A stretch of 64,000 nt of DNA, taken from positions 62,001-126,000 of the forward strand of contig NZ_JAAQPI010000014.1 of the NCBI RefSeq assembly GCF_011683955.1, written 5' to 3'. Numbering within the stretch: the stretch's first letter is position 1; each line of letters starts with the position of its first letter. Made by a program: the position numbers and the translations under genes. Shown here in pieces: positions 1 to 64,000 of this stretch. The notes beneath the pieces were generated by a model. The model was not told where the DNA came from. It saw only the letters and a program-made list of their open reading frames with translations, and made no database searches. The DNA comes from Pseudomaricurvus alkylphenolicus (lineage in GTDB: Bacteria; Pseudomonadota; Gammaproteobacteria; Pseudomonadales; Cellvibrionaceae).

Positions 1-3
1 AAC

Positions 4-2103
4 ATGATTTCAATGCTTGAAAGTCTCTGGTGCGATGACACGGCCAGTTCGATGACGGCCCCGGAGCAATTGCAGTATCGCTCCAACTTGCTGGGTTCCG
101 ACCTGCGCATCACCAATTACGGTGGCGGCAATACCTCGGCCAAAATCGCCACCAACGACATACTCAACGGCGAATCCACTCGGGTACTCTGGGTAAAAGG
201 TTCAGGGGGGGACCTGGGCTCCATTGACCTGTCGGGCTTTGCAACGCTGTATATGGACAAGCTGCAACAACTTAAGTCCCTCTACCGGGGGCTGGAGCAC
301 GAAGATGAAATGGTGGGCTACCTGCCCCATTGCACCTTCAACCTGAACGGCCGCGCCGCCAGCATTGATACCCCTCTGCACGCCTACATTCCTCACGATC
401 ATGTTGATCACATGCACCCGGATGCGGTCATTGCCCTTGCCTGCACCAAAGACAGCCGTGCCCTGACCGAAGAGATCTTTGGCGGTGAATTGGGGTGGTT
501 GCCATGGCAGCGCCCCGGCTATGATCTCGGCCTGAAACTGGAGAGCTTGTGCCTCGAGCGCCCGGATATCAAAGGTATCGTCCTCGAAGGACACGGCCTG
601 TTCACTTGGGGGGATACATCAAAATCCTGTTATCTGAACACTCTGAAGGTCATTCAAAAGGCGGCTGATTGGTTGGAAAACAACAACACCAGGGTGGCGT
701 TTGGGGGGGCGGCGTATGACAACGCCTTGTCGGCGTCGGAACGCGAGGCCGTGGCCGTCAAACTTATGCCACTGATTCGAGGCAAGATATCCAGCGATCA
801 ACGTAAGATCGGTCATTTCAACCAGTCTGACGAAGTGTTAACGTTCGTTAACGCCAACGATTTGCATTCATTGGCGGCGCTGGGCACTTCCTGCCCGGAT
901 CATTTTCTGCGTACAAAAATACGTCCGCTGGTACTGGATTTTAATCCGGCAGTCGACGATTTGGCTCTGGAACTGGATCGTTGCGCTGAGGGGCTGGATC
1001 AGCAGCTGGAGGCTTATCGGGCCGACTACGCAGCCTACTATCATCGCTGTCGGCGCGACAACAGTCCCGCCATACGTGACGCGAACGCCGTAGTTTATCT
1101 GGTTCCGGGTGTGGGAATGATCACCTTCGCTAAAGACAAGGCCACAGCCCGTATTGCCGGCGAGTTTTATGTCAATGCGATCAATGTGATGCGGGAAGCC
1201 AATGGTGTAAGCGAGTACATCGGTCTGGACGAGCAAGAGGCCTTCGACATCGAATATTGGCTGCTGGAAGAAGCCAAGTTGCAGCGCATGCCCACGCCCA
1301 AGTCCCTGGCCGGCCAAGTGGCTTTTATCACCGGTGGGGCGGGTGGCATAGGCAAGGCCACTGCGCGTCGCTTCCTTGATGAGGGTGCTTGTGTTGTGTT
1401 GGCTGACATCGACACGGAAGCGTTGTCAAGCGCAGAACAGGAGCTCGCCGCCGAGTATAGTCCGGACGTGGTGACTACAGTGCGCTGTGACGTGACCTCT
1501 GAAACCAGTGTCAGTGCGGCCATGGCCTCCAGCGCCATCGCCTTTGGTGGCATTGATATCGTTGTTTCCAATGCCGGTATTGCCAGCTCCGCGGCATTGG
1601 AAGACACCAGTCTTGAACTCTGGAATCGAAATATCAATATTCTCACCACGGGATACTTTATCGTCAGTCGAGAAGCGTTCAAATTGCTGAAAGCGCAGAA
1701 CATCGGCGGTTCCTATGTGTTTATCGCCAGTAAGAACGCCCTTGTGGCTTCACCCAATGCCTCCGCATATTGCACCGCCAAAGCGGCGGAGGTTCAGTTG
1801 GCTCGCTCCGTGGCGCTGGAAGGTGCACCGCTGGGCATACGCTGTAACGTGGTTAATCCCGACGCGGTGTTGCGAGGGTCCAAAATCTGGACGGGTAAAT
1901 GGCGAGAGGAGCGCGCTGCTGCCTATAATATGGATCACCAAGAACTGGAGGAGCACTATCGCAATCGCAGCCTGCTTAAGCGCAACGTCTTCCCACAAGA
2001 TATCGCCGAGGCAGTGTACTTCTTTGCTTCCGAGCAGTCTGCCAAATCGACTGGCAATATTATCAATGTTGATGCAGGCCACGCGCCGTCATTCACTCGC
2101 TGA
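4..2103 (+). CDS. Bifunctional rhamnulose-1-phosphate aldolase / short-chain dehydrogenase
   Basis: Two enzymes are fused in 699 residues. The N-terminal half is a class II aldolase, with a His-rich metal site around residue 131 (HDHVDHMHPD) and a second site in EGHGLFTWG; it should split L-rhamnulose-1-phosphate into DHAP and L-lactaldehyde. The C-terminal half is a Rossmann short-chain dehydrogenase with a glycine-rich loop from about residue 439 (ITGGAGGIG), an NAG motif and the catalytic pair Y589/K593 (YCTAK); in RhaEW-type proteins this half oxidises lactaldehyde to lactate. Full length for the family. It starts 3 bases into the window, so its promoter and any upstream partner are outside. 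It is followed after 12 bases by the rhamnose isomerase, with a GAGGGAGAAG-type ribosome site between. No rhamnulokinase is visible here and one would be expected just upstream. Confidence 0.93.
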   Translation: MISMLESLWCDDTASSMTAPEQLQYRSNLLGSDLRITNYGGGNTSAKIATNDILNGESTRVLWVKGSGGDLGSIDLSGFATLYMDKLQQLKSLYRGLEHEDEMVGYLPHCTFNLNGRAASIDTPLHAYIPHDHVDHMHPDAVIALACTKDSRALTEEIFGGELGWLPWQRPGYDLGLKLESLCLERPDIKGIVLEGHGLFTWGDTSKSCYLNTLKVIQKAADWLENNNTRVAFGGAAYDNALSASEREAVAVKLMPLIRGKISSDQRKIGHFNQSDEVLTFVNANDLHSLAALGTSCPDHFLRTKIRPLVLDFNPAVDDLALELDRCAEGLDQQLEAYRADYAAYYHRCRRDNSPAIRDANAVVYLVPGVGMITFAKDKATARIAGEFYVNAINVMREANGVSEYIGLDEQEAFDIEYWLLEEAKLQRMPTPKSLAGQVAFITGGAGGIGKATARRFLDEGACVVLADIDTEALSSAEQELAAEYSPDVVTTVRCDVTSETSVSAAMASSAIAFGGIDIVVSNAGIASSAALEDTSLELWNRNINILTTGYFIVSREAFKLLKAQNIGGSYVFIASKNALVASPNASAYCTAKAAEVQLARSVALEGAPLGIRCNVVNPDAVLRGSKIWTGKWREERAAAYNMDHQELEEHYRNRSLLKRNVFPQDIAEAVYFFASEQSAKSTGNIINVDAGHAPSFTR

Positions 2104-2115
2104 GGGAGAAGTTAT

Positions 2116-3411
2116 ATGAACAACTCACGCATCAATCAAACTCTGATCGACGAGCATAACGAATCGTGTCTGGCACATCTGCGGGAGGACTACGAACATC
2201 TGGCCACCCAGCTGACTCGCTGCGATGTGGATATCGAGACCATTACCGAGAAGGCGCAGGCCTTCGAGATAGCGGTTCCTTCCTGGGGAGTCGGCACCGG
2301 CGGTACCCGCTTTGCCCGTTTCCCGGGGGAAGGCGAGCCACGCAATATCTTCGAAAAGCTGGAAGATTGCGCTGTAATCAACCAATTATCCCGCTGCACG
2401 GCCAGTGTTTCTCCTCACTTTCCCTGGGATACCGTGGATGATTTCACCGAGCTGAAAGCGTTCTCCGATCATTGCGGTTTACACTGGGATTCCATTAATT
2501 CCAATACCTTTCAGGACCAGCCAGGGCAGCCGCATTCCTACAAATTTGGCAGCCTGACTCATACCGATGCAGCGGTACGTGATCAAGCCATTGCGCACAA
2601 TCTGCAGTGCATTCAGTGGGGGCAGCAGCTCGGTTCGAGACGCTTGACCGTGTGGGTGGGGGATGGTTCCAACCACCCCGGCCAACAGCATTTCCAGCGT
2701 GCCTTTGAACGTTATCTCGACAGCATGAAGCGCATCTATGCCACTCTGCCGGATGATTGGGAGATGCATATTGAACACAAAATGTTTGAGCCGGCATTCT
2801 ATTCCACTGTTATACAGGATTGGGGCAGCAATATACTGGCGGCCTTGGAGCTTGGAGACAAAGCAAAGTCTCTGGTGGATCTGGGCCATCATGCTCCGAA
2901 CGTCAATATTGAAATGATTATCTCACGTCTGATTCAGTTCAAAAAGCTGGGTGGATTCCATTTCAACGACAGCAAATACGGTGACGATGATCTTGATAGT
3001 GGCTCGCTGCATCCCTATCAGCAGTTCCTGATCTTCAATGAGCTGGTGGATGCCGAGGCCCGCAACCAGGAGGACTTCAATCCTTCCTATATGCTGGATC
3101 AGTCCCACAATGTCACCGACCCGATTGAGAGCTTGATCAATTCTGCCATTGAAGTTCAGCGCTCCTATGTCAAGGCACTGTTGGTCGATCGCGCCGCTCT
3201 CAATGGCTATCAGGACAGTAACGATGCGCTCTTGGCGAGCAACACACTCAAGGCGGCGTTTAATCTTGATGTGAATCCCATATTGGCGATGGCCCGTTAT
3301 CGACAGAGCGGCGCCATTGATCCGCTGCAGGTTTACCGGCAATCGGGTTATCGTCAACAGGTTTCCAAGGTCCGGCCGGAGATCACTGGGTCCTCATCCG
3401 GCATCGTCTAA
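2116..3411 (+). CDS. rhaI: L-rhamnose isomerase, RhaI type
   Basis: 431 residues, matching the length of the Rhizobium-type L-rhamnose catabolism isomerase rather than E. coli RhaA. It converts L-rhamnose to L-rhamnulose in the cytoplasm. The xylose-isomerase-like TIM barrel shows the expected acidic and histidine metal-site pieces: EHKMFEPAF in the centre, LGHHAPNVNIE, then GGFHFNDSKYGDDDLD and a late MLDQSHNV. It is co-transcribed with the aldolase/dehydrogenase (12-base gap) and is followed after 68 bases by the GH106 rhamnosidase, so free rhamnose is produced and consumed by adjacent genes. Assigned as isomerase with high confidence; the choice of rhamnose over a related 6-deoxyhexose rests on context as well as sequence. 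Confidence 0.92.
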   Translation: MNNSRINQTLIDEHNESCLAHLREDYEHLATQLTRCDVDIETITEKAQAFEIAVPSWGVGTGGTRFARFPGEGEPRNIFEKLEDCAVINQLSRCTASVSPHFPWDTVDDFTELKAFSDHCGLHWDSINSNTFQDQPGQPHSYKFGSLTHTDAAVRDQAIAHNLQCIQWGQQLGSRRLTVWVGDGSNHPGQQHFQRAFERYLDSMKRIYATLPDDWEMHIEHKMFEPAFYSTVIQDWGSNILAALELGDKAKSLVDLGHHAPNVNIEMIISRLIQFKKLGGFHFNDSKYGDDDLDSGSLHPYQQFLIFNELVDAEARNQEDFNPSYMLDQSHNVTDPIESLINSAIEVQRSYVKALLVDRAALNGYQDSNDALLASNTLKAAFNLDVNPILAMARYRQSGAIDPLQVYRQSGYRQQVSKVRPEITGSSSGIV

Positions 3412-3479
3412 TCTGGCTATAAGCAAATATATCCAGCGACGACACTAACTCATGTCACACCTCCAGAGGTTAGACTCGT

Positions 3480-6400
3480 ATGTTGAGAAAACGACTGAAT
3501 CGTAGTTTTTATCAAAGAATTCGATGGGTCCTGTTAGCTATCATCTGTCTTGTTTTCTGTGGTTGCCTCAGTCAAACCAAAAGCCCGGAAAGCCGACTAT
3601 ACGAAGGCTTTTCCGAGCCACCCAATGGAACCAGGCCTCTGGTCTGGTGGCACTGGATGAATGGCAATGTTACCAGGGAAGGTATCGAAGCGGACCTCCT
3701 GTGGATGCATCAAGTGGGCATTGGAGGTGTGCAAAATTTTGATGCCAGTCTGAATACGCCTCTGATTGTCGATGAGCGAGTCAGCTACATGACCCCTGCC
3801 TGGCAGGAATTGTTCAACTTTGCCCTTGATGAGGCAGGTAAATACAACTTTGAATTTGGTATTGCAGCGTCACCTGGCTGGAGTGAAACGGGCGGGCCCT
3901 GGGTTGAACCCCGAGACGGGATGAAAAAGCTTGTCTGGCGCGAAGTGACGGTCAGTGCCGAGTCACAGATGCCAATCGTGTTGCCAGACGTGCCAAATAC
4001 CACGGGGCCGTTCCAGGACATGCCTGTTCAACCGGAACCTTTTAGCCCGCCTTTGGCCAGTAACAAGAAACATCCTCATTACTATGAAGACGTCGCGATT
4101 CTCGCATACCCCACTGCAATGCCGGCAGAGATTGAGGTAACAGCTGTCGTCGATTCCAATGGAGAAAAGATAGAAGCCGAGACTCTGTTTGATGGCAGCT
4201 ATGCTGACAACTTGACATTACCCGTGACGGGCGCTCAGCCCTATTGGCTTGAGTTTAAGTTTGAACGGATTGAAGCGGTACGATCCGTATCGGTATCAAT
4301 GCCACCAGTATCCATGTTTCTACCCTCACAACTACACCCGACGCTGGAAGCGAGTGAAGACGGTAAGAACTTTCATGCGGTGGCCAGCTTCGAGCTGGGT
4401 ACCAGCCCACAGTATACGCTCTCATTCCCGCAGGTGCAGGCCAAGGCTTTTCGCCTTGTTTTCGAAGCGGTACAGGGTGGAGGTTTTGAGCTGCCGTCAT
4501 CAGCTGCACCGGGTGCCGTTGATCCAATGGCGGGATTGGCGGCAATGATGGCCTCTCAGGGCACCAAGCTCGAGGTGACCGAGGTCAGCTTTAGTCGCGC
4601 GCCCCGCGTACATCGAGGCGAAGAGAAGGCGGGCTTCGCGATCCATGAAGACTACTTCAGTATCAACTCGCAGTCCAAAGAGCGGGGTGTAGAGAAGCAC
4701 CAGGTGTTGAATTTGACCTCTCACTTTTCAGAAACGGGGAGATTGAACTGGCGACCACAGCAGGGGACCTGGCGCATCATTCGGCTCGGCTACTCTTTGA
4801 CAGGAAAGGAAAACCATCCTGCGACTCCAGAAGCCACCGGTTTGGAAGTGGACAAATATGATGCCGACGCGGTCAGGCGGTATATCAATACCTACCTGGA
4901 CAATTACCTTGACGCCGTTGGAGACGACAAGTTAGGGGCCGAAGGCATTCAAGCGGTGCTTAACGACAGTATAGAAGTGGGAGCTTCTAACTGGACACCA
5001 TCCATGGCAACTGAGTTTCAACACCGTCGAGGCTATGAACTCACCCCATGGCTACCCGTCTTAACCGGTGTTATTGTGGAAAGTTCAGAAGCTTCGGATG
5101 CTTTCTTGTACGATTACAGGAAGACACTGTCGGAGTTACTGACCGAAAACCACTACGCAACGATCACCAAAGAACTGCATAAGCGGGGCCTGAAACACTA
5201 TGCGGAAGCCTTGGAGAACGGGCGGCCGACTCTGGGAGATGGCATTGCCATGCGCAAGAGCGCTGACATCCCGATGGCTGCCATGTGGTCCTTTGATACC
5301 GAAAATAACATTGGACCGAAGCCTCAATACTGGTCGGACATTCGAGAGGCCGCATCGGTTGCCCATATCTACGGCCAAAATCTGGTTGCAGCAGAATCGC
5401 TGACTTCTGCCATGTCACCCTGGGCTTTTTCTCCCAGGGAATTGCAGCCCATGATTGATATGGAGTTTGCATTAGGCGTCAATCGACCCATTATCCATAC
5501 ATCTGTTCATCAGCCACTTAGTGAGAAAGCGCCGGGGTTGAGCCTTTTTGTGTTTGGCCAATATTTCAACCGTTTGAATACCTGGGCTTCCGTGGCCAAG
5601 CCCTGGGTAGACTATATTGCCCGTAATTCCTATATGTTACGGCAAGGTCGTCACGTTGCCGACGTTGCCTATTTCTATGGTGAAGAAGCCCCTCTTACAG
5701 CGCTCTTTAACGATGAGCCGCCAAAAGATGTTCCCTTGCAGAATGGATTTGACTATGTCAATGCCGACGTTATTGTCAATGAAATGACGTACGACGGTCA
5801 GCACCTGATCACAACTGGCGGTGCCCGTTACAAAACACTGTACCTGGGTGGCAGTTCCCGCTACATGACCTTACCCGTGCTGGAAAAACTGGCAAACATG
5901 GTTCGCAGTGGCGCCTGGATTATTGGTAATAAGCCGGTTGCCAGCCCTTCTTTGTCCGATGACCCACGTGCGTTCGATCAACTGGCCGAAGCGCTCTGGT
6001 CTGGCAGTATCGGCAAGGGACGTGTTGTTGCAACAGCAGATCTGCAGGCCGGATTGGATGCTCTGGGTATTGCTCCGGATTACACTTTCACCAACCCGAA
6101 CTCAGATACCACCTTAATGTTTGTTCATCGGACGCTGCCTCAAGGTGAAATTTACTTCTATACAAACCGCAAGAATCGGCATGAAACAATCGAATTCAGT
6201 TTTCGGGTGGCTGGCAAGCGACCAATGCACTGGAATGCTGAGACCGGCAAGGTCATGCCGCTCTCTTACCGCACAGTCGGTGATCGCACAATCATTCCCC
6301 GTCGATTGCTTCCTTATGAATCCGGATACATCGTTTTCATCAACGATACAAATGTCAATGAGCTGAATATTGACGATGTAGCGCCGATAACCCTGGCAAC

Positions 6401-6884
6401 CCTTTCAAACAAGTGGAGCGTGAGTTTTCAGTCCAATCGTGGTGCACCAGAAGGGGTTCGCAAGATGGCCCTGGGCAATTGGGCAGAGAGCGATCAGGGC
6501 GGGATCAAGTACTTTTCCGGCACCGCTACTTATCGCACTAAAATACATGTTGAGAGCGACTGGGTCCATCAACACGATTCCATCTCCCTGAATCTGGGCA
6601 GTGTTGGGGATATCGCCAGAGTCAGGGTTAACGGGCAGTCCGCAGGTGTCGCCTGGAAGCCACCTTACAAAATTGATATCGCGCCGCACCTGCGGGTTGG
6701 CGAAAATGACATTGTGGTCGAGGTGACCAACCTGTGGGTAAACCGCCTGATTGGCGACAAGCAACCGGGAGTCGAGAAAGCCTACACTTACACCACCATT
6801 GATACTTATCATCCGGATGCGCCCCTGCGGCCTTCAGGACTGATGGGGCCGGTCACGCTGGAGGCTAGTACGCCATCTTCGTGA
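3480..6884 (+). CDS. GH106 alpha-L-rhamnosidase, exported
   Basis: 1134 residues. It should hydrolyse terminal alpha-L-rhamnose from glycosides (plant rhamno-glucosides or rhamnose-bearing polysaccharides). The N-terminus has a basic stretch, a hydrophobic core and a Cys at the end (LVFCGC), so it is probably a lipoprotein or otherwise exported. The GH106 signature begins near residue 55 (PLVWWHWMNGNVT). Candidate catalytic glutamates are E499 (NDSIEVG) and E639 (AAESLTS), the two positions expected for the inverting GH106 mechanism. A C-terminal beta-sandwich with a galactose-binding-like fold (VNGQSAGVAWKPPY) closes the protein. The start ATG has an AGAGG site. It sits directly behind rhaI in the same direction. 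The family is clear; the natural substrate is not readable from sequence. Confidence 0.92.
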   Translation: MLRKRLNRSFYQRIRWVLLAIICLVFCGCLSQTKSPESRLYEGFSEPPNGTRPLVWWHWMNGNVTREGIEADLLWMHQVGIGGVQNFDASLNTPLIVDERVSYMTPAWQELFNFALDEAGKYNFEFGIAASPGWSETGGPWVEPRDGMKKLVWREVTVSAESQMPIVLPDVPNTTGPFQDMPVQPEPFSPPLASNKKHPHYYEDVAILAYPTAMPAEIEVTAVVDSNGEKIEAETLFDGSYADNLTLPVTGAQPYWLEFKFERIEAVRSVSVSMPPVSMFLPSQLHPTLEASEDGKNFHAVASFELGTSPQYTLSFPQVQAKAFRLVFEAVQGGGFELPSSAAPGAVDPMAGLAAMMASQGTKLEVTEVSFSRAPRVHRGEEKAGFAIHEDYFSINSQSKERGVEKHQVLNLTSHFSETGRLNWRPQQGTWRIIRLGYSLTGKENHPATPEATGLEVDKYDADAVRRYINTYLDNYLDAVGDDKLGAEGIQAVLNDSIEVGASNWTPSMATEFQHRRGYELTPWLPVLTGVIVESSEASDAFLYDYRKTLSELLTENHYATITKELHKRGLKHYAEALENGRPTLGDGIAMRKSADIPMAAMWSFDTENNIGPKPQYWSDIREAASVAHIYGQNLVAAESLTSAMSPWAFSPRELQPMIDMEFALGVNRPIIHTSVHQPLSEKAPGLSLFVFGQYFNRLNTWASVAKPWVDYIARNSYMLRQGRHVADVAYFYGEEAPLTALFNDEPPKDVPLQNGFDYVNADVIVNEMTYDGQHLITTGGARYKTLYLGGSSRYMTLPVLEKLANMVRSGAWIIGNKPVASPSLSDDPRAFDQLAEALWSGSIGKGRVVATADLQAGLDALGIAPDYTFTNPNSDTTLMFVHRTLPQGEIYFYTNRKNRHETIEFSFRVAGKRPMHWNAETGKVMPLSYRTVGDRTIIPRRLLPYESGYIVFINDTNVNELNIDDVAPITLATLSNKWSVSFQSNRGAPEGVRKMALGNWAESDQGGIKYFSGTATYRTKIHVESDWVHQHDSISLNLGSVGDIARVRVNGQSAGVAWKPPYKIDIAPHLRVGENDIVVEVTNLWVNRLIGDKQPGVEKAYTYTTIDTYHPDAPLRPSGLMGPVTLEASTPSS

Positions 6885-6957
6885 GACCAGGCTTTCCGGG
6901 TTGACAATTGGGCATCAAACAACGGCTTACCGTTCAGTATCAATGGAGGTAGTGTCA

Positions 6958-7800
6958 GTGGTCCGCAAAGCTCGTTTAAAGTGTTGCCAGAAGTTGCTGG
7001 TGGCCATTGGGTTGTCGACCCTTACTCTGTGTCAGGCAACGGGCGATGAATTGCGAACACTGCCGCAGATGCATTGGCCCGCGTATATGGCGCAACCCTG
7101 GATTGGCACCACAAACGATGGTGGATTCAGTGGAATTCTCTATGATGCCATGAGTTGCCTTGTCGGCTCTTTGGGCTTTGATCTAAGAGTGGAAGATGTC
7201 CCTATCGGAAGATTGTTTTCAAATTTGGCCAATGGGTTCGGAGATGTATCGGTTGTACTCCTCACGCGAGACGCCAGGTTTACAGAGCTTGGAAAGGTTG
7301 CGGATATCTTGCCGGTTGATTTGTTTGAGGAGTCGTTGGTCATGGCAATGCGTAGCGAGGACGACTACTCTATCGGCCAATTGGCGCGCGTTCCTATCGG
7401 CGGTGCCAATTTGCCAGTGCCTGTCAGGCAAAGGCTCGGAATCAATAGTTCGAAGTTCAGGGCGTACAACAGTGAAGTGGCTATCGTAAAATCACTGTTG
7501 CGTCAACGAATAGATGTCGCTGTTGGATTACACCGGACCTTGAAATATCATGCAGACCGATTGGGGGTGTCCGGGTCCGTTACCATAAAGTGGTTGGTTC
7601 CTGAATCCATGGTTTTTCGGTTGGCGGTATCAAAAAAATTTCAAAGCAAACACCCTTCCGTGATTGATTCTATGAGTCGTCGGTTGCAGGAGTTAAAACA
7701 AAATGGAGAGTTCCTGGCCATTCAAAGAAGACACCTAAAGCCGGAACCACCAACTGGGGGATATCGATCAGGTATTTGTACGAAATCCTCTTCAATATGA
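6958..7800 (+). CDS. Orphan family-3 type periplasmic solute-binding protein
   Basis: About 280 residues with the fold of amino-acid-type (SBP family 3) periplasmic binding proteins: an N-terminal signal (KLLVAIGLSTLTLCQA), a binding-lobe start (PWIGTTNDGGFSGILYDAM) and a conserved VGLHRTLKYHADRLG region. Possible starts are TTG 6901, ATG 6943 and GTG 6958. GGAGGT at 6945-6950 lies 7 bases before GTG 6958, so that start is chosen; it also puts basic residues directly before the hydrophobic core. No permease or ATPase gene is adjacent, so this may be a sensor or an orphan binding protein rather than part of a local ABC transporter. The ligand is unknown. It lies between the rhamnosidase and the sugar symporter. 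Confidence 0.7.
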   Translation: MVRKARLKCCQKLLVAIGLSTLTLCQATGDELRTLPQMHWPAYMAQPWIGTTNDGGFSGILYDAMSCLVGSLGFDLRVEDVPIGRLFSNLANGFGDVSVVLLTRDARFTELGKVADILPVDLFEESLVMAMRSEDDYSIGQLARVPIGGANLPVPVRQRLGINSSKFRAYNSEVAIVKSLLRQRIDVAVGLHRTLKYHADRLGVSGSVTIKWLVPESMVFRLAVSKKFQSKHPSVIDSMSRRLQELKQNGEFLAIQRRHLKPEPPTGGYRSGICTKSSSI

Positions 7801-7863
7801 ATCTATCGAAGATAGTTCCCTAGTTTTTCGAAGAACGCCCAATGTACTACTGAGAGATGAGAT

Positions 7864-9096
7864 ATGTCAGAATTTGCATCCAGTGCCAACAAGGAAGCTG
7901 ATTCCGTGAGTGGAAACGGTTTTGCCATGGGGATGTTAACGTTGCTGTTTTTTATGTGGGGTTTTATTACCTGCATGAATGATATACTGATTCCACACCT
8001 GAAATCGGTTTTTTCCCTGAGCTTCAGCCAGGCGATGTTGGTTCAATTCTGTTTTTTTGGTGCCTACTTTCTGGTATCTCTGCCAGCAGGACGGCTAGTG
8101 AAGGCGATTGGCTACCAACGAGGGATCGTTTCGGGTTTGTTGGTCGCCGCTCTTGGGTGCTTTTTGTTCGCCTCCGCAACAGAGTTCCCCGTATTCGCAC
8201 TGTTCTTAATGGCGCTGTTCGTGCTGGCTTCTGGCATTACTATCCTTCAGGTCGCCGCCAACCCGTTCGTAACAGAGTTGGGGCATCCAGCCAAGGCATC
8301 CAGTCGTCTGAATCTCACTCAAGCGTTTAATTCTCTGGGTACAACACTCGCACCCATTTTTGGTGCTGTTTTGATCTTGTCAGTTGCTGCGCAGGAATCG
8401 GGTACGCAAATATCAGGAGTGTATGCGGTTCGTCTGCCTTATATTATTTTGGGTTCTGTACTGATTGGCCTGGCGTTGACGTTCTCCTGTATCAAACTGC
8501 CGGCTATCGATCTGTCAAGTCACGAACCCACACTCGGTAAGCGATGGTTATGGAAGGAGCCACGTCTGCTGCTGGGTGCATTTGCCATATTCACCTACGT
8601 GGGAGCTGAGGTCAGCATTGGCAGCGTGCTTGTAAACTATATTGCCGATGATTTGGGCATGGGGTTCAGCGAAAGTGAAGCGGCCTGGTACGTCAGCTTT
8701 TATTGGGGCGGAGCCATGGTAGGGCGATTTATCGGATCGTATCTCATGCGCTCTCTTGACCCCGCCCGCCTGCTGGCGATTAGCGGATTGGGGGCCATTG
8801 CGCTTCTGCTCTCAACCATGATGACTCACGGAGCGCTTGCGATGTGGTCGGTGCTATTGGTCGGGCTGTGCAATTCGATCATGTTTCCCACTATATTCAG
8901 TTTGGCTCTGGAGGGGCTGGGGTCGCGCAAAAGCCAAGGGTCCGGAGTTCTATGCCTGGCTATAGTCGGCGGCGCCGTGGTACCTTTGGCTCACGGAGGC
9001 CTTGCCGATATTGCTGGCTTGAGTCTGGCGTTCATTCTCCCTGTGATGTGTTATCTCTACATCGTCTTCTTTGGTTTTCAAAGCCGTGGAAGGTGA
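7864..9096 (+). CDS. FucP-family sugar:proton symporter
   Basis: 410 residues with about 12 hydrophobic segments and the FucP/GluP N-terminal pattern ([19 protein letters not shown]), plus the VAANPF motif in the first half. Members carry L-fucose, glucose/galactose or other 6-deoxy sugars across the inner membrane with protons. Beside rhamnosidase and rhamnose isomerase, L-rhamnose is the most economical substrate guess, but the sequence alone does not separate rhamnose from fucose. ATG 7864 has a GAGAGATGAG stretch upstream. It is the last gene of the rhamnose group before a 133-base gap to the aromatic monooxygenase. Confidence 0.88.
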
Positions 9097-9229
9097 GTGT
9101 ATGCACGGTCATTCATCGAGAAATGCAATACTCCACATGCCGTAGAACGATTGGTGAGTTGGGTATCGATTCTCTACACTCTGGTTCCAATGGGGTGTCC
9201 CGCTTGATTCGACTTTCAGGAGAAAATGT

Positions 9230-10357
9230 ATGTCATTACCAGCACGGCGCGTCTTGATCATTGGAGGAGGCTTTTCCGGTATGTCCGCCGCCATCCAGTT
9301 GCGAAAACTGAGTGTCGAAGTGGACTTGGTGGAAATTGATGAAGACTGGCGTACGGATGGCGCCGGTATCACGGTCAGCGGACCGTCCCTGCGGGCCATC
9401 GAGGCCATTGGGGTGCTGCCTCAATTCCGCCAACAGGGCGTGGTCTTCAGCGGAGTCGAGCAATACACCGCCGATGGTGTGCTCATAAACGCTATCCCCA
9501 CCCCCCCGGTACCCGGCTCAAGCATCGCTGGTGGTGGCGGCATCATGCGGCCGGTGTTGGCGAAAATCCTGGCTGATGAAACACGACAATCCGGCACAGC
9601 CGTGCGGCTTGGGGTTACTTTCGAAAAGATCGAGCAGACTCCTGATGCCGCACATGTGACTTTCAGCGACGGCACCAGTGATACCTACGACCTCGTCATA
9701 GGCGCCGATGGGGTATTTTCCTCCGTCCGCAGCGCCCTGTTTGCTGGGGCTCCTACACCCCGGTATACGGGGCAGGGCGTGTGGCGAGCCGTGGTTCCGC
9801 GCTTCGGTGTGGAGAGTGCGCAGATGTTTCTGGCTAAAGACGGCAAGGTCGGTTTTACGCCGGTTTCAGAGGAGGAGATGTACCTCTACTACACCGATCG
9901 ACGCCCCACCAAAGAGCGCATCCCGCAGGAGCTGTTACTGCCTACACTCAAGAGTCTTCTCGCCGAGTTTGCGGCACCGGTGGTGACAAAGATACGCGAG
10001 CATTTAAGCGAAACCAGCCAAATCCTCTATCGGCCCCTGGAAGGCATGTTGATGCCTCTCCCCTGGTATGACAAGCGCGTGTTGCTGATCGGAGATTGCG
10101 TTCATGCTACCACGCCGCATCTGGCTTCAGGGGCTGGAATGGGCCACGAGGATGCGGTGGTTCTCGCCGAAGAGTTCAAGCGGGGCGGAAGTCTTGAGCA
10201 GGCGCTCGAGCGCTACCAGCACCGGCGTTGGGAACGCTGCCGCATGATTGTGGCGAATTCGGGGCGACTGGGCGAAATCGAAAGCACCGGCGGATCTAAA
10301 GAGGAGCACGCACAGATAATGAGCTTGTCAATGTCGGCTCTGTTGGCGCCGATCTGA
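9230..10357 (+). CDS. FAD-dependent aromatic-ring monooxygenase (FdeE-like candidate)
   Basis: 375 residues of the group A flavoprotein monooxygenase family (UbiH/PHBH type). It shows the FAD-binding GGGFSG near the N-terminus, the DG motif (IGADGVFSSVRS) and the second flavin motif LIGDCVHATTPH. Such enzymes use NAD(P)H and O2 to hydroxylate an electron-rich ring, often preparing it for ring cleavage. Neighbours include a NodD-like LysR (convergent, 48-base gap) and an extradiol dioxygenase operon, so hydroxylation of a polyphenol A ring, as by the naringenin 8-monooxygenase FdeE of Herbaspirillum, is a reasonable inference. ATG 9230 has a strong AGGAGA site. Substrate unproven. Confidence 0.85.
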   Translation: MSLPARRVLIIGGGFSGMSAAIQLRKLSVEVDLVEIDEDWRTDGAGITVSGPSLRAIEAIGVLPQFRQQGVVFSGVEQYTADGVLINAIPTPPVPGSSIAGGGGIMRPVLAKILADETRQSGTAVRLGVTFEKIEQTPDAAHVTFSDGTSDTYDLVIGADGVFSSVRSALFAGAPTPRYTGQGVWRAVVPRFGVESAQMFLAKDGKVGFTPVSEEEMYLYYTDRRPTKERIPQELLLPTLKSLLAEFAAPVVTKIREHLSETSQILYRPLEGMLMPLPWYDKRVLLIGDCVHATTPHLASGAGMGHEDAVVLAEEFKRGGSLEQALERYQHRRWERCRMIVANSGRLGEIESTGGSKEEHAQIMSLSMSALLAPI

Positions 10358-10405
10358 TACGGCGAAGTGAGCCAGGTACTCCATTTGTGCCTGACTCCGG
10401 GCGTC

Positions 10406-11311
10406 TCAGAGTTGCACAGCGGCGTCTTCGATTTTGTTCCGAACCCACCGATGCAGGGGGTCGTTCTCCAGTGCACGGTGCCACTGCAGATGCTCGTGCA
10501 TGGTGGGCAGGTCTACGGGTGTGGGCAGAACACGAATAGGTAAATACCGTGCATAGTACTCGGCCAGCCGCTGATGCATGGTGGCAATACGGTTGGTACC
10601 GACCACCAGTTGCGGCAGCGTATTAAAGTCACTGCTGATCACCTCAATACGACGTTGTACGTCGTATTGTTTCATAAACCAATCTTCGATACTGAGTTGC
10701 CGGCTGCTGCCAAATCCCACCGAGACATGCCCCATGTCGATGTACTGATCAAAGCTGATCGTGTCTTTGATCAAGGCGTTTTCCTGCCATACCACACAGA
10801 CGTGCTGCTCCGAAAACAACAGTTTCTGTGGGTGGCCGTCCACAGTGTAACGTTCTGGCACCAGCAAAAAATCCACGTCGCCGCGAGAGAGAACCGCTTC
10901 GGGTTCGTGGTACGGGGTATTCATCTCAAAGGTGATACCGGGCGCTTCTTTCTCAATATTCTGGATGACATTGCTGAGCAGGATCGTAATGGTAAAGTCT
11001 GCGCAGACAATGCGAAAATGTCGCTTGCTGCTGGAGGGCTCGAAGGTGCGGCGGGTGACGATGCTTGAGCGGATTTTCAGCATGACGTCGCGTACCGGCT
11101 CCTGCAGTTCGAGCGCATAGGGTGTGGGTTGCATTTTACGGCCAACCTGGACCAGCAGTTCGTCGTCAAAGTAGGCGCGCAGTCGCTTGAGTACACCGCT
11201 GGTGGCGGACTGGGTCATGTGCAAGCGCTCGGCGCTACGGGTAATGCTGCGTTCCTCCAGCAGGACATCCAGCGCTACTAGCAAATTGAGGTCGAGGTGC
11301 TCAAAACGCAT
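10406..11311 (-). CDS. NodD-like LysR-family regulator
   Basis: 301 residues from the chosen ATG at 11311, which has GGAGAA just upstream on the minus strand; an earlier in-frame ATG at 11344 would add 11 residues with no family support. The N-terminus (LDLNLLVALDVLLEER, then the HTH HMTQSATSGVLKRL) and the effector domain follow the flavonoid-sensing NodD/FdeR branch closely: FRIVCADF, RGDVDFLLVPE, MGHVSVGFG, RIATMHQRLAEYYA and LPTMHEHLQWH all have clear NodD counterparts. It is divergent from the ring-cleavage operon and convergent with the monooxygenase. The shared upstream region holds two ATC-N9-GAT motifs. Effector identity (flavonoid or related polyphenol) is inferred from family and context. 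Confidence 0.9.
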   Translation of the reverse strand: MRFEHLDLNLLVALDVLLEERSITRSAERLHMTQSATSGVLKRLRAYFDDELLVQVGRKMQPTPYALELQEPVRDVMLKIRSSIVTRRTFEPSSSKRHFRIVCADFTITILLSNVIQNIEKEAPGITFEMNTPYHEPEAVLSRGDVDFLLVPERYTVDGHPQKLLFSEQHVCVVWQENALIKDTISFDQYIDMGHVSVGFGSSRQLSIEDWFMKQYDVQRRIEVISSDFNTLPQLVVGTNRIATMHQRLAEYYARYLPIRVLPTPVDLPTMHEHLQWHRALENDPLHRWVRNKIEDAAVQL

Positions 11312-11334
11312 TGGATTCTCCCTATCGGACCTGA

Positions 11335-11444
11335 GTGATATCACGAACCTGGATGCATTGCGTGAAAGGTATCACGACTGAAGAGGCTTTGTCCAAGTCA
11401 GGCGCTGAACGTCCGAATCAATGTATCGCGATCAGTGATACATT
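11335..11444. promoter_or_regulatory. LysR operator region with two ATC-N9-GAT boxes
   Basis: The gap between the LysR gene and the FAA-hydrolase operon carries ATC-N9-GAT at 11340-11354 and again at 11425-11439. The second sits in a perfect inverted repeat, AATGTATC (11420-11427) and GATACATT (11437-11444). TATCACGA occurs at 11339-11346 and 11370-11377 (31 bp apart), TATCGCGA at 11424-11431, and GTGATATCAC (11335-11344) is a perfect palindrome 24 bp before the LysR start. ATC-N9-GAT is the classical nod-box core bound by NodD. Confidence 0.72.
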
Positions 11445-11550
11445 CCATTGAAATACGCGACTTCTGCAATTCATCACATCAACGTAGTCTGGTTTCCATA
11501 ACGCTGCTGCCTTCGGTTGGCAGCCAAATTCAGCGACTGGAAGCCCGTTG

Positions 11551-12537
11551 ATGAAGCTTGCTACCTTGAAGAGTCAATCGCCCCACGGGCATCTGGTTCT
11601 TGTTTCAACAGATTTGCATCGAGCCATCAGTGTTGAGCAGATTGCGCCCACAATGCAATTTGCTATTGAGCACTGGTGTGATCTGGAACCCGAATTTACT
11701 GAGTTGTATGGGGCGTTGAACGAGGACCAAGTCCGAGACGCTTTTGCCTTTGATTCCGCACAGGCCATGGCACCGCTGCCGAGAGCCTGGCAGTGGCTGG
11801 ACGGATCTCTGTTTCTCAGCCACGGCGAACTCATGCAGAGAGCGTTCGAGTTGGATCCCATCGAGGCAGTTGACGCCATTCCCCTGGTCTATCAGGGCGC
11901 GGGAGACGACTTTTCAGGCCCCAGCGATCCAATGCGGTTGCCCAGCGAGCAGCATGGTATTGACTTCGAGGGAGAATTCGCGGTCGTGGTGGATGAGGTG
12001 CCGATGGGGACACCGGCCGAGGTGGCGCTGGACCATGTGCGGCTGATACTGCTGGCCAACGACGTCAGTCTTCGGGCTCTGGCACCTCGTGAAATGAAAA
12101 CCGGATTCGGATTCGTGCAGGCCAAGCCGGCCACCAGCTTTGCCCCTGTGGCCATTACACCCGATGAGTTGGGTGAACACTGGCGTGACGGCCGTGTGCA
12201 CTTGCCGCTCCATGTGCGATGGAATGGTCAGTGGTTCGGAAGCCCGCACGGTGGTGCCATGCACTTCGGCTTTCACGATTTGATAGCCCATGCGGCGCTT
12301 ACCCGGCGTTTGAGCTCAGGCACCGTTCTGGGGTCCGGAACGGTATCAAATCATGATCGCAGCGTCGGCTCGGCCTGTATTTCCGAAAGGCGTGCTATCG
12401 AGATGATTGAACATGGTGAGATCCGTACCGGATTCATGAAATTCGGCGACCGAGTACAAATCGAAGCCCGCCTGCCCGGAGGGGAAACTATTTTCGGAGC
12501 CATCAATCAGCAAGTCGTTGCGTCCTCCGATGCTTGA
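11551..12537 (+). CDS. Fumarylacetoacetate hydrolase (FAH) family enzyme
   Basis: 328 residues from ATG 11551 (a TTG lies directly before it). The FAH fold is indicated by the acidic metal ligands in HGIDFEGEFAVVVDEVP, by LLANDVSLRAL and by the later FGSPHGGAMHFGFHDL and GTVLGSGTVSNHD segments. Family members hydrolyse or decarboxylate ring-cleavage products such as fumarylpyruvate, acylpyruvates or 2-oxo-dienoates, using Mg2+ or Mn2+. First gene of a tight operon (27 bases to the next gene) controlled from the nod-box-like region. Its likely job is C-C cleavage late in aromatic A-ring catabolism; the exact substrate cannot be read. Confidence 0.86.
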   Translation: MKLATLKSQSPHGHLVLVSTDLHRAISVEQIAPTMQFAIEHWCDLEPEFTELYGALNEDQVRDAFAFDSAQAMAPLPRAWQWLDGSLFLSHGELMQRAFELDPIEAVDAIPLVYQGAGDDFSGPSDPMRLPSEQHGIDFEGEFAVVVDEVPMGTPAEVALDHVRLILLANDVSLRALAPREMKTGFGFVQAKPATSFAPVAITPDELGEHWRDGRVHLPLHVRWNGQWFGSPHGGAMHFGFHDLIAHAALTRRLSSGTVLGSGTVSNHDRSVGSACISERRAIEMIEHGEIRTGFMKFGDRVQIEARLPGGETIFGAINQQVVASSDA

Positions 12538-12564
12538 GCCCAGTTTCCAAGTGGAGAGTTTTCC

Positions 12565-13362
12565 ATGAATCTACGTCAACAAAAACTGATCGACCTTTCC
12601 GTTACCCTGGACAACAACCCTCACACGGATCCGCCTCCCTTGTTACCGAGGATTGACTATGTCGATCATCAGCAGGGGTGGCCCGAAATGGCGGCCATGT
12701 TTCCTGGTTTGCAAAAATCCGATCTGCCGGGAGATGAAGCCTGGGCAGCTGAGAGGCTTGATATCACCACCCACAGTGGAACCCACATGGACGCGCCTTG
12801 GCACTACGCCTCCACCACCGATGAGGCTGAAGGTGGTCGACCCGCATTCGGTATTGATGAGCTGCCTTTGCACTGGTGTTTGCAGCCAGGGGTCAAGTTG
12901 GACTTCCGCCAGTTGCCTGATGGTCATGTGGTGACGGCGATGGAAGTCGAAACTGAACTCGAGCGTATAGGTCACTCGCTGAAGCCTCTTGAGATTATTC
13001 TGATCAATACCCGCGCCGGGGCACTCTTTGGTCAACCCGGCTATCTCGATGCCGGCGTCGGTATGGGGCGGGAGGCCACCATGTACTTGCTTGAACGCGG
13101 AGTTAGGGTTGTGGGTACCGACGCCTGGAGTTGGGATGCACCCTTTTCCTACACCCGAGAGCGGTTCGCCCAATCAGGGGACCCCGGCATTATCTGGGAG
13201 GGCCATAAAGCCGGGCGCGACATTGGGTACGGCCAGATGGAGAAGCTAACCAACCTTGAGTGCCTGCCCGACCACGGTTTTTTGGTGTCATGCTTTCCCT
13301 ACAAAATAAAGCGGGCCTCGGCAGGCTTCGTGCGTGCGGTTGCTATTGTCGAAGACCATTAA
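12565..13362 (+). CDS. Cyclase-family (kynurenine formamidase-like) metal hydrolase
   Basis: 265 residues with the family signature HxGTHxDxPxH seen as HSGTHMDAPWHY, which binds zinc or manganese. Members hydrolyse amides, lactones or cyclic intermediates (KynB, isatin hydrolase). Here, between an FAH-family enzyme and a C-C type alpha/beta hydrolase in an aromatic operon, lactone or ring-fission-product hydrolysis is more likely than formylkynurenine hydrolysis, because no tryptophan-pathway gene is nearby. ATG 12565 is preceded by GGAGAG. The spacing to the next gene is 29 bases with an AAGGAG site. Confidence 0.86.
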   Translation: MNLRQQKLIDLSVTLDNNPHTDPPPLLPRIDYVDHQQGWPEMAAMFPGLQKSDLPGDEAWAAERLDITTHSGTHMDAPWHYASTTDEAEGGRPAFGIDELPLHWCLQPGVKLDFRQLPDGHVVTAMEVETELERIGHSLKPLEIILINTRAGALFGQPGYLDAGVGMGREATMYLLERGVRVVGTDAWSWDAPFSYTRERFAQSGDPGIIWEGHKAGRDIGYGQMEKLTNLECLPDHGFLVSCFPYKIKRASAGFVRAVAIVEDH

Positions 13363-13391
13363 CACAGCCTTAACGAATTCAAGGAGATCTG

Positions 13392-14549
13392 ATGTTCAGA
13401 TATTTTCCGACCAACTATGTATGGGATCTATCCATTAACCTGGCGATTGAAATGGGCGCCCGTATTGGCGAAATTCAGGAGATGTGTGCTCCGTTGAAAG
13501 AAGCCGCCAAACAACCGGATGCGGCGGGTACACAGGCTTTCCGTGATACCTGGCAAAAAATGGCGGACAAACTCAGCGGTCTGGCCGAAGAAGATGAAGC
13601 CCGCGGACGGATGTTGTCGGCTGGGGAGAAATACGCCAGGGCGGCTACCTACCTAATGACCTGCGAGCGTTTGCAGGCTCATGGTGCTTCGGGGCGTCTG
13701 GAACTGTACAAACGTTCGCTGGCGTTGTTCCACAAAGGTATCGAACTGTCCAAAGAGCGCTGTCAGCGGGTAGAAATTCCCTATGAGGGCAAGCATCTGT
13801 CGGCGTTGTTTGTACCGGCGGAAGGCGCACAGGGGCCACAGCCTGTATTGGTTCAGGTGAATGGTCTGGATTCGACCAAGGAGCTGAAGTACCGCGTCGG
13901 CCTGCCCGCATGGCTGGCCAAACGGGGAGTCGCGTCTTTGGTCGTTGATCAGCCCGGCACCGGTGAAGCCCTGCGCCTGCAGGAGCTCACGGCGCGTTAC
14001 GACAGCGAGCATTGGGCCAGTCCTGTCGTGGATTACCTGGAAAGCCGCAGCGATGTTGATGCAAAACGCATCGGTATGGAAGGGGTTTCCCTCGGGGGGT
14101 ATTACTGTCCGCGTGCGGTTGCCTTTGAACCGCGCTTCGCCTGCGGTGTGGTGTGGGGCGCTAACCACGATTGGCGCGATGTGCAGAAACGCCGGATGGA
14201 AAAAGAGGGAGATTTTCCGGTTCCTCACTACTGGAAACACGTCTGCTGGGTGTGGGGGGCGAAAGATACCGAGGAATTTATGCAGATATCCGAGAACGTT
14301 CACCTGGATGGCGTTGTTGAGAAAATCAAGGTGCCATTCCTGGTCACCCACGGTGAAAAAGACAGTCAGATACCTCTAAAGTGGGCGCATCGCACCTACG
14401 AACAACTGGTGAACAGCCCCAGTCGAGAGTTAAAGGTATTCACAGAACGTGAAGGTGGGGTTCAACATTCCAGCTTTGACAACAGCATCAATGCTGGCCA
14501 ATACATTGCGGATTGGGTGGCGGAACAACTGGGTGGCCGTGTCGCCTGA
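13392..14549 (+). CDS. Alpha/beta hydrolase, C-C bond hydrolase type
   Basis: 385 residues. A helical N-terminal domain (about 1-120, NYVWDLSINLAIEMGARIGE) precedes an alpha/beta-hydrolase core, as in 2,6-dihydroxypseudooxynicotine hydrolase and FrsA-like proteins. A complete triad is visible: S233 in EGVSLGGYY, D324 in HGEKDSQIP and H359 in VQHSSFD. DHPON hydrolase cleaves a C-C bond of an aryl ketone; in this operon an aryl-ketone or ring-opened polyphenol would fit. AAGGAG lies just before the ATG, and the VOC dioxygenase follows after 21 bases. Serine hydrolase class is secure; the bond cleaved is inference. Confidence 0.86.
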   Translation: MFRYFPTNYVWDLSINLAIEMGARIGEIQEMCAPLKEAAKQPDAAGTQAFRDTWQKMADKLSGLAEEDEARGRMLSAGEKYARAATYLMTCERLQAHGASGRLELYKRSLALFHKGIELSKERCQRVEIPYEGKHLSALFVPAEGAQGPQPVLVQVNGLDSTKELKYRVGLPAWLAKRGVASLVVDQPGTGEALRLQELTARYDSEHWASPVVDYLESRSDVDAKRIGMEGVSLGGYYCPRAVAFEPRFACGVVWGANHDWRDVQKRRMEKEGDFPVPHYWKHVCWVWGAKDTEEFMQISENVHLDGVVEKIKVPFLVTHGEKDSQIPLKWAHRTYEQLVNSPSRELKVFTEREGGVQHSSFDNSINAGQYIADWVAEQLGGRVA

Positions 14550-14570
14550 TTCCTGAAGGAAAATAGAACT

Positions 14571-15506
14571 ATGAATATTATTGGTCCCGATACTCTGGTG
14601 TTCGGTGTCGAAGACATCGACAACTGTACGCAATTCCTGCTGGACTATGGCCTCGAGCCCGCCGGTAATGGTCGCTTTGAAGCTCTGGATGGTACCGGGG
14701 TGGTTATTGCCAGCAAGGACGATCCCTCGCTGCCGGCGCCTCTGCAAAGTGGCAGCATGTTGCGCAAGACCATCTATGGGGTGGCCGATCAGTCCACGTT
14801 GGCGGCCATTGCCGACGAACTGGGCAAAGACCGTGAAGTCACGGTATTGAATGACGGCACGTTGGAGACAACGGATGATTTCGGGTTTGCTCTCGGTTTT
14901 CAGGTGACGGTGCGCAAGCCGTTGTCATTGTCGGCTGAGCAAGTGAATGCGCCCGGTAACTCACCCAAAAGAGGGGTCAATGAGGTAGGCGTGCACAGCC
15001 ATGCCGAACCAAAGCCTCGATCCCTGTCTCATGTGGTGTACTTTGTGCCTGACTCCGTCAAGGCCGAAGCTTTCTACGCCGATCGACTGGGCTTTGTCAC
15101 CAGCGATCGCTTTACAGGTGTTGGCCCATTTATGCGTCCGGCCGGTACCGATGATCACCACACGCTTTTCCTGATACAAACGCCCCCTCACATGCAAGGT
15201 TGCGAACATTTTACTTTCCATATGGGCGGACCCACAGAGGTGATTCAGGCCGGCACCAACATGGTCAACAAGGGCTATGAAAGTTTCTGGGGTCCCGGCC
15301 GTCATATATTCGGTTCCAACTGGTTCTGGTACTTCAAAAGCCCTATGGGCTGCAATATGGAATACGACGCGGATATGGATCTGCACGATGACCAATGGGT
15401 TGCCCGAGAGGCTACATTGGGGGCAGACGCTTCACAGGCGTTTTTGCTTCAGTTTCGTGAAAAATGGGCGCCAATGGGACCACCACCCAAAACTAGCGGG
15501 CAATAG
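14571..15506 (+). CDS. VOC-family extradiol ring-cleavage dioxygenase (FdeC-like candidate)
   Basis: 311 residues built from two vicinal-oxygen-chelate modules. The second keeps a plausible 2-His-1-carboxylate Fe(II) site: H154 (SHVVYF), H213 (CEHFTFH) and E264 (NMEYDADMD), with spacings close to those of type I extradiol dioxygenases such as BphC. Such enzymes open a catechol or pyrogallol ring next to its hydroxyls. The companion flavin monooxygenase would create the ortho-diol, as FdeE and FdeC are thought to do for naringenin. ATG 14571 follows an AAGGAAAA site. A Rieske ferredoxin starts 6 bases after its stop, so the two are translationally close. Confidence 0.85.
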   Translation: MNIIGPDTLVFGVEDIDNCTQFLLDYGLEPAGNGRFEALDGTGVVIASKDDPSLPAPLQSGSMLRKTIYGVADQSTLAAIADELGKDREVTVLNDGTLETTDDFGFALGFQVTVRKPLSLSAEQVNAPGNSPKRGVNEVGVHSHAEPKPRSLSHVVYFVPDSVKAEAFYADRLGFVTSDRFTGVGPFMRPAGTDDHHTLFLIQTPPHMQGCEHFTFHMGGPTEVIQAGTNMVNKGYESFWGPGRHIFGSNWFWYFKSPMGCNMEYDADMDLHDDQWVAREATLGADASQAFLLQFREKWAPMGPPPKTSGQ

Positions 15507-15512
15507 TCCGAG

Positions 15513-15887
15513 GTGTCTGAAACGATAAAAGTCTGCGCTTTGTCGGAGTTGCCTGAGGTCGGCGCCAAAGGAGTGGCATACGCCGGCCAGGAGCGATTGT
15601 TCGTGGTGCGCCGGGAGGGTTGTGTTTATGCCTATCATGATGCCTGCCCCCACTATGGCGATACAACGCTGCCGTGGAGGCAGGATGCTTATCTGGACCC
15701 ATCCGGAGAACACATCATGTGCGCTGCTCACGGTGCCCTTTTCGAAATCAGCACCGGGCGGTGCGTTTCAGGACCCTGTGAAGGTCAGTACCTGACGTCT
15801 ATGCCGGTGTACATTAACGATGCCGATGAAGTTGTAGTAACGCTAAACGGCACCGATTCACAAATACGGTCAGATTCGTCAAGTTGA
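15513..15887 (+). CDS. Rieske-type [2Fe-2S] ferredoxin
   Basis: 124 residues from a GTG start preceded by CCGAG. The Rieske ligands are C45-P-H47 (ACPHYGD) and C70-A-A-H73 (CAAHGA), the usual CxH and CxxH pairs. It is a small stand-alone ferredoxin. In extradiol operons such proteins reactivate the Fe(III) form of the dioxygenase, or they may feed electrons to an oxygenase. No large oxygenase alpha subunit is present nearby, which favours the reactivation role. Gap of 6 bases before and 7 bases after, so clearly in the operon. The fde operon of Herbaspirillum also contains a ferredoxin gene. Confidence 0.87.
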   Translation: MSETIKVCALSELPEVGAKGVAYAGQERLFVVRREGCVYAYHDACPHYGDTTLPWRQDAYLDPSGEHIMCAAHGALFEISTGRCVSGPCEGQYLTSMPVYINDADEVVVTLNGTDSQIRSDSSS

Positions 15888-15894
15888 GATCATC

Positions 15895-16698
15895 ATGCTA
15901 AAACTCTATCACAATGACATGTCTGTCTGCGCGCAGAAGGTGCGTCTGGTACTGGCCTACAAGGAGTTGGACTGGACCAGCGAACATCTGAATTTGCGTT
16001 CGGGCGATCAATTCAAACCGGAATTTCAAGCGGTCAATCCGAAAGGTGTGGTACCTGTGTTGCAGCATAACCGCGCGATTGTAACGGAGTCCAACGCCAT
16101 TATTGAGTACTTGGAAGAGGTGTTTCCCAGGTTGTCGTTGATGCCCGCGAATGCACTGTGCCGAGCACAGGTGCGCCAGTGGATGATTCGCCTGGATGCG
16201 GGTTTGCATGAAAGCATTGCCGTCATCAGTTTCTGCAGTGCATTTCGACACCAGCTACTGGAGCGCTACGATTCCACAGAGGAGCTCGAGACCTTTATTG
16301 CCAATATCAAAGATCCCGCACGCGCCGCCTTTATGCGGGATGTACTGCCCAATGGGATGAAGTCGCAGCGTCTCGCTTTGGCGGTGTATGCCTACGACTG
16401 CCTGCTGAAGGATATGGAGACGGCGCTTGAGGGCGGTGATTGGCTGGTGGGGCGGCAATTAACATTGGCTGACTACTGTATGTTGCCCTATGTGGAACGC
16501 TTGCAACAGTTGCACATGGAGGCGTGGTGGCAGGACAAACCCAACGTGGCGGCCTGGCTACAGCGAATTCAGAATACACCCGCTTACCGTAAAGGGATGC
16601 GGGAGTGGCACAACACAAACTACATTGAATTACTGGCCGATAAAGGTCGACAAAGCTGGCCCGGGATTAAAGCTGTCGTTGATCACGGCCGCTTCTGA
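15895..16698 (+). CDS. Glutathione S-transferase family protein
   Basis: 267 residues with an N-terminal thioredoxin-like GST domain (KLYHNDMSVCAQKVRL, then PKGVVPVLQHN and the glutathione-binding TESNAIIEYLEE) and an all-helical C-terminal domain. In aromatic operons GSTs often act as glutathione-dependent isomerases of maleyl-type ring-cleavage products, or remove glutathione adducts. Start ATG 15895 lies 7 bases after the ferredoxin stop. It differs from the second GST at 17705 in length and sequence, so the two are not a recent duplication. Reaction not determined. Confidence 0.87.
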   Translation: MLKLYHNDMSVCAQKVRLVLAYKELDWTSEHLNLRSGDQFKPEFQAVNPKGVVPVLQHNRAIVTESNAIIEYLEEVFPRLSLMPANALCRAQVRQWMIRLDAGLHESIAVISFCSAFRHQLLERYDSTEELETFIANIKDPARAAFMRDVLPNGMKSQRLALAVYAYDCLLKDMETALEGGDWLVGRQLTLADYCMLPYVERLQQLHMEAWWQDKPNVAAWLQRIQNTPAYRKGMREWHNTNYIELLADKGRQSWPGIKAVVDHGRF

Positions 16699-16752
16699 GA
16701 ATCGGACAATCATCCGGTCTTGCGGGGTTTATGATGGAAAGAGACTGCTAAT

Positions 16753-17712
16753 TTGCGAGTACTTATCATTGGTGCCAACGGTTTCGTTGGCAAGGCGCTG
16801 GTGCACCGATTTCTGGACAGCCGCTCGCTGCTGAAGCGGGCAGTTTCCAAATTGCTACTCTTCGATCAGTCGCCATTGGACTATGAAATTCCGGACTGGG
16901 CGAAACACTATTGTGGCGATCTCGGTGAACCGGCCTTGTTGCGTCGGGTGCTGGCCGATGGCATAGACCTGGTATTTCATCTTGCCAGTGTTGCAGGAGG
17001 CTTGGCGGAACAGGATTACGAATTGGGGTATCGGGTAAACCTGCAAGGTACGCTGGAGCTTTTGCAACAGCTGCGGCAAAAGCCCAACCGTCCGACGTTC
17101 GTGTACACCAGCAGCATTGCCGTTTACGGTGGCAGTCTGCCAACTTCAATGGAAGAAGATTATCAGCCTCGCCCGGAGCTTTCCTATGCAACACACAAAC
17201 TGATGATCGAGTTAATGCTTCGGGACCTGAGCCGGCGGGGCGAACTTGATGGCCGCTCGCTGCGGGTACCGGGGATTGTGGTCCGTCCGTCCCGTGGCAA
17301 TGGCCTGAAGTCAGCGTTTATGAGTGATTTGATCAATGCCATGGCACAGGGAAAGACATACGAATGCCCGGTATCTTCGCAGGCCTCGATGTGGTGGATG
17401 TCCGCCAGGTGTTGCGTGGACAACCTGGTTCACGCCGCTGATGTCAGTGCCGTAACCAGCGCAGGGACCTGGCAGTTGCCGGCACTGCACTTGACTATTG
17501 GCGAGGTTATCAACGCGTTGGCGGAACGTTTTGGGGAGCAATCCCGATCCTTAATCCGCTTTGCTCCGGACGAATCACTGGAAGCTCTGTTTGGCTGTTA
17601 TCCCCCCATGGAAACGCCACTGGCGCGAGCGGAGGGGTTTTATCATGACGGGGATGCAAAAAATTTGGTAGAAAATGTGCTAACACCCGAAAAGGAGCTC
17701 AATTATGTCTGA
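16753..17712 (+). CDS. NAD-dependent epimerase/dehydratase family protein (DenD-like)
   Basis: 319 residues of the extended SDR family. The nucleotide-binding loop is at the very N-terminus (VLIIGANGFVGKAL); VYTSSIAVYGG and YATHK supply the catalytic Ser and Tyr-x-x-x-Lys. The start appears to be TTG 16753, since it leaves only the usual few residues before the Rossmann strand and GGAAAGAGA lies upstream. The overall pattern resembles D-erythronate dehydrogenase DenD rather than a nucleotide-sugar epimerase. Its 3' end overlaps the second GST start by 8 bases, showing co-transcription. Its role in an aromatic operon is unclear; it may oxidise a hydroxylated chain intermediate. Confidence 0.8.
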   Translation: MRVLIIGANGFVGKALVHRFLDSRSLLKRAVSKLLLFDQSPLDYEIPDWAKHYCGDLGEPALLRRVLADGIDLVFHLASVAGGLAEQDYELGYRVNLQGTLELLQQLRQKPNRPTFVYTSSIAVYGGSLPTSMEEDYQPRPELSYATHKLMIELMLRDLSRRGELDGRSLRVPGIVVRPSRGNGLKSAFMSDLINAMAQGKTYECPVSSQASMWWMSARCCVDNLVHAADVSAVTSAGTWQLPALHLTIGEVINALAERFGEQSRSLIRFAPDESLEALFGCYPPMETPLARAEGFYHDGDAKNLVENVLTPEKELNYV

Positions 17713-18388
17713 GATTGTCTTGTACATGGCGCCAGGAACCTGTGCCCGTGTCACCGCGATTGCCCTGGAAGAGCTGGGTCTGGAGTATGAAACACGTGTG
17801 GTTCGCTTTTTGAAGGGGGAGCACAAATCACCACACTTCAAGCAGTACAACCCCAAGGGCAAGGTCCCCTGCCTGGTCTACCAGGGTGAGGCGCTGACCG
17901 AAAACGTGGCCATTCTGTATTTTCTCAATCAACGCCACGGTGGTCTGCTGCCGGAAGTGGGCACAATGGAGCAAGCGAAGCAAATAGCCGATCTGTGTTT
18001 TTGTGGCACGACACTGCATCCCCTGGTGACCCGCATTCGAATGCCGCATTTCTTTGCCGGTGAGGAGGGGGCAGGAGCGGTGAGGGAGATTGGCAGCAAC
18101 GCAATGGATGAATACTTCCAGTTAATCGAGTCTCGGCTGAATACACGGAGCTGGTGGTACGGCGATGACTGGTCCGCAATGGATGCTTATCTGTACTGGT
18201 GCTTTTGGCGAGTGGAAGGGGCCGGTTATGACGTCAGTCGATTCCCGGCGTTTGTTGGCCATGCCCGCCGGATGGAAGATCGCCCGGCCGTGCGTAGAGC
18301 CCTGGCCAGAGAGGCAGATGCCGAGGATGTCCTGAGGGAAGAGGGCTTGTTGTTTACGCCGCCACCCGTCGTTAGCACTCCGAGTTAA
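17705..18388 (+). CDS. Glutathione S-transferase family protein
   Basis: 227 residues, last gene of the ring-cleavage operon. The N-terminal domain has the beta-class style APGTCARVTAIALEELGL with the Cys common in bacterial GSTs, then NPKGKVPCLVY and the glutathione-contacting LTENVAILYFL. The C-terminal helical domain is complete. AAAAGGAG before ATG 17705 lies inside the end of the epimerase gene. The nearest functional guess is a maleylpyruvate or maleylacetoacetate isomerase-like step, supported only by its company of an FAH-family enzyme. It runs convergent with the AraC regulator, 77 bases away, and no clear terminator is visible in between. Confidence 0.87.
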   Translation: MSEIVLYMAPGTCARVTAIALEELGLEYETRVVRFLKGEHKSPHFKQYNPKGKVPCLVYQGEALTENVAILYFLNQRHGGLLPEVGTMEQAKQIADLCFCGTTLHPLVTRIRMPHFFAGEEGAGAVREIGSNAMDEYFQLIESRLNTRSWWYGDDWSAMDAYLYWCFWRVEGAGYDVSRFPAFVGHARRMEDRPAVRRALAREADAEDVLREEGLLFTPPPVVSTPS

Positions 18389-18465
18389 TACAAGAAAGGC
18401 GCGTTACCTCTTGAATTGGTCCAAATGTATCGCCGCTCAATGGCAGCCATGAGTAATTTGATTTT

Positions 18466-19593
18466 TCAGGAGTTTGCAAAGGTAATACGAAATTGCCTGG
18501 GGCTACAGCCGATGTTACGTGAAAAGAAACGACTGAATTCAGCCGGATTGCTGTAGCCCACTTGATTGGCAACGTCCGCGATTGGCTCGACGGTTGTTGC
18601 TAACAACCGCTTGGCCAGCTGCAAGCGCAAGGAATTTCTGTATTGTTGCACGCCCATGTTCAGGTGCTGCTGAAACAGATGGGCGAGTCTCGACTCCGAG
18701 ACGTTACACACGGCCGCAATCTCCGCAACTGAACGTCGCTCTGAGAGTGTTTCCTTCATAAAGCGGCTGGCTTCCAATATCCTCGGGTCGGTGTGGTTGG
18801 TGCTGGAAGATCCCATGCTTTGCCGGGCTCTGATCAGCAGTTGTTCCAGCAAATTGAAACGCAACTTATCGAGCAATTCTGCGCTGTTTCCACCGATTTT
18901 CAAGAACTGACTGAAAACATGCTCAAACTCAACGATCTCTGCATCTGAGGGTAAGGCAAGCTTATACAAGCCGTAAGCGGCCAGCTGCCACTGCATCAGT
19001 TCCTGCCAGCCGGGTTGTGGCTGGAAAATGGTCCAGTAGTGCAGCCACTCCCGCTGCGATGGATCGCGTTGGTAATTGACGCTGGCATCCGGCGTGATCA
19101 ATACCAGGTCACCGCGTTGAGCCTCGATGGGAGTTCCTGCATTGTATACCACCCCACCCTGTAGCGTCAGATGCAGAGTCCAGCCACTGCGGTTGCTGTG
19201 ATAAGAGACGGGAAAATCAGAAGCGGGATCTTCAACTCTGGCATGAGTTTTTCCGGCAACAATTGAATAATCAAATAGCTGGCTGTGGTCCAGATACGCG
19301 GTTGAATCCCCCAGAAATTGCTTGGCCTCGGAGCTGGAAATGCCCTGTTTTCGCTCAAACCTTGAGGACCACTTTTTTAGCAGCGCCTCGCGTTCCTGTG
19401 GAAATTGCTTACTATGAAAGCACCGTTTCAGAATCAGTGCAAAGGGGGCGCCGGCAACGTTGAACTGGGCCACTGCATCGGCGTCATTGACGACAGTTTT
19501 CAATACAGTGTCGTCCTCAGTGGGCTGCTGATACCACCGGAATAGTCCCCTCGCCATTCGAATGGGGCGATCGTTATCGTTTTCTTGGTCCAT
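18466..19593 (-). CDS. AraC-type regulator with E. coli AraC-like sensor and N-terminal extension
   Basis: 375 residues. The sensor domain matches the arabinose regulator itself more than most family members: SGWTLHLTLQGGVVYNAG, AQRGDLVLITPD, REWLHYWTIFQP and DKLRFNLLEQLLIRAR parallel E. coli AraC. The C-terminal 100 residues carry two HTH units (SVAEIAAVCNVSESRLAHLF and IADVANQVGYSNPAEFSRFF). Unusual is an N-terminal extension of about 110 residues before the cupin-like sensor, with no motif I recognise. It is divergent from a TonB receptor/GH3 pair, so sugar-responsive control of glycoside uptake and hydrolysis is likely. Ligand unknown. Confidence 0.88.
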   Translation of the reverse strand: MDQENDNDRPIRMARGLFRWYQQPTEDDTVLKTVVNDADAVAQFNVAGAPFALILKRCFHSKQFPQEREALLKKWSSRFERKQGISSSEAKQFLGDSTAYLDHSQLFDYSIVAGKTHARVEDPASDFPVSYHSNRSGWTLHLTLQGGVVYNAGTPIEAQRGDLVLITPDASVNYQRDPSQREWLHYWTIFQPQPGWQELMQWQLAAYGLYKLALPSDAEIVEFEHVFSQFLKIGGNSAELLDKLRFNLLEQLLIRARQSMGSSSTNHTDPRILEASRFMKETLSERRSVAEIAAVCNVSESRLAHLFQQHLNMGVQQYRNSLRLQLAKRLLATTVEPIADVANQVGYSNPAEFSRFFSRNIGCSPRQFRITFANS

Positions 19594-19882
19594 TGTGGCC
19601 TAAATACGATGGGTGCACAGTGAATATAGCAGAAAATGCAAAGTATTGGACAGCCCGACCCCTAACGGGCAAAGGCCTCCTTTTGCAATACTGGTTTTGC
19701 GATTGGGCAGACCATTCGGCTGCAATGGGAGAAAACAAATGATGTCAGATCGGAGTTTGCATCCTTTTCCTATGACCATGTTCGCTCGTTGCACGATATA
19801 AGAAACTATAATTGAACCAATGTGCGATGATCTCTGGCGCCGATGTTCTTGGGTCAGAGATCTAAGCAAGTGAGAGTATTCT
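19594..19882. promoter_or_regulatory. Divergent promoter region, AraC / TonB receptor
   Basis: 289 bases with no gene. Two structures are visible: a long-spaced inverted repeat AGTATTG (19642-19648) / CAATACT (19686-19692), and inside it a short hairpin GCCCG (19653-19657) / CGGGC (19666-19670). Their position fits AraC-type control sites, but no AraC consensus was proven and no promoter hexamers are asserted. Confidence 0.35.
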
Positions 19883-22237
19883 ATGAATAGCAAAAGATTT
19901 CTGGCCCTGTCAATTGGCCTTGCGAGCCTCCATCATGGCTTGACCAATGCTGAAAATGGCGCTTCTGGTGATGATCTTGGTTTCCTGATCGAGGAGATTG
20001 TAGTTACCGCCCAAAGACGTGAACAAAACCTGCAGGATATTCCTGTGAGCGTGCAGGCGCTATCAGAATCTGCTTTGGAAGACCGCAATCTGAATACGCT
20101 GCAACAGCTCTCACTGGCCTCGCCGGGACTGCAATTGGGACAAGATAATACCTTTGCGATGCGCGGAGTAGGGACGCTGGTATTTACCCAAACCGTTGAC
20201 TCCAGTGTTGCCATTGCTATGGATGAGGTCAATCTGGGTCGCCCCATGCTGGCGGGATCGGTCTTTAACGACATTGAGCGCATCGAAGTGCTCTCGGGTC
20301 CCCAGGGGCTGTTGTTCGGTCGTAATGCGTCTGCCGGCTTGATGAATATTGTTACCACTCGACCCAAACTAGAGACCACAGAGGGGCATGTGGACGCTGA
20401 ATATGGTATGCGCAGTAGCACGCCAGACGATGGCGCTGGCTGGATCACCAAGGGTTACTACAACCTGCCATTGTCCGAGCGTTCAGCGTTGCGTATCAAT
20501 GCGCATATAGCCGACCAGGAGCCCGTGGCCAGGCACAACGGCCAAACGGGTAGTGCAGATCCACGTATTGATGAAGATGCAGAGCAATTTGGCCTGAAGG
20601 TCAAATACCTGCATGAATTTTCGGACGACTTGGAGCTGTACGTAATCGCAGACTATACCCAGGAAGAGGGGGTTGCCGGTATCTTTGATCGAAGCTATCG
20701 ATCACTTGGTGAGGGCAGTATCAACGCAGAGCCGCTTTCACAGGATAGCATCGTCGCCGGGGATGAAAACCTTGAATACGCCGGCGACGGAGATTTCTTC
20801 CGTGATATTGATTCCGGCGGTTTGCAGGCTCAGGTCACCTACGCCCTTTCCAGCGGTATGGAACTGTCAAATATCACGGCCTGGAAGTTCTTTGACCAGG
20901 AGCAGGCGCTGGATATCGATTACACCAGCTCCCACGGTGCCAGCGTCAATACCAACAGCACAGAATACGATCAATATTCCAATGAGACACGCTTGCTGCT
21001 GAATGACGGGGGCGACCTAACCGGGCAAATGGGTGTCTATCTGTCCTACAGTAGAACCCAGAGTGAAGGGCAGGTAGCCGGCAATAACTATTTTCCGGAT
21101 TTCCTGTTGCCGGAGTTTCCCTTCTGCGTCGGCGCTGAGGCGATACCGGGCTCCTTCCCGCCGGTGTGTTCCGCCAGCAACGACTATTTCCTGGGAACAG
21201 ACAACGTGTTCGAAATGGAAAGCCAGAGTGCGGCCATCTTCGGACAGTTCGACTACGCGCTTAGCGAGCAGGATACGCTGATTGTCGGTGCACGCGTGAC
21301 CTACGACAAGATTGAAATCGAAGGCGTACAGAACCAGGGCGCCTATTTCGCACCACTGGGTATTGCCACGCAATATGGCGATGAAGTGTCCAATACGGAT
21401 TTCAGTTGGAAGCTGGGTTACCAGCGCCACTTGGATGAGTCGGCCATGGTTTATGCCACTTTGGCAAAGGGCTATAAGGGACCGGGCTTCAATGAAGGCC
21501 TGGCGAGTCCCATTGCGGAACTTGAGGTTGAGGAGGAAACCTCCACCAGCCTGGAACTGGGGCTCAAGAGCAGCTGGCTGGATCGACGGCTGGTGGTTAA
21601 TGTCGCGGCATTCAGGCAAGAATTCAAAGATTATCAATCCCAGTCCTTTGATCCGATAGCGGCCAGCTTTGTGGTGCAAAATGCCGGCGAGCTGACCACT
21701 CAGGGCTTGGAACTGGCGATCACGGCGATGCCTGTTGAGCGGCTCAAAATTGACTTCTCGGGTGTGTTCCTGGATTCCGAATTCGACGACTTCCCTGGCG
21801 TTCAATGTTACGCCTCACAAAGTGGTTGTGATATTGATGAAAACGGCAACCGTACCTTCAACGCTAAAGGTCTGAATACACCGCTGGCCGCTGACTTTAC
21901 TGGCACATTGCAGGCCTACTATGAGTTTAGTCTCGCACAGGGGCTGGACGGATTTGTGGAGGCCAACTGGTATCATCGGAGCCCCATCAATTTCAAAGTC
22001 AACGGTGCACCGGGCGCGGAGATTGGCACGGTAAATCAGTTCGGTGCCAGCTTTGGTGTTACCAGCGTTGACGGATGGAACCTGTCGGTGTTTTGTAAGA
22101 ATTGCACCGACGAAATAGTGCCCGCGTTTATCGATCTTGATGGCGGAGATTCATTTAACGGGGTAGACACCTATGTGCAGGCTTGGGGTTTTAACTCCGT
22201 GCGCACTGTCGGCATCAATGTGGGGCTCGATTTTTAA
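19883..22237 (+). CDS. TonB-dependent outer-membrane receptor
   Basis: 784 residues: signal peptide, TonB-box/plug entry typical of this receptor class (EEIVVTAQRREQNLQDIPV), plug domain with RIEVLSGPQGLLFGRNAS, and a 22-strand-type barrel ending in the aromatic residue of VGLDF. It imports a ligand too large or scarce for porins. Placed between an AraC-like sugar regulator and a GH3 glycosidase, a glycoside or oligosaccharide is the likely cargo, but receptors of this class also carry iron chelates and aromatics. Four Cys residues cluster in extracellular-loop-like segments (CVGAEAIPG...CSAS and CYASQSGCD), probably disulfides. A strong hairpin follows the stop. Confidence 0.92.
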   Translation: MNSKRFLALSIGLASLHHGLTNAENGASGDDLGFLIEEIVVTAQRREQNLQDIPVSVQALSESALEDRNLNTLQQLSLASPGLQLGQDNTFAMRGVGTLVFTQTVDSSVAIAMDEVNLGRPMLAGSVFNDIERIEVLSGPQGLLFGRNASAGLMNIVTTRPKLETTEGHVDAEYGMRSSTPDDGAGWITKGYYNLPLSERSALRINAHIADQEPVARHNGQTGSADPRIDEDAEQFGLKVKYLHEFSDDLELYVIADYTQEEGVAGIFDRSYRSLGEGSINAEPLSQDSIVAGDENLEYAGDGDFFRDIDSGGLQAQVTYALSSGMELSNITAWKFFDQEQALDIDYTSSHGASVNTNSTEYDQYSNETRLLLNDGGDLTGQMGVYLSYSRTQSEGQVAGNNYFPDFLLPEFPFCVGAEAIPGSFPPVCSASNDYFLGTDNVFEMESQSAAIFGQFDYALSEQDTLIVGARVTYDKIEIEGVQNQGAYFAPLGIATQYGDEVSNTDFSWKLGYQRHLDESAMVYATLAKGYKGPGFNEGLASPIAELEVEEETSTSLELGLKSSWLDRRLVVNVAAFRQEFKDYQSQSFDPIAASFVVQNAGELTTQGLELAITAMPVERLKIDFSGVFLDSEFDDFPGVQCYASQSGCDIDENGNRTFNAKGLNTPLAADFTGTLQAYYEFSLAQGLDGFVEANWYHRSPINFKVNGAPGAEIGTVNQFGASFGVTSVDGWNLSVFCKNCTDEIVPAFIDLDGGDSFNGVDTYVQAWGFNSVRTVGINVGLDF

Positions 22238-22264
22238 GCAACTTCCTGGCGATACCTCCTATTC

Positions 22265-22285
22265 ACCGGTGGCGCTGCCACCGGT
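22265..22285 (+). terminator. Strong hairpin after TonB receptor gene, no T tract
   Basis: ACCGGTGGC (22265-22273) pairs perfectly with GCCACCGGT (22277-22285) across a GCT loop, 28 bases after the receptor stop. There is no run of T after it, so it may be an mRNA 3'-end stabiliser that sets receptor and GH3 levels apart rather than a true intrinsic terminator. Confidence 0.5.
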
Positions 22286-22368
22286 CTCCTCGATTCAACA
22301 GCGTGATCCAATGCTCTCTCTTAGTGTTGGGTCTATGTGGTGCATCTCCCTATCCGGAAGACAAAGTT

Positions 22369-24399
22369 ATGAAATTTGCTCGAAGGTTCCTCGCTTTTTT
22401 CGCTCCGCTATTCTTATGCGCTAATGCCTCCTTTGCGCAAGCAGTGTGCGTGACTGGCGAGAAGCAGGTCAGGCTGTCTACAGGTGATATTCCCATCATG
22501 GAGACTATGGGTTGTGAGTTTCGAGATCTAAACCGCAACCAGAAGCTGGATCCTTACGAAGACTGGCGCTTGCCTGCTCAGGCACGTGCCAAAGATTTGC
22601 TGGCTCGGCTGTCCCCGGCAGAGAAAGCTGGTCAAATGTTGCACGCCAATGCCTATGGCAACGCACCTTTTGGTGCCCCGGCTACGGGCTACAATCTGGA
22701 CATGGTCCGAGCAGGCATACTGGATCAGAAAATCACCGCGTTTCTCAGCATGCTGGCGCTTTTACCCTATGAGATGGCGGCAGCCAACAATGCCATTCAA
22801 TCCATTGCCGAACAGGGACGCCTGGGGATCCCCGTGGTGATCAGCACAGACCCGCGCAATCACTTCCAGGCCGTGGCCGGCGCAAGCGTTGAAGCGGCCG
22901 GGTTTTCGCAGTGGCCTGAGCCCCTGGGACTGGCAGCACTGGGTGACCCGGAATTGGTTGAGCGATTTGCGGATATCGCTCGGCAGGAGTACCGCGCAAC
23001 GGGTTTTGCATTGGCATTGTCGCCACAGGCGGACCTGGCGACCGAACCCCGCTGGCCAAGAATCAACGGTACCTTTGGGGAAAACCCGCCGTTGGCGGCG
23101 AAGCTGGTGGGCGCTTACGTCCGGGGCTTCCAGAGGGGCGCGCAGGGACTGGGCCGGGACTCCGTGGCTACCGTGGTCAAACACTGGGTCGGCTACGGCG
23201 CCGCTCGGGATGGCTTTGACAGCCATAACTACTACGGGCGCTTTGGCGTCTTGACAACCGAAAACCTGCCATTGCATGAAATTCCTTTTGAGGCGGCCTT
23301 TGACGCAAAGGTGTCAGGGGTTATGCCGGCGTATTCGATTTTTCCTGAGCTGGAAGTCGGCGGCAAGCGCATCGAGCCAGTGGGAGCCGGTTACAGCTCG
23401 GCATTACTGCAGACACTGCTGCGCAACAAGCACCAATTTGGCGGCATTATCCTGTCGGACTGGGCGATCACCAATGATTGTGGTGAAATCTGTCGTCTGG
23501 GATTCCCGGACGGTAAGCGTCCGACCTTCGAGGGCGTGTCGACCGCGTGGGGAGTGGAAGGCTTGACTCGGGTAGAGCGATTTGCGAAAGCCGTCAACGC
23601 CGGAATCGATCAATTTGGTGGTGTTAACGACGCAACTGCATTGTTGAAGGCCATGGAGCGTGGTGATATCAGTAGCGGTCGTATTGACCAGTCCGTGTTA
23701 CGAATATTACAGCAGACTTTTGAACTCGGCTTGTTTGAGCGCCCATTCGTCGACGAAGCAGAGGCGGCAAAGATCGTCGGTAACGCCCGTTTCAGGCAGG
23801 AAGCCAGACAGGCCCAGGGGCGTTCGGCGGTGGTGCTGGAAAACCGAGAGCACTTGTTGCCGATTGCTCCCACAACAACGGGCACTCTATATCTTGAAGG
23901 CATAACGGCTGCCCCGTTTATAGCGGCCGGCTTCGCGATTGCGAAAAGCCCGCAGGCCGCCGATCTGGCTATCATTCGCACGGCCGCGCCTTACGAGACC
24001 TTGCATCCCGAGTTCTTTTTCGGCTTGCGGCAGCACGAAGGCAGCCTGGCCTTTGATCCGGATGGACCCGAAATCACCAGGCTGAAAGCAATCAGCAAAA
24101 CAGTGCCGACTATTGTCAATGTCTATCTAGATCGTCCGGCCGTACTGGGTGAATTGAAGGCCGTCTCAGATGCGTTATTGGTAAACTTCGGTATTTCCGA
24201 TGAGGTTCTGGCAAAAGTGCTGACTGGAACTATCAGACCAGAGGGGCGCTTGCCGTTTGAATTGCCGTCGTCCATGAGGGCAGTTGAGCAGCAGCAGTCG
24301 GATGTGCCCAATGACAGTGAAAATCCGCTTTATCCCATATTTTATGGATTGAAGCTGTCAAAAAACAGGCTAAGTCACTGCAGAAGTTGTCAAGATTGA
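22369..24399 (+). CDS. GH3 family glycoside hydrolase (beta-glucosidase-like), exported
   Basis: 676 residues from ATG 22369, chosen because it gives a clean signal peptide (FLAFFAPLFLCANASFAQ) with GGAAG 8 bases upstream; an ATG at 22303 would place 22 odd residues before it. After the signal comes a short Asp-rich DLNRNQKLDPYEDWR segment, then the GH3 N-domain with KHWVGYGAARDGFDSH and the nucleophile Asp in GGIILSDWAITND, and a C-domain that is rather short. GH3 enzymes remove terminal beta-linked glucose or xylose. In this locus it would complement the alpha-rhamnosidase by releasing the glucose next to the aglycone. Exact sugar specificity is not readable. Confidence 0.9.
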   Translation: MKFARRFLAFFAPLFLCANASFAQAVCVTGEKQVRLSTGDIPIMETMGCEFRDLNRNQKLDPYEDWRLPAQARAKDLLARLSPAEKAGQMLHANAYGNAPFGAPATGYNLDMVRAGILDQKITAFLSMLALLPYEMAAANNAIQSIAEQGRLGIPVVISTDPRNHFQAVAGASVEAAGFSQWPEPLGLAALGDPELVERFADIARQEYRATGFALALSPQADLATEPRWPRINGTFGENPPLAAKLVGAYVRGFQRGAQGLGRDSVATVVKHWVGYGAARDGFDSHNYYGRFGVLTTENLPLHEIPFEAAFDAKVSGVMPAYSIFPELEVGGKRIEPVGAGYSSALLQTLLRNKHQFGGIILSDWAITNDCGEICRLGFPDGKRPTFEGVSTAWGVEGLTRVERFAKAVNAGIDQFGGVNDATALLKAMERGDISSGRIDQSVLRILQQTFELGLFERPFVDEAEAAKIVGNARFRQEARQAQGRSAVVLENREHLLPIAPTTTGTLYLEGITAAPFIAAGFAIAKSPQAADLAIIRTAAPYETLHPEFFFGLRQHEGSLAFDPDGPEITRLKAISKTVPTIVNVYLDRPAVLGELKAVSDALLVNFGISDEVLAKVLTGTIRPEGRLPFELPSSMRAVEQQQSDVPNDSENPLYPIFYGLKLSKNRLSHCRSCQD

Positions 24400-24609
24400 A
24401 TTACCTCTGGGCGGGCAGGTATGTATCGTGTATTTCACTACTTGGTATCGGAAAAATCTCATTAATCTCACACTCAGCCGCCAGTAATATGTTAATACGC
24501 TCTCAGAGCGTGGTGAGACATACATCGGACCGCGTACCGAGGGAGCCCAACTCAAGCAGGGCGACTGAGAACACAGCGGGCACATAAAAAGAGATAAGAG
24601 AAAAAATAC

Positions 24610-27108
24610 ATGAGAAAAGGTCAATTTCTAAAGCAGTCGCTCTTGGCTGCCGCGATCGCATCGGCGGCCCAAATGAACGCGCACAGTGACAGCGGCGGTG
24701 GTTTGGTCCTCGAGGAGGTAGTGATTACCGCGCAGAGGAAAGTCGAGAGTATCCAGGATGCCGCCATTGCCGTAGATGCGGTTTCTCAGGAAGAGCTGGT
24801 GCGCAATGGCATCACTGATGCCACCGGGTTGAACAAGATATCGCCGGCGCTGACGGTGTTGTCCGGAGGCGGTTCCAACAACATATTCTTTGTGCGGGGT
24901 GTCGGCAACTTTGCGGTTAATGCCTACACCGATTCTGCCCTGGCGTTTAATGTCGATGGTGTTTATATCGGCAGACCCACCGCCACCACGGCATCGTTTC
25001 TGGACGTGGAGCGGGTCGAAGTGCTCAAGGGCCCACAGGGAACACTGTATGGACGCAACGCTACCGCCGGAGCCATCAACGTGTTGCCGACGAAGCCGGA
25101 ACTGGGGGAAACCAGCGGCAATCTGTCATTGGGTGTCGGTAACTATGGCAGCCTGGAAGTCACCGGGGCCATGACACTCGAGCTGAGCGACAAATGGGCC
25201 GCCAGACTGGCATTGAGCAAGGTGGAAAACAACGGCTACAATGATGACGACACCGCCGCAACAGACGATATGGCGTTAAGAGCCCAGCTGTTCGGTGAGC
25301 TGTCAGACAGTGTCGATGTGCGTTTTTCGTTGGACTACTCCACCACAGAGGGGACGGGCAATGCCCCGGATTTTCTCGGCACCTACGGTTTCAACTTTAT
25401 TCCCTCGAACAACCCCAACAACATCTCCGGGTACAATTTTAATCCGGCTCCTGCAAGCGTTGCCGAAGCGCACACGGGTCCTGGAACACCCGAAGCGCAG
25501 GCCTACTACGCGTCGCTGAATACCACCCCGGCTTTCACATCCACAGCCCCGCAGCTGGACCCATTCGTGGACAATCGCTACTTGGGTTTGACCGCTGAAC
25601 TGAATTTCGATCTCGGATTTGGTGAGCTTGTGGTGATTCCGGCCTATCGCGAAGCGGAAATCGATGCGGTATTCATTGTGCCCGGTTTTCAAGCGGCATT
25701 CAATCAGGAAGATCACCAACAGGTGAGCCTGGAAGCCAGGCTCAATGCCTCAACCGGGCCCGTAGATTGGATACTGGGTGCGTACTATTTTGATGAAACC
25801 GTTGAGGGTTTGGCCGCCTTTAATCAGCAAAGCTTGCAGTCAACGCAAACCATTGATGAATCCACAACCGAATCCCAAGCCCTATTCGCCCGCGGCACCT
25901 GGAATTTGTCGGATGAACTGCGTTTGGTTGCCGCGGTGCGTTGGACGGAAGATCAAAAGGCGTTTGACGGCGTTGCCAATACCATCCTCAACTTGTGTAT
26001 ACGTGAGCTGCCTCTTTTCCCTGGAGGCCCTGAAATTCCCAATTGCGCTGGTGCACCCATCGTACCTGCCGGAGCCACAGTAGGCGAAACTCTTGCGCAG
26101 ATCGATCCAGCGGATCTTCCCGCTGGTGCACCAGGAATTGGTACCGGTCCTGTGCCCTATGGTGCCGTACCCCTGGTTCCAGGCATGCCAGAGCTTGGTT
26201 CTGCAAATTTATTGATGATTAATCCGACAGCCGTCGATCGATCTTTGAAAACCGACGAAGTGACCTATCGAGTGGCGCTGGAGTACGATATCACTCCTGA
26301 TAACCTTGTGTATACGAGCTTCGAAACCGGCTATCGTTCCGGAGGATTCAGTTTGGCGCTTGGTCACGAATCCTTCGCGCCTGAATTTCTCGATGCCTTC
26401 ACTATTGGATCAAAAAACCGATTTTGGGAGGACCGATTGCAGCTGAACGCGGAGTTGTTTGTCTGGGACTACACCGATCAGCAGGCCAGTCACTTTGGTG
26501 TGGACAGTAGCGGGAACAACGCTTTTTTCACCGAAAATATCGGCAAGTCCACGATCAAGGGGCTTGAGGTGGATGTTTTGTTTGCGGCGACGGAGTCAAC
26601 CCGGGTCAGGGCGAACCTTCAGTATCTTGACAATGAAATCAAGGAGTTTGCATATACGCAGTTGACACCGGATATTGGCGTGCAGGTAGTAACGGGTTGT
26701 GACACCGTGCTTAACCAGGAGGTCGCCAATGGCGCAACATGGAACGTGGACTGCTCTGGCAAGGAGGGTCGAAACTCACCGCAACTTTCGGTAAATGTCG
26801 GTATTGATCAGGCCTTTCAGTTCGGAGACCTTGATGCGCTGCTGAGCCTGGATATGCGTTACCGGGATGAACGCTGGGTAGGATTCGATTATACGCCGAT
26901 GCAGCGCGAAGACGCGGTAACCACCCTTGATGCTTCGTTTGAGCTGGGGGCGGGCGATGGCAGTTGGTCCGTCCTGGCGTATGTCCGCAACCTTACTGAC
27001 GAAGAAGTGAAGTCTATGACCCAAGTGCTCGGAACGGTTAGCAACCTGGTTTCGACGGTATACGAACCCCCCCGCACCTATGGGCTTAGACTGAACTATA
27101 CGTTTTAA
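24610..27108 (+). CDS. TonB-dependent outer-membrane receptor
   Basis: 832 residues with signal peptide (SLLAAAIASAAQMNAHS), a LEEVVITAQRKVESIQDAAI entry, plug motif RVEVLKGPQGTLYGRNAT and a terminal barrel strand ending LNYTF. An unusually Pro/Gly/Ala-rich insertion lies around residues 465-530 (between the RELPLFPGGPEIPNC and GMPELGSANLL segments), likely an extracellular loop. It follows the GH3 gene after 210 bases that hold no gene or obvious structure, and precedes an OruR-type AraC gene by 35 bases, which suggests those two share a transcript. Substrate unknown; candidates are a flavonoid glycoside or aglycone, or an aromatic acid. Confidence 0.92.
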   Translation: MRKGQFLKQSLLAAAIASAAQMNAHSDSGGGLVLEEVVITAQRKVESIQDAAIAVDAVSQEELVRNGITDATGLNKISPALTVLSGGGSNNIFFVRGVGNFAVNAYTDSALAFNVDGVYIGRPTATTASFLDVERVEVLKGPQGTLYGRNATAGAINVLPTKPELGETSGNLSLGVGNYGSLEVTGAMTLELSDKWAARLALSKVENNGYNDDDTAATDDMALRAQLFGELSDSVDVRFSLDYSTTEGTGNAPDFLGTYGFNFIPSNNPNNISGYNFNPAPASVAEAHTGPGTPEAQAYYASLNTTPAFTSTAPQLDPFVDNRYLGLTAELNFDLGFGELVVIPAYREAEIDAVFIVPGFQAAFNQEDHQQVSLEARLNASTGPVDWILGAYYFDETVEGLAAFNQQSLQSTQTIDESTTESQALFARGTWNLSDELRLVAAVRWTEDQKAFDGVANTILNLCIRELPLFPGGPEIPNCAGAPIVPAGATVGETLAQIDPADLPAGAPGIGTGPVPYGAVPLVPGMPELGSANLLMINPTAVDRSLKTDEVTYRVALEYDITPDNLVYTSFETGYRSGGFSLALGHESFAPEFLDAFTIGSKNRFWEDRLQLNAELFVWDYTDQQASHFGVDSSGNNAFFTENIGKSTIKGLEVDVLFAATESTRVRANLQYLDNEIKEFAYTQLTPDIGVQVVTGCDTVLNQEVANGATWNVDCSGKEGRNSPQLSVNVGIDQAFQFGDLDALLSLDMRYRDERWVGFDYTPMQREDAVTTLDASFELGAGDGSWSVLAYVRNLTDEEVKSMTQVLGTVSNLVSTVYEPPRTYGLRLNYTF

Positions 27109-27143
27109 TTTGCAAATGAGAAGCCGTCGAATGCCGTATACCC

Positions 27144-28181
27144 ATGACCGATCTATTCAATAGTGACCACATTGATACGGCTCTGACGGCTTCGACCACT
27201 TCTTTTCGGCTTATGCACGAAGCCCTGTGGGATTTCCAGATAAATCCTTACGATGTCTATCAGGACGCCGGTCTAGGGTCTGATTTTCTTGATGATCCGG
27301 AGCGGCGCGTGTCCATCGAAGCATTCAGGGCTTATTGGGCCGCTATCGAGAGTCGATCTCAAAACCCCAATATTGGCCTGTTGTTGGCCGAACATGCGCA
27401 CATCAGTCCCATCAATGCTCCGATGATGCTGTTGCAGGCCAGCAATACCTTTGGTGAAGGGCTGCAGCGCTTTATACGCTTTCGTCAGATCATGGACCCA
27501 CTCTATGAATCGACTCTGGTGCAGGAGGGCGACACGGCAATCTTCTGTTTCGACCTTCAGCACACCATGTTTCGCCAACGTATGGAATGCCTGTGTGTGT
27601 TTTTCTGCCGTTTTTTCCAAATGGCAACGGACGATCTGTGGCAGCCCAGGCGTATTTGTTTTCAACACCCCGCGCCAGACTCGCTGCAGGAGCACGAACG
27701 CATTCTGCGTTGTCCCATTGAATTCAACAGGGATCACTACAGCATTTACTTTGATGCCGGGCTGCTGCAGCACACACTCTTCACCCGCAGCCCGGGTTTT
27801 TGTGCATACAATGAAAAGTTTGCTGCCACGCTATTGGAAAACGTGGCAACGACTGGCCTGGTGGCCAGTGTCAGACGTACGTTGGCGTCGATCCTGGAGT
27901 TTGGCGACATATCCCTGGATAAAGTGGCGGAGGTACTGAATCAGGAGCCCAATGTACTGCAGGCGCGTTTACGAGACATAGGTTGCCCTTTTAACGAAGT
28001 GCTTGATAGCGTTCGTAAAGAGATCGCCACGCGCATGGTGATCGACACCAATGATTCTTTTCAAGACATCGCCTATGTGACGGGCTACTCTGCACTGCCG
28101 AATTTTTACCGGGCTTTTAAACGCTGGCATGGCATGACGCCCGTGGCTTACCGGCAAGAGGCTAGCGGCCAGCATTGCTGA
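27144..28181 (+). CDS. AraC-family regulator, OruR type
   Basis: 345 residues: an N-terminal arabinose-binding-type domain as in OruR/ArgR-like regulators (FQINPYDVYQDAGLGSDFL) and a C-terminal HTH pair ending KRWHGMTPVAYRQE. It has the same architecture as the AraC protein at 37716 but is clearly a distant paralogue. It probably controls the adjacent receptor and the convergent aromatic-acid symporter. Its last 20 bases overlap the 3' end of that symporter gene on the other strand. The ribosome site is weak. Confidence 0.87.
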   Translation: MTDLFNSDHIDTALTASTTSFRLMHEALWDFQINPYDVYQDAGLGSDFLDDPERRVSIEAFRAYWAAIESRSQNPNIGLLLAEHAHISPINAPMMLLQASNTFGEGLQRFIRFRQIMDPLYESTLVQEGDTAIFCFDLQHTMFRQRMECLCVFFCRFFQMATDDLWQPRRICFQHPAPDSLQEHERILRCPIEFNRDHYSIYFDAGLLQHTLFTRSPGFCAYNEKFAATLLENVATTGLVASVRRTLASILEFGDISLDKVAEVLNQEPNVLQARLRDIGCPFNEVLDSVRKEIATRMVIDTNDSFQDIAYVTGYSALPNFYRAFKRWHGMTPVAYRQEASGQHC

Positions 28182-29508
28182 TTGACAGATTGTATCTGGT
28201 CCTGGGGGCTGGAGCCCCGCACTTCCACACCACCACGGCCGCCAGCAAGAAGGCACTGGAGAAACTGGCGTACAGCAGGGCCGCCGACACGGACAAGTCC
28301 AGCATCAATCCGGCCAGTATCGGCGAGCAAATGGCACCGATTCTGCCAATGCCGATTGCCCATCCCAGTCCGGTCGCACGTATGGCCGGGCTGTAGATTG
28401 ATGTGCCCAGGGCATACATACCCGCGATGCAGCCATTGGCCACAATTCCGATCAACGTCGCGACGCCGAGCGCCAGCATCAGATTTGATGCCGTAAATCC
28501 GAATATGACCAGCAGAGATGATGTCAGAACCATGAAGGCTGACAGCAAATAGTGCAATTGATAACGCGAAGACAGGGTCCCCACCAGCGCAGTACCCAGG
28601 ATGCCGCCAAGGCTCAGCAGCGCGCCCCCAGTAACGCCCAGTTCTGTGGAGAGGCCGAACTCTACCAGCAGCCTGGGAGTCCAGCTCATAATAAAGTAAA
28701 AGCCAAACATAACCAGGAAAAAACTTGCCCACAGGCGTAGTGTCTGCCACATTAATCCGGGTGCTAAAAGTTGGCCAATTGAGTGGTGCAAGGCTTGTTT
28801 TCCGCTCTGTTGCTGCGCCGGTAGCGCCTCTATCGGTTGTTGGCCGATAGAATCTGCGAGCTTGTTTATCCGTCGCAGGGCATTTCTCGGTTGGCGGGCC
28901 AACAGGAAATCGATCGATTCCGGCAAGCGCCACAGGATCAGCGGCAGCGTTGCCAGCGTGGCGACTCCCCCGGACAGGAACACCCAGCGCCAGCCGAGAT
29001 GCGCGAGTATCTGTGCGGCTGCCAAACCTCCGATCGTTGCGCCGAGGGCGTATCCTGTGGATTGCAGGCTGACGGCGAGGCCTCGCCATCGCTTGTTGGC
29101 GTATTCGGCTGCAATCACATTGCTGCTGGCCAGAATGCCGCCAATGCCAAGACCGGTAATGATCCTGAGCGCGCCTAGTTGCAACGGTCCCTGCGCATAG
29201 GCGGAAAGTAACATGCCCAGTCCGGCAGTTGACACGCAGGTCAGTATCAAGGGACGGCGACCAAACTGGTCGGCCCAAGGGGCAACAAATAGCGCTCCTG
29301 CAGCCATGCCGAAGAGACCGGCACTTAATAACAGGCCGGTTTCAGCGCCACTCAGATTCCATTCCTCTGCAACTGATGTTGCAGTAAATGCCATCACCAA
29401 AACATCAAAACCATCCAGCATATTTAGGATGACACAGATTCCAATGGCGATTTTTTGAAACCGGCTTAGCCTGCCATTATCAATGGCAGCACGGATATCA
29501 TTATTCAT
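28162..29508 (-). CDS. Aromatic acid:H+ symporter (AAHS family MFS)
   Basis: 448 residues, 12 membrane segments. The family hallmark DGFD lies in the first helix (MLDGFDVLVMAFTAT), with the loop 2-3 motif WADQFGRRPL and the PES motif (LPESIDFLLARQP) that begins the central loop. AAHS members (PcaK, BenK, MhpT) import benzoates, hydroxybenzoates or phenylpropanoids. In this locus it would bring in cinnamates or benzoates, or recapture leaked intermediates. Tail-to-tail overlap of 20 bases with the AraC gene. The TonB receptor at 29617 lies upstream on the same strand, so both may be one transcript. Confidence 0.9.
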   Translation of the reverse strand: MNNDIRAAIDNGRLSRFQKIAIGICVILNMLDGFDVLVMAFTATSVAEEWNLSGAETGLLLSAGLFGMAAGALFVAPWADQFGRRPLILTCVSTAGLGMLLSAYAQGPLQLGALRIITGLGIGGILASSNVIAAEYANKRWRGLAVSLQSTGYALGATIGGLAAAQILAHLGWRWVFLSGGVATLATLPLILWRLPESIDFLLARQPRNALRRINKLADSIGQQPIEALPAQQQSGKQALHHSIGQLLAPGLMWQTLRLWASFFLVMFGFYFIMSWTPRLLVEFGLSTELGVTGGALLSLGGILGTALVGTLSSRYQLHYLLSAFMVLTSSLLVIFGFTASNLMLALGVATLIGIVANGCIAGMYALGTSIYSPAIRATGLGWAIGIGRIGAICSPILAGLMLDLSVSAALLYASFSSAFLLAAVVVWKCGAPAPRTRYNLSISNAGR

Positions 29509-29554
29509 TGTCGTGTTATTTCGATCCAGGGTTAAATGATGAAGTGGGCAACCG

Positions 29555-29591
29555 CAGAAGGACCGAATCCCGATAAAGTTCGGACCTTCTG
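29555..29591 (-). other. Imperfect hairpin between TonB receptor and symporter genes
   Basis: CAGAAGGACCG (29555-29565) and CGGACCTTCTG (29581-29591) form an 11-bp stem with one A/A mismatch, between the minus-strand receptor and the minus-strand symporter. No T run follows on the minus strand, so processing or attenuation is as likely as termination. Confidence 0.4.
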
Positions 29592-29616
29592 TGATTACAC
29601 GCTATGAGAGGGGGGG

Positions 29617-31830
29617 TCAGAAGGAATAATTCAGGGTCAGTCCTGAGGTTCTTGGAGGCAGCAGTGTGCGTGTGGTCACGCGCCCGCTAGCCAGAGCGTA
29701 GTTTCCGCCCTCTACCAGTTCGTCTCCCAGATTGCGACCCCATGCCAACAGACTCCAGCTTTCATCGGCGGAGGTGTACTTCAGCGTCAGGTCGTAAAGT
29801 GTATAGTGGTCCTGGTTAAGGAGTAGGTTGTTGAATTCGCTGAAATAGTGTTTGTCTTTGAACGAGACATCCAATCCAAGTGTGAATTGTCCGCCGCCGT
29901 TTAGTGGGATGTCATATTCTGCGTGCAGATTCCAGGCCAAATCCGGCGATTGACGAGCGGAGTTGCCCTTGATATCCACCAGCACCTCTCCGCCAACGTT
30001 CTCTACGTTGGTGGGGTCTACCGTCAAGAAACTGCCGAACTCCGTGTCCATGATCGAAACAGAGGCGTTCATGCGAAGGCGCTCCGTGGCGGCCCAGAAC
30101 GCCTCCAGTTCAAGGCCTTGTGCTTTCTGTGTAGTGGCGTTTTCGAATACGGTGGTAAAACCGGTGGGACCACCAACCAATGTACGGTCAAGCTGAATAT
30201 CGTCCACTTCATAGCGGTAGAGGGCGGCGTTGATGACAAGACTGCCATCGGCCAGTGTTGTTTTGAGCCCGAGTTCATGGTTGATGATGCTCTCCGGCTC
30301 GATAATGTTGGCGGCGTTTGCACCCAGTTGTCCAGTACCGGCCTTGAAACCTTCCGAATACGTGTAGTAGACCAGTGTATCGGCGTTTGCATGCCACTCC
30401 AGACCCGCCTCATTCGTGTAATCGCTGAAGCGGCCCTTGTCCTGGAATAGCGGCAGGTTCGCGTCCATAACCGATAGACGCGTAGGTCCAGCCCAGATGA
30501 CGTTGTCGTTTAGTATTTGTCGTTCGTCGTGCGTATAGCGCCCGCCCAACTTCAAGCTGAGTTGTTCACTGAGATCATAGGAGGCATTCCAGAAAACGGC
30601 CCAGGACTCTACCTCGCCTTCCCCCGTAAGATTGACCCGCTTTTCGGCTTGCCCATTGTAGGGGTTCACATAGAGACCGCCCTCAGCAACGCCACCCACG
30701 TTATTTTCGTGGTAGAGTTCTTCCTTAAAGTAATACAAACCAGCAATTGCTCTGAGACTTTCGCCAGAGAACGAAAGTTGCAGTTCCTCACTGATTTGCT
30801 CAGACTCGAAGACAAATTCCTGGATGGTACTGTTGATCACCGCGGAAGCATCGAGGTCCTGAATGTTGAGCATGTCCGTGTGGCGGGCATTCAATATGTT
30901 TTTCAGGTCCCAATTCTCAGCGAGTGCCCAATCCAGGGTGAGGCTCAGTGACGCTGTGGTGCGGTCATTCACCGGGTCAACATCAGAGGCGTAGTTTCGG
31001 GCGCCGCCGGCAAAACCGCCAATACCGTTGGCAACAGCGTTGGTTGGTAAATCGTCTCCGAGGAAGGTCTCGCGTTTGTACAGGAAGGCGTTGGAGGCAT
31101 CATTCTCCCGTCCATATTCCGCTGCGACATAAAGATCAACGTCCTCTGATACTTGAATGGCCAACTGCGCGCGTAGTGCTTGTCTGTCACTGTCTGATAT
31201 ATCACTTCCTGTGACTTCGTTTTTCCCATAGCCTCCGCGTTGAGTGCTGTGCAGCGATATCCGGCCTTGCACCTGGTCGGTTATCGCGCCCCCAACCGCA
31301 GCTTCTGTCTGCACCAGGTCATAGTTGCCTAGAGTAAGTTTCAAATCGCCCGTCAACTCTTCCGTGGGTTTTTTGGCAATCAGGTTGATGGTGCCGCCGG
31401 TGGCGTTGCGACCATAAAGGGAGCCCTGGGGGCCACGCAGAACTTCCGCGCGCTCCAGATCAAAAAAGGAAAAAAGTTGCGCTCCGGGCTGGGAGATCAC
31501 TGCTCCATCCACATACATGGTAACGGACGGGTCAACGTTGGCGAACACGGTGTTCAGGCCCAATCCCCTCATGAACAAATTGGCATAGCCAAAGGTGGTA
31601 CCAATGGTAACGCTGGGGGCGAAGTTTTGCAGAGCTTTAATGTCACTGACACCGGCATCGCTGAGTCGGTCAGAGGTTAGTGCAGTAACGGCTGTGGATA
31701 CGTCTTGCAAGCTTTGTTCCCGTTTTTGGGCAGTTACGGTAATTTCTTCAATGGCAACTGCGCTGGCTTGCTGCATGCCCAGTGCGGTGATAAACATGGC
31801 CGACAGTGTAGTGATGGGGGTGTATCTCAT
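29617..31830 (-). CDS. TonB-dependent outer-membrane receptor
   Basis: 737 residues with signal peptide (MFITALGMQQASAVA), the class entry EEITVTAQKREQSLQDV, the plug motif RAEVLRGPQGSLYGRNAT and a barrel ending LNYSF. It is divergent from the ferredoxin/P450 pair across a 316-base regulatory gap and reads toward the aromatic-acid symporter gene. This placement argues for an aromatic or methoxy-aromatic ligand rather than a sugar, but that is inference. No STN signalling domain, so it is not itself a transcriptional transducer. Confidence 0.92.
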   Translation of the reverse strand: MRYTPITTLSAMFITALGMQQASAVAIEEITVTAQKREQSLQDVSTAVTALTSDRLSDAGVSDIKALQNFAPSVTIGTTFGYANLFMRGLGLNTVFANVDPSVTMYVDGAVISQPGAQLFSFFDLERAEVLRGPQGSLYGRNATGGTINLIAKKPTEELTGDLKLTLGNYDLVQTEAAVGGAITDQVQGRISLHSTQRGGYGKNEVTGSDISDSDRQALRAQLAIQVSEDVDLYVAAEYGRENDASNAFLYKRETFLGDDLPTNAVANGIGGFAGGARNYASDVDPVNDRTTASLSLTLDWALAENWDLKNILNARHTDMLNIQDLDASAVINSTIQEFVFESEQISEELQLSFSGESLRAIAGLYYFKEELYHENNVGGVAEGGLYVNPYNGQAEKRVNLTGEGEVESWAVFWNASYDLSEQLSLKLGGRYTHDERQILNDNVIWAGPTRLSVMDANLPLFQDKGRFSDYTNEAGLEWHANADTLVYYTYSEGFKAGTGQLGANAANIIEPESIINHELGLKTTLADGSLVINAALYRYEVDDIQLDRTLVGGPTGFTTVFENATTQKAQGLELEAFWAATERLRMNASVSIMDTEFGSFLTVDPTNVENVGGEVLVDIKGNSARQSPDLAWNLHAEYDIPLNGGGQFTLGLDVSFKDKHYFSEFNNLLLNQDHYTLYDLTLKYTSADESWSLLAWGRNLGDELVEGGNYALASGRVTTRTLLPPRTSGLTLNYSF

Positions 31831-32146
31831 GGAATTGTCCTTGTGATGGTGTGACTGGCAATGATTATCGCTTTTTGTACCAGTCGTTATTGTTATTCAC
31901 CGGCGATCCTTTGGCTTCTTTCGGAGCGGCGGTGGATCAACGATACCTTGTTCGCTCGCACGATGAGTTATCACTGGGGAAGGGCCTGATGATAAAAAGT
32001 GTATGGTGAACGAAATTCAGGAGTTATCCGCATAGATTTTTTGACGGATAACATCTACTGGTTGCGAATGCGTTAACCTGTATTCAGGGATTATCGATGA
32101 CAGATCCCTCAACAGTGAATAATCAATAAATACAGCGAGAACCATT
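31831..32146. promoter_or_regulatory. Divergent regulatory region with inverted repeats
   Basis: 316 bases without a gene between the receptor (minus) and ferredoxin (plus). Visible structures: a perfect inverted repeat GTTATCCG (32023-32030) / CGGATAAC (32045-32052), arms 22 bp apart start to start, i.e. two helical turns; and AGGGAT (32086-32091) / ATCCCT (32104-32109). Both look like dimeric regulator sites. The nearest regulator gene on this side is the TetR at 34171. Confidence 0.45.
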
Positions 32147-32467
32147 ATGCCAATCGTAACCTTCCTGAATAGCGACGGGAGTGCCCACAACGTAGATGCC
32201 CCGGCGGGTAGCAGCCTGATGGAGGCAGCCGTCGACAATCTGATACCGGGGATTCTGGCCGAATGTGGCGGGGCTTGTGCATGCGCAACCTGTCATTGTT
32301 ACGTCGATGAGCAGTGGCTTGGCAAAGTGGCCGTGGCCGGGGAAGAGGAGAATCAACTGCTGTCGGCCGTACTGGATCAGCGCAGCAATAGTCGACTCAG
32401 CTGCCAGATCAACCTCTCTGAGGAGTTGGACGGCCTGGTCGTCCACCTGCCCGAGTCTCAATACTGA
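32147..32467 (+). CDS. [2Fe-2S] ferredoxin, adrenodoxin type
   Basis: 106 residues. Cluster ligands follow the adrenodoxin/putidaredoxin spacing C40-x5-C46-x2-C49 and C86 (ECGGACACATC, then LSCQI). Additional Cys at 44 and 51 are non-ligand. It sits 23 bases before a class I P450 and is its obvious electron donor. The electron-supplying ferredoxin reductase is not in this window. The R. palustris CYP199A system uses a ferredoxin of this class. Confidence 0.93.
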   Translation: MPIVTFLNSDGSAHNVDAPAGSSLMEAAVDNLIPGILAECGGACACATCHCYVDEQWLGKVAVAGEEENQLLSAVLDQRSNSRLSCQINLSEELDGLVVHLPESQY

Positions 32468-32490
32468 ATTCCAACAAAAGGATAATACCC

Positions 32491-33699
32491 ATGCAAACTG
32501 AGGCCCATTATCAAGGAGCGCCAATACTGGACGTGGACCCGTTCTCCACAGAGTTCCTGACCGATCCATACCCATTCCATGAGCAACTGCGTGAGGCAGG
32601 TCCTGTGGTCTGGATTCCAAAGTACAAAGTGTGGGCAATGGCCCGCTATGAGGAAGTACGCCATGTGCTCGACGACTGGGAAACCTTTTGTTCCAGTGCT
32701 GGAGGTGGGCTGAGCAATTTCAATCAGGAGAAGCCCTGGCGCCCACCAAGCATCATTCTGGAGGCGGATCCTCCCATGCACAACAGAACCAGGGGCGTAT
32801 TGGCTCCATTGTTGAATCGGGCGGCACTGAACAAGTTGCGTGAGGGTTTTGATGAAAAGGCGAAGCTTCTGGTCGACAGCGCCCTTGCCCGGCAAGAGGT
32901 TGATGGGGTCAAAGATATTGCCGAAGTATTTCCCCTACAGGTATTTCCCGATGCGGTAGGGCTGCAGAAAGAGGGGCGTGAGAATCTATTGCCCTATGCC
33001 AACATGGCGTTCAATGCCTTTGGGCCTCGAAACGAACTGTTTGAAGAGGCGTTCAAAGAGGCCGAAAAGGTGACTGACTGGATCATGAACCAATGCCGCC
33101 GCGAAGCGCTCAGTGAGGATGGGTTTGGGGCGCAAATCTATGCCGCCGCCGATGCCGGCGAGATCAGCGAACAGGAGGCCGGAATGTTGGTACGCTCACT
33201 GTTGACCGCTGGTCTGGATACGACCATGTACGGTATTACCAGTGCCTTGTACAGTTTTGCGAGTTTTCCCGAACAGTGGTCCCTAATTCGTGAGAATCCT
33301 GCACTGCTGCGCCCCGCATTTGAAGAGGTTGTACGGTTCCAGTCTCCGGTGCAGACTTTCTTTCGCACCACTACCTGCAAAACCCAAGTGGCGGGTGTGC
33401 CGATCGATGCCGATCAAAAAGTGCTACTGTTTCTCGGTGCCGCTAATCGTGATCCGCGTCGCTGGGAGGCACCGGATACGTTCGATGTGCGCAGGCGTGC
33501 GGTCGGCCACGTTGGGTTTGGTCATGGCATTCACGTCTGTGTCGGGCAGATGGTGGCGAGACTGGAGGCGGAGTCTGTGTTGACAGAGCTGGTAAAGCGT
33601 GTGGAACGGATTGAACTCAATGGTGAACCGGTCCGGCGCTTGAACAATACCTTGCGCGGTCTTTCAAGTCTGCCTCTGAAACTGTATGCAGCCGATTAG
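32491..33699 (+). CDS. Cytochrome P450, CYP199A-like
   Basis: 402 residues. Heme ligand C350 in FGHGIHVCVGQ, oxygen-binding I-helix AGLDTT near residue 240, ExxR in FEEVVRF. Several stretches are close to what I recall of CYP199A2/A4 of Rhodopseudomonas: EKPWRPPSIILEADPP, LLPYANMAFNAFGP, FQSPVQTFFRTTT, LFLGAANRDPRRW and NNTLRGLSSLPLKL. Those enzymes O-demethylate 4-methoxybenzoate and oxidise other para-substituted benzoates and cinnamates. Here it could demethylate 4-methoxy-cinnamate or -benzoate from methoxylated plant phenolics, or hydroxylate coumarate. Subfamily assignment rests on memory of those motifs. Confidence 0.9.
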   Translation: MQTEAHYQGAPILDVDPFSTEFLTDPYPFHEQLREAGPVVWIPKYKVWAMARYEEVRHVLDDWETFCSSAGGGLSNFNQEKPWRPPSIILEADPPMHNRTRGVLAPLLNRAALNKLREGFDEKAKLLVDSALARQEVDGVKDIAEVFPLQVFPDAVGLQKEGRENLLPYANMAFNAFGPRNELFEEAFKEAEKVTDWIMNQCRREALSEDGFGAQIYAAADAGEISEQEAGMLVRSLLTAGLDTTMYGITSALYSFASFPEQWSLIRENPALLRPAFEEVVRFQSPVQTFFRTTTCKTQVAGVPIDADQKVLLFLGAANRDPRRWEAPDTFDVRRRAVGHVGFGHGIHVCVGQMVARLEAESVLTELVKRVERIELNGEPVRRLNNTLRGLSSLPLKLYAAD

Positions 33700-33730
33700 C
33701 CCGATTTTATCGTCTTGAGTACGCACGATA

Positions 33731-33767
33731 GATGCCATTGCCTTTCAGGATGACGGTCAATGGCATC
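33731..33767. promoter_or_regulatory. 10-bp inverted repeat after P450 gene
   Basis: GATGCCATTG (33731-33740) pairs perfectly with CAATGGCATC (33758-33767) across 17 bases. It may be a transcript-end hairpin of the ferredoxin/P450 unit or an operator for the small gene behind it. It overlaps the ATG at 33760, which argues against that ATG as a start. Confidence 0.45.
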
Positions 33768-33807
33768 CATTGAAAATAGACTCACTGATTGGAATCAAGT
33801 AGCCACC

Positions 33808-34080
33808 ATGTCACAGCCGTTGTTGAAGAAGAAACAAAAAAGGGTTCTTTCGGCTTTTTACATGTCAATAGTGATGCCTTGCATTATGTCCCTCGTTATC
33901 AGTATCTATAACGTTGGTTTGACCGAAGATATCGTCGGTATTTGGGCCAATGCATGGATAATCGCCTCTTGCGTTGCTTTTCCTGCGACCTACCTTGTGA
34001 CACCGTTCGTTCACAAGCTGGTTATGGCTACATTGAAGCTACATCAACGGCTGAAACCAGAATCCGACGTTCGAACTTAA
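33808..34080 (+). CDS. DUF2798 small membrane protein
   Basis: About 90 residues with a Lys-rich start (LLKKKQKRVL) and two membrane segments (FYMSIVMPCIMSLVISIYN and WANAWIIASCVAFPATYLV), the pattern of DUF2798 proteins. The function of the family is unknown. ATG 33808 is preferred over ATG 33760, because the latter lies inside the arm of an inverted repeat and would add 16 residues not typical of the family; 33760 does have AGGATGA upstream, so this is not settled. Located between P450 and a TetR regulator. Confidence 0.65.
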   Translation: MSQPLLKKKQKRVLSAFYMSIVMPCIMSLVISIYNVGLTEDIVGIWANAWIIASCVAFPATYLVTPFVHKLVMATLKLHQRLKPESDVRT

Positions 34081-34170
34081 CGTCATCGGCTCCGCTGAGA
34101 GATTACCCGCTTACCAATTTTCAACGAGCTGACAAAAACAGATGTAGTTCTATGGGAATTTCATGATTTT

Positions 34171-34908
34171 GTGGGGGATGGTGAATTGCCTGACCAAAAA
34201 CAGCGACTGACACAACAAGAGTCAATGTTGCTTTTGTCAGCGGCGTGTTGCATTGAAGAAACTTCCCTTCTCGATTTCACGATGTCCAGTGTTGCCAGAA
34301 AATCCGAAATGTCGATGGGGACAGTGTACAAGCATTTTTATAGTAAAGAGGACCTTATTGTTGCCTTGTGCACCTTGTCAATTGAGCACCGCGTTCAAGT
34401 GCTCGAGAAACTGTTCTCTATGTTTATGAACACACCGCAAAAGCTGGCAGCTTGCTGCCTTCTGAATACAGATAAAATGAAACGGTATCCTTTTTCTGGA
34501 GAGTTGGAAGTGCTGTCCGCCAGCGAGTCTCTACTGGCTCGTGTGTCGGAATTAAGACGTGACAGGCTAGAGAAAGCGAATGCTTGTCATGATGATTTGG
34601 TTGTCCACCTGCTGGAAGCCGCAATCAATAATGGAGAGCTGATTCTGGACGACGGCATTGAACGTCGTTTGAATCACTTGTTCTTTTTGATCCTTGGATA
34701 TCTGAAAGTTGGCAACGAATCGAAAAAGATAGTTGAATGTAGATTAAATGATAGAGGCCATTTGGCAATACCTGAACGGTCGAACTCGAGCTCTTGTCTT
34801 GATACATTCTATCACATGCAAATTAATGCCTGCCACTGGAGAAGTCCTCTGGACGAAGAAGGGGTTGTTATCGTAACGGACATTCTCAGAGAGCTAAACT
34901 TGGACTAA
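34171..34908 (+). CDS. TetR/AcrR-family regulator
   Basis: About 240 residues. The N-terminal HTH is typical: LLDFTMSSVARKSEMSMGTVYKHFYSKEDLIVALC. The C-terminal ligand domain is not recognisable to a subfamily. The start is either GTG 34171 or TTG 34186; the TTG has GGGGGATGG 7 bases upstream and is slightly favoured by that, with no effect on the HTH. It is the nearest regulator to the ferredoxin/P450 unit and could act on the inverted repeats at 32023-32052 or 33731-33767. Confidence 0.82.
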   Translation: MGDGELPDQKQRLTQQESMLLLSAACCIEETSLLDFTMSSVARKSEMSMGTVYKHFYSKEDLIVALCTLSIEHRVQVLEKLFSMFMNTPQKLAACCLLNTDKMKRYPFSGELEVLSASESLLARVSELRRDRLEKANACHDDLVVHLLEAAINNGELILDDGIERRLNHLFFLILGYLKVGNESKKIVECRLNDRGHLAIPERSNSSSCLDTFYHMQINACHWRSPLDEEGVVIVTDILRELNLD

Positions 34909-35115
34909 ACGCGAGCATCATTTAACCTCAGCATTTTTGACACCCTGTACAGTAGTAGTCGTCAAACGCTGTTAATCTTCAATTGATCAGTCTCCCCAAT
35001 ATATTATATTCCGGTTTTCCCTTGTTGCCATTGAGCCTTCACTTGAACATCCCTCCGTTAGTAGAAGCATAGTGGTCGGGTTTGTGATGTTTTCCTGCTC
35101 AATACTGAAGTCGAC

Positions 35116-35139
35116 AAAAAAGGCCTCCCTAAGGAGGCC
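35116..35139 (-). terminator. Rho-independent terminator of the TonB receptor gene
   Basis: Read on the minus strand, GGCCTCC (35139-35133) pairs with GGAGGCC (35128-35122) over a 4-base TTAG loop, followed at once by six T (35121-35116). It lies 27 bases past the receptor stop codon. Textbook intrinsic terminator. The 207 bases between it and the TetR gene show no further feature. Confidence 0.85.
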
Positions 35140-35166
35140 AGGCAAAGTGCCTTACTGAGAGTTGAT

Positions 35167-37461
35167 TCAATAGTTGTAGGTAAATTCCACTCCGTAGATG
35201 CGCCCCTTGCTCAAGGGTGAAAAGGTTCCGCCGAGAGGGAAGGGGCCAATGGCTTTGGGCAGTTGAGTATCGCCACCGTGTTTGACTTCATCGAGCAGGT
35301 TCTTTCCATAGAGACCAATCACCCAGGATTCATCGTGAGTGTGAAAATCAATTCCGAGGTCGAGTATCTTCTGCTCCCCTATCCAGCCCAGGTTGTTGTC
35401 GGTGTAGGCCGATTCATCGCGATAAGCGTAGTTGATACGGGAACTTACGTAACCCCAATCACCCAGCTGTTGATCGTGATTCAAACCCAGGCTCCAGGTA
35501 AGCTCGGCCGCGCGGGGAATATCCAGGGCTTCGTCCTGCGAATTGACCAGACTGTCACCATTGAGGTCGTATTTGACCGCTGTGTATTCAGAATCCGTCC
35601 ACCCCAGAGAGGCGGTAAGCAACAGGTTGTCTGTCAGCGCGTAGGTGGTGTCCACCTCAATGCCCATCAGCTCGGCATCGGCGGTATTGCGAATGATCTG
35701 TACCACCCCGGAGGCGGCGTCAGCCTCGTTGACCTCCCGCTGCATATCGCCTATGTCGGTGTAAAAAATCGCGGCGTTGACACGGCCGCGCTCACCCAAT
35801 GACCATTTCAGGCCCAGTTCAAAGCTGTCCACGGTTTCTTCGTCGAAGGGGCCCGGGCCATTGGCGGGATCACCGGCGGTATTGCGCAGATTGTAGCCAC
35901 CGGAACGGAATCCGCGAGTCCAGTGTCCATACACGCGCGCGTCATGGTCCACCAGCTCGTAGTTGAACCCGAGTTTGGGTGACAGGCTGCTCCAGTCTTC
36001 GCTGTCGCTGAAGTCGACCGGACAACTGTTCTGGTCGATACGGCAGGGGGCATTGACGTTGGCGGACAGGGAAGCGATGCGGGCCGATTTTCGCTCACGG
36101 GTATAACGCAAGCCGGCGGAGAGACTCAATTGTTCACTCATATCGTAGTCCACGGCAACAAACACGCCCCGAGACTTTACGTCGTAATCACCGCCTCCGT
36201 CCTGGGTAATGGCCGGCGAGCCGTCCGGTGTCACAGCGCCCAGCAGCAGCCGACGCTCGTGATAGGCCATGTCATTGTTGAAGTAGTAGAGCCCGGTGGT
36301 CAGCGTGATACGTTCGTCAAAGATGCCGGTATAGCGCAACTCATTGCTGAACTGCGATGCCTGCAGCCAGGCCTCAGAGTGAAAGATGGAGCGAGGCGTA
36401 GCATCGATGTCGCCCTGGGAGCGAGAGTCGTAATCACGCCAGCCGGCAATGTTGGTGATGGTTCCGTCGCCGAAGCCAACGTCCCAGTCAAGACGGGCGC
36501 TGAACAGGTTGGTCTGGGTATCGAGCAGGCCCTCCTCATTGATGGTCAGATCATGGCTGTCGCGATCCTGATTGCCCCACAGGGTGCTGACGCCGCTGCC
36601 GTTGGTGTGATTTTGAGCCGCCGGGCCATCACTCTCGCTTTCCTGATACTCGTAGCGCAGGGTCAACTGGGCGTCATCGCTGATGTCCCACTGGATCACC
36701 GGGCGCACCATCATGGTATCCACCTTGCCAAAGGCGTCGCCATTGAAGCCGTTTTCGAACCAGCCATCGTCCTGATTGGTGTAGACCGAGAGCTTGGCCC
36801 CCAGGCGTTCGCTTAGGGGACCGCTGACGCTGGCCATCAGGTACTTGTTCAGAGCCTCGCCGCCACCTTCCACGGTAGCACGCACACTGGCCTCAAATTC
36901 GTCTCCCGGCAGCTTGGTGTTGAGCAGTACCGCCCCACCGGTGACATTCCGGCCAAACAGGATCCCCTGTGGACCGCGTAACACCTCGATGCTGTCGAGG
37001 TCGAACATGTCAAAAATAATGCCGTTGTTGAGCCCCATATAGACGCCGTCCACAAACACACCAACGGTGGGGTCGATGGAGGGAATGGAGCTGTTGACCC
37101 CGAGACCACGGATGGAGAAGTTGGCGGTACCCCGGGTGGTACCCACATCGTCCAGAGCGACATTGGGCATGCCAACAGAGAGGCTGGTCAGATCTCTGAC
37201 TTTCAGGGCCTGTAACTGATCGGCATTGAAAGCGTTGATCGCGAGCGGGGTTTCCTGGGCGCCTTCCAGACGCTTGCGGGCGGTGACGATGACCTCCTCG
37301 AGCAAGGAGGAGGCACCCTGCCCAAAGCGGGTGTCTTGTTCAGGGGTATCAGCGTGTGCCGAGACCTGGGCGGTACCCAGGCTCAGGCCCAATAGCAGAT
37401 TACCGAGCGGGTGCTTGGGGAATCGGTGGAATGCGCTGGCGCGATGGCAGATGTTTTTCAT
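35167..37461 (-). CDS. TonB-dependent outer-membrane receptor
   Basis: 764 residues with signal peptide, the entry LLEEVIVTARKRLEGAQETP, plug motif SIEVLRGPQGILFGRNVT and a barrel ending FTYNY. It is divergent from the OruR-type AraC gene at 37716 (254-base gap), a common receptor/regulator pairing, and ends in its own terminator. It is only distantly related to the other four receptors in the window. Its base composition is more G+C rich than the signalling genes further on. The ligand is unknown. Confidence 0.92.
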   Translation of the reverse strand: MKNICHRASAFHRFPKHPLGNLLLGLSLGTAQVSAHADTPEQDTRFGQGASSLLEEVIVTARKRLEGAQETPLAINAFNADQLQALKVRDLTSLSVGMPNVALDDVGTTRGTANFSIRGLGVNSSIPSIDPTVGVFVDGVYMGLNNGIIFDMFDLDSIEVLRGPQGILFGRNVTGGAVLLNTKLPGDEFEASVRATVEGGGEALNKYLMASVSGPLSERLGAKLSVYTNQDDGWFENGFNGDAFGKVDTMMVRPVIQWDISDDAQLTLRYEYQESESDGPAAQNHTNGSGVSTLWGNQDRDSHDLTINEEGLLDTQTNLFSARLDWDVGFGDGTITNIAGWRDYDSRSQGDIDATPRSIFHSEAWLQASQFSNELRYTGIFDERITLTTGLYYFNNDMAYHERRLLLGAVTPDGSPAITQDGGGDYDVKSRGVFVAVDYDMSEQLSLSAGLRYTRERKSARIASLSANVNAPCRIDQNSCPVDFSDSEDWSSLSPKLGFNYELVDHDARVYGHWTRGFRSGGYNLRNTAGDPANGPGPFDEETVDSFELGLKWSLGERGRVNAAIFYTDIGDMQREVNEADAASGVVQIIRNTADAELMGIEVDTTYALTDNLLLTASLGWTDSEYTAVKYDLNGDSLVNSQDEALDIPRAAELTWSLGLNHDQQLGDWGYVSSRINYAYRDESAYTDNNLGWIGEQKILDLGIDFHTHDESWVIGLYGKNLLDEVKHGGDTQLPKAIGPFPLGGTFSPLSKGRIYGVEFTYNY

Positions 37462-37715
37462 GGATACTCTCTTTGTGCTCGTTATTGGTGTTGTTAACGG
37501 TATTTGCCATTCATTGGCAGGATCTATGGTAGGTAGATGACCTCGTTGGTCGTTATTCCGTAAAGGCCATAGTTTTTACCCCAAACGGCCGAAACCCTCT
37601 CTGCCCTTGGTTTTGGCTATAAGGAATAGGGGTTTAATTAATAAGGGTAATTACCTATACTGTGTAAGGTGTCTGCATTGACAAAAAAACGGATAAACAA
37701 TCGGTGTAAACGACT
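37462..37715. promoter_or_regulatory. Divergent promoter region, TonB receptor / AraC
   Basis: 254 bases without a gene. Short dyads are visible: TGCCA (37505-37509) / TGGCA (37515-37519), close to the receptor start, and the palindrome GGTAATTACC (37646-37655), about 60 bases before the AraC start. Either could be a regulator site; neither matches a motif I can name. Confidence 0.35.
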
Positions 37716-38762
37716 ATGTCCGAGCCCACGGTAATTGGCAGTTGGTTGACGCTGTTTTCCTCCGCAATGGAAAGCTATGGCGTGGACAGTAAGACATTTC
37801 TGGCCGACCGAGGCATCAATTTTGAACGCTCGTCGGATCCTTCCCAGCGGATCTCGATCATTACCATGGGGCATCTTTGGGAGGACGCGGTGGCAATTAC
37901 CGGCGATTCCACCTTTGGTCTCAAGGCGGGAACCTTTGTAACTCCGAATACCCTGAGTGCGCTGGGCATGGCCATGTGGAGTGCCTGTAGCATTCGTGAG
38001 CAGCTGCAGTGCTTTGTTCGCTATCTTCGGGTGATGGCAAAAGCCAGTCATATGGAGCTGCAGCAGGAGGGCGATTGCCTGGTTTCCATTACCCGGCTAT
38101 TCCCGGGTGACAACGGCAAGAGCCTGTTGTCGGAATATTCGCAGGACGCGATCTGTTCGGTGATGCACACTCTCAGGCGCCAGGTTTACCGGCAAGACTT
38201 TTGTCCGCAGCGCATGGAGCTGTCACGCAGCAGGCCGGAAAAACCCGAGGTCTACGAGCAGTTCTTTGGCTGCCCGGTGAGTTATGGTCACCCCGAAATC
38301 CGCATTTATATTCCCCTGCAGGACGCCGATGCGACGATTCCCGGCAGCAGTCCGCAGTTGGCTCGTTCCCTGGAGCGTCTGCTCAATGAACAGGCGCAAC
38401 GGGTGGGAGGCGACGACGACCTGCTCGGGCAGCTGCGCCAGACCATTGCCATGTTGCTCCCCCAGGGAACGGCATCGCTGGAAGAGGTGGCCCAACAGAT
38501 GCATGTCAGCAAACGCACCCTGTACCGGAAACTCGAAGAGCGCGGCACCAGTTTTCGGCAGTTGGTGGAGGACTATCGGCGAGAGCAGGCGTTTTGCCAC
38601 ATGGCCGAAGAAGACCTTACCCTCGGCGACATCAGTTTCCTGCTGGGCTTTTCCAGCAGCAGCAATTTTACCCGTGCCTTCAAGCGTTGGACCGGTAAGT
38701 CACCCCTGCAGTATCGTCAGGAACGCGAGTTGGCAGAGATAGCCAAAAAAGCTGGCCATTGA
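37716..38762 (+). CDS. AraC-family regulator, OruR type (intact copy)
   Basis: 348 residues with the arabinose-binding-type N-domain (GSWLTLFSSAMESYGVDSKT) and a complete C-terminal HTH pair (SLEEVAQQMHVSKRTLYRKL, LGDISFLLGFSSSSNFTRAF, KRWTGKSPLQYRQE). It probably regulates the divergent TonB receptor. From codon 41 onward this gene is repeated, decayed, at 45512-46178 with roughly 94 percent base identity in the stretch I compared by eye. The sequence directly after its stop continues into a relic of a spinster MFS gene, so an AraC-MFS pair was duplicated here. Confidence 0.88.
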   Translation: MSEPTVIGSWLTLFSSAMESYGVDSKTFLADRGINFERSSDPSQRISIITMGHLWEDAVAITGDSTFGLKAGTFVTPNTLSALGMAMWSACSIREQLQCFVRYLRVMAKASHMELQQEGDCLVSITRLFPGDNGKSLLSEYSQDAICSVMHTLRRQVYRQDFCPQRMELSRSRPEKPEVYEQFFGCPVSYGHPEIRIYIPLQDADATIPGSSPQLARSLERLLNEQAQRVGGDDDLLGQLRQTIAMLLPQGTASLEEVAQQMHVSKRTLYRKLEERGTSFRQLVEDYRREQAFCHMAEEDLTLGDISFLLGFSSSSNFTRAFKRWTGKSPLQYRQERELAEIAKKAGH

Positions 38763-38779
38763 GGAATAACGTTTTCAGT
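37835..38779 (+). repeat. Long direct repeat, copy 1 (AraC gene plus 3' flank)
   Basis: From GGATCC (37835) to TTTTCAGT (38779) this segment matches 45512-46195 in the same orientation, apart from a 261-base segment (starting at GGACGCG 37883 and ending before GGACGCG 38144) missing in copy 2 and two single-base changes of length. The lengths agree exactly: 945 minus 261 minus 1 plus 1 equals 684. Confidence 0.9.
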
Positions 38780-38868
38780 TTTATCGATCTCCAAAACCTC
38801 GCCATTCTGCAAGAACTTGTCAAACTGGATCTTGGCTTGACCGATCTCCGCTGGGGCTGATCAGCGTC
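38770..38868 (+). pseudogene. Relic of spinster-type MFS gene (5' part)
   Basis: About 99 bases match 46301-46398 of the intact MFS gene. In the MFS frame they read FSFID-QNLAILQEL, then VKLDLGLTDL, against FSFIDRQILAILQEP and IKLDLGLSDL; a one-base deletion near 38851 breaks the frame and is followed by an in-frame stop. The join with the AraC 3' flank falls on CGTTTTCAGT, which resembles CGTCTTCAGT of the MFS gene, so a deletion of about 115 bases across this 10-base similarity explains the structure. Confidence 0.85.
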
Positions 38869-38893
38869 TTGAAGTCAACACCCTCCGCCCCCT

Positions 38894-39634
38894 CTACCTT
38901 GAACTTGGGCAAGTCAAATCCAGTTTGCGTCTCTCCGCAAAGTCGAAAAAATCATGATAGCGCTTTTCTGAACAATACTTCACCGCCAATCGGATCGCGA
39001 TTCTTATGGAATATTTATCTTCAGCACCCAACAGCTTTTCCGATAGCTCCAGCATCTGATTCAGAACCGATTCCTCCCGGTCATATTGCGCCGTCACATG
39101 GTAAAGCGCGTATAACTGAATCAGTCTGTCCAATATCTTGAACTGGTCGTTATTCTTCGACCGTTCCACCTCAATGTATTCAATCACCAATGGAATAACA
39201 GCTTCATATTGCTCGCCATCCATCAGCATTTGATGGTAAATATCCCGTGTTCTTTCGGTACTGAAGTGATCGATGCCGAGCACGGATTGGCTCAAGTGGT
39301 AAGTCTGCGCAATATCTGCAATGTGTTCAGCGGCATTGCCGCTGCGATAGTAGGCAATCGCCTGCCTGACCCTGATGGAAATACATCCAGGATCTCTTTT
39401 TGATCTTAGCGCTTCACAAGTCATTTGCGCTGATTGGCCCAATGAAATCACCCGCTGCCAACGTCCCTTTTGGGCTGCCTTCTCCATCTTGAGTGACAGC
39501 CTGTGAAGCTTCTTATCTTGGCTGTTATCAGCCATGGTCGAGGTGGAAAGCCCGTAAATAAGCATGGCAACAAGGCATATGGGTGTTTTAGGTAGCACCG
39601 TGATTCCAAAACAACACTGCGATGATAAAAGCAT
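38894..39634 (-). CDS. Hypothetical exported helical-repeat protein
   Basis: 246 residues, not recognised. A hydrophobic stretch near the N-terminus (TPICLVAMLIYGLSTSTMA) looks like a signal peptide, and the remainder is helical with TPR-like spacing (VISLGQSAQMTCEAL, AAEHIADIAQTYHLSQSVLG, DRLIQLYALYHVTAQYDREE). The start may be ATG 39634 or a later ATG within the signal (MLIYGL). The stop at 38894 lies only about 25 bases from the MFS relic, so the C-terminus may have been altered by the rearrangement. No partner gene is evident. Confidence 0.5.
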   Translation of the reverse strand: MLLSSQCCFGITVLPKTPICLVAMLIYGLSTSTMADNSQDKKLHRLSLKMEKAAQKGRWQRVISLGQSAQMTCEALRSKRDPGCISIRVRQAIAYYRSGNAAEHIADIAQTYHLSQSVLGIDHFSTERTRDIYHQMLMDGEQYEAVIPLVIEYIEVERSKNNDQFKILDRLIQLYALYHVTAQYDREESVLNQMLELSEKLLGAEDKYSIRIAIRLAVKYCSEKRYHDFFDFAERRKLDLTCPSSR

Positions 39635-39677
39635 AAGCTAAGGGCTCGTACAGTCCAACCGGCGGTACGGGTCATAA

Positions 39678-39887
39678 ATGGCCATCATTGAGGCCTGTTT
39701 CAGAAATTTAATGATAGATTGTAGGGTTTTCGCCTTGGAAAGGGTCAATGCTGGATCGCCGAGAAGCCGGCGACAAGACAATTGCTCCAAGTGTGGTCAT
39801 GTGGTGGAGCTACAATTACAAGTGGACATAAAACCAGGATCTCGACCGAATGTCGACCCGAAGTGCAAGCGGTGTAAAGGTGCCTAG
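39678..39887 (+). CDS. Possible small zinc-ribbon protein
   Basis: A 69-codon reading frame just before the sigma-factor gene encodes two CxxC knuckles, NCSKCGHVVE and KCKRCKGA, spaced as in a short zinc ribbon. It overlaps the proposed sigma start (39850) by 38 bases. No ribosome site is convincing and the first half looks random, so this may be chance. Confidence 0.25.
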   Translation: MAIIEACFRNLMIDCRVFALERVNAGSPRSRRQDNCSKCGHVVELQLQVDIKPGSRPNVDPKCKRCKGA

Positions 39888-40470
39888 TCTTAAAGATGTA
39901 GAACCAAAGTGTTCGTCCAGTTCCAAGCAGGGATTGGCTGATCTGGGGCGTCTCTATTTTGAGCTCCGTTCATCCCTGCTGCGGTATGCCTCGCGTTATT
40001 TCAAGCGATCCCAGGAGGCGGAAGATGTCGTGCAGGATGTATTCGTCAATGTCATCGAAGCCCAGCGCGAGCGTGAAATCCATGCCCCCAAGGCCTATCT
40101 CTATCGAGCAACCAGAAATCTGTCGCTGAAGAAGTTGGGTAAACAGTCCTACAAACTCACCGATTTAATGACGGAGATCCTTCCGGATGCAGAAATTACG
40201 GAAACACGAACCCTGGAGGAGGAGTTTCAATCACACCAGAATTTCGAGCTCTTCTGTCGAGCGGTTGGCGACTTGCCGCCAAAATGTCAGCGTGCGTTTG
40301 TGCTATGTCGAATCTACGGTTACAGCTACAGGGAAATCGCCGAAGAGATGAACATTGGTCTAAAGGCGGTTGAGGGACATTTGGCTCGCGCAACACGGCG
40401 GTGCATGGATTTTATGGATGAGCAAGATGGACGTGGAAGTTCGCAGAAACGGGGAAAGAGACATGGTTAA
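39850..40470 (+). CDS. ECF sigma factor, FecI type
   Basis: 206 residues. Region 2 is clear (LYFELRSSLLRYASRYF then EAEDVVQDVFVNV) and region 4 follows (LPPKCQRAFVLCRIYGYSYR, IAEEMNIGLKAVEGHLARAT), the FecI-like pattern. It directs RNA polymerase to the receptor promoter when released by FecR. ATG 39850 has AGGAT about 10 bases upstream; a GTG at 39880 is an alternative. Its stop overlaps the FecR start by 8 bases. Part of a complete cell-surface signalling set with the STN-bearing receptor. Confidence 0.9.
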   Translation: MSTRSASGVKVPSLKDVEPKCSSSSKQGLADLGRLYFELRSSLLRYASRYFKRSQEAEDVVQDVFVNVIEAQREREIHAPKAYLYRATRNLSLKKLGKQSYKLTDLMTEILPDAEITETRTLEEEFQSHQNFELFCRAVGDLPPKCQRAFVLCRIYGYSYREIAEEMNIGLKAVEGHLARATRRCMDFMDEQDGRGSSQKRGKRHG

Positions 40471-41641
40471 AGTGGCGGAATTCCCAAATGTCGACCAAAT
40501 AAAGGACGAAGCGGCTCTGTGGGTCGTCAGGATACGAGGAAGCGTCGAAAACTCGACATTGAAAATGTCAACCGAGGAGTCCCTCCGTCTGAAAGAGTGG
40601 TTGTCGCAGAGTGAGCTGCATCGACAATACTTTCGTAGAGCACTGGCCCTGTGGGATTCCATGGGGGTGTTGGAACAGATCGCGGATCTCCTGCCGTTGG
40701 AAGATTCTAATGGGGCTGGCCAGGAAACTGATGAGGTGGCGCCTGTCCGCCATCACTGGTTTCCCAGTTGGACCGGTCCTGATTGGCGTCAACTGTTTGG
40801 TCCCGGGAGTTTTTCCCGGGCTCATATTGTAGGTTTGACCGGGGCGTCGTCATCGGTATGCGCCTTGATCTGGCTGGTGATAGCCCTCTGGCTGCCCCAA
40901 ACGGTATACCGAACCGGTATTGGTGAGCAGGAAGTTGTCACCCTGTCCGATGGCACTTCGGTAGCAATGAATACCAATAGCCAGTTGGTGGTTGAATACT
41001 CGGATAGCCAGCGATTGATCAGTCTGGTTAAGGGAGAAGCAACGTTTGATGTTGCCAGCAACAGCGAAAGACCATTCCTTGTGCATGCAGGGCAGGGTGT
41101 GGTCTGGGCGGTCGGCACATCCTTTAACGTAAAGTATGACCAGAGTTTTGTCGATGTGATCGTTACTGAGGGTACCGTAAAGGTGTTCTCAGGAATCAGT
41201 GCCGCTGGGCGCTCACTGGAATTTGACCCAGGTAATGCCGGGCCATCGAACTTAATCTCGAATGATCCCGCTGCAGACACCGTTATCGAGCCAACGACAA
41301 CGACATTGGAGGCTGGCGAGCAAGCGAAGTATGCTGATGTCATTCTTTCCAAAGACTCTATTGAGGACGATGGCCTCAGTCGAAGACTGTCGTGGCACCA
41401 GGGGGCGCTGATTTTTGAAGGTGAGACCTTGCGCGAAGTCATTGATGAAGTATCTAGATATACGGATCGTCGACTTATCATCGTTGGATCCAATGTGGGT
41501 GATATCCGAGTTGGCGGAAGGTTTCAAATAAACGATATTGACGCACTTGTAAATTCCCTGTCCAAGAGTTTGAATGTCAGAGCGGTTTATTCTGAAAACG
41601 GAAGCATTCTGATTTCCGAAAAAAACAACAAAGCAAAGTAG
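40463..41641 (+). CDS. FecR-type anti-sigma factor
   Basis: 392 residues from ATG 40463, chosen for its GGGGAAAGAG site and because it overlaps the sigma stop by 8 bases (translational coupling). The cytoplasmic N-domain has the FecR start (DEAALWVVRIRG, RLKEWLSQSELHRQYF), followed by one membrane helix (SSVCALIWLVIALWLP), the periplasmic FecR domain (VVTLSDGTSVAMNTNSQL, FLVHAGQGVVWAVGTSFNV) and a C-terminal STN-like fold (RRLIIVGSNVGDIRVGG). It relays receptor occupancy to the sigma factor. Confidence 0.92.
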   Translation: MVKVAEFPNVDQIKDEAALWVVRIRGSVENSTLKMSTEESLRLKEWLSQSELHRQYFRRALALWDSMGVLEQIADLLPLEDSNGAGQETDEVAPVRHHWFPSWTGPDWRQLFGPGSFSRAHIVGLTGASSSVCALIWLVIALWLPQTVYRTGIGEQEVVTLSDGTSVAMNTNSQLVVEYSDSQRLISLVKGEATFDVASNSERPFLVHAGQGVVWAVGTSFNVKYDQSFVDVIVTEGTVKVFSGISAAGRSLEFDPGNAGPSNLISNDPAADTVIEPTTTTLEAGEQAKYADVILSKDSIEDDGLSRRLSWHQGALIFEGETLREVIDEVSRYTDRRLIIVGSNVGDIRVGGRFQINDIDALVNSLSKSLNVRAVYSENGSILISEKNNKAK

Positions 41642-41649
41642 GGTTTTTG

Positions 41650-44229
41650 ATGTGTGACGGGTCTTACTGCTATGCGCTCGCAAAACTCCAATTGAAGATC
41701 CTGGGATGTGCTAGCGCATGCTGTTTCGATGGAAGCTTTTTCCGTGTGAATTCATTGCAGTTGATGATGTTGATGTGTATTGCGTTATCGGCATCAAAAA
41801 ATGTTTACGCCACTGATGAAGTAATTTCTTTCGAAATACCGCAGCAACGTGCAGATGGTGCGTTAACAACTCTTGCAAATCAGGCCGACATAACTGTTGT
41901 TTTTGATTTTGAAGCGATAAGCCTACACCAAACTAGTGCGGTTATTGGCAAGTACAGTGTTTCTGAAGCTGTCTCATTGCTTCTGAGTGAAACGAATTTA
42001 GTCCATGAATTCGATGTTAACGGCCACCTGATAATTACAATCAAAAATGATTCAGGTAGAGAAATAGACATGAAAATAAAATCAAGAAAACAACTGCTTG
42101 CCGCCATGATATCGTTCCTTGGTGGCAGCAATGGATCACTTGAAGCCGTCGCCGAAACCCATTCCGCGGGATTCGAGATTGAGGAAATTGTGGTTACCGC
42201 GCAGAAAAGAGCTCAGAGTCTTCAGGAAGTGCCGATATCAGAAACCGTTCTGGATTCGGATGATCTCAAGAACTCCAGGATAGAGAGCGGAACCGAAATC
42301 GCCCGTCAGGCTCCGAATCTTCAGGTGTCATTGCTGGGCAACGAGATGCAGCCGAAATTCTCCATGCGGGGTGTTTCGACCAAAGAGTTCAATCTCAATG
42401 GAATTTCACCAACCGGGGTTTTTGTTGACGAGGTATACATAGGCGCATCCTACCTCGGGGGAGCTCAGATCTATGATATCGAACGCGTGGAGGTGTTGCG
42501 TGGTCCGCAAGGTACACTGTTTGGAAAAAACACAACCGCTGGAGCAATCAATTTTATTTCAAAGAAGCCGATCTATGAAAAAGATGGATATATCACTGGA
42601 GGCTTTGGTTCCAACGACTTCTGGGAACTAAAAGGGGCGGGAGAGCTGCCCATCATTGAAGATACGCTTAGCGCCAGACTGGCGTTCAATATGGGATCTT
42701 CAGACGGCTATATTGAAAACCAGAATCCGGATGGCCGGGATTTATCCAATATCGACCGGGAATCGTTCCGTCTGACGTTGGGTTATCAAAACGGCGATGG
42801 CGTGGAGGCCAATTTGAGGCTGTTTCGAACCGAAAGCAATCCTCGAGCAATCGGCGCCATCAATGATGGGTTGTTGCCCGGCGGTGTCAACTCCGTTGGT
42901 GTCAACCCCCGTGTCAATCCCTATACCGGTGAGAGACTTGCCAGTGATGAAACCGCCACAGATCGCTCCGGTGACATAGAAGTGGTTGGGTCCGGGGGCT
43001 ATCTTACCGCCGACATCGACTTGGGCTTCGCCACCTTGACTTCCATCAGCTCTTACATAGAAGGTGAGTTTTCCAATTTGGTTGATGCCGATGGCACCAT
43101 TAACAATATACTGCATCTGGATTTCGGCGCCGAACACCGGGAAATCAGCCAGGATATCAGGCTCAGTTCAAATACAGACGGAAATGTTACCTGGATCGCC
43201 GGGCTGTATTATTTCAGAGACAGCGTTGATATTGATACCACATTCCATGTCATGGAGGAGTTTGGCGGCCCGGTACTCGGCCAGAGCTATAGGCAAACAC
43301 GAACGTCCTATGCGATCTACCTGGATGGAACCTATGAATTGACAGAATCCATTACCTTCTATGGCGGAATACGATACACCGAGGACGAAGGCGTATTGGA
43401 GGATTTCCAGGTTACGCCAATTGTTCCACGTCAGAGTGATAAGGTCAGATACGATGATGGAGAGCCAACCGGCCGCATCGGAATACGAAAGCACTTTGGC
43501 AATGATTCCATGGTGTACGCCCAGTTTGCTTACGGTTATCGCAGCAGTGCTATCAATGGAGGAGCTCTGAGTCCGTCGGAAGTTACAGTGGCTGATCCGG
43601 AAAAAATTGAAGCGTTTGAAATCGGATACAAGTCTCAGTGGTTTGACCGAAGGCTGACATTGAATTCTTCGGTATTTCACTATGACTTTACAGATCAACA
43701 ATTCCTTAATTTGGTTAATATTGGAAATCAGCAGCTATTGAACGCCGGCAGTTCGACGATAACTGGTCTCGAAGTAGAGTTAACGGCACACGTCAGTGAA
43801 AACCTGAGTTTCAATGCGGGGTTTGGGTTGCTCGACAGCGAATACGACAAGCTTGAATTGAATGGCGTTGATCTGTCGGGAAATGAACTGATTGAAGCGC
43901 CAAGAAGATCAGCCAATATTGCAGGAAACTATACTATTGTGACTGACAACAACGGCGAATTTATTTTTCATATGGATGCCAACTACATCGGAAGTCAGTA
44001 CTTTCACGCAACCAACAGCCCGGAATTTACCGGAGATTCCTCCTGGGATGTGGGTGCAAGAATCGCGTATCGCAGCTCCTCCAACAAGTTCGAGGTGTCA
44101 TTATACGGCAAGAACCTGACCGACAACGATGAAATTGTGGGGGTGGAAACTGAAGTTACGACACAAACCCGATTTGCGACAGTGCCGTTTCCGCGACGCT
44201 TTGGCATTGACGTTACGGTGAATTTCTAA
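41650..44229 (+). CDS. TonB-dependent transducer with STN signalling domain
   Basis: 859 residues from ATG 41650 (TTG 41647 abuts it). The N-terminus has a hydrophobic segment (LQLMMLMCIALSASKNVYA) and then an STN domain (FEIPQQRADGALTTLANQA to HEFDVNGHLIITI). Residues 142-170 then look like a second export signal (MKIKSRKQLLAAMISFLGG) directly before the plug entry EEIVVTAQKRAQSLQEVP, as if an STN protein had been fused to a receptor that kept its own signal. Plug motif RVEVLRGPQGTLFGKNTT; the barrel ends VTVNF. Acts with the sigma/FecR pair upstream. The stop overlaps the next start by one base. Confidence 0.93.
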   Translation: MCDGSYCYALAKLQLKILGCASACCFDGSFFRVNSLQLMMLMCIALSASKNVYATDEVISFEIPQQRADGALTTLANQADITVVFDFEAISLHQTSAVIGKYSVSEAVSLLLSETNLVHEFDVNGHLIITIKNDSGREIDMKIKSRKQLLAAMISFLGGSNGSLEAVAETHSAGFEIEEIVVTAQKRAQSLQEVPISETVLDSDDLKNSRIESGTEIARQAPNLQVSLLGNEMQPKFSMRGVSTKEFNLNGISPTGVFVDEVYIGASYLGGAQIYDIERVEVLRGPQGTLFGKNTTAGAINFISKKPIYEKDGYITGGFGSNDFWELKGAGELPIIEDTLSARLAFNMGSSDGYIENQNPDGRDLSNIDRESFRLTLGYQNGDGVEANLRLFRTESNPRAIGAINDGLLPGGVNSVGVNPRVNPYTGERLASDETATDRSGDIEVVGSGGYLTADIDLGFATLTSISSYIEGEFSNLVDADGTINNILHLDFGAEHREISQDIRLSSNTDGNVTWIAGLYYFRDSVDIDTTFHVMEEFGGPVLGQSYRQTRTSYAIYLDGTYELTESITFYGGIRYTEDEGVLEDFQVTPIVPRQSDKVRYDDGEPTGRIGIRKHFGNDSMVYAQFAYGYRSSAINGGALSPSEVTVADPEKIEAFEIGYKSQWFDRRLTLNSSVFHYDFTDQQFLNLVNIGNQQLLNAGSSTITGLEVELTAHVSENLSFNAGFGLLDSEYDKLELNGVDLSGNELIEAPRRSANIAGNYTIVTDNNGEFIFHMDANYIGSQYFHATNSPEFTGDSSWDVGARIAYRSSSNKFEVSLYGKNLTDNDEIVGVETEVTTQTRFATVPFPRRFGIDVTVNF

Positions 44230-45152
44230 TGAATGTGATAGATATAGAGGAATCGTGTTTTATTCTGGAACGGCCCGATGGTATGGAGGCCGTAGCCTAT
44301 CATTGGCGGGTAGAGGCACCCAAAGCCGTGCTGGTGGTTGCTCATGGTATGGGTGAGCACGCCAGGCGTTATCCGGTTGCGCTGGAATTGATGCTGCATA
44401 GTGGTTTTCATATCTATGGGATTGATCATCGAGGGCATGGTCAAACCATGCTCCAGTCCGGCGGTGCCCCAGGTAGTTTCGGGGATGGCGGCTTTGAGAC
44501 GGTCGTCTATGATCTGGGGGCACTGATAACCCAATGCCAAAAGAACCATCCTGGGCTTCCGTTGATTCTACTCGGGCACAGCATGGGGTCATTTGTTTCC
44601 CAGGCTTTTGTTCTTGAGCGATCCGATCAAATTGATGCACTGGTACTGGTGGGGACTTCGGCGCTTGACATAGTGGCGGAATCGGTTCGAAGCGAGGAGA
44701 ATGTGCTCCAGGCTCTGAACAGAAGTTTTGAACCCGGAAGAACTTCATACGATTGGCTAAGCTGTGATGAGCAGGAGGTGGACAAATATATCGAAGATCC
44801 GCTTTGTGGTTTTGCACTGGATGATTCTTCCATGGAGTCCTTGCTTTCACAGGGCGACAGGCTGGCCGACAGTACGGGGATCTCTCATATCAGGGCGGGG
44901 TTGCCAGTCTACGTCGCTGTTGGTGATCGAGACCCCATGGTTGCCGGTTTTGGCATGGTTGAGCCGTTGATTGACAGATACCGGGCTGCAGGTTTATCGG
45001 TAACGCTAGCCCGGTACGAACACTGCCGCCACGAACTGCTGAACGAGATCATTCGCAAGGAAGTCGTTCAGGATTTGATCCGGTGGTTGGAGATCAATGT
45101 GTCTGGTCTAAAGGCGAGGAACCGAATGATCGAGCTAGGACAAAGCTGCTAA
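44229..45152 (+). CDS. Serine alpha/beta hydrolase, monoacylglycerol lipase/lysophospholipase type
   Basis: 307 residues. VLVVAHGMGEHARRYP supplies the oxyanion region, LLGHSMGSF the GxSxG nucleophile, VAVGDRDPMVAG the Asp and YEHCRHELLNE the His, the usual pattern of PldB/monoglyceride lipase homologues. No signal peptide is seen, so it is probably cytoplasmic. Its ATG shares one base with the receptor stop (TAATG), so it belongs to the sigma-FecR-receptor operon. A job in hydrolysing the imported ligand, an ester or acyl compound, is a natural inference. Confidence 0.87.
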   Translation: MNVIDIEESCFILERPDGMEAVAYHWRVEAPKAVLVVAHGMGEHARRYPVALELMLHSGFHIYGIDHRGHGQTMLQSGGAPGSFGDGGFETVVYDLGALITQCQKNHPGLPLILLGHSMGSFVSQAFVLERSDQIDALVLVGTSALDIVAESVRSEENVLQALNRSFEPGRTSYDWLSCDEQEVDKYIEDPLCGFALDDSSMESLLSQGDRLADSTGISHIRAGLPVYVAVGDRDPMVAGFGMVEPLIDRYRAAGLSVTLARYEHCRHELLNEIIRKEVVQDLIRWLEINVSGLKARNRMIELGQSC

Positions 45153-45316
45153 TAAGTCGTGGTGTCGACGGACCTGGCGTATGCACTTCGGGGCTGTATT
45201 TGTTGATACAGAGTCGCGGATTGTTGAGCTTCTGGAGGCCTGACGCAGAAGTCTGGGTGACGATTGAATCCGTCCAAATTCAATAGGACTACGGCTAGAT
45301 ACGAATTGCTGCATTC

Positions 45317-45505
45317 TTAACTATTTATCTGTGTCGTTGTTCCTGCGAACAATGCCTCCCGATTGGGCAACCCGGTTAGAGGGTTTGTATAGGCCTCTTG
45401 TTTTAGCCATTGAATCAGAGTCTCTCTTTCGAGCGCATAGAGAATCGCCCGAGCTAGCAAAGAGGATGTGGCTTCGGATTTGGGAATGAAATCTGAAGCA
45501 CCCAG
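45317..45505 (-). pseudogene. Relic of a REC-GGDEF (diguanylate cyclase) gene
   Basis: One minus-strand frame of 62 codons, ending at a stop (45319-45317), reads as the end of a receiver domain (LGASDFIPKSEATSSLLARA) followed by a linker helix (ILYALERETLIQWLKQ) and the start of a GGDEF domain (AYTNPLTGLPNREALF). The gene is cut on its upstream side where the decayed AraC repeat begins (45512) and lost on its downstream side. No start codon or catalytic GGDEF loop remains. Confidence 0.75.
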
Positions 45506-45511
45506 TCAGAT

Positions 45512-46178
45512 GGATCCTTCCCAGCGCATCTCGACCATTACCATGGGGCATCTTTGGGAGGACGCGATCTGTTCGGTGATGCACACCCTCAGGCGCCAGG
45601 TTTACCGGCAGGACTGTTGTCCGCAGCGCATGGAGCTGTCGCGCAGCAGGCCGGAAAATCCCAAGGTCTACGAGCAGTTCTTTGGCTGCCCGGTGAGTTA
45701 TGGTCACCCCGAAATCCGCATTTATATCCCCCTGCAGGACGCCGATGCGACGATTCCCGGCAGCAGTCCGCAGTTGGCTCGTTCCCTGGAGCGTCTGCTC
45801 AATGAACAGGCGCACGGGTGGGAGGCGACGACGACCTGCTCGGGCAGCTGCGCCAGACCATTGCCATGTTGCTCCCCCAGGGAACGGCATCGCTGGAAGA
45901 GGTGGCCCAGCAGATGCATGTCAGCAAGCGCACCCTGTACCGGAAACTCGAAGAGCGCGGCACCAGCTTTCGGCAGTTGGTGGAGGACTATCGGCGAGAG
46001 CAGGCGTTCTGTCACATGGCCGAAGAAGATCTTTCCCTGGGTGACATCAGTTTCCTGCTGGGCTTTTCCAGCAGCAGCAATTTTACCCGTGCCTTATAAG
46101 CGTTGGACCGGTAAGTCGCCCCAGCAGTATCGTCAGGAACGTGAGTTGGCAGAGATAGCCAAAAAAGCTGGCCATTGA
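45512..46178 (+). pseudogene. Decayed copy of the OruR-type AraC gene
   Basis: Copy of 37835-38762 lacking the first 40 codons. An internal 261-base (87-codon, in-frame) deletion joins two GGACGCG repeats at 45560-45566. One A is lost near 45813 (GCGCACGGG against GCGCAACGGG), shifting the frame, and one base is gained near 46096 (CTTATAAG against CTTCAAG), shifting it back. The first HTH is therefore read out of frame and the product cannot be functional, although an open frame persists and ends with the parental KRWTGKSPQQYRQE and AEIAKKAGH. Confidence 0.92.
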
Positions 46179-46195
46179 GGAATAACGTTTTCAGT
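45512..46195 (+). repeat. Long direct repeat, copy 2
   Basis: Same orientation as 37835-38779, 7.7 kb apart. It extends 17 bases past the decayed AraC stop to TTTTCAGT. Downstream the two copies diverge: copy 1 runs into an MFS relic, copy 2 into the intact MFS gene with its leader. Confidence 0.9.
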
Positions 46196-46241
46196 CGGCA
46201 GTCACTACAGTGACAGATTGAACTGGGAACGGGTAACCTTC

Positions 46242-47594
46242 ATGGACTACAGCAACGATAATTATCGCTACTATGTATTAACGCTACTGACTCTCGGTTA
46301 CGTCTTCAGTTTTATCGACCGCCAGATCCTTGCCATTCTGCAAGAACCCATCAAACTGGATCTGGGCCTGTCTGATCTTCAGTTGGGGCTGATCAGCGGC
46401 CTGTCCTTCGCTCTGTTCTATGTGCTGATGGGGCTGCCAATAGCTCGCTGGGCCGACCGTGGCTGTCGGCGCAACATTGTCGCGCTGGCCGTTGGCGTCT
46501 GGAGCTTGATGACCGTGTTCTGTGGCATGGCACAGAATTTCTGGCAGATGCTGCTGGCCCGTATCGGCGTGGCAGTGGGAGAGGCCGGGGGCAGCCCGCC
46601 ATCCCATTCTCTGATTTCTGACATTTTTGCACCGCACCAGCGTGCTACCGCGATAGGGGTCTATTCCATTGGTGTCAATGTGGGCATACTGTTCGGTTTT
46701 CTGTTTGGCGGCTGGCTCAATTACCTTTACGGCTGGCGCATGACGTTCCTGATCGTCGGCGTTCCTGGGCTGCTGTTGGCGTTGCTGATGCGCTACACCA
46801 TCCGTGAACCCTTGCGTGGATTTTCAGAAACCTCCTCTGGGCAATCGGCTTCTGGGATCGGCGCGGCGCCACCAATGAAAGAGGTGATACGCCACCTGAT
46901 CGGCCTGCGTTCATTTCGACACCTGGCGCTGGCCAGCGGTCTGTCAGCCTTTGCCGGCTACGCAACGGCGAACTGGATGCCCTCGTTTCTGAGGCGTTCC
47001 TACCAGCTGGATTCGGCGGACATCGGCACCTGGCTGGCGCTGTTTGCCGGGGTGGGTGGCGCCATTGGCACCTTCAGCGGCAGTTGGCTGGCCGACCGCC
47101 TGTCGCATCGCGACCTGCGCTGGTACGCCTGGACACCGGCGCTGGCACTGGCGTTATCGACACCGCTGGTGTTTATAACGTTCTGGGCGGAGTCCTTTCA
47201 AGGCACCATGCTGGCCCATTTCTATCCGACCTGCGTCAGCACCCTGTACCTGGCGCCGGTGATTGCGGTGACCCATCGGTTAGTGGAAAACCGCATGCGC
47301 GCGTTGGCGTCGGCCATCTTATTTCTGGTGATCAATATCATTGGGCTTGGACTCGGACCGCTGTCGGTGGGCTTTCTCAGTGATCTGCTGGGGGCGACTC
47401 ACGGCAGGGAGTCCCTGCGCTTGGCCATGATGATGCTCTGTACATTGGCTACCGGTTGGGCCGTGGTGCATTTCATTGCGGGGGCACGTCATCTGCGAGC
47501 CGATTTTGTTGCCGCTTCCTCGGCGGTAACAAGTGCGGTCGATACAAGCTCGAAATCTGAGGGTGAGGGGCAGCGCTGTTCGGTTGGATGTTAG
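46242..47594 (+). CDS. Spinster-type MFS transporter
   Basis: 450 residues and 12 membrane segments. Motifs: VFSFIDRQILAIL in helix 1, ARWADRGCRRNIVA in loop 2-3, and RIGVAVGEAGGSPPSHSLI in helix 4, which mark the spinster-like MFS group. Bacterial members are often found in aromatic, steroid or terpenoid loci, but substrates are mostly unknown. ATG 46242 is preferred over TTG 46218. The gene follows the decayed AraC copy; relics of the same kind of gene occur at 38770 and 57063. Confidence 0.9.
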   Translation: MDYSNDNYRYYVLTLLTLGYVFSFIDRQILAILQEPIKLDLGLSDLQLGLISGLSFALFYVLMGLPIARWADRGCRRNIVALAVGVWSLMTVFCGMAQNFWQMLLARIGVAVGEAGGSPPSHSLISDIFAPHQRATAIGVYSIGVNVGILFGFLFGGWLNYLYGWRMTFLIVGVPGLLLALLMRYTIREPLRGFSETSSGQSASGIGAAPPMKEVIRHLIGLRSFRHLALASGLSAFAGYATANWMPSFLRRSYQLDSADIGTWLALFAGVGGAIGTFSGSWLADRLSHRDLRWYAWTPALALALSTPLVFITFWAESFQGTMLAHFYPTCVSTLYLAPVIAVTHRLVENRMRALASAILFLVINIIGLGLGPLSVGFLSDLLGATHGRESLRLAMMMLCTLATGWAVVHFIAGARHLRADFVAASSAVTSAVDTSSKSEGEGQRCSVGC

Positions 47595-47950
47595 CCGGAC
47601 AGGAAGCGACAATATGGCCCTAGCCCCCCCCCCGATCTGTCAGCACGCCGAAGAGTGGCAGTGCCACCGATATTTGCCGCCTCTGCAATCAGGCCTCGGT
47701 GATTCGCTCAATATCACCACGGGGCTGATTCAGTCATTTTGTCTAGGTTTCCCGTATGCTGTTTAATAGGGCTCTGTCGCAACTATTTCTAACGGAAATA
47801 AGAAGGCGGGGTGGCCTCTACTTCTTCCCTGTAGGGCCGGTATGTGAAATGGCAAGTTTGTCGCCGTCATTATTTCTCCAGCAGATATTACCCCTTTCCC
47901 CATCGAAGGCTGTGTGGTCGGCAATAGATAGAAATGATAATCAATATTAT
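47595..47950. other. Intergenic stretch between MFS gene and repeat array
   Basis: 356 bases with no convincing gene on either strand. A run of ten C lies at 47624-47633. Near its end, 47930-47948 matches 14 of 19 positions of a Fur-box consensus (core AATGATAATCA at 47933-47943), which is suggestive only. Base composition falls to A+T rich toward the repeat array. Confidence 0.4.
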
Positions 47951-48049
47951 TAACGCACCATGAAACTATAACAAACCTCACATTTATAACAAACCTCACA
48001 TTTATAACAAATCGATCATTCCTAACAAACCTAACAAAACGTACAATCC
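47951..48049 (+). repeat. Phased 9/18-bp direct-repeat array upstream of HTH-REC gene
   Basis: TAACAAACC-type 9-mers recur in strict register: TAACGCACC 47951, TAACAAACC 47969, TAACAAACC 47987, TAACAAATC 48005, TAACAAACC 48023 and TAACAAAAC 48032. The 9-mers between them are TCACATTTA twice (47978, 47996), then GATCATTCC (48014) and GTACAATCC (48041), which retain part of the same pattern. The array ends 43 bases before the TTG start of a gene whose product has a MerR/excisionase-like HTH, so autoregulatory binding by a head-to-tail protein filament is a natural guess. Confidence 0.8.
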
Positions 48050-48092
48050 TATCCGGTTAAATATCACAGACCGCGAATCTAAGGGGAAGAAG

Positions 48093-48650
48093 TTGGCTGA
48101 TACGACACAGCTGGGGCCATCGGAGGTCGCCAAAATCCTAGGTGTTACGGCGATGACAGTTCGGAGGTTAACGGACAAGGGTGAGCTGAATTATCAAGTT
48201 ACTCCTGGAGGCCATCGGCGTTACCAAAAGAAAGACGTTGTCGCCTATTGTCAGGAGCGAGGCATAAGGTATGAGGACGAAGGGACTGCTGTTCGCGTAC
48301 TGATTGTCGACGATGATGAACAAGTTGCTGAAATGCTGAAGAGCTTTCTCGAATCAGGAGACTCCAATCTTGATGTTGACGTCGCCTTTGGGGGCTTCGA
48401 GGCCGGCATAAAGGTCAAGAGCTTTGTCCCACAGGTGATCGTTTCGGATATCGTCATGCCCGATCTCAATGGTATCGATATGTGCAGAATGCTGAAGAGT
48501 GATCCGGCCACCCAGGGTATTCGCATTATTGGTATTACAGGGACAACCAATGATGATGACATCCGCGCTTTCTTAGACGCAGGTGCGGAAACCTGCTTGT
48601 CCAAACCAGTTCGCAGGAAAGAGCTTTTGGCGGCATTGCAGTTAACCTGA
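48093..48650 (+). CDS. MerR/excisionase-like HTH fused to a receiver domain
   Basis: 185 residues from a TTG start with AAGGGGAAGAAG just upstream. Residues 8-53 form an HTH of the BldC/excisionase (HTH_17) kind: LGPSEVAKILGVTAMTVRRL, then TPGGHRRYQKKDVVAYC. Residues 67-185 are a receiver with acidic pocket DDD at 73-75, phospho-acceptor D119 (VSDIVMPD), T149 and K171 (SKPV). HTH first and REC second is the reverse of ordinary response regulators. It is likely the DNA-binding output of the following kinase set. Its stop TGA is immediately followed by the ATG of the REC-EAL gene. Confidence 0.85.
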   Translation: MADTTQLGPSEVAKILGVTAMTVRRLTDKGELNYQVTPGGHRRYQKKDVVAYCQERGIRYEDEGTAVRVLIVDDDEQVAEMLKSFLESGDSNLDVDVAFGGFEAGIKVKSFVPQVIVSDIVMPDLNGIDMCRMLKSDPATQGIRIIGITGTTNDDDIRAFLDAGAETCLSKPVRRKELLAALQLT

Positions 48651-49907
48651 ATGACTATGGTGCGATTTATGAATTGCTTTCAATCCCGACCCAGAGTGGT
48701 CATCCTTGATGACGACGAACAGTACTTGAGCCTGTTGGAATCTGTCGGCGAAGGCCAAGGGTATACGGTAGATACTTATAGCGATGCTTTTATCTTCCTT
48801 CAACACCAATTCCAGGCGAATGACCTGGTGGTCTTGGACCTGTCTTTGCCTGGGATTGATGGTATAGAGGTGATTCGCCATCTATCGGAACGCTACAACA
48901 ACATCAAAATCCTCTTGATCAGTGGGATGGACCGCGCAGTGCTAAAAGCGGCAGAAGATTTGGTCATCGCCCAAAAACTTACCCATGTCGCCACGTTAAG
49001 CAAGCCCATAAAGATATCGCAACTTAAGAAACTTCTCCGCGAGGAGCTGGGTCATCAACTCGATGTATTGATTGGAGAGGGCACTGACGCCTGGCGGCCT
49101 GAATACAAAGATTTGGAGATGGCAATCTACAACGAAGAAATCCTACCCTATTTTCAGCCACAGGTGACTCTATCGGACAATAGTGTCTACGGTTTCGAGG
49201 CGTTAGCTCGTTGGGAGCATCCAGAGGAAGGACTTATCTCTCCCGGAAAATTTATACCCTTGGCTGAGGCTTCTGGTCTTATAGGACCTCTGACTGACAT
49301 GATGATCAAGAAAAGTATGTCGGCAGCCAGTGTTGTAGAAAAACTCTGCAAAAAGAAAGTGCATATGTCGGTAAACGTATGTGCGTCCAATATCAATAAC
49401 TACGATTTTCCGAGTTTACTGGAAAACAGGGTACAAAAGAATCATATTGATACGAACTATTTTACTCTGGAGGTTACCGAAACCGGGCTGATGACTGAAC
49501 TGGTGAAATCCTTGGATATTTTGGCACGACTGAGAATGAAGGGTTTCAATCTATCAATTGATGACTTTGGTACGGGCTACTCATCGCTCCATTTGCTGCA
49601 CAAAATACCGTTTAATGAACTCAAAATAGACCAGGCATTTGTTAAGTCCATTTGTCATGATACAGACAGTCAATCGATCGTCGAAACCTGCATTTTCCTG
49701 GCAAATAAGCTTCAAATGAACACCGTCGCAGAGGGCATTGAGGACCATAAGACATATTGCAAGCTAAGAAGCATGGGATGCACCTACGGCCAGGGTTACT
49801 ACATAGCCAGGCCAATGCCTTTGGAGGATGTTCAAAGTTGGATTGAGTATTGGGCTCATACACGCAACAAAAAAGGGGTTTCCGGAGGGGTTCATGAATA
49901 TTGCTAG
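48651..49907 (+). CDS. Response regulator with EAL domain (c-di-GMP phosphodiesterase)
   Basis: 418 residues. An N-terminal receiver (phospho-acceptor D63 in VLDLSLPG, K118 in LSKPI) is joined to an EAL domain beginning near residue 155. E183 in GFEALARW, DDFGTGYSS, KIDQAFV, AEGIED and GQGYYIARP are all present, so phosphodiesterase activity is expected. It hydrolyses cyclic di-GMP in the cytoplasm under control of phosphorylation. The gene abuts the HTH-REC stop codon and overlaps the next start by 14 bases, so the three regulators are one translational unit. Confidence 0.9.
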   Translation: MTMVRFMNCFQSRPRVVILDDDEQYLSLLESVGEGQGYTVDTYSDAFIFLQHQFQANDLVVLDLSLPGIDGIEVIRHLSERYNNIKILLISGMDRAVLKAAEDLVIAQKLTHVATLSKPIKISQLKKLLREELGHQLDVLIGEGTDAWRPEYKDLEMAIYNEEILPYFQPQVTLSDNSVYGFEALARWEHPEEGLISPGKFIPLAEASGLIGPLTDMMIKKSMSAASVVEKLCKKKVHMSVNVCASNINNYDFPSLLENRVQKNHIDTNYFTLEVTETGLMTELVKSLDILARLRMKGFNLSIDDFGTGYSSLHLLHKIPFNELKIDQAFVKSICHDTDSQSIVETCIFLANKLQMNTVAEGIEDHKTYCKLRSMGCTYGQGYYIARPMPLEDVQSWIEYWAHTRNKKGVSGGVHEYC

Positions 49908-51060
49908 TGCAGAAGAGCAAGAAAAAAATGATGCTCCGTTGATTTGGTACTTTGAAGACGACTGCCAGACCGCGGAATTGATACGGCACTATGTCGGCAG
50001 TATTGGCTACCAGGTAATACATTTTTCAGAATTTGACCAAAATATGATGGCGGATCTTCAGGAGAAGGGCCTGTCAGTCCCTGAGCTTGTTCTGATTGAC
50101 ATCAATCTGCCAGGATTGGATGGTTATCAGGTGTGCGAAATGTTGAAGCAGGAAGTCCTAGGGCCATCTGTACCATTTATTTTCGTCTCCGGCCTTATGG
50201 AGCGGGACGATATTTTGAAAGCGTATGAAGTAGGCGCTTGCGATTATCTCACCAAACCCATAAAACTTTCAGAATTATCTGCCAAAATTGAAAAATGCAT
50301 CAATAGCGGAAAGGAAATCAGTGATCTGAAGGGGCAGCTTGATGCCGCCCGGAATATGGCGTTCCAAGCAATGACAACCAGTTCAGAGTTGGGCTCGATT
50401 CTTCAGTTTCATGAATTGTGCATGGGAGTCTCAGACAAAGAGACGCTCGCCCGACATCTGTTAGAGTTCTGCGAGACGTTTTCTCTGAGTTGCAGTGTCC
50501 TTTTCACTGGTGGAAAGACGCTGTATTTTCCTGTCTCCGGTGTAAAGAATGAATTGGAGCGTCAGGCATTGGAATTGCTTAGGGCTGAATCTCGAATTTT
50601 TTGCTGGGGGAAAAGAGTTGTTTTCAATTACCAGAATTTATCTCTTCTTGTCAAGAACATGCCGATTGAGGATCAAGTCCGATTCGGAGAGCTAAAAGAT
50701 CTATTGTGCCTGGTGCTAAATGGTGTTCAGGCACGTTTGAAATCCATGGAAACCGAAGGAAAAGAGGAAGAACAGAGGGAACGAATCAATAGCGCCGCTG
50801 CTAACCTTGGGCAGCTAGTGGTTAATATGGAAGAAAGGAAGGTTGATCTGTCGAGTCTTTTTAACCGAGTTATTTCCAATATGGAAAATAAAGTGGCGGG
50901 AGACATATTGCAGTTCTCTCTACTGGAAAGGGAAGAGCATATCATCATGAATCACATCCAGTCGGCCTTAAGAGAAGCTACTGATATCTTCGACTGCAGT
51001 TCTCAGCACGAACAGCAATACAAACTTCAATTAACCGAGTTACTTCAGGAGCTTAGGTAG
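49894..51060 (+). CDS. Response regulator with GAF-like and coiled-coil region, no known output
   Basis: 388 residues from ATG 49894, chosen for its GGAGGGG site; an earlier ATG at 49828 lacks one. The receiver has D69 (LIDINLPG) and K121 (YLTKPIK). After it come a helical linker, a weak GAF-like segment (HELCMGVSDKETLARHLLEF, SCSVLFTGGKTLYFP) and long charged helices to the end. No DNA-binding, GGDEF/EAL, HPt or phosphatase motif is visible. It may act as an adaptor or phosphate sink, or as a c-di-GMP-independent scaffold for the kinase encoded 73 bases downstream. Confidence 0.78.
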   Translation: MNIASAEEQEKNDAPLIWYFEDDCQTAELIRHYVGSIGYQVIHFSEFDQNMMADLQEKGLSVPELVLIDINLPGLDGYQVCEMLKQEVLGPSVPFIFVSGLMERDDILKAYEVGACDYLTKPIKLSELSAKIEKCINSGKEISDLKGQLDAARNMAFQAMTTSSELGSILQFHELCMGVSDKETLARHLLEFCETFSLSCSVLFTGGKTLYFPVSGVKNELERQALELLRAESRIFCWGKRVVFNYQNLSLLVKNMPIEDQVRFGELKDLLCLVLNGVQARLKSMETEGKEEEQRERINSAAANLGQLVVNMEERKVDLSSLFNRVISNMENKVAGDILQFSLLEREEHIIMNHIQSALREATDIFDCSSQHEQQYKLQLTELLQELR

Positions 51061-51133
51061 GCTTTCTACCTCTAATTGGTTGTCGATAGTAATTCGTACC
51101 TGTTTCTTCACATAAAATAATGATGGATTAACA

Positions 51134-54100
51134 ATGCCAAAAGTGTACCATCGCCTTGTACAGCAATTGTTGTTCTCGCTGATCTATGTCAGTTTGGCCT
51201 ACATTGGGATGCTGGCTGCTCCGGCGCATACGACGGGATCAACCATTTACCCAGCGGCTGGCTTTGCCTTGGGGCTATTGATTGCGAAGGGTGCACGCTA
51301 TTTGCCCGCACTGATTTTCGGCGTTTCTTTTACGATTTTCTATCTTCACAAAGGGACATTTCCGTCAGTAACTGGCGCAACGCTAACAAGTAGCGCCATT
51401 GTGACTCAGGCCGTAGTAGGTTACTGTTTACTCAAACACTCCTTCACCGATGATGCTCTTAAGTCGATTCTTGAACCCAAAAACACGCTCTATGTTCTCT
51501 CAGCGATTGTACTTTCTTCTTTGATTGCCAGTTCATCTTCAGTGCTGCTGCTGATTTTGACAGGCGTCCAAGAGTTCAACGGCGCCTATTCCATTTGGGT
51601 GAGGTGGTGGTTGGGTGACGTTGTGGGTACAGTCTTAATGGCACCAGTAACCATCGCAGTTCTCAAAAGTGGTAAGAGAGTTGATAATCGCATCCAAAAG
51701 ACCTTCATCCTGCCAATGACCGTAACTCTGATCGGCATGGTTTTTCTCAACTATTTCATCCACAGCAATCAGGAAAAACAAATCCGCGCCAGAATTCAGC
51801 TGATTACTAACGATCTTGAGCGCTATGCGCAGGGCATTGTCACGCGCGTTGAAGAAAAGGTGCTAGGTTTAGGCCGGTTCTACCAGAACAGTCAAGAGGT
51901 CACGCAAGAAGAATTCTTGGAGTTCTCCAGTGTCGATCACCGCTACGGTCAGTTTCCGATTGGTTTAAGCTGGAATAGACTGGCTACAACCGATGTTAGG
52001 GATAGTGTTGAGAAAGAGATCCAGGCTGATCTAGGCAGGCCTTCCTTCAAAATCAGAGAAATCCAGAGCAATTGGGGCAATGTCAAAAAACCAGAGTTTT
52101 CGGTGATAGTGACCAATATCTATCCCCCGTCGCAAGAAGAAGATGTGCTGGGGTTGGATATCGCCACAGACGTCACACGGGGTAAAGCTATCCTAAAAGC
52201 AATAGAGACAGGCGAGATGGTGGCTACGCCACCCATAGGGCTTGTTCAAGCAAAGGACGATGAAAAGGGCATACTGATTCTCAACCCAGTTAGTCTCAAC
52301 ATGGCATCAACCAGGACATCGGAGGGATGGCTGCCGGATGGTTTTGCCGTAGGTGTGATCAATATAACCAAATTAATGGCCCAGAAACAGGTTCTTGATT
52401 TGGAACCAGGCATTGGTTTCAAGCTACAGGACGTTACAGGGGATAGCGACATCACCGTGTATTCCCATCAACCGGAACATTCCTTGCCGCTCCATTCTCT
52501 GACAACCAACACGAAGATAAGTGTTGCCGGAAGGGTATGGACCTTATCGGTTACACCTTCAGAGGTTTATGCCAATGGAATTGGGGAGAGCTACGATCTG
52601 TGGTTTGCTGTTGTCTGCTTTCTGATGGGGATCATATTGAGCCGCTCTTTCTATGAAAATTATCTTCGACACGAAAGGGTGGAAAAGGAAGTTCAAAACA
52701 AAACAGAATTGCTTGATCTCATCAAATTGATTCAGTCGTGTTACATCGAAGACTTGGACTTTGGTAACACCCTGATGGAGGTCACTAAGAGTCTAATAAA
52801 GTATGCCGAAGCTGAAGTCGGTGGTGTCGTCGGAAGAGAAAACGCGATGACGCGCGCAGCCGGCATCGAGTTGATTTTTCCGCCAGAGGGTTCACGTAGA
52901 ATTAACGAACCCAGAATACGTTTTTTTCACCACAGATTGGTGGAATCACTATCGCAAGAGAAAACTCATACATCCGAGCGAGTTTTTACCAGTCGGTTAT
53001 TTTCCTATTCATCACACGTTTTGGTATTTATTCCCTGGAAGGTTAAAGAAAAACCATATTGTATTGTACTTCTCCTTGGTATCAGTGGACTTAATGACCG
53101 GTTTTTGAATCAGCTGGATCGAGTTCGAGAGTCGCTAGAGAGTACAGCCAATGCCATCTATGAGAGAATCAGCCGCAGAAAGGCCATCTCAGCGCTTAGA
53201 GAGAGCGAGGAACAACTGTCTCTGCTGATAGAGCACGCGCCAGCGGCCTTGGCCATGCTGGATAAAGAGATGAACTATATCGTTTGCAGCAAGCGCTGGT
53301 TAGACGATTACAACATGGGCGGAGGAGAAATCTCTGGAAGATCCCATCTTGAACTCTTGCCAGAGCTCAGTGAAGAAAGAAAAGAAATATACAGGCGATC
53401 ACTGTCTGGTGAAACCCAGGAGATTGAGGAAGACAGCTTTGTTCGAAATGATGGAAGGCTGAAGTGGATCAAATGGGCCGTGAGACCTTGGTATTCATCC
53501 GCAGACGATATTGGCGGTATTGTTATCTTTTCCGAAGACATAACGCAAAAAAAACTAGCAACAGAGGCATTGACTGAGCAATCATCGCTGCTGGTCCAGG
53601 CGGAAAGCATCGGTAATGTGGGGTCTTGGAAGCTCGACCATGTAAGCGGAAGTTCCCGTGTATCTGATCAGGTACTCCGAATGTTGGATATTCAGAAGGG
53701 TGACAATAAGTTTGGATTCCGAACCTTCTTGCGTGCCGTTCATCCCGACGACAGAAAGCGATTCCTTAAAGAGATTAAGAGCTCTATTGGCCGGAAAGAA
53801 GGGACCGTCAACATCACGCAGCGAATTTTGACTAAACGGGGCATTCGCTTTCTTGGTGAGCGGTTTCAGCATGAATATGACCAATCCGGTGAGCTCTATA
53901 GCACTACTGGAATCGTCTATGATATCACCGCAGAGGTTGAGCGTTCCCAGAGCATATCGTTGGAAAATGAGCGGGTCCAAAAGCAGAAGGAAGCCATAAC
54001 TGAACTTACGTTCAATATCCTTTCAAGTCAAAAGGGTATGCAAGAAAAGCTATATGCCATCGCCGCTGCCGCCAGCAACGTCCTCCAAGTATCTCGCGCT

Positions 54101-56047
54101 AGCATCTGGATATTCTCAGATGACCGTAAAGTTATGGACTGTTATACGCTGGTTGAGCATGGTAACAACGTTGATGATTTACCAAATGCTCTGGTGCTTG
54201 ACGACTATCCCATCTATTTTCAATCGCTCCGTGAGTCCACGCGCATTGATGTTGAAGATACACAGTCAGATCGCCGTGTGTCTGAATTGCTCCACGCCTA
54301 TCTACTACCTCTCGGGATTCGTTCGATGTTGGATGTTCCCATCACGCGAGATGCAAAAATGGCCGGAGTCTTATGTCTTGAGCATAAACACGATGTGAGA
54401 AAGTGGCTTGCAGATGAGGCGTTGTTCGTTAATACCCTCGCCGTACTTACTGGCCAGACGCTCGAAGCTCAAGATCGATCTGATTATATGATGCGCCTTA
54501 TCAAGCAAGATGAGGATAGAGAAAAAATCATCAACGCCATGGTCGACGCTGTGATCACGATCAATGATCAAGGAAGGATACTCTCTGCCAATGAGTCGAC
54601 GGCGAGACAGTTTGGATATGCTGTGTCCGACCTTATCGGTGGTAGTGTCAACCAGATTATGTCAAACGAAACTGCTAAGAATCATGATTCCTATCTCCAT
54701 AATTACATCACAACAGGGGAGGCGAAGGTCATTGGCGTTGGGCGCGAGGTTATGGGGAAAAAGAAAAATGGAGAAGAATTTCCAGTCCGTTTGTCCGTAG
54801 CAGAACTCAGTTCCACAGATGAAGACGAGCGAATTTTTGTCGGCACATTACATGACCTCACCGTTGAGAGAAAGCAGCAGGAGCAGATTCAGAGAACACA
54901 GAAAATGGATGCGTTAGGACAGCTTACTGGCGGCATTGCTCATGACTTTAATAATATCTTGGGGATAATGCTCGGATACACGGAAATGCTTCTTGAGTTT
55001 ATACCTGAATCTGAGAAAGATTTGATCAATTACGCCAATCAAATTGACAAAGCCGGGGAGCGCGCAAGAACACTGATTCAGAAGTTAAGGGCATTCTCCA
55101 AAAAGGACACAGGAGCTCAAGAGCCGGTAGTGATCAATGAACTGCTGGAAGATCAGAGGCTCATGCTTGAGAAAGCAGTTACATCCAAGAATCGAGTTGT
55201 CTTTGAGCTTGGGGCAGACCTCTGGAAGGCTTCTATTGATGAATCCGACTTTGAAAACGGCATCCTAAATCTCTGCGTTAATGCGATGCATGCCATGCCT
55301 TCTGGCGGAACAATTGACATTGCCACAAACAACACAATCCTCAGTTCGGAAGACGCCGATACTCTCGGTGTGCATCCTGGAAAATATGTTCTCCTGGAAG
55401 TGGAGGATGAAGGAAAAGGGATGGATGAGTCCACCTTGAGTCGAATCTTTGAACCCTTTTTCTCGACAAAAGGGGACAAAGGGACAGGACTGGGCTTGTC
55501 GCAACTTTACGGATTTATCAAGCGATCCCATGGCGCAATACAAGTTGAATCTGAGCTGGATGGGGGGTCGAAGTTCAGAATCTACTTTCCCAAAGCAGAG
55601 GAAAAGATAATTCCCCTGATAATAGAGAGTAAAGCAGATGAAAACCCTGGCGAGTCATCCAGTTGCAGTGTACTAGTTGTAGACGATGAGGCACAGTTGA
55701 GGGAACTACTGTGTGAGAAATTACGCCTAAAGGGCTTCCGTGCCATAGCCGCCTCCGATGGAAAAGAAGCGATGTTGATTCTTGAAAAAGAATCCGTGAA
55801 TGTCGTTCTTTCCGATATCATCATGCCCAATATGGATGGTGTGGAGCTGAGTAATCAAATAGCGCGAGATTTTCCGGATATTGAAATTCAACTGATGAGT
55901 GGTTTTAGTGACCAGTTTCAAAGTCGATTAAAAGATCAAAACCTATTTGTCAATCGACTGATCAAACCGTTCAGTTTCTCTGACCTCGAAGAACGGATTT
56001 TTGGTCTCCTGGCTAAAGCACGCGAGACGGAAAGTCGCGATAACTGA
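51134..56047 (+). CDS. Large hybrid histidine kinase (MASE1-CHASE-PAS/GAF-HisKA-HATPase-REC)
   Basis: 1637 residues. Order: MASE1-like membrane sensor (about 1-205, IYPAAGFALGLLIAKGARYL); periplasmic CHASE-type sensor (about 215-440, RVEEKVLGLGRFYQNSQEV); membrane helix near 500; a GAF-like stretch (about 520-680); PAS domains near 700-810 and 830-930; GAF near 970-1110; PAS near 1130-1240; dimerisation/phosphoacceptor domain with H1270 (GIAHDFNNILG); ATPase with DEGKGMDEST and GTGLGLSQ; C-terminal receiver with D1561 (LSDIIMPN). No HPt domain is present here. It is the probable phosphodonor for the three upstream receivers, perhaps through an HPt protein encoded elsewhere. Confidence 0.9.
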   Translation: MPKVYHRLVQQLLFSLIYVSLAYIGMLAAPAHTTGSTIYPAAGFALGLLIAKGARYLPALIFGVSFTIFYLHKGTFPSVTGATLTSSAIVTQAVVGYCLLKHSFTDDALKSILEPKNTLYVLSAIVLSSLIASSSSVLLLILTGVQEFNGAYSIWVRWWLGDVVGTVLMAPVTIAVLKSGKRVDNRIQKTFILPMTVTLIGMVFLNYFIHSNQEKQIRARIQLITNDLERYAQGIVTRVEEKVLGLGRFYQNSQEVTQEEFLEFSSVDHRYGQFPIGLSWNRLATTDVRDSVEKEIQADLGRPSFKIREIQSNWGNVKKPEFSVIVTNIYPPSQEEDVLGLDIATDVTRGKAILKAIETGEMVATPPIGLVQAKDDEKGILILNPVSLNMASTRTSEGWLPDGFAVGVINITKLMAQKQVLDLEPGIGFKLQDVTGDSDITVYSHQPEHSLPLHSLTTNTKISVAGRVWTLSVTPSEVYANGIGESYDLWFAVVCFLMGIILSRSFYENYLRHERVEKEVQNKTELLDLIKLIQSCYIEDLDFGNTLMEVTKSLIKYAEAEVGGVVGRENAMTRAAGIELIFPPEGSRRINEPRIRFFHHRLVESLSQEKTHTSERVFTSRLFSYSSHVLVFIPWKVKEKPYCIVLLLGISGLNDRFLNQLDRVRESLESTANAIYERISRRKAISALRESEEQLSLLIEHAPAALAMLDKEMNYIVCSKRWLDDYNMGGGEISGRSHLELLPELSEERKEIYRRSLSGETQEIEEDSFVRNDGRLKWIKWAVRPWYSSADDIGGIVIFSEDITQKKLATEALTEQSSLLVQAESIGNVGSWKLDHVSGSSRVSDQVLRMLDIQKGDNKFGFRTFLRAVHPDDRKRFLKEIKSSIGRKEGTVNITQRILTKRGIRFLGERFQHEYDQSGELYSTTGIVYDITAEVERSQSISLENERVQKQKEAITELTFNILSSQKGMQEKLYAIAAAASNVLQVSRASIWIFSDDRKVMDCYTLVEHGNNVDDLPNALVLDDYPIYFQSLRESTRIDVEDTQSDRRVSELLHAYLLPLGIRSMLDVPITRDAKMAGVLCLEHKHDVRKWLADEALFVNTLAVLTGQTLEAQDRSDYMMRLIKQDEDREKIINAMVDAVITINDQGRILSANESTARQFGYAVSDLIGGSVNQIMSNETAKNHDSYLHNYITTGEAKVIGVGREVMGKKKNGEEFPVRLSVAELSSTDEDERIFVGTLHDLTVERKQQEQIQRTQKMDALGQLTGGIAHDFNNILGIMLGYTEMLLEFIPESEKDLINYANQIDKAGERARTLIQKLRAFSKKDTGAQEPVVINELLEDQRLMLEKAVTSKNRVVFELGADLWKASIDESDFENGILNLCVNAMHAMPSGGTIDIATNNTILSSEDADTLGVHPGKYVLLEVEDEGKGMDESTLSRIFEPFFSTKGDKGTGLGLSQLYGFIKRSHGAIQVESELDGGSKFRIYFPKAEEKIIPLIIESKADENPGESSSCSVLVVDDEAQLRELLCEKLRLKGFRAIAASDGKEAMLILEKESVNVVLSDIIMPNMDGVELSNQIARDFPDIEIQLMSGFSDQFQSRLKDQNLFVNRLIKPFSFSDLEERIFGLLAKARETESRDN

Positions 56048-56098
56048 TTCGAAACGAAAGAAATCGCTGACCCCGAAGGTAATATGTGGAGTTTGACA

Positions 56099-56944
56099 AT
56101 GAACGGATCCAAAGGGGATCGAAATCCATTTAATACTCAATCAAACGTTGATGATGGTGGATTGGTGGGTATGCCCGGAGGTGTGACTATTTCAATACTG
56201 CTGATGATTGTATTACTGATGTCAACGTCAGCCACTACGGTTTCCGAAGAGCTGATTCTAGTCGCCGACGAATGGTGCCCCTATAATTGTGCCCCTGGAT
56301 CAGACAGGCCCGGGTTTATGGTAGAGATCGCCCAACATGCTCTGGCGAAAGAAGGTCATACCGTTGTTTACAAGACGGTACCATGGGCGCGAGCAATTGC
56401 GAATGCACGCCTGGGTCTATATCAGGGAATCATTGGAGCCGGCCGCGAGGAAACCCCAGACTTTGTCTTTCCGGAAATCGAGTCTGGTCATTCCACACAT
56501 ACCTTCTATGTCAAAAGGGGAAATGCATGGCGATTTGAGGGATTGGAGTCGCTAGAGTCAGTTAACTTGGGTGCGATTATTCATTACTCTTATGGCGGCC
56601 TTTTTAGCGACTATATACTTCCCAATAAGGATAAGCAAAATGTCCAGGTGATAGGAGGGGAGAACACACTAGGTCGAAACATCAAGAAGCTGATAACCGG
56701 AAGAATCGATGTTTTGATTGAGGATAAGGCTGTATTTCAACATCATCTATTCATCACCAGTACACTGGATCAATTTCAGGTAGCAGGAGTTTCTCAGAAA
56801 GAGAAGGTATATATCGCATTCTCTCCCAATAATGGTAAGTCGAAACACTATGCACAAATCATAAATAGCGGGATGAAAGAACTTCGAGAATCCGGTCGCC
56901 TCAAGCGAATTCTGGAGAAATATGGTGTTTCTGATTGGCGATGA
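56099..56944 (+). CDS. Orphan family-3 type periplasmic binding protein next to the kinase
   Basis: About 281 residues with an N-terminal hydrophobic segment (GGVTISILLMIVLLMSTSA) and a periplasmic binding fold (ADEWCPYNCAPGSDRPGFMV, VYKTVPWARAIANARLG, GRIDVLIEDKAVFQHH). ATG 56099 is preferred to ATG 56084 because GGAG lies 7 bases before it. It follows the hybrid kinase gene after 51 bases on the same strand and has no ABC permease partner, so it may present a ligand to the CHASE sensor. The two Cys in WCPYNC could form a disulfide. Ligand unknown. Distantly similar in fold only to the binding protein at 6958. Confidence 0.75.
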   Translation: MNGSKGDRNPFNTQSNVDDGGLVGMPGGVTISILLMIVLLMSTSATTVSEELILVADEWCPYNCAPGSDRPGFMVEIAQHALAKEGHTVVYKTVPWARAIANARLGLYQGIIGAGREETPDFVFPEIESGHSTHTFYVKRGNAWRFEGLESLESVNLGAIIHYSYGGLFSDYILPNKDKQNVQVIGGENTLGRNIKKLITGRIDVLIEDKAVFQHHLFITSTLDQFQVAGVSQKEKVYIAFSPNNGKSKHYAQIINSGMKELRESGRLKRILEKYGVSDWR

Positions 56945-57062
56945 AATTCAGACTGGTTATCAGTGATACAATACTAGAATCAACTCCAGATCATTGCTCC
57001 TAATCAAGAGCTTTTTGAGGGAGGCGATTCAGGCCTTTATTAGGCATTAACATTTTTTGTTA

Positions 57063-57127
57063 TTGCTGATGCGTTACACCATACGCGAACCTTCCCGAGG
57101 GTTTTCAGAGAAGCTTCTACGGGGCAA
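57063..57127 (+). pseudogene. Relic of a spinster-type MFS gene (internal part)
   Basis: On the plus strand this stretch reads LLMRYTIREPSRGFSE, one residue different from LLMRYTIREPLRGFSE encoded at 46782-46829. Nucleotide matches continue weakly to GGGGCAATC. No other part of the gene remains. Several synonymous differences suggest it came from an already diverged homologue. It lies antisense to the 3' end of the membrane-protein gene at 57074. Confidence 0.75.
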
Positions 57128-58336
57128 TCCTACAACGGGCCACTTATCAAAGAAAGTATTCAGGTACAACAGCGGCATAAGCAGCGAAAATTGACCCGCC
57201 AAAATTCCCAATGCAGGAACCCCCAGGCCTAGATCGTTCGCACCAAATGGTAAGTATGTATAGATTTGAAGCCATACCAATCCCCAAACGGTCCCACCCA
57301 CTAACCAGATAGAGATTCGAGCGCCAATTCGTCTGGCCTGATTGGAAACCCGCTGCTGGTTGGGATAATCATCAAACAGGTGATGCCAGGCGAGCATAAA
57401 CACGATAACAGACAACTCCAGCGAAGCCACGACTACATCTGGTGGTACCCCTGGCAGGATATCAAGCGGGATAATGATCATCTTCATTAGTGGGGGGACA
57501 GTTAATCCCGCAAACACGGCTATTGCAAAACCAGTGAGCCCCATAAGGGGTTGTCTCTTGGAAATTAATTTCATTGGATAGTTCTCGCCACCTTCAACCG
57601 GCAGGATGGCAAAAATTATGTATGCCTGACAGAAGGCGATAAAGGCGGGCCAGCGGCCAAACGGAGGTGTTACAACGCCTTTGCCTGCAAGAGAAAGATC
57701 CATCCAACTTGGAACGATCAGAGCCATCCAAACTATCCAGGTAACAGCGGTTCCCAAGGAGAGTACGCCGATACTATCGTAAGGCGGCTCAGCGTTGCCT
57801 CCAAATGGCCATTTATGAAACAGGGAAACCAGTGGGATTTGGGCGATGATTACCGCTAATGCGTAGAAATTGGCCGTATCCCAGGCCAAAATTGCCAACC
57901 GTATTTGGGCCTCATTCGCTGGAGTAAACATGGTGGCGAGATTAAAAGGATGCCACCAAATACCCAGAAAGCTAATCAGTATCAAGAATGCAACAACCCC
58001 CAAAACCCAGCTACACAGCGTGTACCAAATTCCAGCGATCGGTTGCTTGTCGGTAAAAAGGTTCTTACCCGGGTTTCCCAGTACCAGCGTAAGCCAGATC
58101 CAGCTATTGATCATCATCCAGAAAAAAGTTCCTTCAGATACCACTTTGATCAGCTGCGATACAAGAGAAGGTTCAACGGTTGTAAGGACATCTCCGGCAA
58201 TTTGAAAATAAATTGACTTGACGGATAAAGCCCATATGGGCCAAAGGGCACACGCAATACTGAAACCAAGTAGTGTTAAGGAGATTCCCACAATAAGTGG
58301 GTGGCGTGAGAGTCTTTTGGATTTATTCGATTGCAT
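57074..58336 (-). CDS. Polytopic membrane protein of unknown function
   Basis: 420 residues with roughly ten hydrophobic segments (for example LIVGISLTLLGFSIACALWP, GVVAFLILISFLGIWWHPF, ISIWLVGGTVWGLVWLQIY). I do not recognise the family. Conserved-looking features are the WHHLFDDYPN segment and several Trp/Pro-rich loops. The last 18 or so residues (GLPRRSFSENPREGSRMV) are encoded antisense to the MFS relic, so the natural C-terminus was probably replaced by chance sequence. The gene is convergent with the binding-protein gene and ends about 110 bases after the AMP-ligase stop on the same strand. Confidence 0.7.
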   Translation of the reverse strand: MQSNKSKRLSRHPLIVGISLTLLGFSIACALWPIWALSVKSIYFQIAGDVLTTVEPSLVSQLIKVVSEGTFFWMMINSWIWLTLVLGNPGKNLFTDKQPIAGIWYTLCSWVLGVVAFLILISFLGIWWHPFNLATMFTPANEAQIRLAILAWDTANFYALAVIIAQIPLVSLFHKWPFGGNAEPPYDSIGVLSLGTAVTWIVWMALIVPSWMDLSLAGKGVVTPPFGRWPAFIAFCQAYIIFAILPVEGGENYPMKLISKRQPLMGLTGFAIAVFAGLTVPPLMKMIIIPLDILPGVPPDVVVASLELSVIVFMLAWHHLFDDYPNQQRVSNQARRIGARISIWLVGGTVWGLVWLQIYTYLPFGANDLGLGVPALGILAGQFSLLMPLLYLNTFFDKWPVVGLPRRSFSENPREGSRMV

Positions 58337-58444
58337 TCAAAATACCTGACGGGTGCACGACATTGAAATCTTATTATTGATTTGCACAGGAGATCCCAGC
58401 AAAAACAAAGCTGCCAAATCAAATCTGGTAAAGAGGTTGAAGTC

Positions 58445-59995
58445 TCAACCGGATCGGAGTTTGAAACGCTGGATTTTCCCAGTCGCCGTTTTTGGTAGCT
58501 CGCTGATAAATTCAATCAACCTCGGGTATTTGTAGGGGGCCAGTCGCTCTTTGGTGAATGACTTCAGCTCTTCTTGCGACACACTTTGCCCCGGCTTACA
58601 GACCACGTAAGCTTTGGTTTTTGTCAGCCCTGCATCGTCTTCGACCCCCACAACAGCTGCTTCGAGCACGGCGGGGTGTTCCATAACAGTGGCTTCCACT
58701 TCAAACGGAGACACGTAAATACCGCTCACTTTGAGCATATCGTCGCTGCGTCCAGCGTAGGTGTAGGTACCTTCCGGGTTATGAATGTATTTGTCGCCGC
58801 TTTTTACCCACCGCCCCTGAAAGGTATCTCGGGTCTTTGCACGATTACCCCAGTACATCATAGCTGCGGAAGGCCCAGAGATATAAAGATCACCAGGCTC
58901 ACCATCTTCAACAGACTCGCCATCGGGTCCGCGTAGCTCGACTTGGTAACCCTCGACCGGGTGGCCGGTGGTGCCATAATGGACATCACCCGGGCGGTTG
59001 GACAGAAAAATGTGCAGCATTTCCGTTGAGCCAATACCATCAATGATGTCTACGCCAAAGTGCTCGGAAAAACGCTTGCCAAGCTCTGGTGGCAGAGCCT
59101 CACCCGCCGAAGATACAAGACGCAGTTCCACTTCAGATCGATCAGGCAAATTGGTTGATGCGAGCATGCCGGCAAAACCGGTGGGTGCGCCGTAGAAAAT
59201 GGTAGGTTTACCGGACGGTGTTGAGTTTGTCAGACGCTCGAAGACCGCCTCGGGTGTCGGCCTCTCAGCCATCAGAATCGAGGTAGCGCCAACTCCCATC
59301 GGGAAGGTCAGACCATTACCAAGGCCATAGGCAAAAAAGAGTTTTGCCGCCGAGAAGCACACATCGTTTTGGGTAAGATTGAGTACTCCCTTTGCGTAGT
59401 GTTCAATGGTCCAATAAGGATTGGCGTGGCTATGAACAGTACCTTTTGGGCGTCCGGTAGAGCCGGAGGAATACAGCCAAAAACCCGGTGAATCACCGGT
59501 GGTTTTGGTTGGTTTGGATTGTTCTTGACTGTTTTCGACAAAGGGCTGCATGTCGATCTCGGACGGGTGAAGAGGGCTTTCGGGTCGAGAAACCACCACT
59601 TTCTGCACAGAGTGATCGGCCCGTGCGAGGGCAGAGTTAAGGGTGGGCAAAATGCCGCCACTCACGATCAGGGCGCGAGCGCCACTGTGCTCAAGCATAT
59701 AGGCGTAGTCGTCAGCGGTCAGCAGGGTATTTACGGCCACCGGTACTATGCCGGCGTACATGGCGCCCAGAAAGGCCAAAGGAAAGTCGATGCTATCTTG
59801 CAATACCAGCAAAATCCGCTCTTCACGTCTAACGCCAAGGCTTTGGAGCCCTGCCGCTACACGACGAATACCCTGAAACAGCTCGCCATAAGAGATTTGG
59901 CGAACGTCATCGATAAAGGCTGTTTTGTCGAATCGCCCCTGATTGATCTCCATCAGGTAGTTGGCGAAGTTGAATGCTTCGCTGGTGTTGACCAT
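58445..59995 (-). CDS. Aryl-CoA ligase, benzoate-CoA ligase family
   Basis: 516 residues from ATG 59995, chosen for the AAAGGGG site before it and for matching the usual N-terminus (FNFANYLMEIN). AMP-forming ligase motifs: SSGSTGRPKGTVHSH, GIGSTEMLHIFLSN, GDLYISGPSAAMMYWGN and the catalytic Lys in TATGKIQRFK. The family activates benzoate, hydroxybenzoates or related aryl acids with ATP and CoA. In this neighbourhood either a (hydroxy)benzoate or a cinnamate is plausible. Divergent from the thiolase gene. A 20-bp dyad lies in its leader. Confidence 0.9.
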   Translation of the reverse strand: MVNTSEAFNFANYLMEINQGRFDKTAFIDDVRQISYGELFQGIRRVAAGLQSLGVRREERILLVLQDSIDFPLAFLGAMYAGIVPVAVNTLLTADDYAYMLEHSGARALIVSGGILPTLNSALARADHSVQKVVVSRPESPLHPSEIDMQPFVENSQEQSKPTKTTGDSPGFWLYSSGSTGRPKGTVHSHANPYWTIEHYAKGVLNLTQNDVCFSAAKLFFAYGLGNGLTFPMGVGATSILMAERPTPEAVFERLTNSTPSGKPTIFYGAPTGFAGMLASTNLPDRSEVELRLVSSAGEALPPELGKRFSEHFGVDIIDGIGSTEMLHIFLSNRPGDVHYGTTGHPVEGYQVELRGPDGESVEDGEPGDLYISGPSAAMMYWGNRAKTRDTFQGRWVKSGDKYIHNPEGTYTYAGRSDDMLKVSGIYVSPFEVEATVMEHPAVLEAAVVGVEDDAGLTKTKAYVVCKPGQSVSQEELKSFTKERLAPYKYPRLIEFISELPKTATGKIQRFKLRSG

Positions 59996-60047
59996 TGTTT
60001 GTACCCCTTTCCAATTATTCTTGTATGAGCAGGACGGCATAATACTG

Positions 60048-60067
60048 CATTTGATTTTTATCAAATG
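60048..60067. promoter_or_regulatory. Perfect dyad in the ligase leader
   Basis: CATTTGAT (60048-60055) and ATCAAATG (60060-60067) are perfect inverted copies around TTTT, 53 bases upstream of the ligase start, in the 280-base gap to the thiolase gene. It resembles operators of MarR- or GntR-type acyl-CoA-responsive repressors. The same gap holds the palindrome TCAACGTTGA (60187-60196). Confidence 0.5.
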
Positions 60068-60275
60068 TAATATAGTGCATGTCTCGGGTCAAGACATTCG
60101 CCTGTTTTTGCTAATTTTGCTCTAACTTTAGCCCATTGAACCCCGCATGGAGTTTGAAGAGAATCTTTTCTATTCGCAGTGAACGATCAACGTTGACCGT
60201 TAACGCCGGTCCTTTTTGTTCAGTACATGGCAAAAGCGGCTGAAATTTTATAAATTAACCCAGTTAGGTAAAGCT

Positions 60276-61484
60276 ATGTCCTATATTCCTGAGATTCCCT
60301 ATGGTGCCTATTGGTCAACACCGTTCACCAAGTGGCAGGGCAGTCTGGCGCATTGTCATTCGATTGAGCTTGCCGCCCACGTCGCCAAGCTCGAACTGGA
60401 AAAAAGAAATATATTACCTGCTGATTTTGACCACGGTGTCTTGGGAACCACGGTGCCTCAAAAGAGTGTCTTTTACGGTACGCCATGGTTGATGTCTATG
60501 CTGGGAGCGAATCAGGCAACGGGCCCAATGATTGGACAAGCCTGTGCGACAGGCATTCGCTCTGTTTCCAATGCGGTACAAGAAATCTCTGCCGGGCTGG
60601 CCACATGCTCGCTGGTTGTAACCGCCGATCGTTGCTCCAATGGAGCTCATCTCTACTACCCCAACCCGACGGCTCCTGGTGGGACCGGAGACCACGAGGA
60701 TTGGGTGATGGACAACTTTAATTGTGATCCGGTGGGTCGACACGCCATGATCAATACAGCGGAAAATGTTGCCAAAAAACACGATATCAGTACCACGCAG
60801 CAACATGATGTTGTGTTGATGCGCCAAGAGCAGTACGCCATGGCTCTCTCCAAAGATCATGCTTTCCAAAAGCGATATATGACATTGCCTTTTGATATTC
60901 CAACGGCCAATTTCAAAAAGACGCGGGGCCAATTGAGCAGAGATGAAGGTGTTGTCCAGTCTAGCGCTGAAGGACTGCAGAAGCTGCGTCCTGTGTTGCC
61001 GGAGGGTACGGTTACTTTCGGTGGTCAAACCCACCCTGCCGATGGCAATGCCGGCATGATCGTGACGACCCCGGAAAAAGCCCGAGAAATGAGTTCAGAC
61101 AACAATGTTCGCATCCGCCTGCTAGGATTCGGGTCTGCGAGGGTCGAGCTAGCTCATATGCCGGAAGCCACGGTGCCTGCCGCCAAGCAGGCACTGGCTC
61201 AGGCCGGTGTTGCTATTAAGGAAATCGATGCCGTTAAGTCACACAACCCGTTTGCCGTAAACGATATTCTTTTCTCAAAACAGACCGGTGTCGCACTGGA
61301 ACAAATGAATAACTACGGTTGTTCACTGATTTGGGGACACCCTCAGGGGCCGACCGCTCTACGTTCGCTGATAGAGCTCATTGAAGAATTGACCTTGCGT
61401 GGAGGCGGTAAAGGCTTGTTCCAGGGGTGCGCGGCCGGCGACAGCGCCATGGCGGTAGTGGTATCGGTCGAGGTCAGCGACTAG
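60276..61484 (+). CDS. Thiolase family protein (3-ketoacyl-CoA thiolase)
   Basis: 402 residues from ATG 60276, with AGG about 8 bases upstream; the open frame extends 20 codons further up but without a site. The acylated Cys is in GQACATGIRS, the second active-site loop is KSHNPFAVND and the C-terminal Cys is in FQGCAAGDSAMAV. It should cleave a 3-ketoacyl-CoA with CoA, releasing acetyl-CoA. Beside an aryl-CoA ligase, HCDH-ECH fusion and feruloyl-CoA synthase-like gene, the substrate is likely a 3-aryl-3-ketopropionyl-CoA giving an aroyl-CoA. It precedes the fusion gene by 45 bases. Confidence 0.9.
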   Translation: MSYIPEIPYGAYWSTPFTKWQGSLAHCHSIELAAHVAKLELEKRNILPADFDHGVLGTTVPQKSVFYGTPWLMSMLGANQATGPMIGQACATGIRSVSNAVQEISAGLATCSLVVTADRCSNGAHLYYPNPTAPGGTGDHEDWVMDNFNCDPVGRHAMINTAENVAKKHDISTTQQHDVVLMRQEQYAMALSKDHAFQKRYMTLPFDIPTANFKKTRGQLSRDEGVVQSSAEGLQKLRPVLPEGTVTFGGQTHPADGNAGMIVTTPEKAREMSSDNNVRIRLLGFGSARVELAHMPEATVPAAKQALAQAGVAIKEIDAVKSHNPFAVNDILFSKQTGVALEQMNNYGCSLIWGHPQGPTALRSLIELIEELTLRGGGKGLFQGCAAGDSAMAVVVSVEVSD

Positions 61485-61529
61485 CCCGCCTGACTCGACG
61501 TTAATCCATAATTTGAATTGGTGAATTCT

Positions 61530-63560
61530 ATGTCTAACACGTTTTCCACACCTATTACCAAGGTGGCTGTTATTGGCGCCGGCACGATGGGTGCCGCGAT
61601 TGCCCAGCATTTTTTAATGAAAAATCTGGACGTGGTCCTGATTGATGTTCAACAGCAAGGCCTGGAACGCGGGGTCAGCAACATCAGCGAATCCCTGGAT
61701 GCTGCTGTGCAACGCAAAATACTCAGCGCTGAGCGCAAAGAAGCCATGATGCGCGGACTGAAGGCCAGCACCGATTACGAGACGCTCGCGGATCGACACT
61801 ATGTGGTAGAAGCGGTGTTCGAAAACAAAGAGGTGAAGCAAAAGGTCTTCAAGAGTGTCGAGGCACAGGTCAGCGACAGCTGCTTGATCGCATCCAATAC
61901 GTCCTCGTTTTCCGTGACTGAGCTTGGATCGGTACTGAAACATCAGAACCGCTTTGTTGGCGCACATTATTTCTACCATGCCGCCAAGAACAAGCTGATT
62001 GAATTGATCCCAGGTGCCAATACCCGTCCTGAAGCCATTGATGCCTTGACCAAATTCTACTATGAAAACGACAAAGCCCCCATTACCGTGGGCGATGTCT
62101 ACGGGTTTGCGGTAAACCGTTTCTTTGTCCCGTGGCTCAATGAAGCGGTGCGCCTGTACGAAGAAGGCCTTGGCAGCATCGCTTTTATCGACGAAGTGGC
62201 CGTAGATGTTTTTAAGGTTGGCATGGGGCCGTTTGCGCTTATGAACGCAACGGGTGTGCCCATTACCTTGCACGCTTCACGCACGCTGGAAGAAAACTTC
62301 GGGCCCATGTACGCCCCGGCGGGGCGTTTGATCGAAACGGTTGACGCCGCGCAGCAGTGGGATTTGTCCGACGAGACCAGCCCTAAGAACGACCGCGAAG
62401 CGGTAACTAACCGTCTGTTGGCCATGTCGCTGGGTGTGGCCGCGCAAATGGTCAGCGAAGGTGTCACCGGGGTGACGGAAACGGATTTGGGCGCGCGCTT
62501 GGGACTGCGTTGGCCGATTGGTCCCTTCGAGCTGATCAATCAGCTTGGGGTAACGACAGTCAAAGATATTGTCTGTCACGAGTTTGGGAAGTACGATCAA
62601 AAAGTACCTGCCATTTTCGAACAGGCCGACCTGGATCAAGGTTTTGCTGTAGAGCACGTGCGTGCTCATGTGGTGAACGGTGCGGGATTGATAGAGTTTA
62701 ATCGCCCCGATGCCATGAATGCACTGAACCCCGCAGTGATGGTCAGTCTGGAAAAGGCGATTGACACCCTCGAAGATAACCCCGCCATTGATAAAATCGT
62801 TCTGTTTGGTCGAGGTAAGGCATTTATTGCCGGAGCGGATATCAAATTTTTTATTGACAATATCAAAGCCCAAGCGTTGGAGAAGGTACAGTCTTTTACC
62901 GCGTACGGGCATCAGGTACTTAGCAAACTGGCCACATCGAAGAAGCAAACCATCGCCTTTATTGACGGTTTGGCGCTGGGTGGGGGATTGGAACTGGCCT
63001 TGGCTTGCCAAAACCGAGTCGCCAGCCCTCGAATGGTAGCCGCGCTTCCGGAAACCGGCATTGGAATTTACCCTGGCCTCGGCGGAACACAACGCAGCAG
63101 CCGTGTGATGGGAAAGGCGAGAGCCAAGTATCTGGTGGCAACCGGTAAGCAACTTAATGCCGAGCAAGCTCTGGCTTTTGGCTTAGTGGATAAAGTGGTC
63201 GATTCGTCCAGTGATATGCAGGAAATTGCGACTATCTCTGTTGACAGAAGTCACTCACAATCTGCTTCTGCGGCAAGCGCAACGATTGCTGAGGCCCACT
63301 TTGAGCACTTTGATGGCGACATCTCCTCAGTGCTAAGCCAAACCGCGGACTTCGAGCCCCATCGAAAGGTGCTGAGCCGAAAGGCCCCTTTGGCATTGCG
63401 CAAAGCGATGCAGTTGATCGATGAGGGCTATGACCTATCCTTGGAAGAGGGCTTGGCGATGGAACTGGAGGCACTGCAAGGCATCTTCTCCACTGACGAC
63501 GCCCTCAGCGGTCTGGAATCTGTGAGCGGTGGGGCCGCCGCGCAGTTTCAGGGGCGGTAG
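61530..63560 (+). CDS. 3-hydroxyacyl-CoA dehydrogenase / enoyl-CoA hydratase fusion (HCDH first)
   Basis: 676 residues from ATG 61530 (GTG 61518 is possible). Residues 10-380 are the dehydrogenase: NAD loop VIGAGTMGAAIA, SNTSSFSVTEL, GAHYFYHAAK and a second C-terminal HCDH lobe (GLRWPIGPFELINQLG). Residues 390-590 are a crotonase fold with oxyanion loops RGKAFIAGADIK and DGLALGGGLELALA and glutamate PETGIGIYPGLGG. The order is the reverse of FadB/PaaZ-type fusions, where the hydratase comes first. It catalyses two successive beta-oxidation steps and would convert coumaroyl/feruloyl-CoA to the 3-keto ester used by the thiolase. Confidence 0.92.
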   Translation: MSNTFSTPITKVAVIGAGTMGAAIAQHFLMKNLDVVLIDVQQQGLERGVSNISESLDAAVQRKILSAERKEAMMRGLKASTDYETLADRHYVVEAVFENKEVKQKVFKSVEAQVSDSCLIASNTSSFSVTELGSVLKHQNRFVGAHYFYHAAKNKLIELIPGANTRPEAIDALTKFYYENDKAPITVGDVYGFAVNRFFVPWLNEAVRLYEEGLGSIAFIDEVAVDVFKVGMGPFALMNATGVPITLHASRTLEENFGPMYAPAGRLIETVDAAQQWDLSDETSPKNDREAVTNRLLAMSLGVAAQMVSEGVTGVTETDLGARLGLRWPIGPFELINQLGVTTVKDIVCHEFGKYDQKVPAIFEQADLDQGFAVEHVRAHVVNGAGLIEFNRPDAMNALNPAVMVSLEKAIDTLEDNPAIDKIVLFGRGKAFIAGADIKFFIDNIKAQALEKVQSFTAYGHQVLSKLATSKKQTIAFIDGLALGGGLELALACQNRVASPRMVAALPETGIGIYPGLGGTQRSSRVMGKARAKYLVATGKQLNAEQALAFGLVDKVVDSSSDMQEIATISVDRSHSQSASAASATIAEAHFEHFDGDISSVLSQTADFEPHRKVLSRKAPLALRKAMQLIDEGYDLSLEEGLAMELEALQGIFSTDDALSGLESVSGGAAAQFQGR

Positions 63561-63574
63561 TTGAAGCGAAAATC

Positions 63575-63644
63575 ATCCGATACCAGTTCATCTCCTATGG
63601 TGGTCTGGTGCCGGTGCAAACAACATCTTCCAAAAGTATCGGAT
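63575..63644. promoter_or_regulatory. Widely spaced 9-bp inverted repeat
   Basis: ATCCGATAC (63575-63583) and GTATCGGAT (63636-63644) are perfect inverted copies separated by 52 bases, filling the gap between the fusion gene and the feruloyl-CoA synthase-like gene. It could be paired operator halves or the base of an RNA stem. Confidence 0.4.
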
Positions 63645-63673
63645 CAGTTTTCAGTAGCGCCAAGGGGATAATC

Positions 63674-64000
63674 ATGAATAAGCAACCGTCGTCGCTCTTT
63701 TTAGCACCGGATATATCTTTCAGAAAAGGGAAAGAGGGCACCTATTATCTGGAATCGAATACGCCATTGCCGCAAGCACCGGCCTCAGTACTCGCGTATC
63801 TGGAACGATGGGCCAAAGACACACCCGACAGCGTTTTTTTGGCGGAAAAAAGCCAACAGCGTGACCAGGGGTGGGAAACGATCAGCTACGCTGAGTTTCG
63901 AAACAAGGCGCTTCGCCTGGCGGCGGGGTTGCAACCTCTGGGATTATCGGTCGATAAACCCCTTATGCTGGTCAGTGGCAACAGTATCGCCAACGCGCTG
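63674..64000 (+). CDS. Feruloyl-CoA synthase-like AMP-forming ligase (partial, 5' end)
   Basis: The first 109 codons are present and the gene runs off the window. ATG 63674 has AAGGGGA upstream. The N-terminus follows feruloyl-CoA synthases: LFLAPDISFRKGKEGTYYL, then VLAYLERWAKDTPDSVFLAE, ISYAEFRNKALRLAAGL and PLMLVSGNSIANAL. The AMP-binding core lies beyond the window, so substrate and completeness cannot be judged. It follows the HCDH-ECH fusion on the same strand and would feed it coumaroyl-, caffeoyl- or feruloyl-CoA. Confidence 0.82.
   Translation, partial: MNKQPSSLFLAPDISFRKGKEGTYYLESNTPLPQAPASVLAYLERWAKDTPDSVFLAEKSQQRDQGWETISYAEFRNKALRLAAGLQPLGLSVDKPLMLVSGNSIANAL

Follow-up and report, generated by a model that had tools for sequence, protein, structure and literature searches.

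Does one stretch of a bacterial genome hold the genes for using flavonoid conjugates as a whole, sugars and aglycone alike? This question is raised by Pseudomaricurvus alkylphenolicus (genome size, 8.88 Mb), a member of the Cellvibrionaceae, a family that includes marine species. The window analyzed here spans 64,000 nucleotides (contig NZ_JAAQPI010000014.1, positions 62,001 to 126,000), and an initial annotation had described its positions 1-33699 as a candidate complete locus for the use of flavonoid rhamno-glucosides. Our results suggest that this region, extended by about 6.6 kb on the left, is probably a utilization locus for conjugated flavonoids. As judged from homology, it can with fair confidence be read as a relative of the fde kind, with flavonoid glycosides, and perhaps also sulfates, as its predicted substrates. 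Its genes likely serve to remove rhamnose, glucose, and perhaps sulfate from flavonoids of plants, followed by cleavage of the flavonoid skeleton. The aromatic half is kin to a known pathway of soil bacteria; what is new is its combination with the removal of sugars and sulfate.

Gene content and borders

The gene families listed in the initial annotation, from rhamnosidase to aromatic operon, were all recovered in profile searches, each in a long open reading frame that matched its family (Table 1). The claim of completeness did not hold, because four further genes are found left of the window, which starts at C5:62001: those for a rhamnulokinase-type kinase, a DeoR regulator, an arylsulfatase, and a cupin of the fde type (G000:C5:55397-60154). 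The kinase, cupin, and sulfatase had been overlooked, as had sugar genes beside fde clusters elsewhere. Likewise, the count of three TonB-dependent receptors is right for 1-33699, but the whole window has five, with two more (35167, minus strand; 41647, plus strand) past position 33699.

Table 1. Features of the window, positions 1-33699 (G000, genome of the window; G002, same genus; other G and L numbers are our handles for genomes and loci)
Feature	Position	Strand	Evidence
RhaD, fused rhamnulose-1-phosphate aldolase/short-chain dehydrogenase	4..2103	+	NF006189 1156.9 bits (cut-off 634), TIGR02632 1020 bits; 81% to G002 C3
RhaI, L-rhamnose isomerase, rhizobial type	2116..3411	+	TIGR02629 689.6 bits (cut-off 646.75); 82% in G002 C3
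GH106 alpha-L-rhamnosidase (predicted)	3480..6884	+	PF17132 983 bits (cut-off 29); best solved structure 6q2f (RHA-P) 1084.8 bits
Weak periplasmic solute-binding-like protein	6901..7800	+	PF00497 20.4 bits, under cut-off 26.4; no NCBIfam match
GluP/FucP-type sugar symporter	7864..9096	+	TIGR01272 340.5 bits (cut-off 203); FucP 244 bits, under cut-off 280
FdeE-type FAD monooxygenase, proposed flavonoid 8-hydroxylase	9230..10357	+	50-54% to three Herbaspirillum loci; tree grouping
LysR regulator, FdeR position, divergent from FAH	10406..11344	-	39-42% to three Herbaspirillum loci; 76% to G002 divergent LysR
Candidate LysR operator TGTATC-N9-GATACA	11422..11442	.	LysR/FAH gap; arms kept in G002 counterpart
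FAH-family hydrolase	11548..12537	+	PF01557, PF18288; 56-57% to Herbaspirillum L140, L127
Cyclase-family hydrolase	12565..13362	+	PF04199; 61-62% to Herbaspirillum; 81% to Pseudomonas CIP-10 plasmid
Alpha/beta hydrolase, DHPON-hydrolase type, proposed C-C hydrolase	13392..14549	+	Best solved structure 2jbw; GVSLG at 231; 76-79% to Herbaspirillum
FdeC-type VOC extradiol dioxygenase	14571..15506	+	67-69% to Herbaspirillum; H158, H217, E268 (L036 numbering) invariant
Small Rieske [2Fe-2S] protein	15513..15887	+	PF00355 50.4 bits; 45-54% to Herbaspirillum
GST1, MaiA-like, proposed isomerase of ring-cleavage product	15895..16698	+	TIGR01262 96.9 bits, under cut-off 171; 54-64% in G001, G002, G359, G772 fde loci
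SDR, NAD-dependent epimerase/dehydratase family	16753..17712	+	PF01370; 60% in G002
GST2	17705..18388	+	PF02798; 74% in G002
AraC-type regulator	18466..19593	-	PRK10572 207.1 bits, just under cut-off 208
TonB-dependent receptor 1	19883..22237	+	PF00593; 44% to receptor adjoining GH3 in G002
GH3 beta-glucosidase-like enzyme, with a signal peptide as judged by eye	22303..24399	+	PF00933; closest among solved structures, beta-glucosidase 9ul7 (402.6 bits); 57% in G002
TonB-dependent receptor 2, candidate flavonoid-conjugate receptor	24610..27108	+	70% to receptor inside G002 fde run; 39% in G001 fde run
AraC-type regulator, locus membership uncertain	27144..28181	+	PF12625
MFS transporter, locus membership uncertain	28162..29508	-	PF07690
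TonB-dependent receptor 3, locus membership uncertain	29617..31830	-	PF00593
Cytochrome P450, possible accessory enzyme	32491..33699	+	PF00067; 51% to P450 inside G359 fde locus

The genes from RhaD to the FAD monooxygenase are separated by 12, 68, 16, 63, and 133 bases, and those from FAH to GST2 by -8 to 54 bases. The FAD gene, the genome's only close FdeE relative, ends the RhaD-RhaI-GH106-solute-binding protein-FucP run, apart from its pathway partners, and the GH106 gene sits 2.3 kb upstream of it in this one run of same-strand genes. Since the 133 bases after the FucP gene leave room for a separate promoter, a single transcript from RhaD to the FAD gene is not certain.

Kinship with fde-type aromatic pathways

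The system most like the aromatic genes is the naringenin meta-pathway of Herbaspirillum seropedicae SmR1 (FdeA-J, FdeR), for which we used loci from three congeners as stand-ins for FdeA-J/FdeR. Identity in all three was 76-79% for the hydrolase, 67-69% for the VOC dioxygenase, 50-54% for the FAD monooxygenase, 45-54% for the Rieske protein, and 39-42% for LysR; in the two loci that were long enough, it was 56-57% for FAH, 61-62% for the cyclase, 67-69% for the cupin, and 41-43% for SDR. The resemblance to fde in the initial annotation is borne out, with the nine products compared all having counterparts in Herbaspirillum and Burkholderia. Specifically, fde-like clusters with counterparts occur in Herbaspirillum sp. 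ASV7, Herbaspirillum sp. Sphag64, and Burkholderia anthina, and the monooxygenase and dioxygenase find their counterparts in such clusters rather than in a different characterized pathway. All six accompanying genes (hydrolase, cyclase, cupin, FAH, SDR, and Rieske) are present, the cupin outside the window. Gene order is rearranged relative to those clusters: hydrolase-VOC-Rieske alone is kept, with the FAD gene relocated to the end of the rhamnose run and the cupin to a place beside the sulfatase. In ASV7, exactly one gene separates the VOC and FAD genes, as with FdeC (Hsero_1005) and FdeE (Hsero_1007) in H. seropedicae (PMC10755750).

The FAD monooxygenase aligned over nearly its full length to the enzymes of the three Herbaspirillum loci, and a tree of 107 rows placed it among the FdeE-like enzymes. 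It carries GxGxxG at 12 and the GD motif as GDCVHATTPHLASG at 288, with Cys in place of the Ala of the published motif. The FxGxxxH motif was not found in this enzyme, and FdeE is likewise reported to do without it. By score, the genome's next match was 26% identical, and there was also a stretch of 74 residues at 43%. An enzyme from a Bradyrhizobium plasmid, possibly an IfcA, was 34% identical to the monooxygenase and branched outside the FdeE-like group. In the VOC dioxygenase, a His-His-Glu triad was invariant in all 12 aligned sequences; going by type I extradiol enzymes, we take H158, H217, and E268 as candidate metal ligands.

Other parts set this locus apart from fde. Two GSTs, TonB-dependent receptors, GH106, GH3, and rhamnose catabolism are added, and neither the GSTs nor TonB receptor 2 had a match in the three Herbaspirillum loci. 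Conversely, references for the transporter genes of the known layout (MFS, "transporter," DUF1302, DUF1329, MMPL, and YCF48) had no match among 52 proteins of the window and left flank (E 1e-3), save one weak MFS. Such genes vary across 86 fde loci (MFS in 59, MMPL in 41, and "transporter" in 22), and we regard them as accessory rather than defining for an fde-type pathway. The isoflavone (ifc) system of Variovorax is also similar in its 8-hydroxylation followed by VOC ring cleavage, its Q93NG6-like hydrolase, and its cupins (IfcA/B/D1/D2; PMC11069340). Yet the monooxygenase here groups with FdeE-like enzymes, in a comparison that included only a possible IfcA, and, going by the description of ifc, this locus has sugar genes, GSTs, and TonB receptors in addition.

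The divergent LysR at the FdeR position was confirmed by its place and its identity to the Herbaspirillum regulators, and it is the likely aglycone sensor. The inverted repeat TGTATC-N9-GATACA had no second site in the window within 3 mismatches.

Sugar and sulfate genes, and alternative readings

The GH106 match spans positions 2-742 of the 743 in the profile, and the closest solved structure, RHA-P of Novosphingobium sp. PP1Y, is matched over residues 33-1131. By eye, the N terminus resembles a lipoprotein signal. RHA-P, described as a single rhamnosidase, is cited as active on flavonoid glycosides. Clustered glycosidases that strip sugars from plant metabolites are described for saponins and glycoalkaloids in Sphingobium RC1 and Glutamicibacter S2 (GH3, 39, 78, and 106; GH2, 3, and 78), with steroidal rather than flavonoid aglycones (PMC10653915, PMC9597252). 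Saponins, too, are GH106 substrates (PMC10653915). The left-flank arylsulfatase has the C/S-x-P-x-R maturation motif as CSPTR at 79, and its best solved structure is the arylsulfatase 1hdh (475 bits). Of 16 gammaproteobacterial fde loci searched, 7 had sulfatases within the cluster or close to it, but in the present genome there were 31 sulfatase matches overall.

GH106 occurs in 3 of 58 relatives, two of which (G000 and G002) also have a close VOC dioxygenase. It was not found in the genomes G001 and G023 (the latter of the same family) or in those parts of G126 and the other gammaproteobacterial fde loci that were read. In the same-genus genome, contig C7 (72-98 kb) carries GH3, TonB receptor 1, AraC, cupin, sulfatase, GST2, SDR, TonB receptor 2, GST1, FAD monooxygenase, Rieske, VOC, FAH, divergent LysR, and GH106. 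No hydrolase or cyclase adjoins VOC in that run; such a pair (59%/56%) lies about 20 kb further left. The GH106 of C7 is only 37% identical to that of the window, and the closest rhamnose genes (RhaK 57%, RhaD 81%, RhaI 82%, and GH106 68%) lie on another contig, C3, beside a different aromatic operon. GH106 together with a GH3 above 30% was found in 2 of 17 loci (G000 and G002 C7). Elsewhere, GH3 directly follows the FAD monooxygenase in Ramlibacter paludis L084, lies near it in Massilia yuzhufengensis L109, and is present on the Pseudomonas CIP-10 plasmid with fde genes. The fde stretch of Duganella lactea L116 has RhaK (45%) and RhaD (67%), and no FAD monooxygenase was found in the part examined.

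An argument can be made that two unrelated neighbors adjoin here: a locus for rhamnose polysaccharide or oligosaccharide (GH106, RhaD, RhaI, kinase, and FucP) and an fde-type aglycone locus. Some GH106 enzymes, such as BT_0986, act on plant cell-wall polysaccharide, the rhamnose block of G002 sits on a different contig from the fde locus, and the 133-base gap points the same way. We nevertheless consider this unlikely. The FAD gene stands apart from its partners, on the same strand and in the same run as RhaD to FucP; GH106 and GH3 accompany fde genes in the same-genus locus too; the GH106 is the only family 78/106 rhamnosidase found in the 8.88-Mb genome, with no GH78 match; and no polysaccharide lyase family was found among the 23 scanned proteins of 1-33699. 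The RHA-P-type GH106 and the same-genus locus with GH106, GH3, and fde genes lend weight to the earlier proposal that sugar and aglycone are both used.

More improbable still is the same architecture serving another phenol with a resorcinol or phloroglucinol ring, such as a dihydrochalcone, isoflavone, xanthone, or coumarin. Asebogenin is a dihydrochalcone. A seagrass contains a rhamnosyl-glucoside of asebogenin (PMC9324380), FdeE and IfcA are 36.3% identical and do not have the same range of substrates (PMC11069340), and the monooxygenase here shares only 50-54% identity with its Herbaspirillum counterparts. Against this, the VOC dioxygenase and hydrolase are 67-79% identical to fde-type ones, and FdeE itself takes flavanones, flavones, flavonols, and isoflavones (PMC11303751). 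We give very little credence to detoxification of flavonoids with sugars as the real nutrient: daidzein does inhibit non-degrading Variovorax and an ifcA mutant (PMC11069340), but the full set for ring cleavage and hydrolysis exceeds what detoxification needs.

Proposed route for conjugated flavonoids

What we show directly is the gene set with its order, the homologies, and the linkage conserved in relatives; from these we infer substrates, step order, enzyme location, transport, and regulation. For utilization of conjugated flavonoids, the TonB-dependent receptors at 19883 and 24610 would carry rhamno-glucosides, and perhaps sulfates, across the outer membrane. Exported GH106 and GH3 would take off rhamnose and glucose, and the left-flank arylsulfatase would take off sulfate, freeing A-ring hydroxyls. 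Rhamnose would enter via the GluP/FucP-type symporter and pass through RhaI, the kinase, and fused RhaD. The FAD monooxygenase would hydroxylate ring A of the aglycone (C8 in FdeE and IfcA), and the VOC dioxygenase would cleave the resulting catechol, in line with published FdeE/FdeC and IfcA/IfcB chemistry (PMC11303751, PMC10755750, PMC11069340). Further breakdown of the product would fall to the C-C hydrolase, cyclase-type hydrolase, cupin, GSTs, FAH, and SDR. Regulation would rest with the divergent LysR as aglycone sensor and with DeoR and AraC on the sugar side.

In the sources at hand, the bacteria described as breaking down flavonoids aerobically via fde or ifc live in soil or in association with plants; here, a relative of marine Cellvibrionaceae has the fde core in physical linkage with genes for removing sugar and perhaps sulfate. 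In two Phyllospadix species, phenolics are described as mostly sulfated, largely at position 7 (PMC11840769). We tentatively suggest, with less than even confidence, a dedicated marine fde-type locus, in which seagrass flavonoid sulfates and rhamno-glucosides enter whole via TonB receptors and periplasmic desulfation and deglycosylation free the 7-OH before hydroxylation and ring cleavage. On this view, gammaproteobacterial fde clusters would have gained sulfatase, GH106, and GH3 more than once, with both the sulfatase-cupin pair and the fde run under control of the divergent LysR. If the locus indeed serves conjugated flavonoids, it would tie seagrass and plant-litter phenolics to specific bacterial genes, offer an FdeC-type VOC with GST, TonB receptor, and sulfatase as markers for seagrass microbiomes, and provide an enzyme set for flavonoid deconjugation and 8-hydroxylation. 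The genome also carries five LigB-family dioxygenases and one intradiol dioxygenase, which could take a B-ring acid.

Organization of the locus

Our analysis supports the proposal of the initial annotation that positions 1-33699 of the window form a locus for the use of flavonoid rhamno-glucosides, and family profile matches recovered every gene family it had listed in the place it described. In the organism's own genome (G000; 8.88 Mb, 70 contigs), of which the window is C5:62001-126000, the sugar genes and the aromatic genes lie side by side (see table). Membership is less certain for the MFS gene, TonB receptor 3 and the P450 that make up the remainder to 33699 than for the genes preceding them; the P450 shares 51% identity with one inside the fde locus of a relative (G359). 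A scan for promoters and terminators gave fewer matches than shuffled sequence and was uninformative.

With the genes of the left flank (L049, G000:C5:42001-62000, directly left of the window), the rhamnose pathway is complete. Its 557-residue protein matched nothing in Pfam, and nothing in the PDB at an E value below 0.24; it is 74% conserved at the same place upstream of RhaD in the same-genus genome G002. It is a candidate for an unnamed rhamnose permease.

Features of the window and of neighboring stretches, with positions counted within each stretch
Feature	Stretch	Position	Strand	Remarks
Run 1: RhaD, RhaI, GH106, SBP-like, GluP/FucP-type symporter, FAD monooxygenase	window	4-10357	same strand	gaps 12, 68, 16, 63, 133 bases
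GH106 alpha-L-rhamnosidase	window	3480-6884		in run 1
FdeE-type FAD monooxygenase	window	9230-10357		in run 1
LysR gene	window	between runs 1 and 2	divergent from run 2	
TGTATC-N9-GATACA	window	11422-11442		candidate site in LysR-FAH gap
Run 2: FAH, cyclase, hydrolase, VOC, Rieske, GST1, SDR, GST2	window	11548-18388	same strand	gaps -8 to 54
Alpha/beta hydrolase	window	13392-14549		in run 2
FdeC-type VOC dioxygenase	window	14571-15506		in run 2
AraC gene	window	after run 2		then the next four in order
TonB receptor 1	window	19883		
GH3, beta-glucosidase-like	window	22303-24399		
TonB receptor 2	window	24610		
Second AraC gene	window			
TonB receptor 3	window	29617	-	
ECF sigma factor, FecR, TonB receptor with STN domain, alpha/beta hydrolase, MFS gene	window	39850-47594		
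EAL response regulator, second response regulator, 1637-residue CHASE/PAS hybrid kinase, solute-binding protein	window	48651-56944		
AMP-dependent ligase, thiolase, FadB-like protein	window	58445-63560		beta-oxidation set
VanA-type Rieske oxygenase	L049	2385-3539		O-demethylase-like
PDH E1-like and E2-like 2-oxoacid dehydrogenase pair	L049	9083-13109		between LysR/amidohydrolase pair and sulfatase-cupin
Weak copy of candidate site	L049	13279-13299	-	3 mismatches; about 100 bases before sulfatase start
Arylsulfatase	L049	13397-15007	+	
Cupin	L049	15102-15680	+	72% identity to cupin of a Diaphorobacter fde cluster
DeoR	L049	15751-16599	-	
FGGY kinase	L049	16715-18154	-	taken as rhamnulokinase
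557-residue protein	L049	18151-19824	-	permease-like by eye; divergent from RhaD
Operon with molybdopterin enzyme, iron-sulfur partner, VOC, FAH	L050 (G000:C5)	2758-8481		about 32-37 kb left of window
513-residue FAD monooxygenase, VOC, FAH, amidohydrolase, esterase	L056 (G002 C3)	11493-18057		next to rha/GH106 block

An fde-type aromatic half

The fde core, which serves naringenin degradation in Herbaspirillum seropedicae, is already known. FdeE (Hsero_1007) 8-hydroxylates naringenin and other flavonoids, and cleavage of ring A involves FdeC (Hsero_1005) (PMC11303751, PMC10755750). IfcA and IfcB carry out the equivalent steps on isoflavones, with FdeE and IfcA sharing 36.3% identity (PMC11069340). 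The fde genes are not mentioned in the available part of PMC4440368. For comparison, we used three Herbaspirillum loci from outside H. seropedicae, namely ASV7 (L140), Sphag64 (L127) and a MAG (L136, cut short). Identities to these, in that order, were 79/76/79% for the hydrolase, 67/69/67% for the VOC dioxygenase, 54/50/54% for the FAD monooxygenase, 48/54/45% for the Rieske protein and 42/39/41% for LysR; against L140 and L127 only, they were 61/62% for the cyclase, 67/69% for the cupin, 56/57% for FAH and 43/41% for the SDR. The GSTs and TonB receptor 2 had no match in the three loci. The order hydrolase-VOC-Rieske is common to the window and the Herbaspirillum loci, but in the window FAH and the cyclase precede it, and the FAD gene and cupin are relocated. 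Transporter genes of known fde layouts were not found among the 52 proteins of the window and left flank.

A tree built from 107 monooxygenases joins the window enzyme to that of a second cluster in G002 (74%; 100/100) as a pair that falls inside the FdeE-like part (95/89), with a Bradyrhizobium plasmid enzyme (34%) outside; bootstrap values were unsettled and several rows long, and finer placing is not trustworthy. The hydrolase has as its nearest solved structure 2,6-dihydroxypseudooxynicotine hydrolase (2jbw). The ifc hydrolase is described as of this kind, and deleting its gene left daidzein degradation unaffected (PMC11069340).

Other ring-cleavage pathways (biphenyl, homoprotocatechuate, salicylate) are unlikely, as the VOC and FAD enzymes scored far under the NCBIfam cut-offs and the solved structures nearest to them are only distant kin. 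None of VOC, FAH, the cyclase and the hydrolase exceeded the cut-off of any NCBIfam family, and the FAD monooxygenase reached only the unnamed subfamily PRK06847. GH106 and the rhamnose genes might belong to a locus for ulvan or another rhamnose polysaccharide, which is less likely because the 23 scanned proteins of the region included no lyase family. The flavonoid glycoside reading is in keeping with the closest solved structure of GH106, 6q2f (1085 bits across almost the full protein, versus 389 bits for 5mqm). This is RHA-P from Novosphingobium PP1Y (PMC9253678), cited as a rhamnosidase of flavonoid glycosides in a paper that also gives saponins as the substrate of another GH106 (PMC10653915). 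Four thermophile enzymes freed rhamnose from naringin, with low activity where measured (PMC6828813). For GH3, the closest solved structure (9ul7) is named only "beta-glucosidase."

Linkage of sugar and aromatic genes

The own genome holds a single GH106 and a single close FdeE relative, and 2.3 kb separates the two genes, which lie on one strand. After-the-fact arithmetic puts the chance of a random pair in 8.88 Mb lying this close on the order of 1 in 1000. As a second rhamnosidase, GH78 was found in none of 19 genomes, the own genome included. GH106 occurs in 3 of 58 relatives (G000, G002 and G030), two of which carry a close VOC. We read 17 gammaproteobacterial fde loci (G000, G001, G002-C7, G002-C3, G023, G055, G126, G211, G237, G359, G446, G447-C57, G459, G463, G490, G496 and G772; those of G211 and G496 on short contigs), and only G000 and G002-C7 had both GH106 and a GH3 at over 30% identity.

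More broadly, 530 candidate stretches in the genome_contigs set encode relatives of the VOC alignment. We used the best 80, ranked by similarity to a query from Burkholderia and thereby leaning to Burkholderiales, and added six plasmid loci. Among these 86 loci, at 30% identity or more, we counted hydrolase in 80, FAD monooxygenase in 80, VOC in 77, FAH in 65, LysR in 63, cyclase in 54 and cupin in 43, all of them undercounts because overlapping open frames hid genes such as the L140 cyclase. Sugar-related genes were rare in the same 86 (best 80 of 530 plus six plasmid loci), for which the references did not include GH78: GH106 in one (L100, as partial, Pfam-positive frames in a MAG), GH3 in four (L084, L109, L077, L037), and RhaK with DeoR in two (L103 and L116, the latter with RhaD at 67% and no FAD monooxygenase in that stretch). 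In L084, from Ramlibacter paludis, GH3 directly follows the FAD monooxygenase. The close VOC is also patchy in gammaproteobacteria, being present in 5 of 144 family genomes (E <= 1e-40) and, at E <= 1e-80, in 20 of 390 genomes from the order and 3 of 369 from the class, with the window's genome included each time. It lies at 198,488-199,411 of its contig in G023, a "same family" genome, and no close VOC was found in the same-genus genomes G003-G005.

The same-genus genome G002 holds a related locus at 72-98 kb of contig C7, with GH3 (57% identity to the window genome's protein), TonB receptor (44%), AraC (29%), cupin (77%), sulfatase (60%), GST2 (74%), SDR (60%), TonB receptor (70%), GST1 (64%), FAD monooxygenase (50%), Rieske (53%), VOC (78%), FAH (73%), divergent LysR (76%) and GH106 (37%). 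In this run, VOC is flanked by neither a hydrolase nor a cyclase; such a pair (59%/56%) lies at 52-54 kb of the contig. The GH106 proteins in the fde loci of G000 and G002-C7 are not close to each other. The close rhamnose genes of G002 are on contig C3 (RhaK 57%, RhaD 81%, RhaI 82%, DeoR 70%, GH106 68%), apart from the C7 fde locus, so the rhamnose block is movable. On C3 the block adjoins a different aromatic operon (L056), which includes an FAD enzyme, a VOC and an FAH of its own and is possibly a second phenolic-rhamnoside pathway.

What appears new is that a Cellvibrionaceae-type genome joins the fde core to genes for rhamnose catabolism, a GH106, a GH3, TonB receptors, GSTs and a sulfatase, a combination for which we found no report in the open-access literature as far as its available text extends. 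The locus is thus a variation on a known system. Clustered glycosidases acting on a plant metabolite are already known from saponin systems (PMC10653915, PMC9597252).

Sulfatase, regulation and neighboring genes

The left-flank sulfatase, whose nearest PDB match is arylsulfatase 1hdh (475 bits), carries a CSPTR motif and precedes the cupin, which its 60%-identical G002 counterpart also adjoins. Among 16 gammaproteobacterial fde stretches (the 17 read minus G002-C3; VOC-bearing G197, G209, G240, G267, G312, G426, G453 and G475, and second matches in G447 and G211, lie outside this set), seven had a sulfatase match (G000, G002, G359, G446, G459, G463, G490), that of G359 being a 292-residue piece without the motif. 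Among the best 80 of 530 VOC relatives, two named loci had one (L088, L092), and L109 has in addition a short Pfam-positive frame. As decisive proof, the link is weakened by the 31 sulfatase matches in the own genome (22 of the other 30 passed the motif filter, 11 of them at 39-54% to the linked enzyme) and by a split tree. In that tree, with bootstrap unsettled, G000 pairs with G002 (92/99, below the star threshold) and four other fde-linked sulfatases form a separate group (99/98), so that the tree does not unite the fde-linked sulfatases.

In two Phyllospadix seagrasses, most flavonoids carry sulfate, chiefly at position 7 (PMC11840769). IfcA showed no activity towards isoflavone glycosides or 4',7-dimethoxyisoflavone in a test that covered no sulfates (PMC11069340). 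Taken together, a sensible reading is that the 7-OH would be unmasked ahead of hydroxylation. Glycosylation is described as uncommon in seagrasses (PMC11840769); the string "rhamnos" was absent from the available text of PMC11840769 and PMC11810914, and rutin and a rhamnosyl-glucoside have been reported from a seagrass (PMC9324380). The window organism itself may be marine.

A LysR regulon spanning the locus appears unlikely. The candidate site, whose arms are kept in the counterpart gap of G002, is the sole match in the window within 3 mismatches; the weak copy near the sulfatase may be chance, because a match also turned up in 16 of 200 shuffled versions of the 20-kb stretch around it, and a neighboring G002 stretch (L053, with the cupin and most of the sulfatase) has no match. 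This weak site may serve as a lead only.

Several neighboring genes could extend the chemistry. VanA-type Rieske oxygenases, found also near the fde loci of G001, G772, L084, L101, L107 and L109, could open methoxyflavonoids, and the 2-oxoacid dehydrogenase pair could use a keto acid of the pathway. In the L050 operon, the molybdopterin enzyme has a match to PF21423, the large-subunit-like domain of pyrogallol hydroxytransferase, and the VOC shares 40% identity with that of the window over 138 residues; a TonB receptor, a hydrolase and an amidohydrolase lie further on. Since flavonoid ring A is phloroglucinol-like, pyrogallol/phloroglucinol chemistry beside a flavonoid locus is suggestive. Within the window, the genes around the ECF sigma factor look like a separate signalled-uptake cassette, and the beta-oxidation set could serve a hydroxycinnamate.
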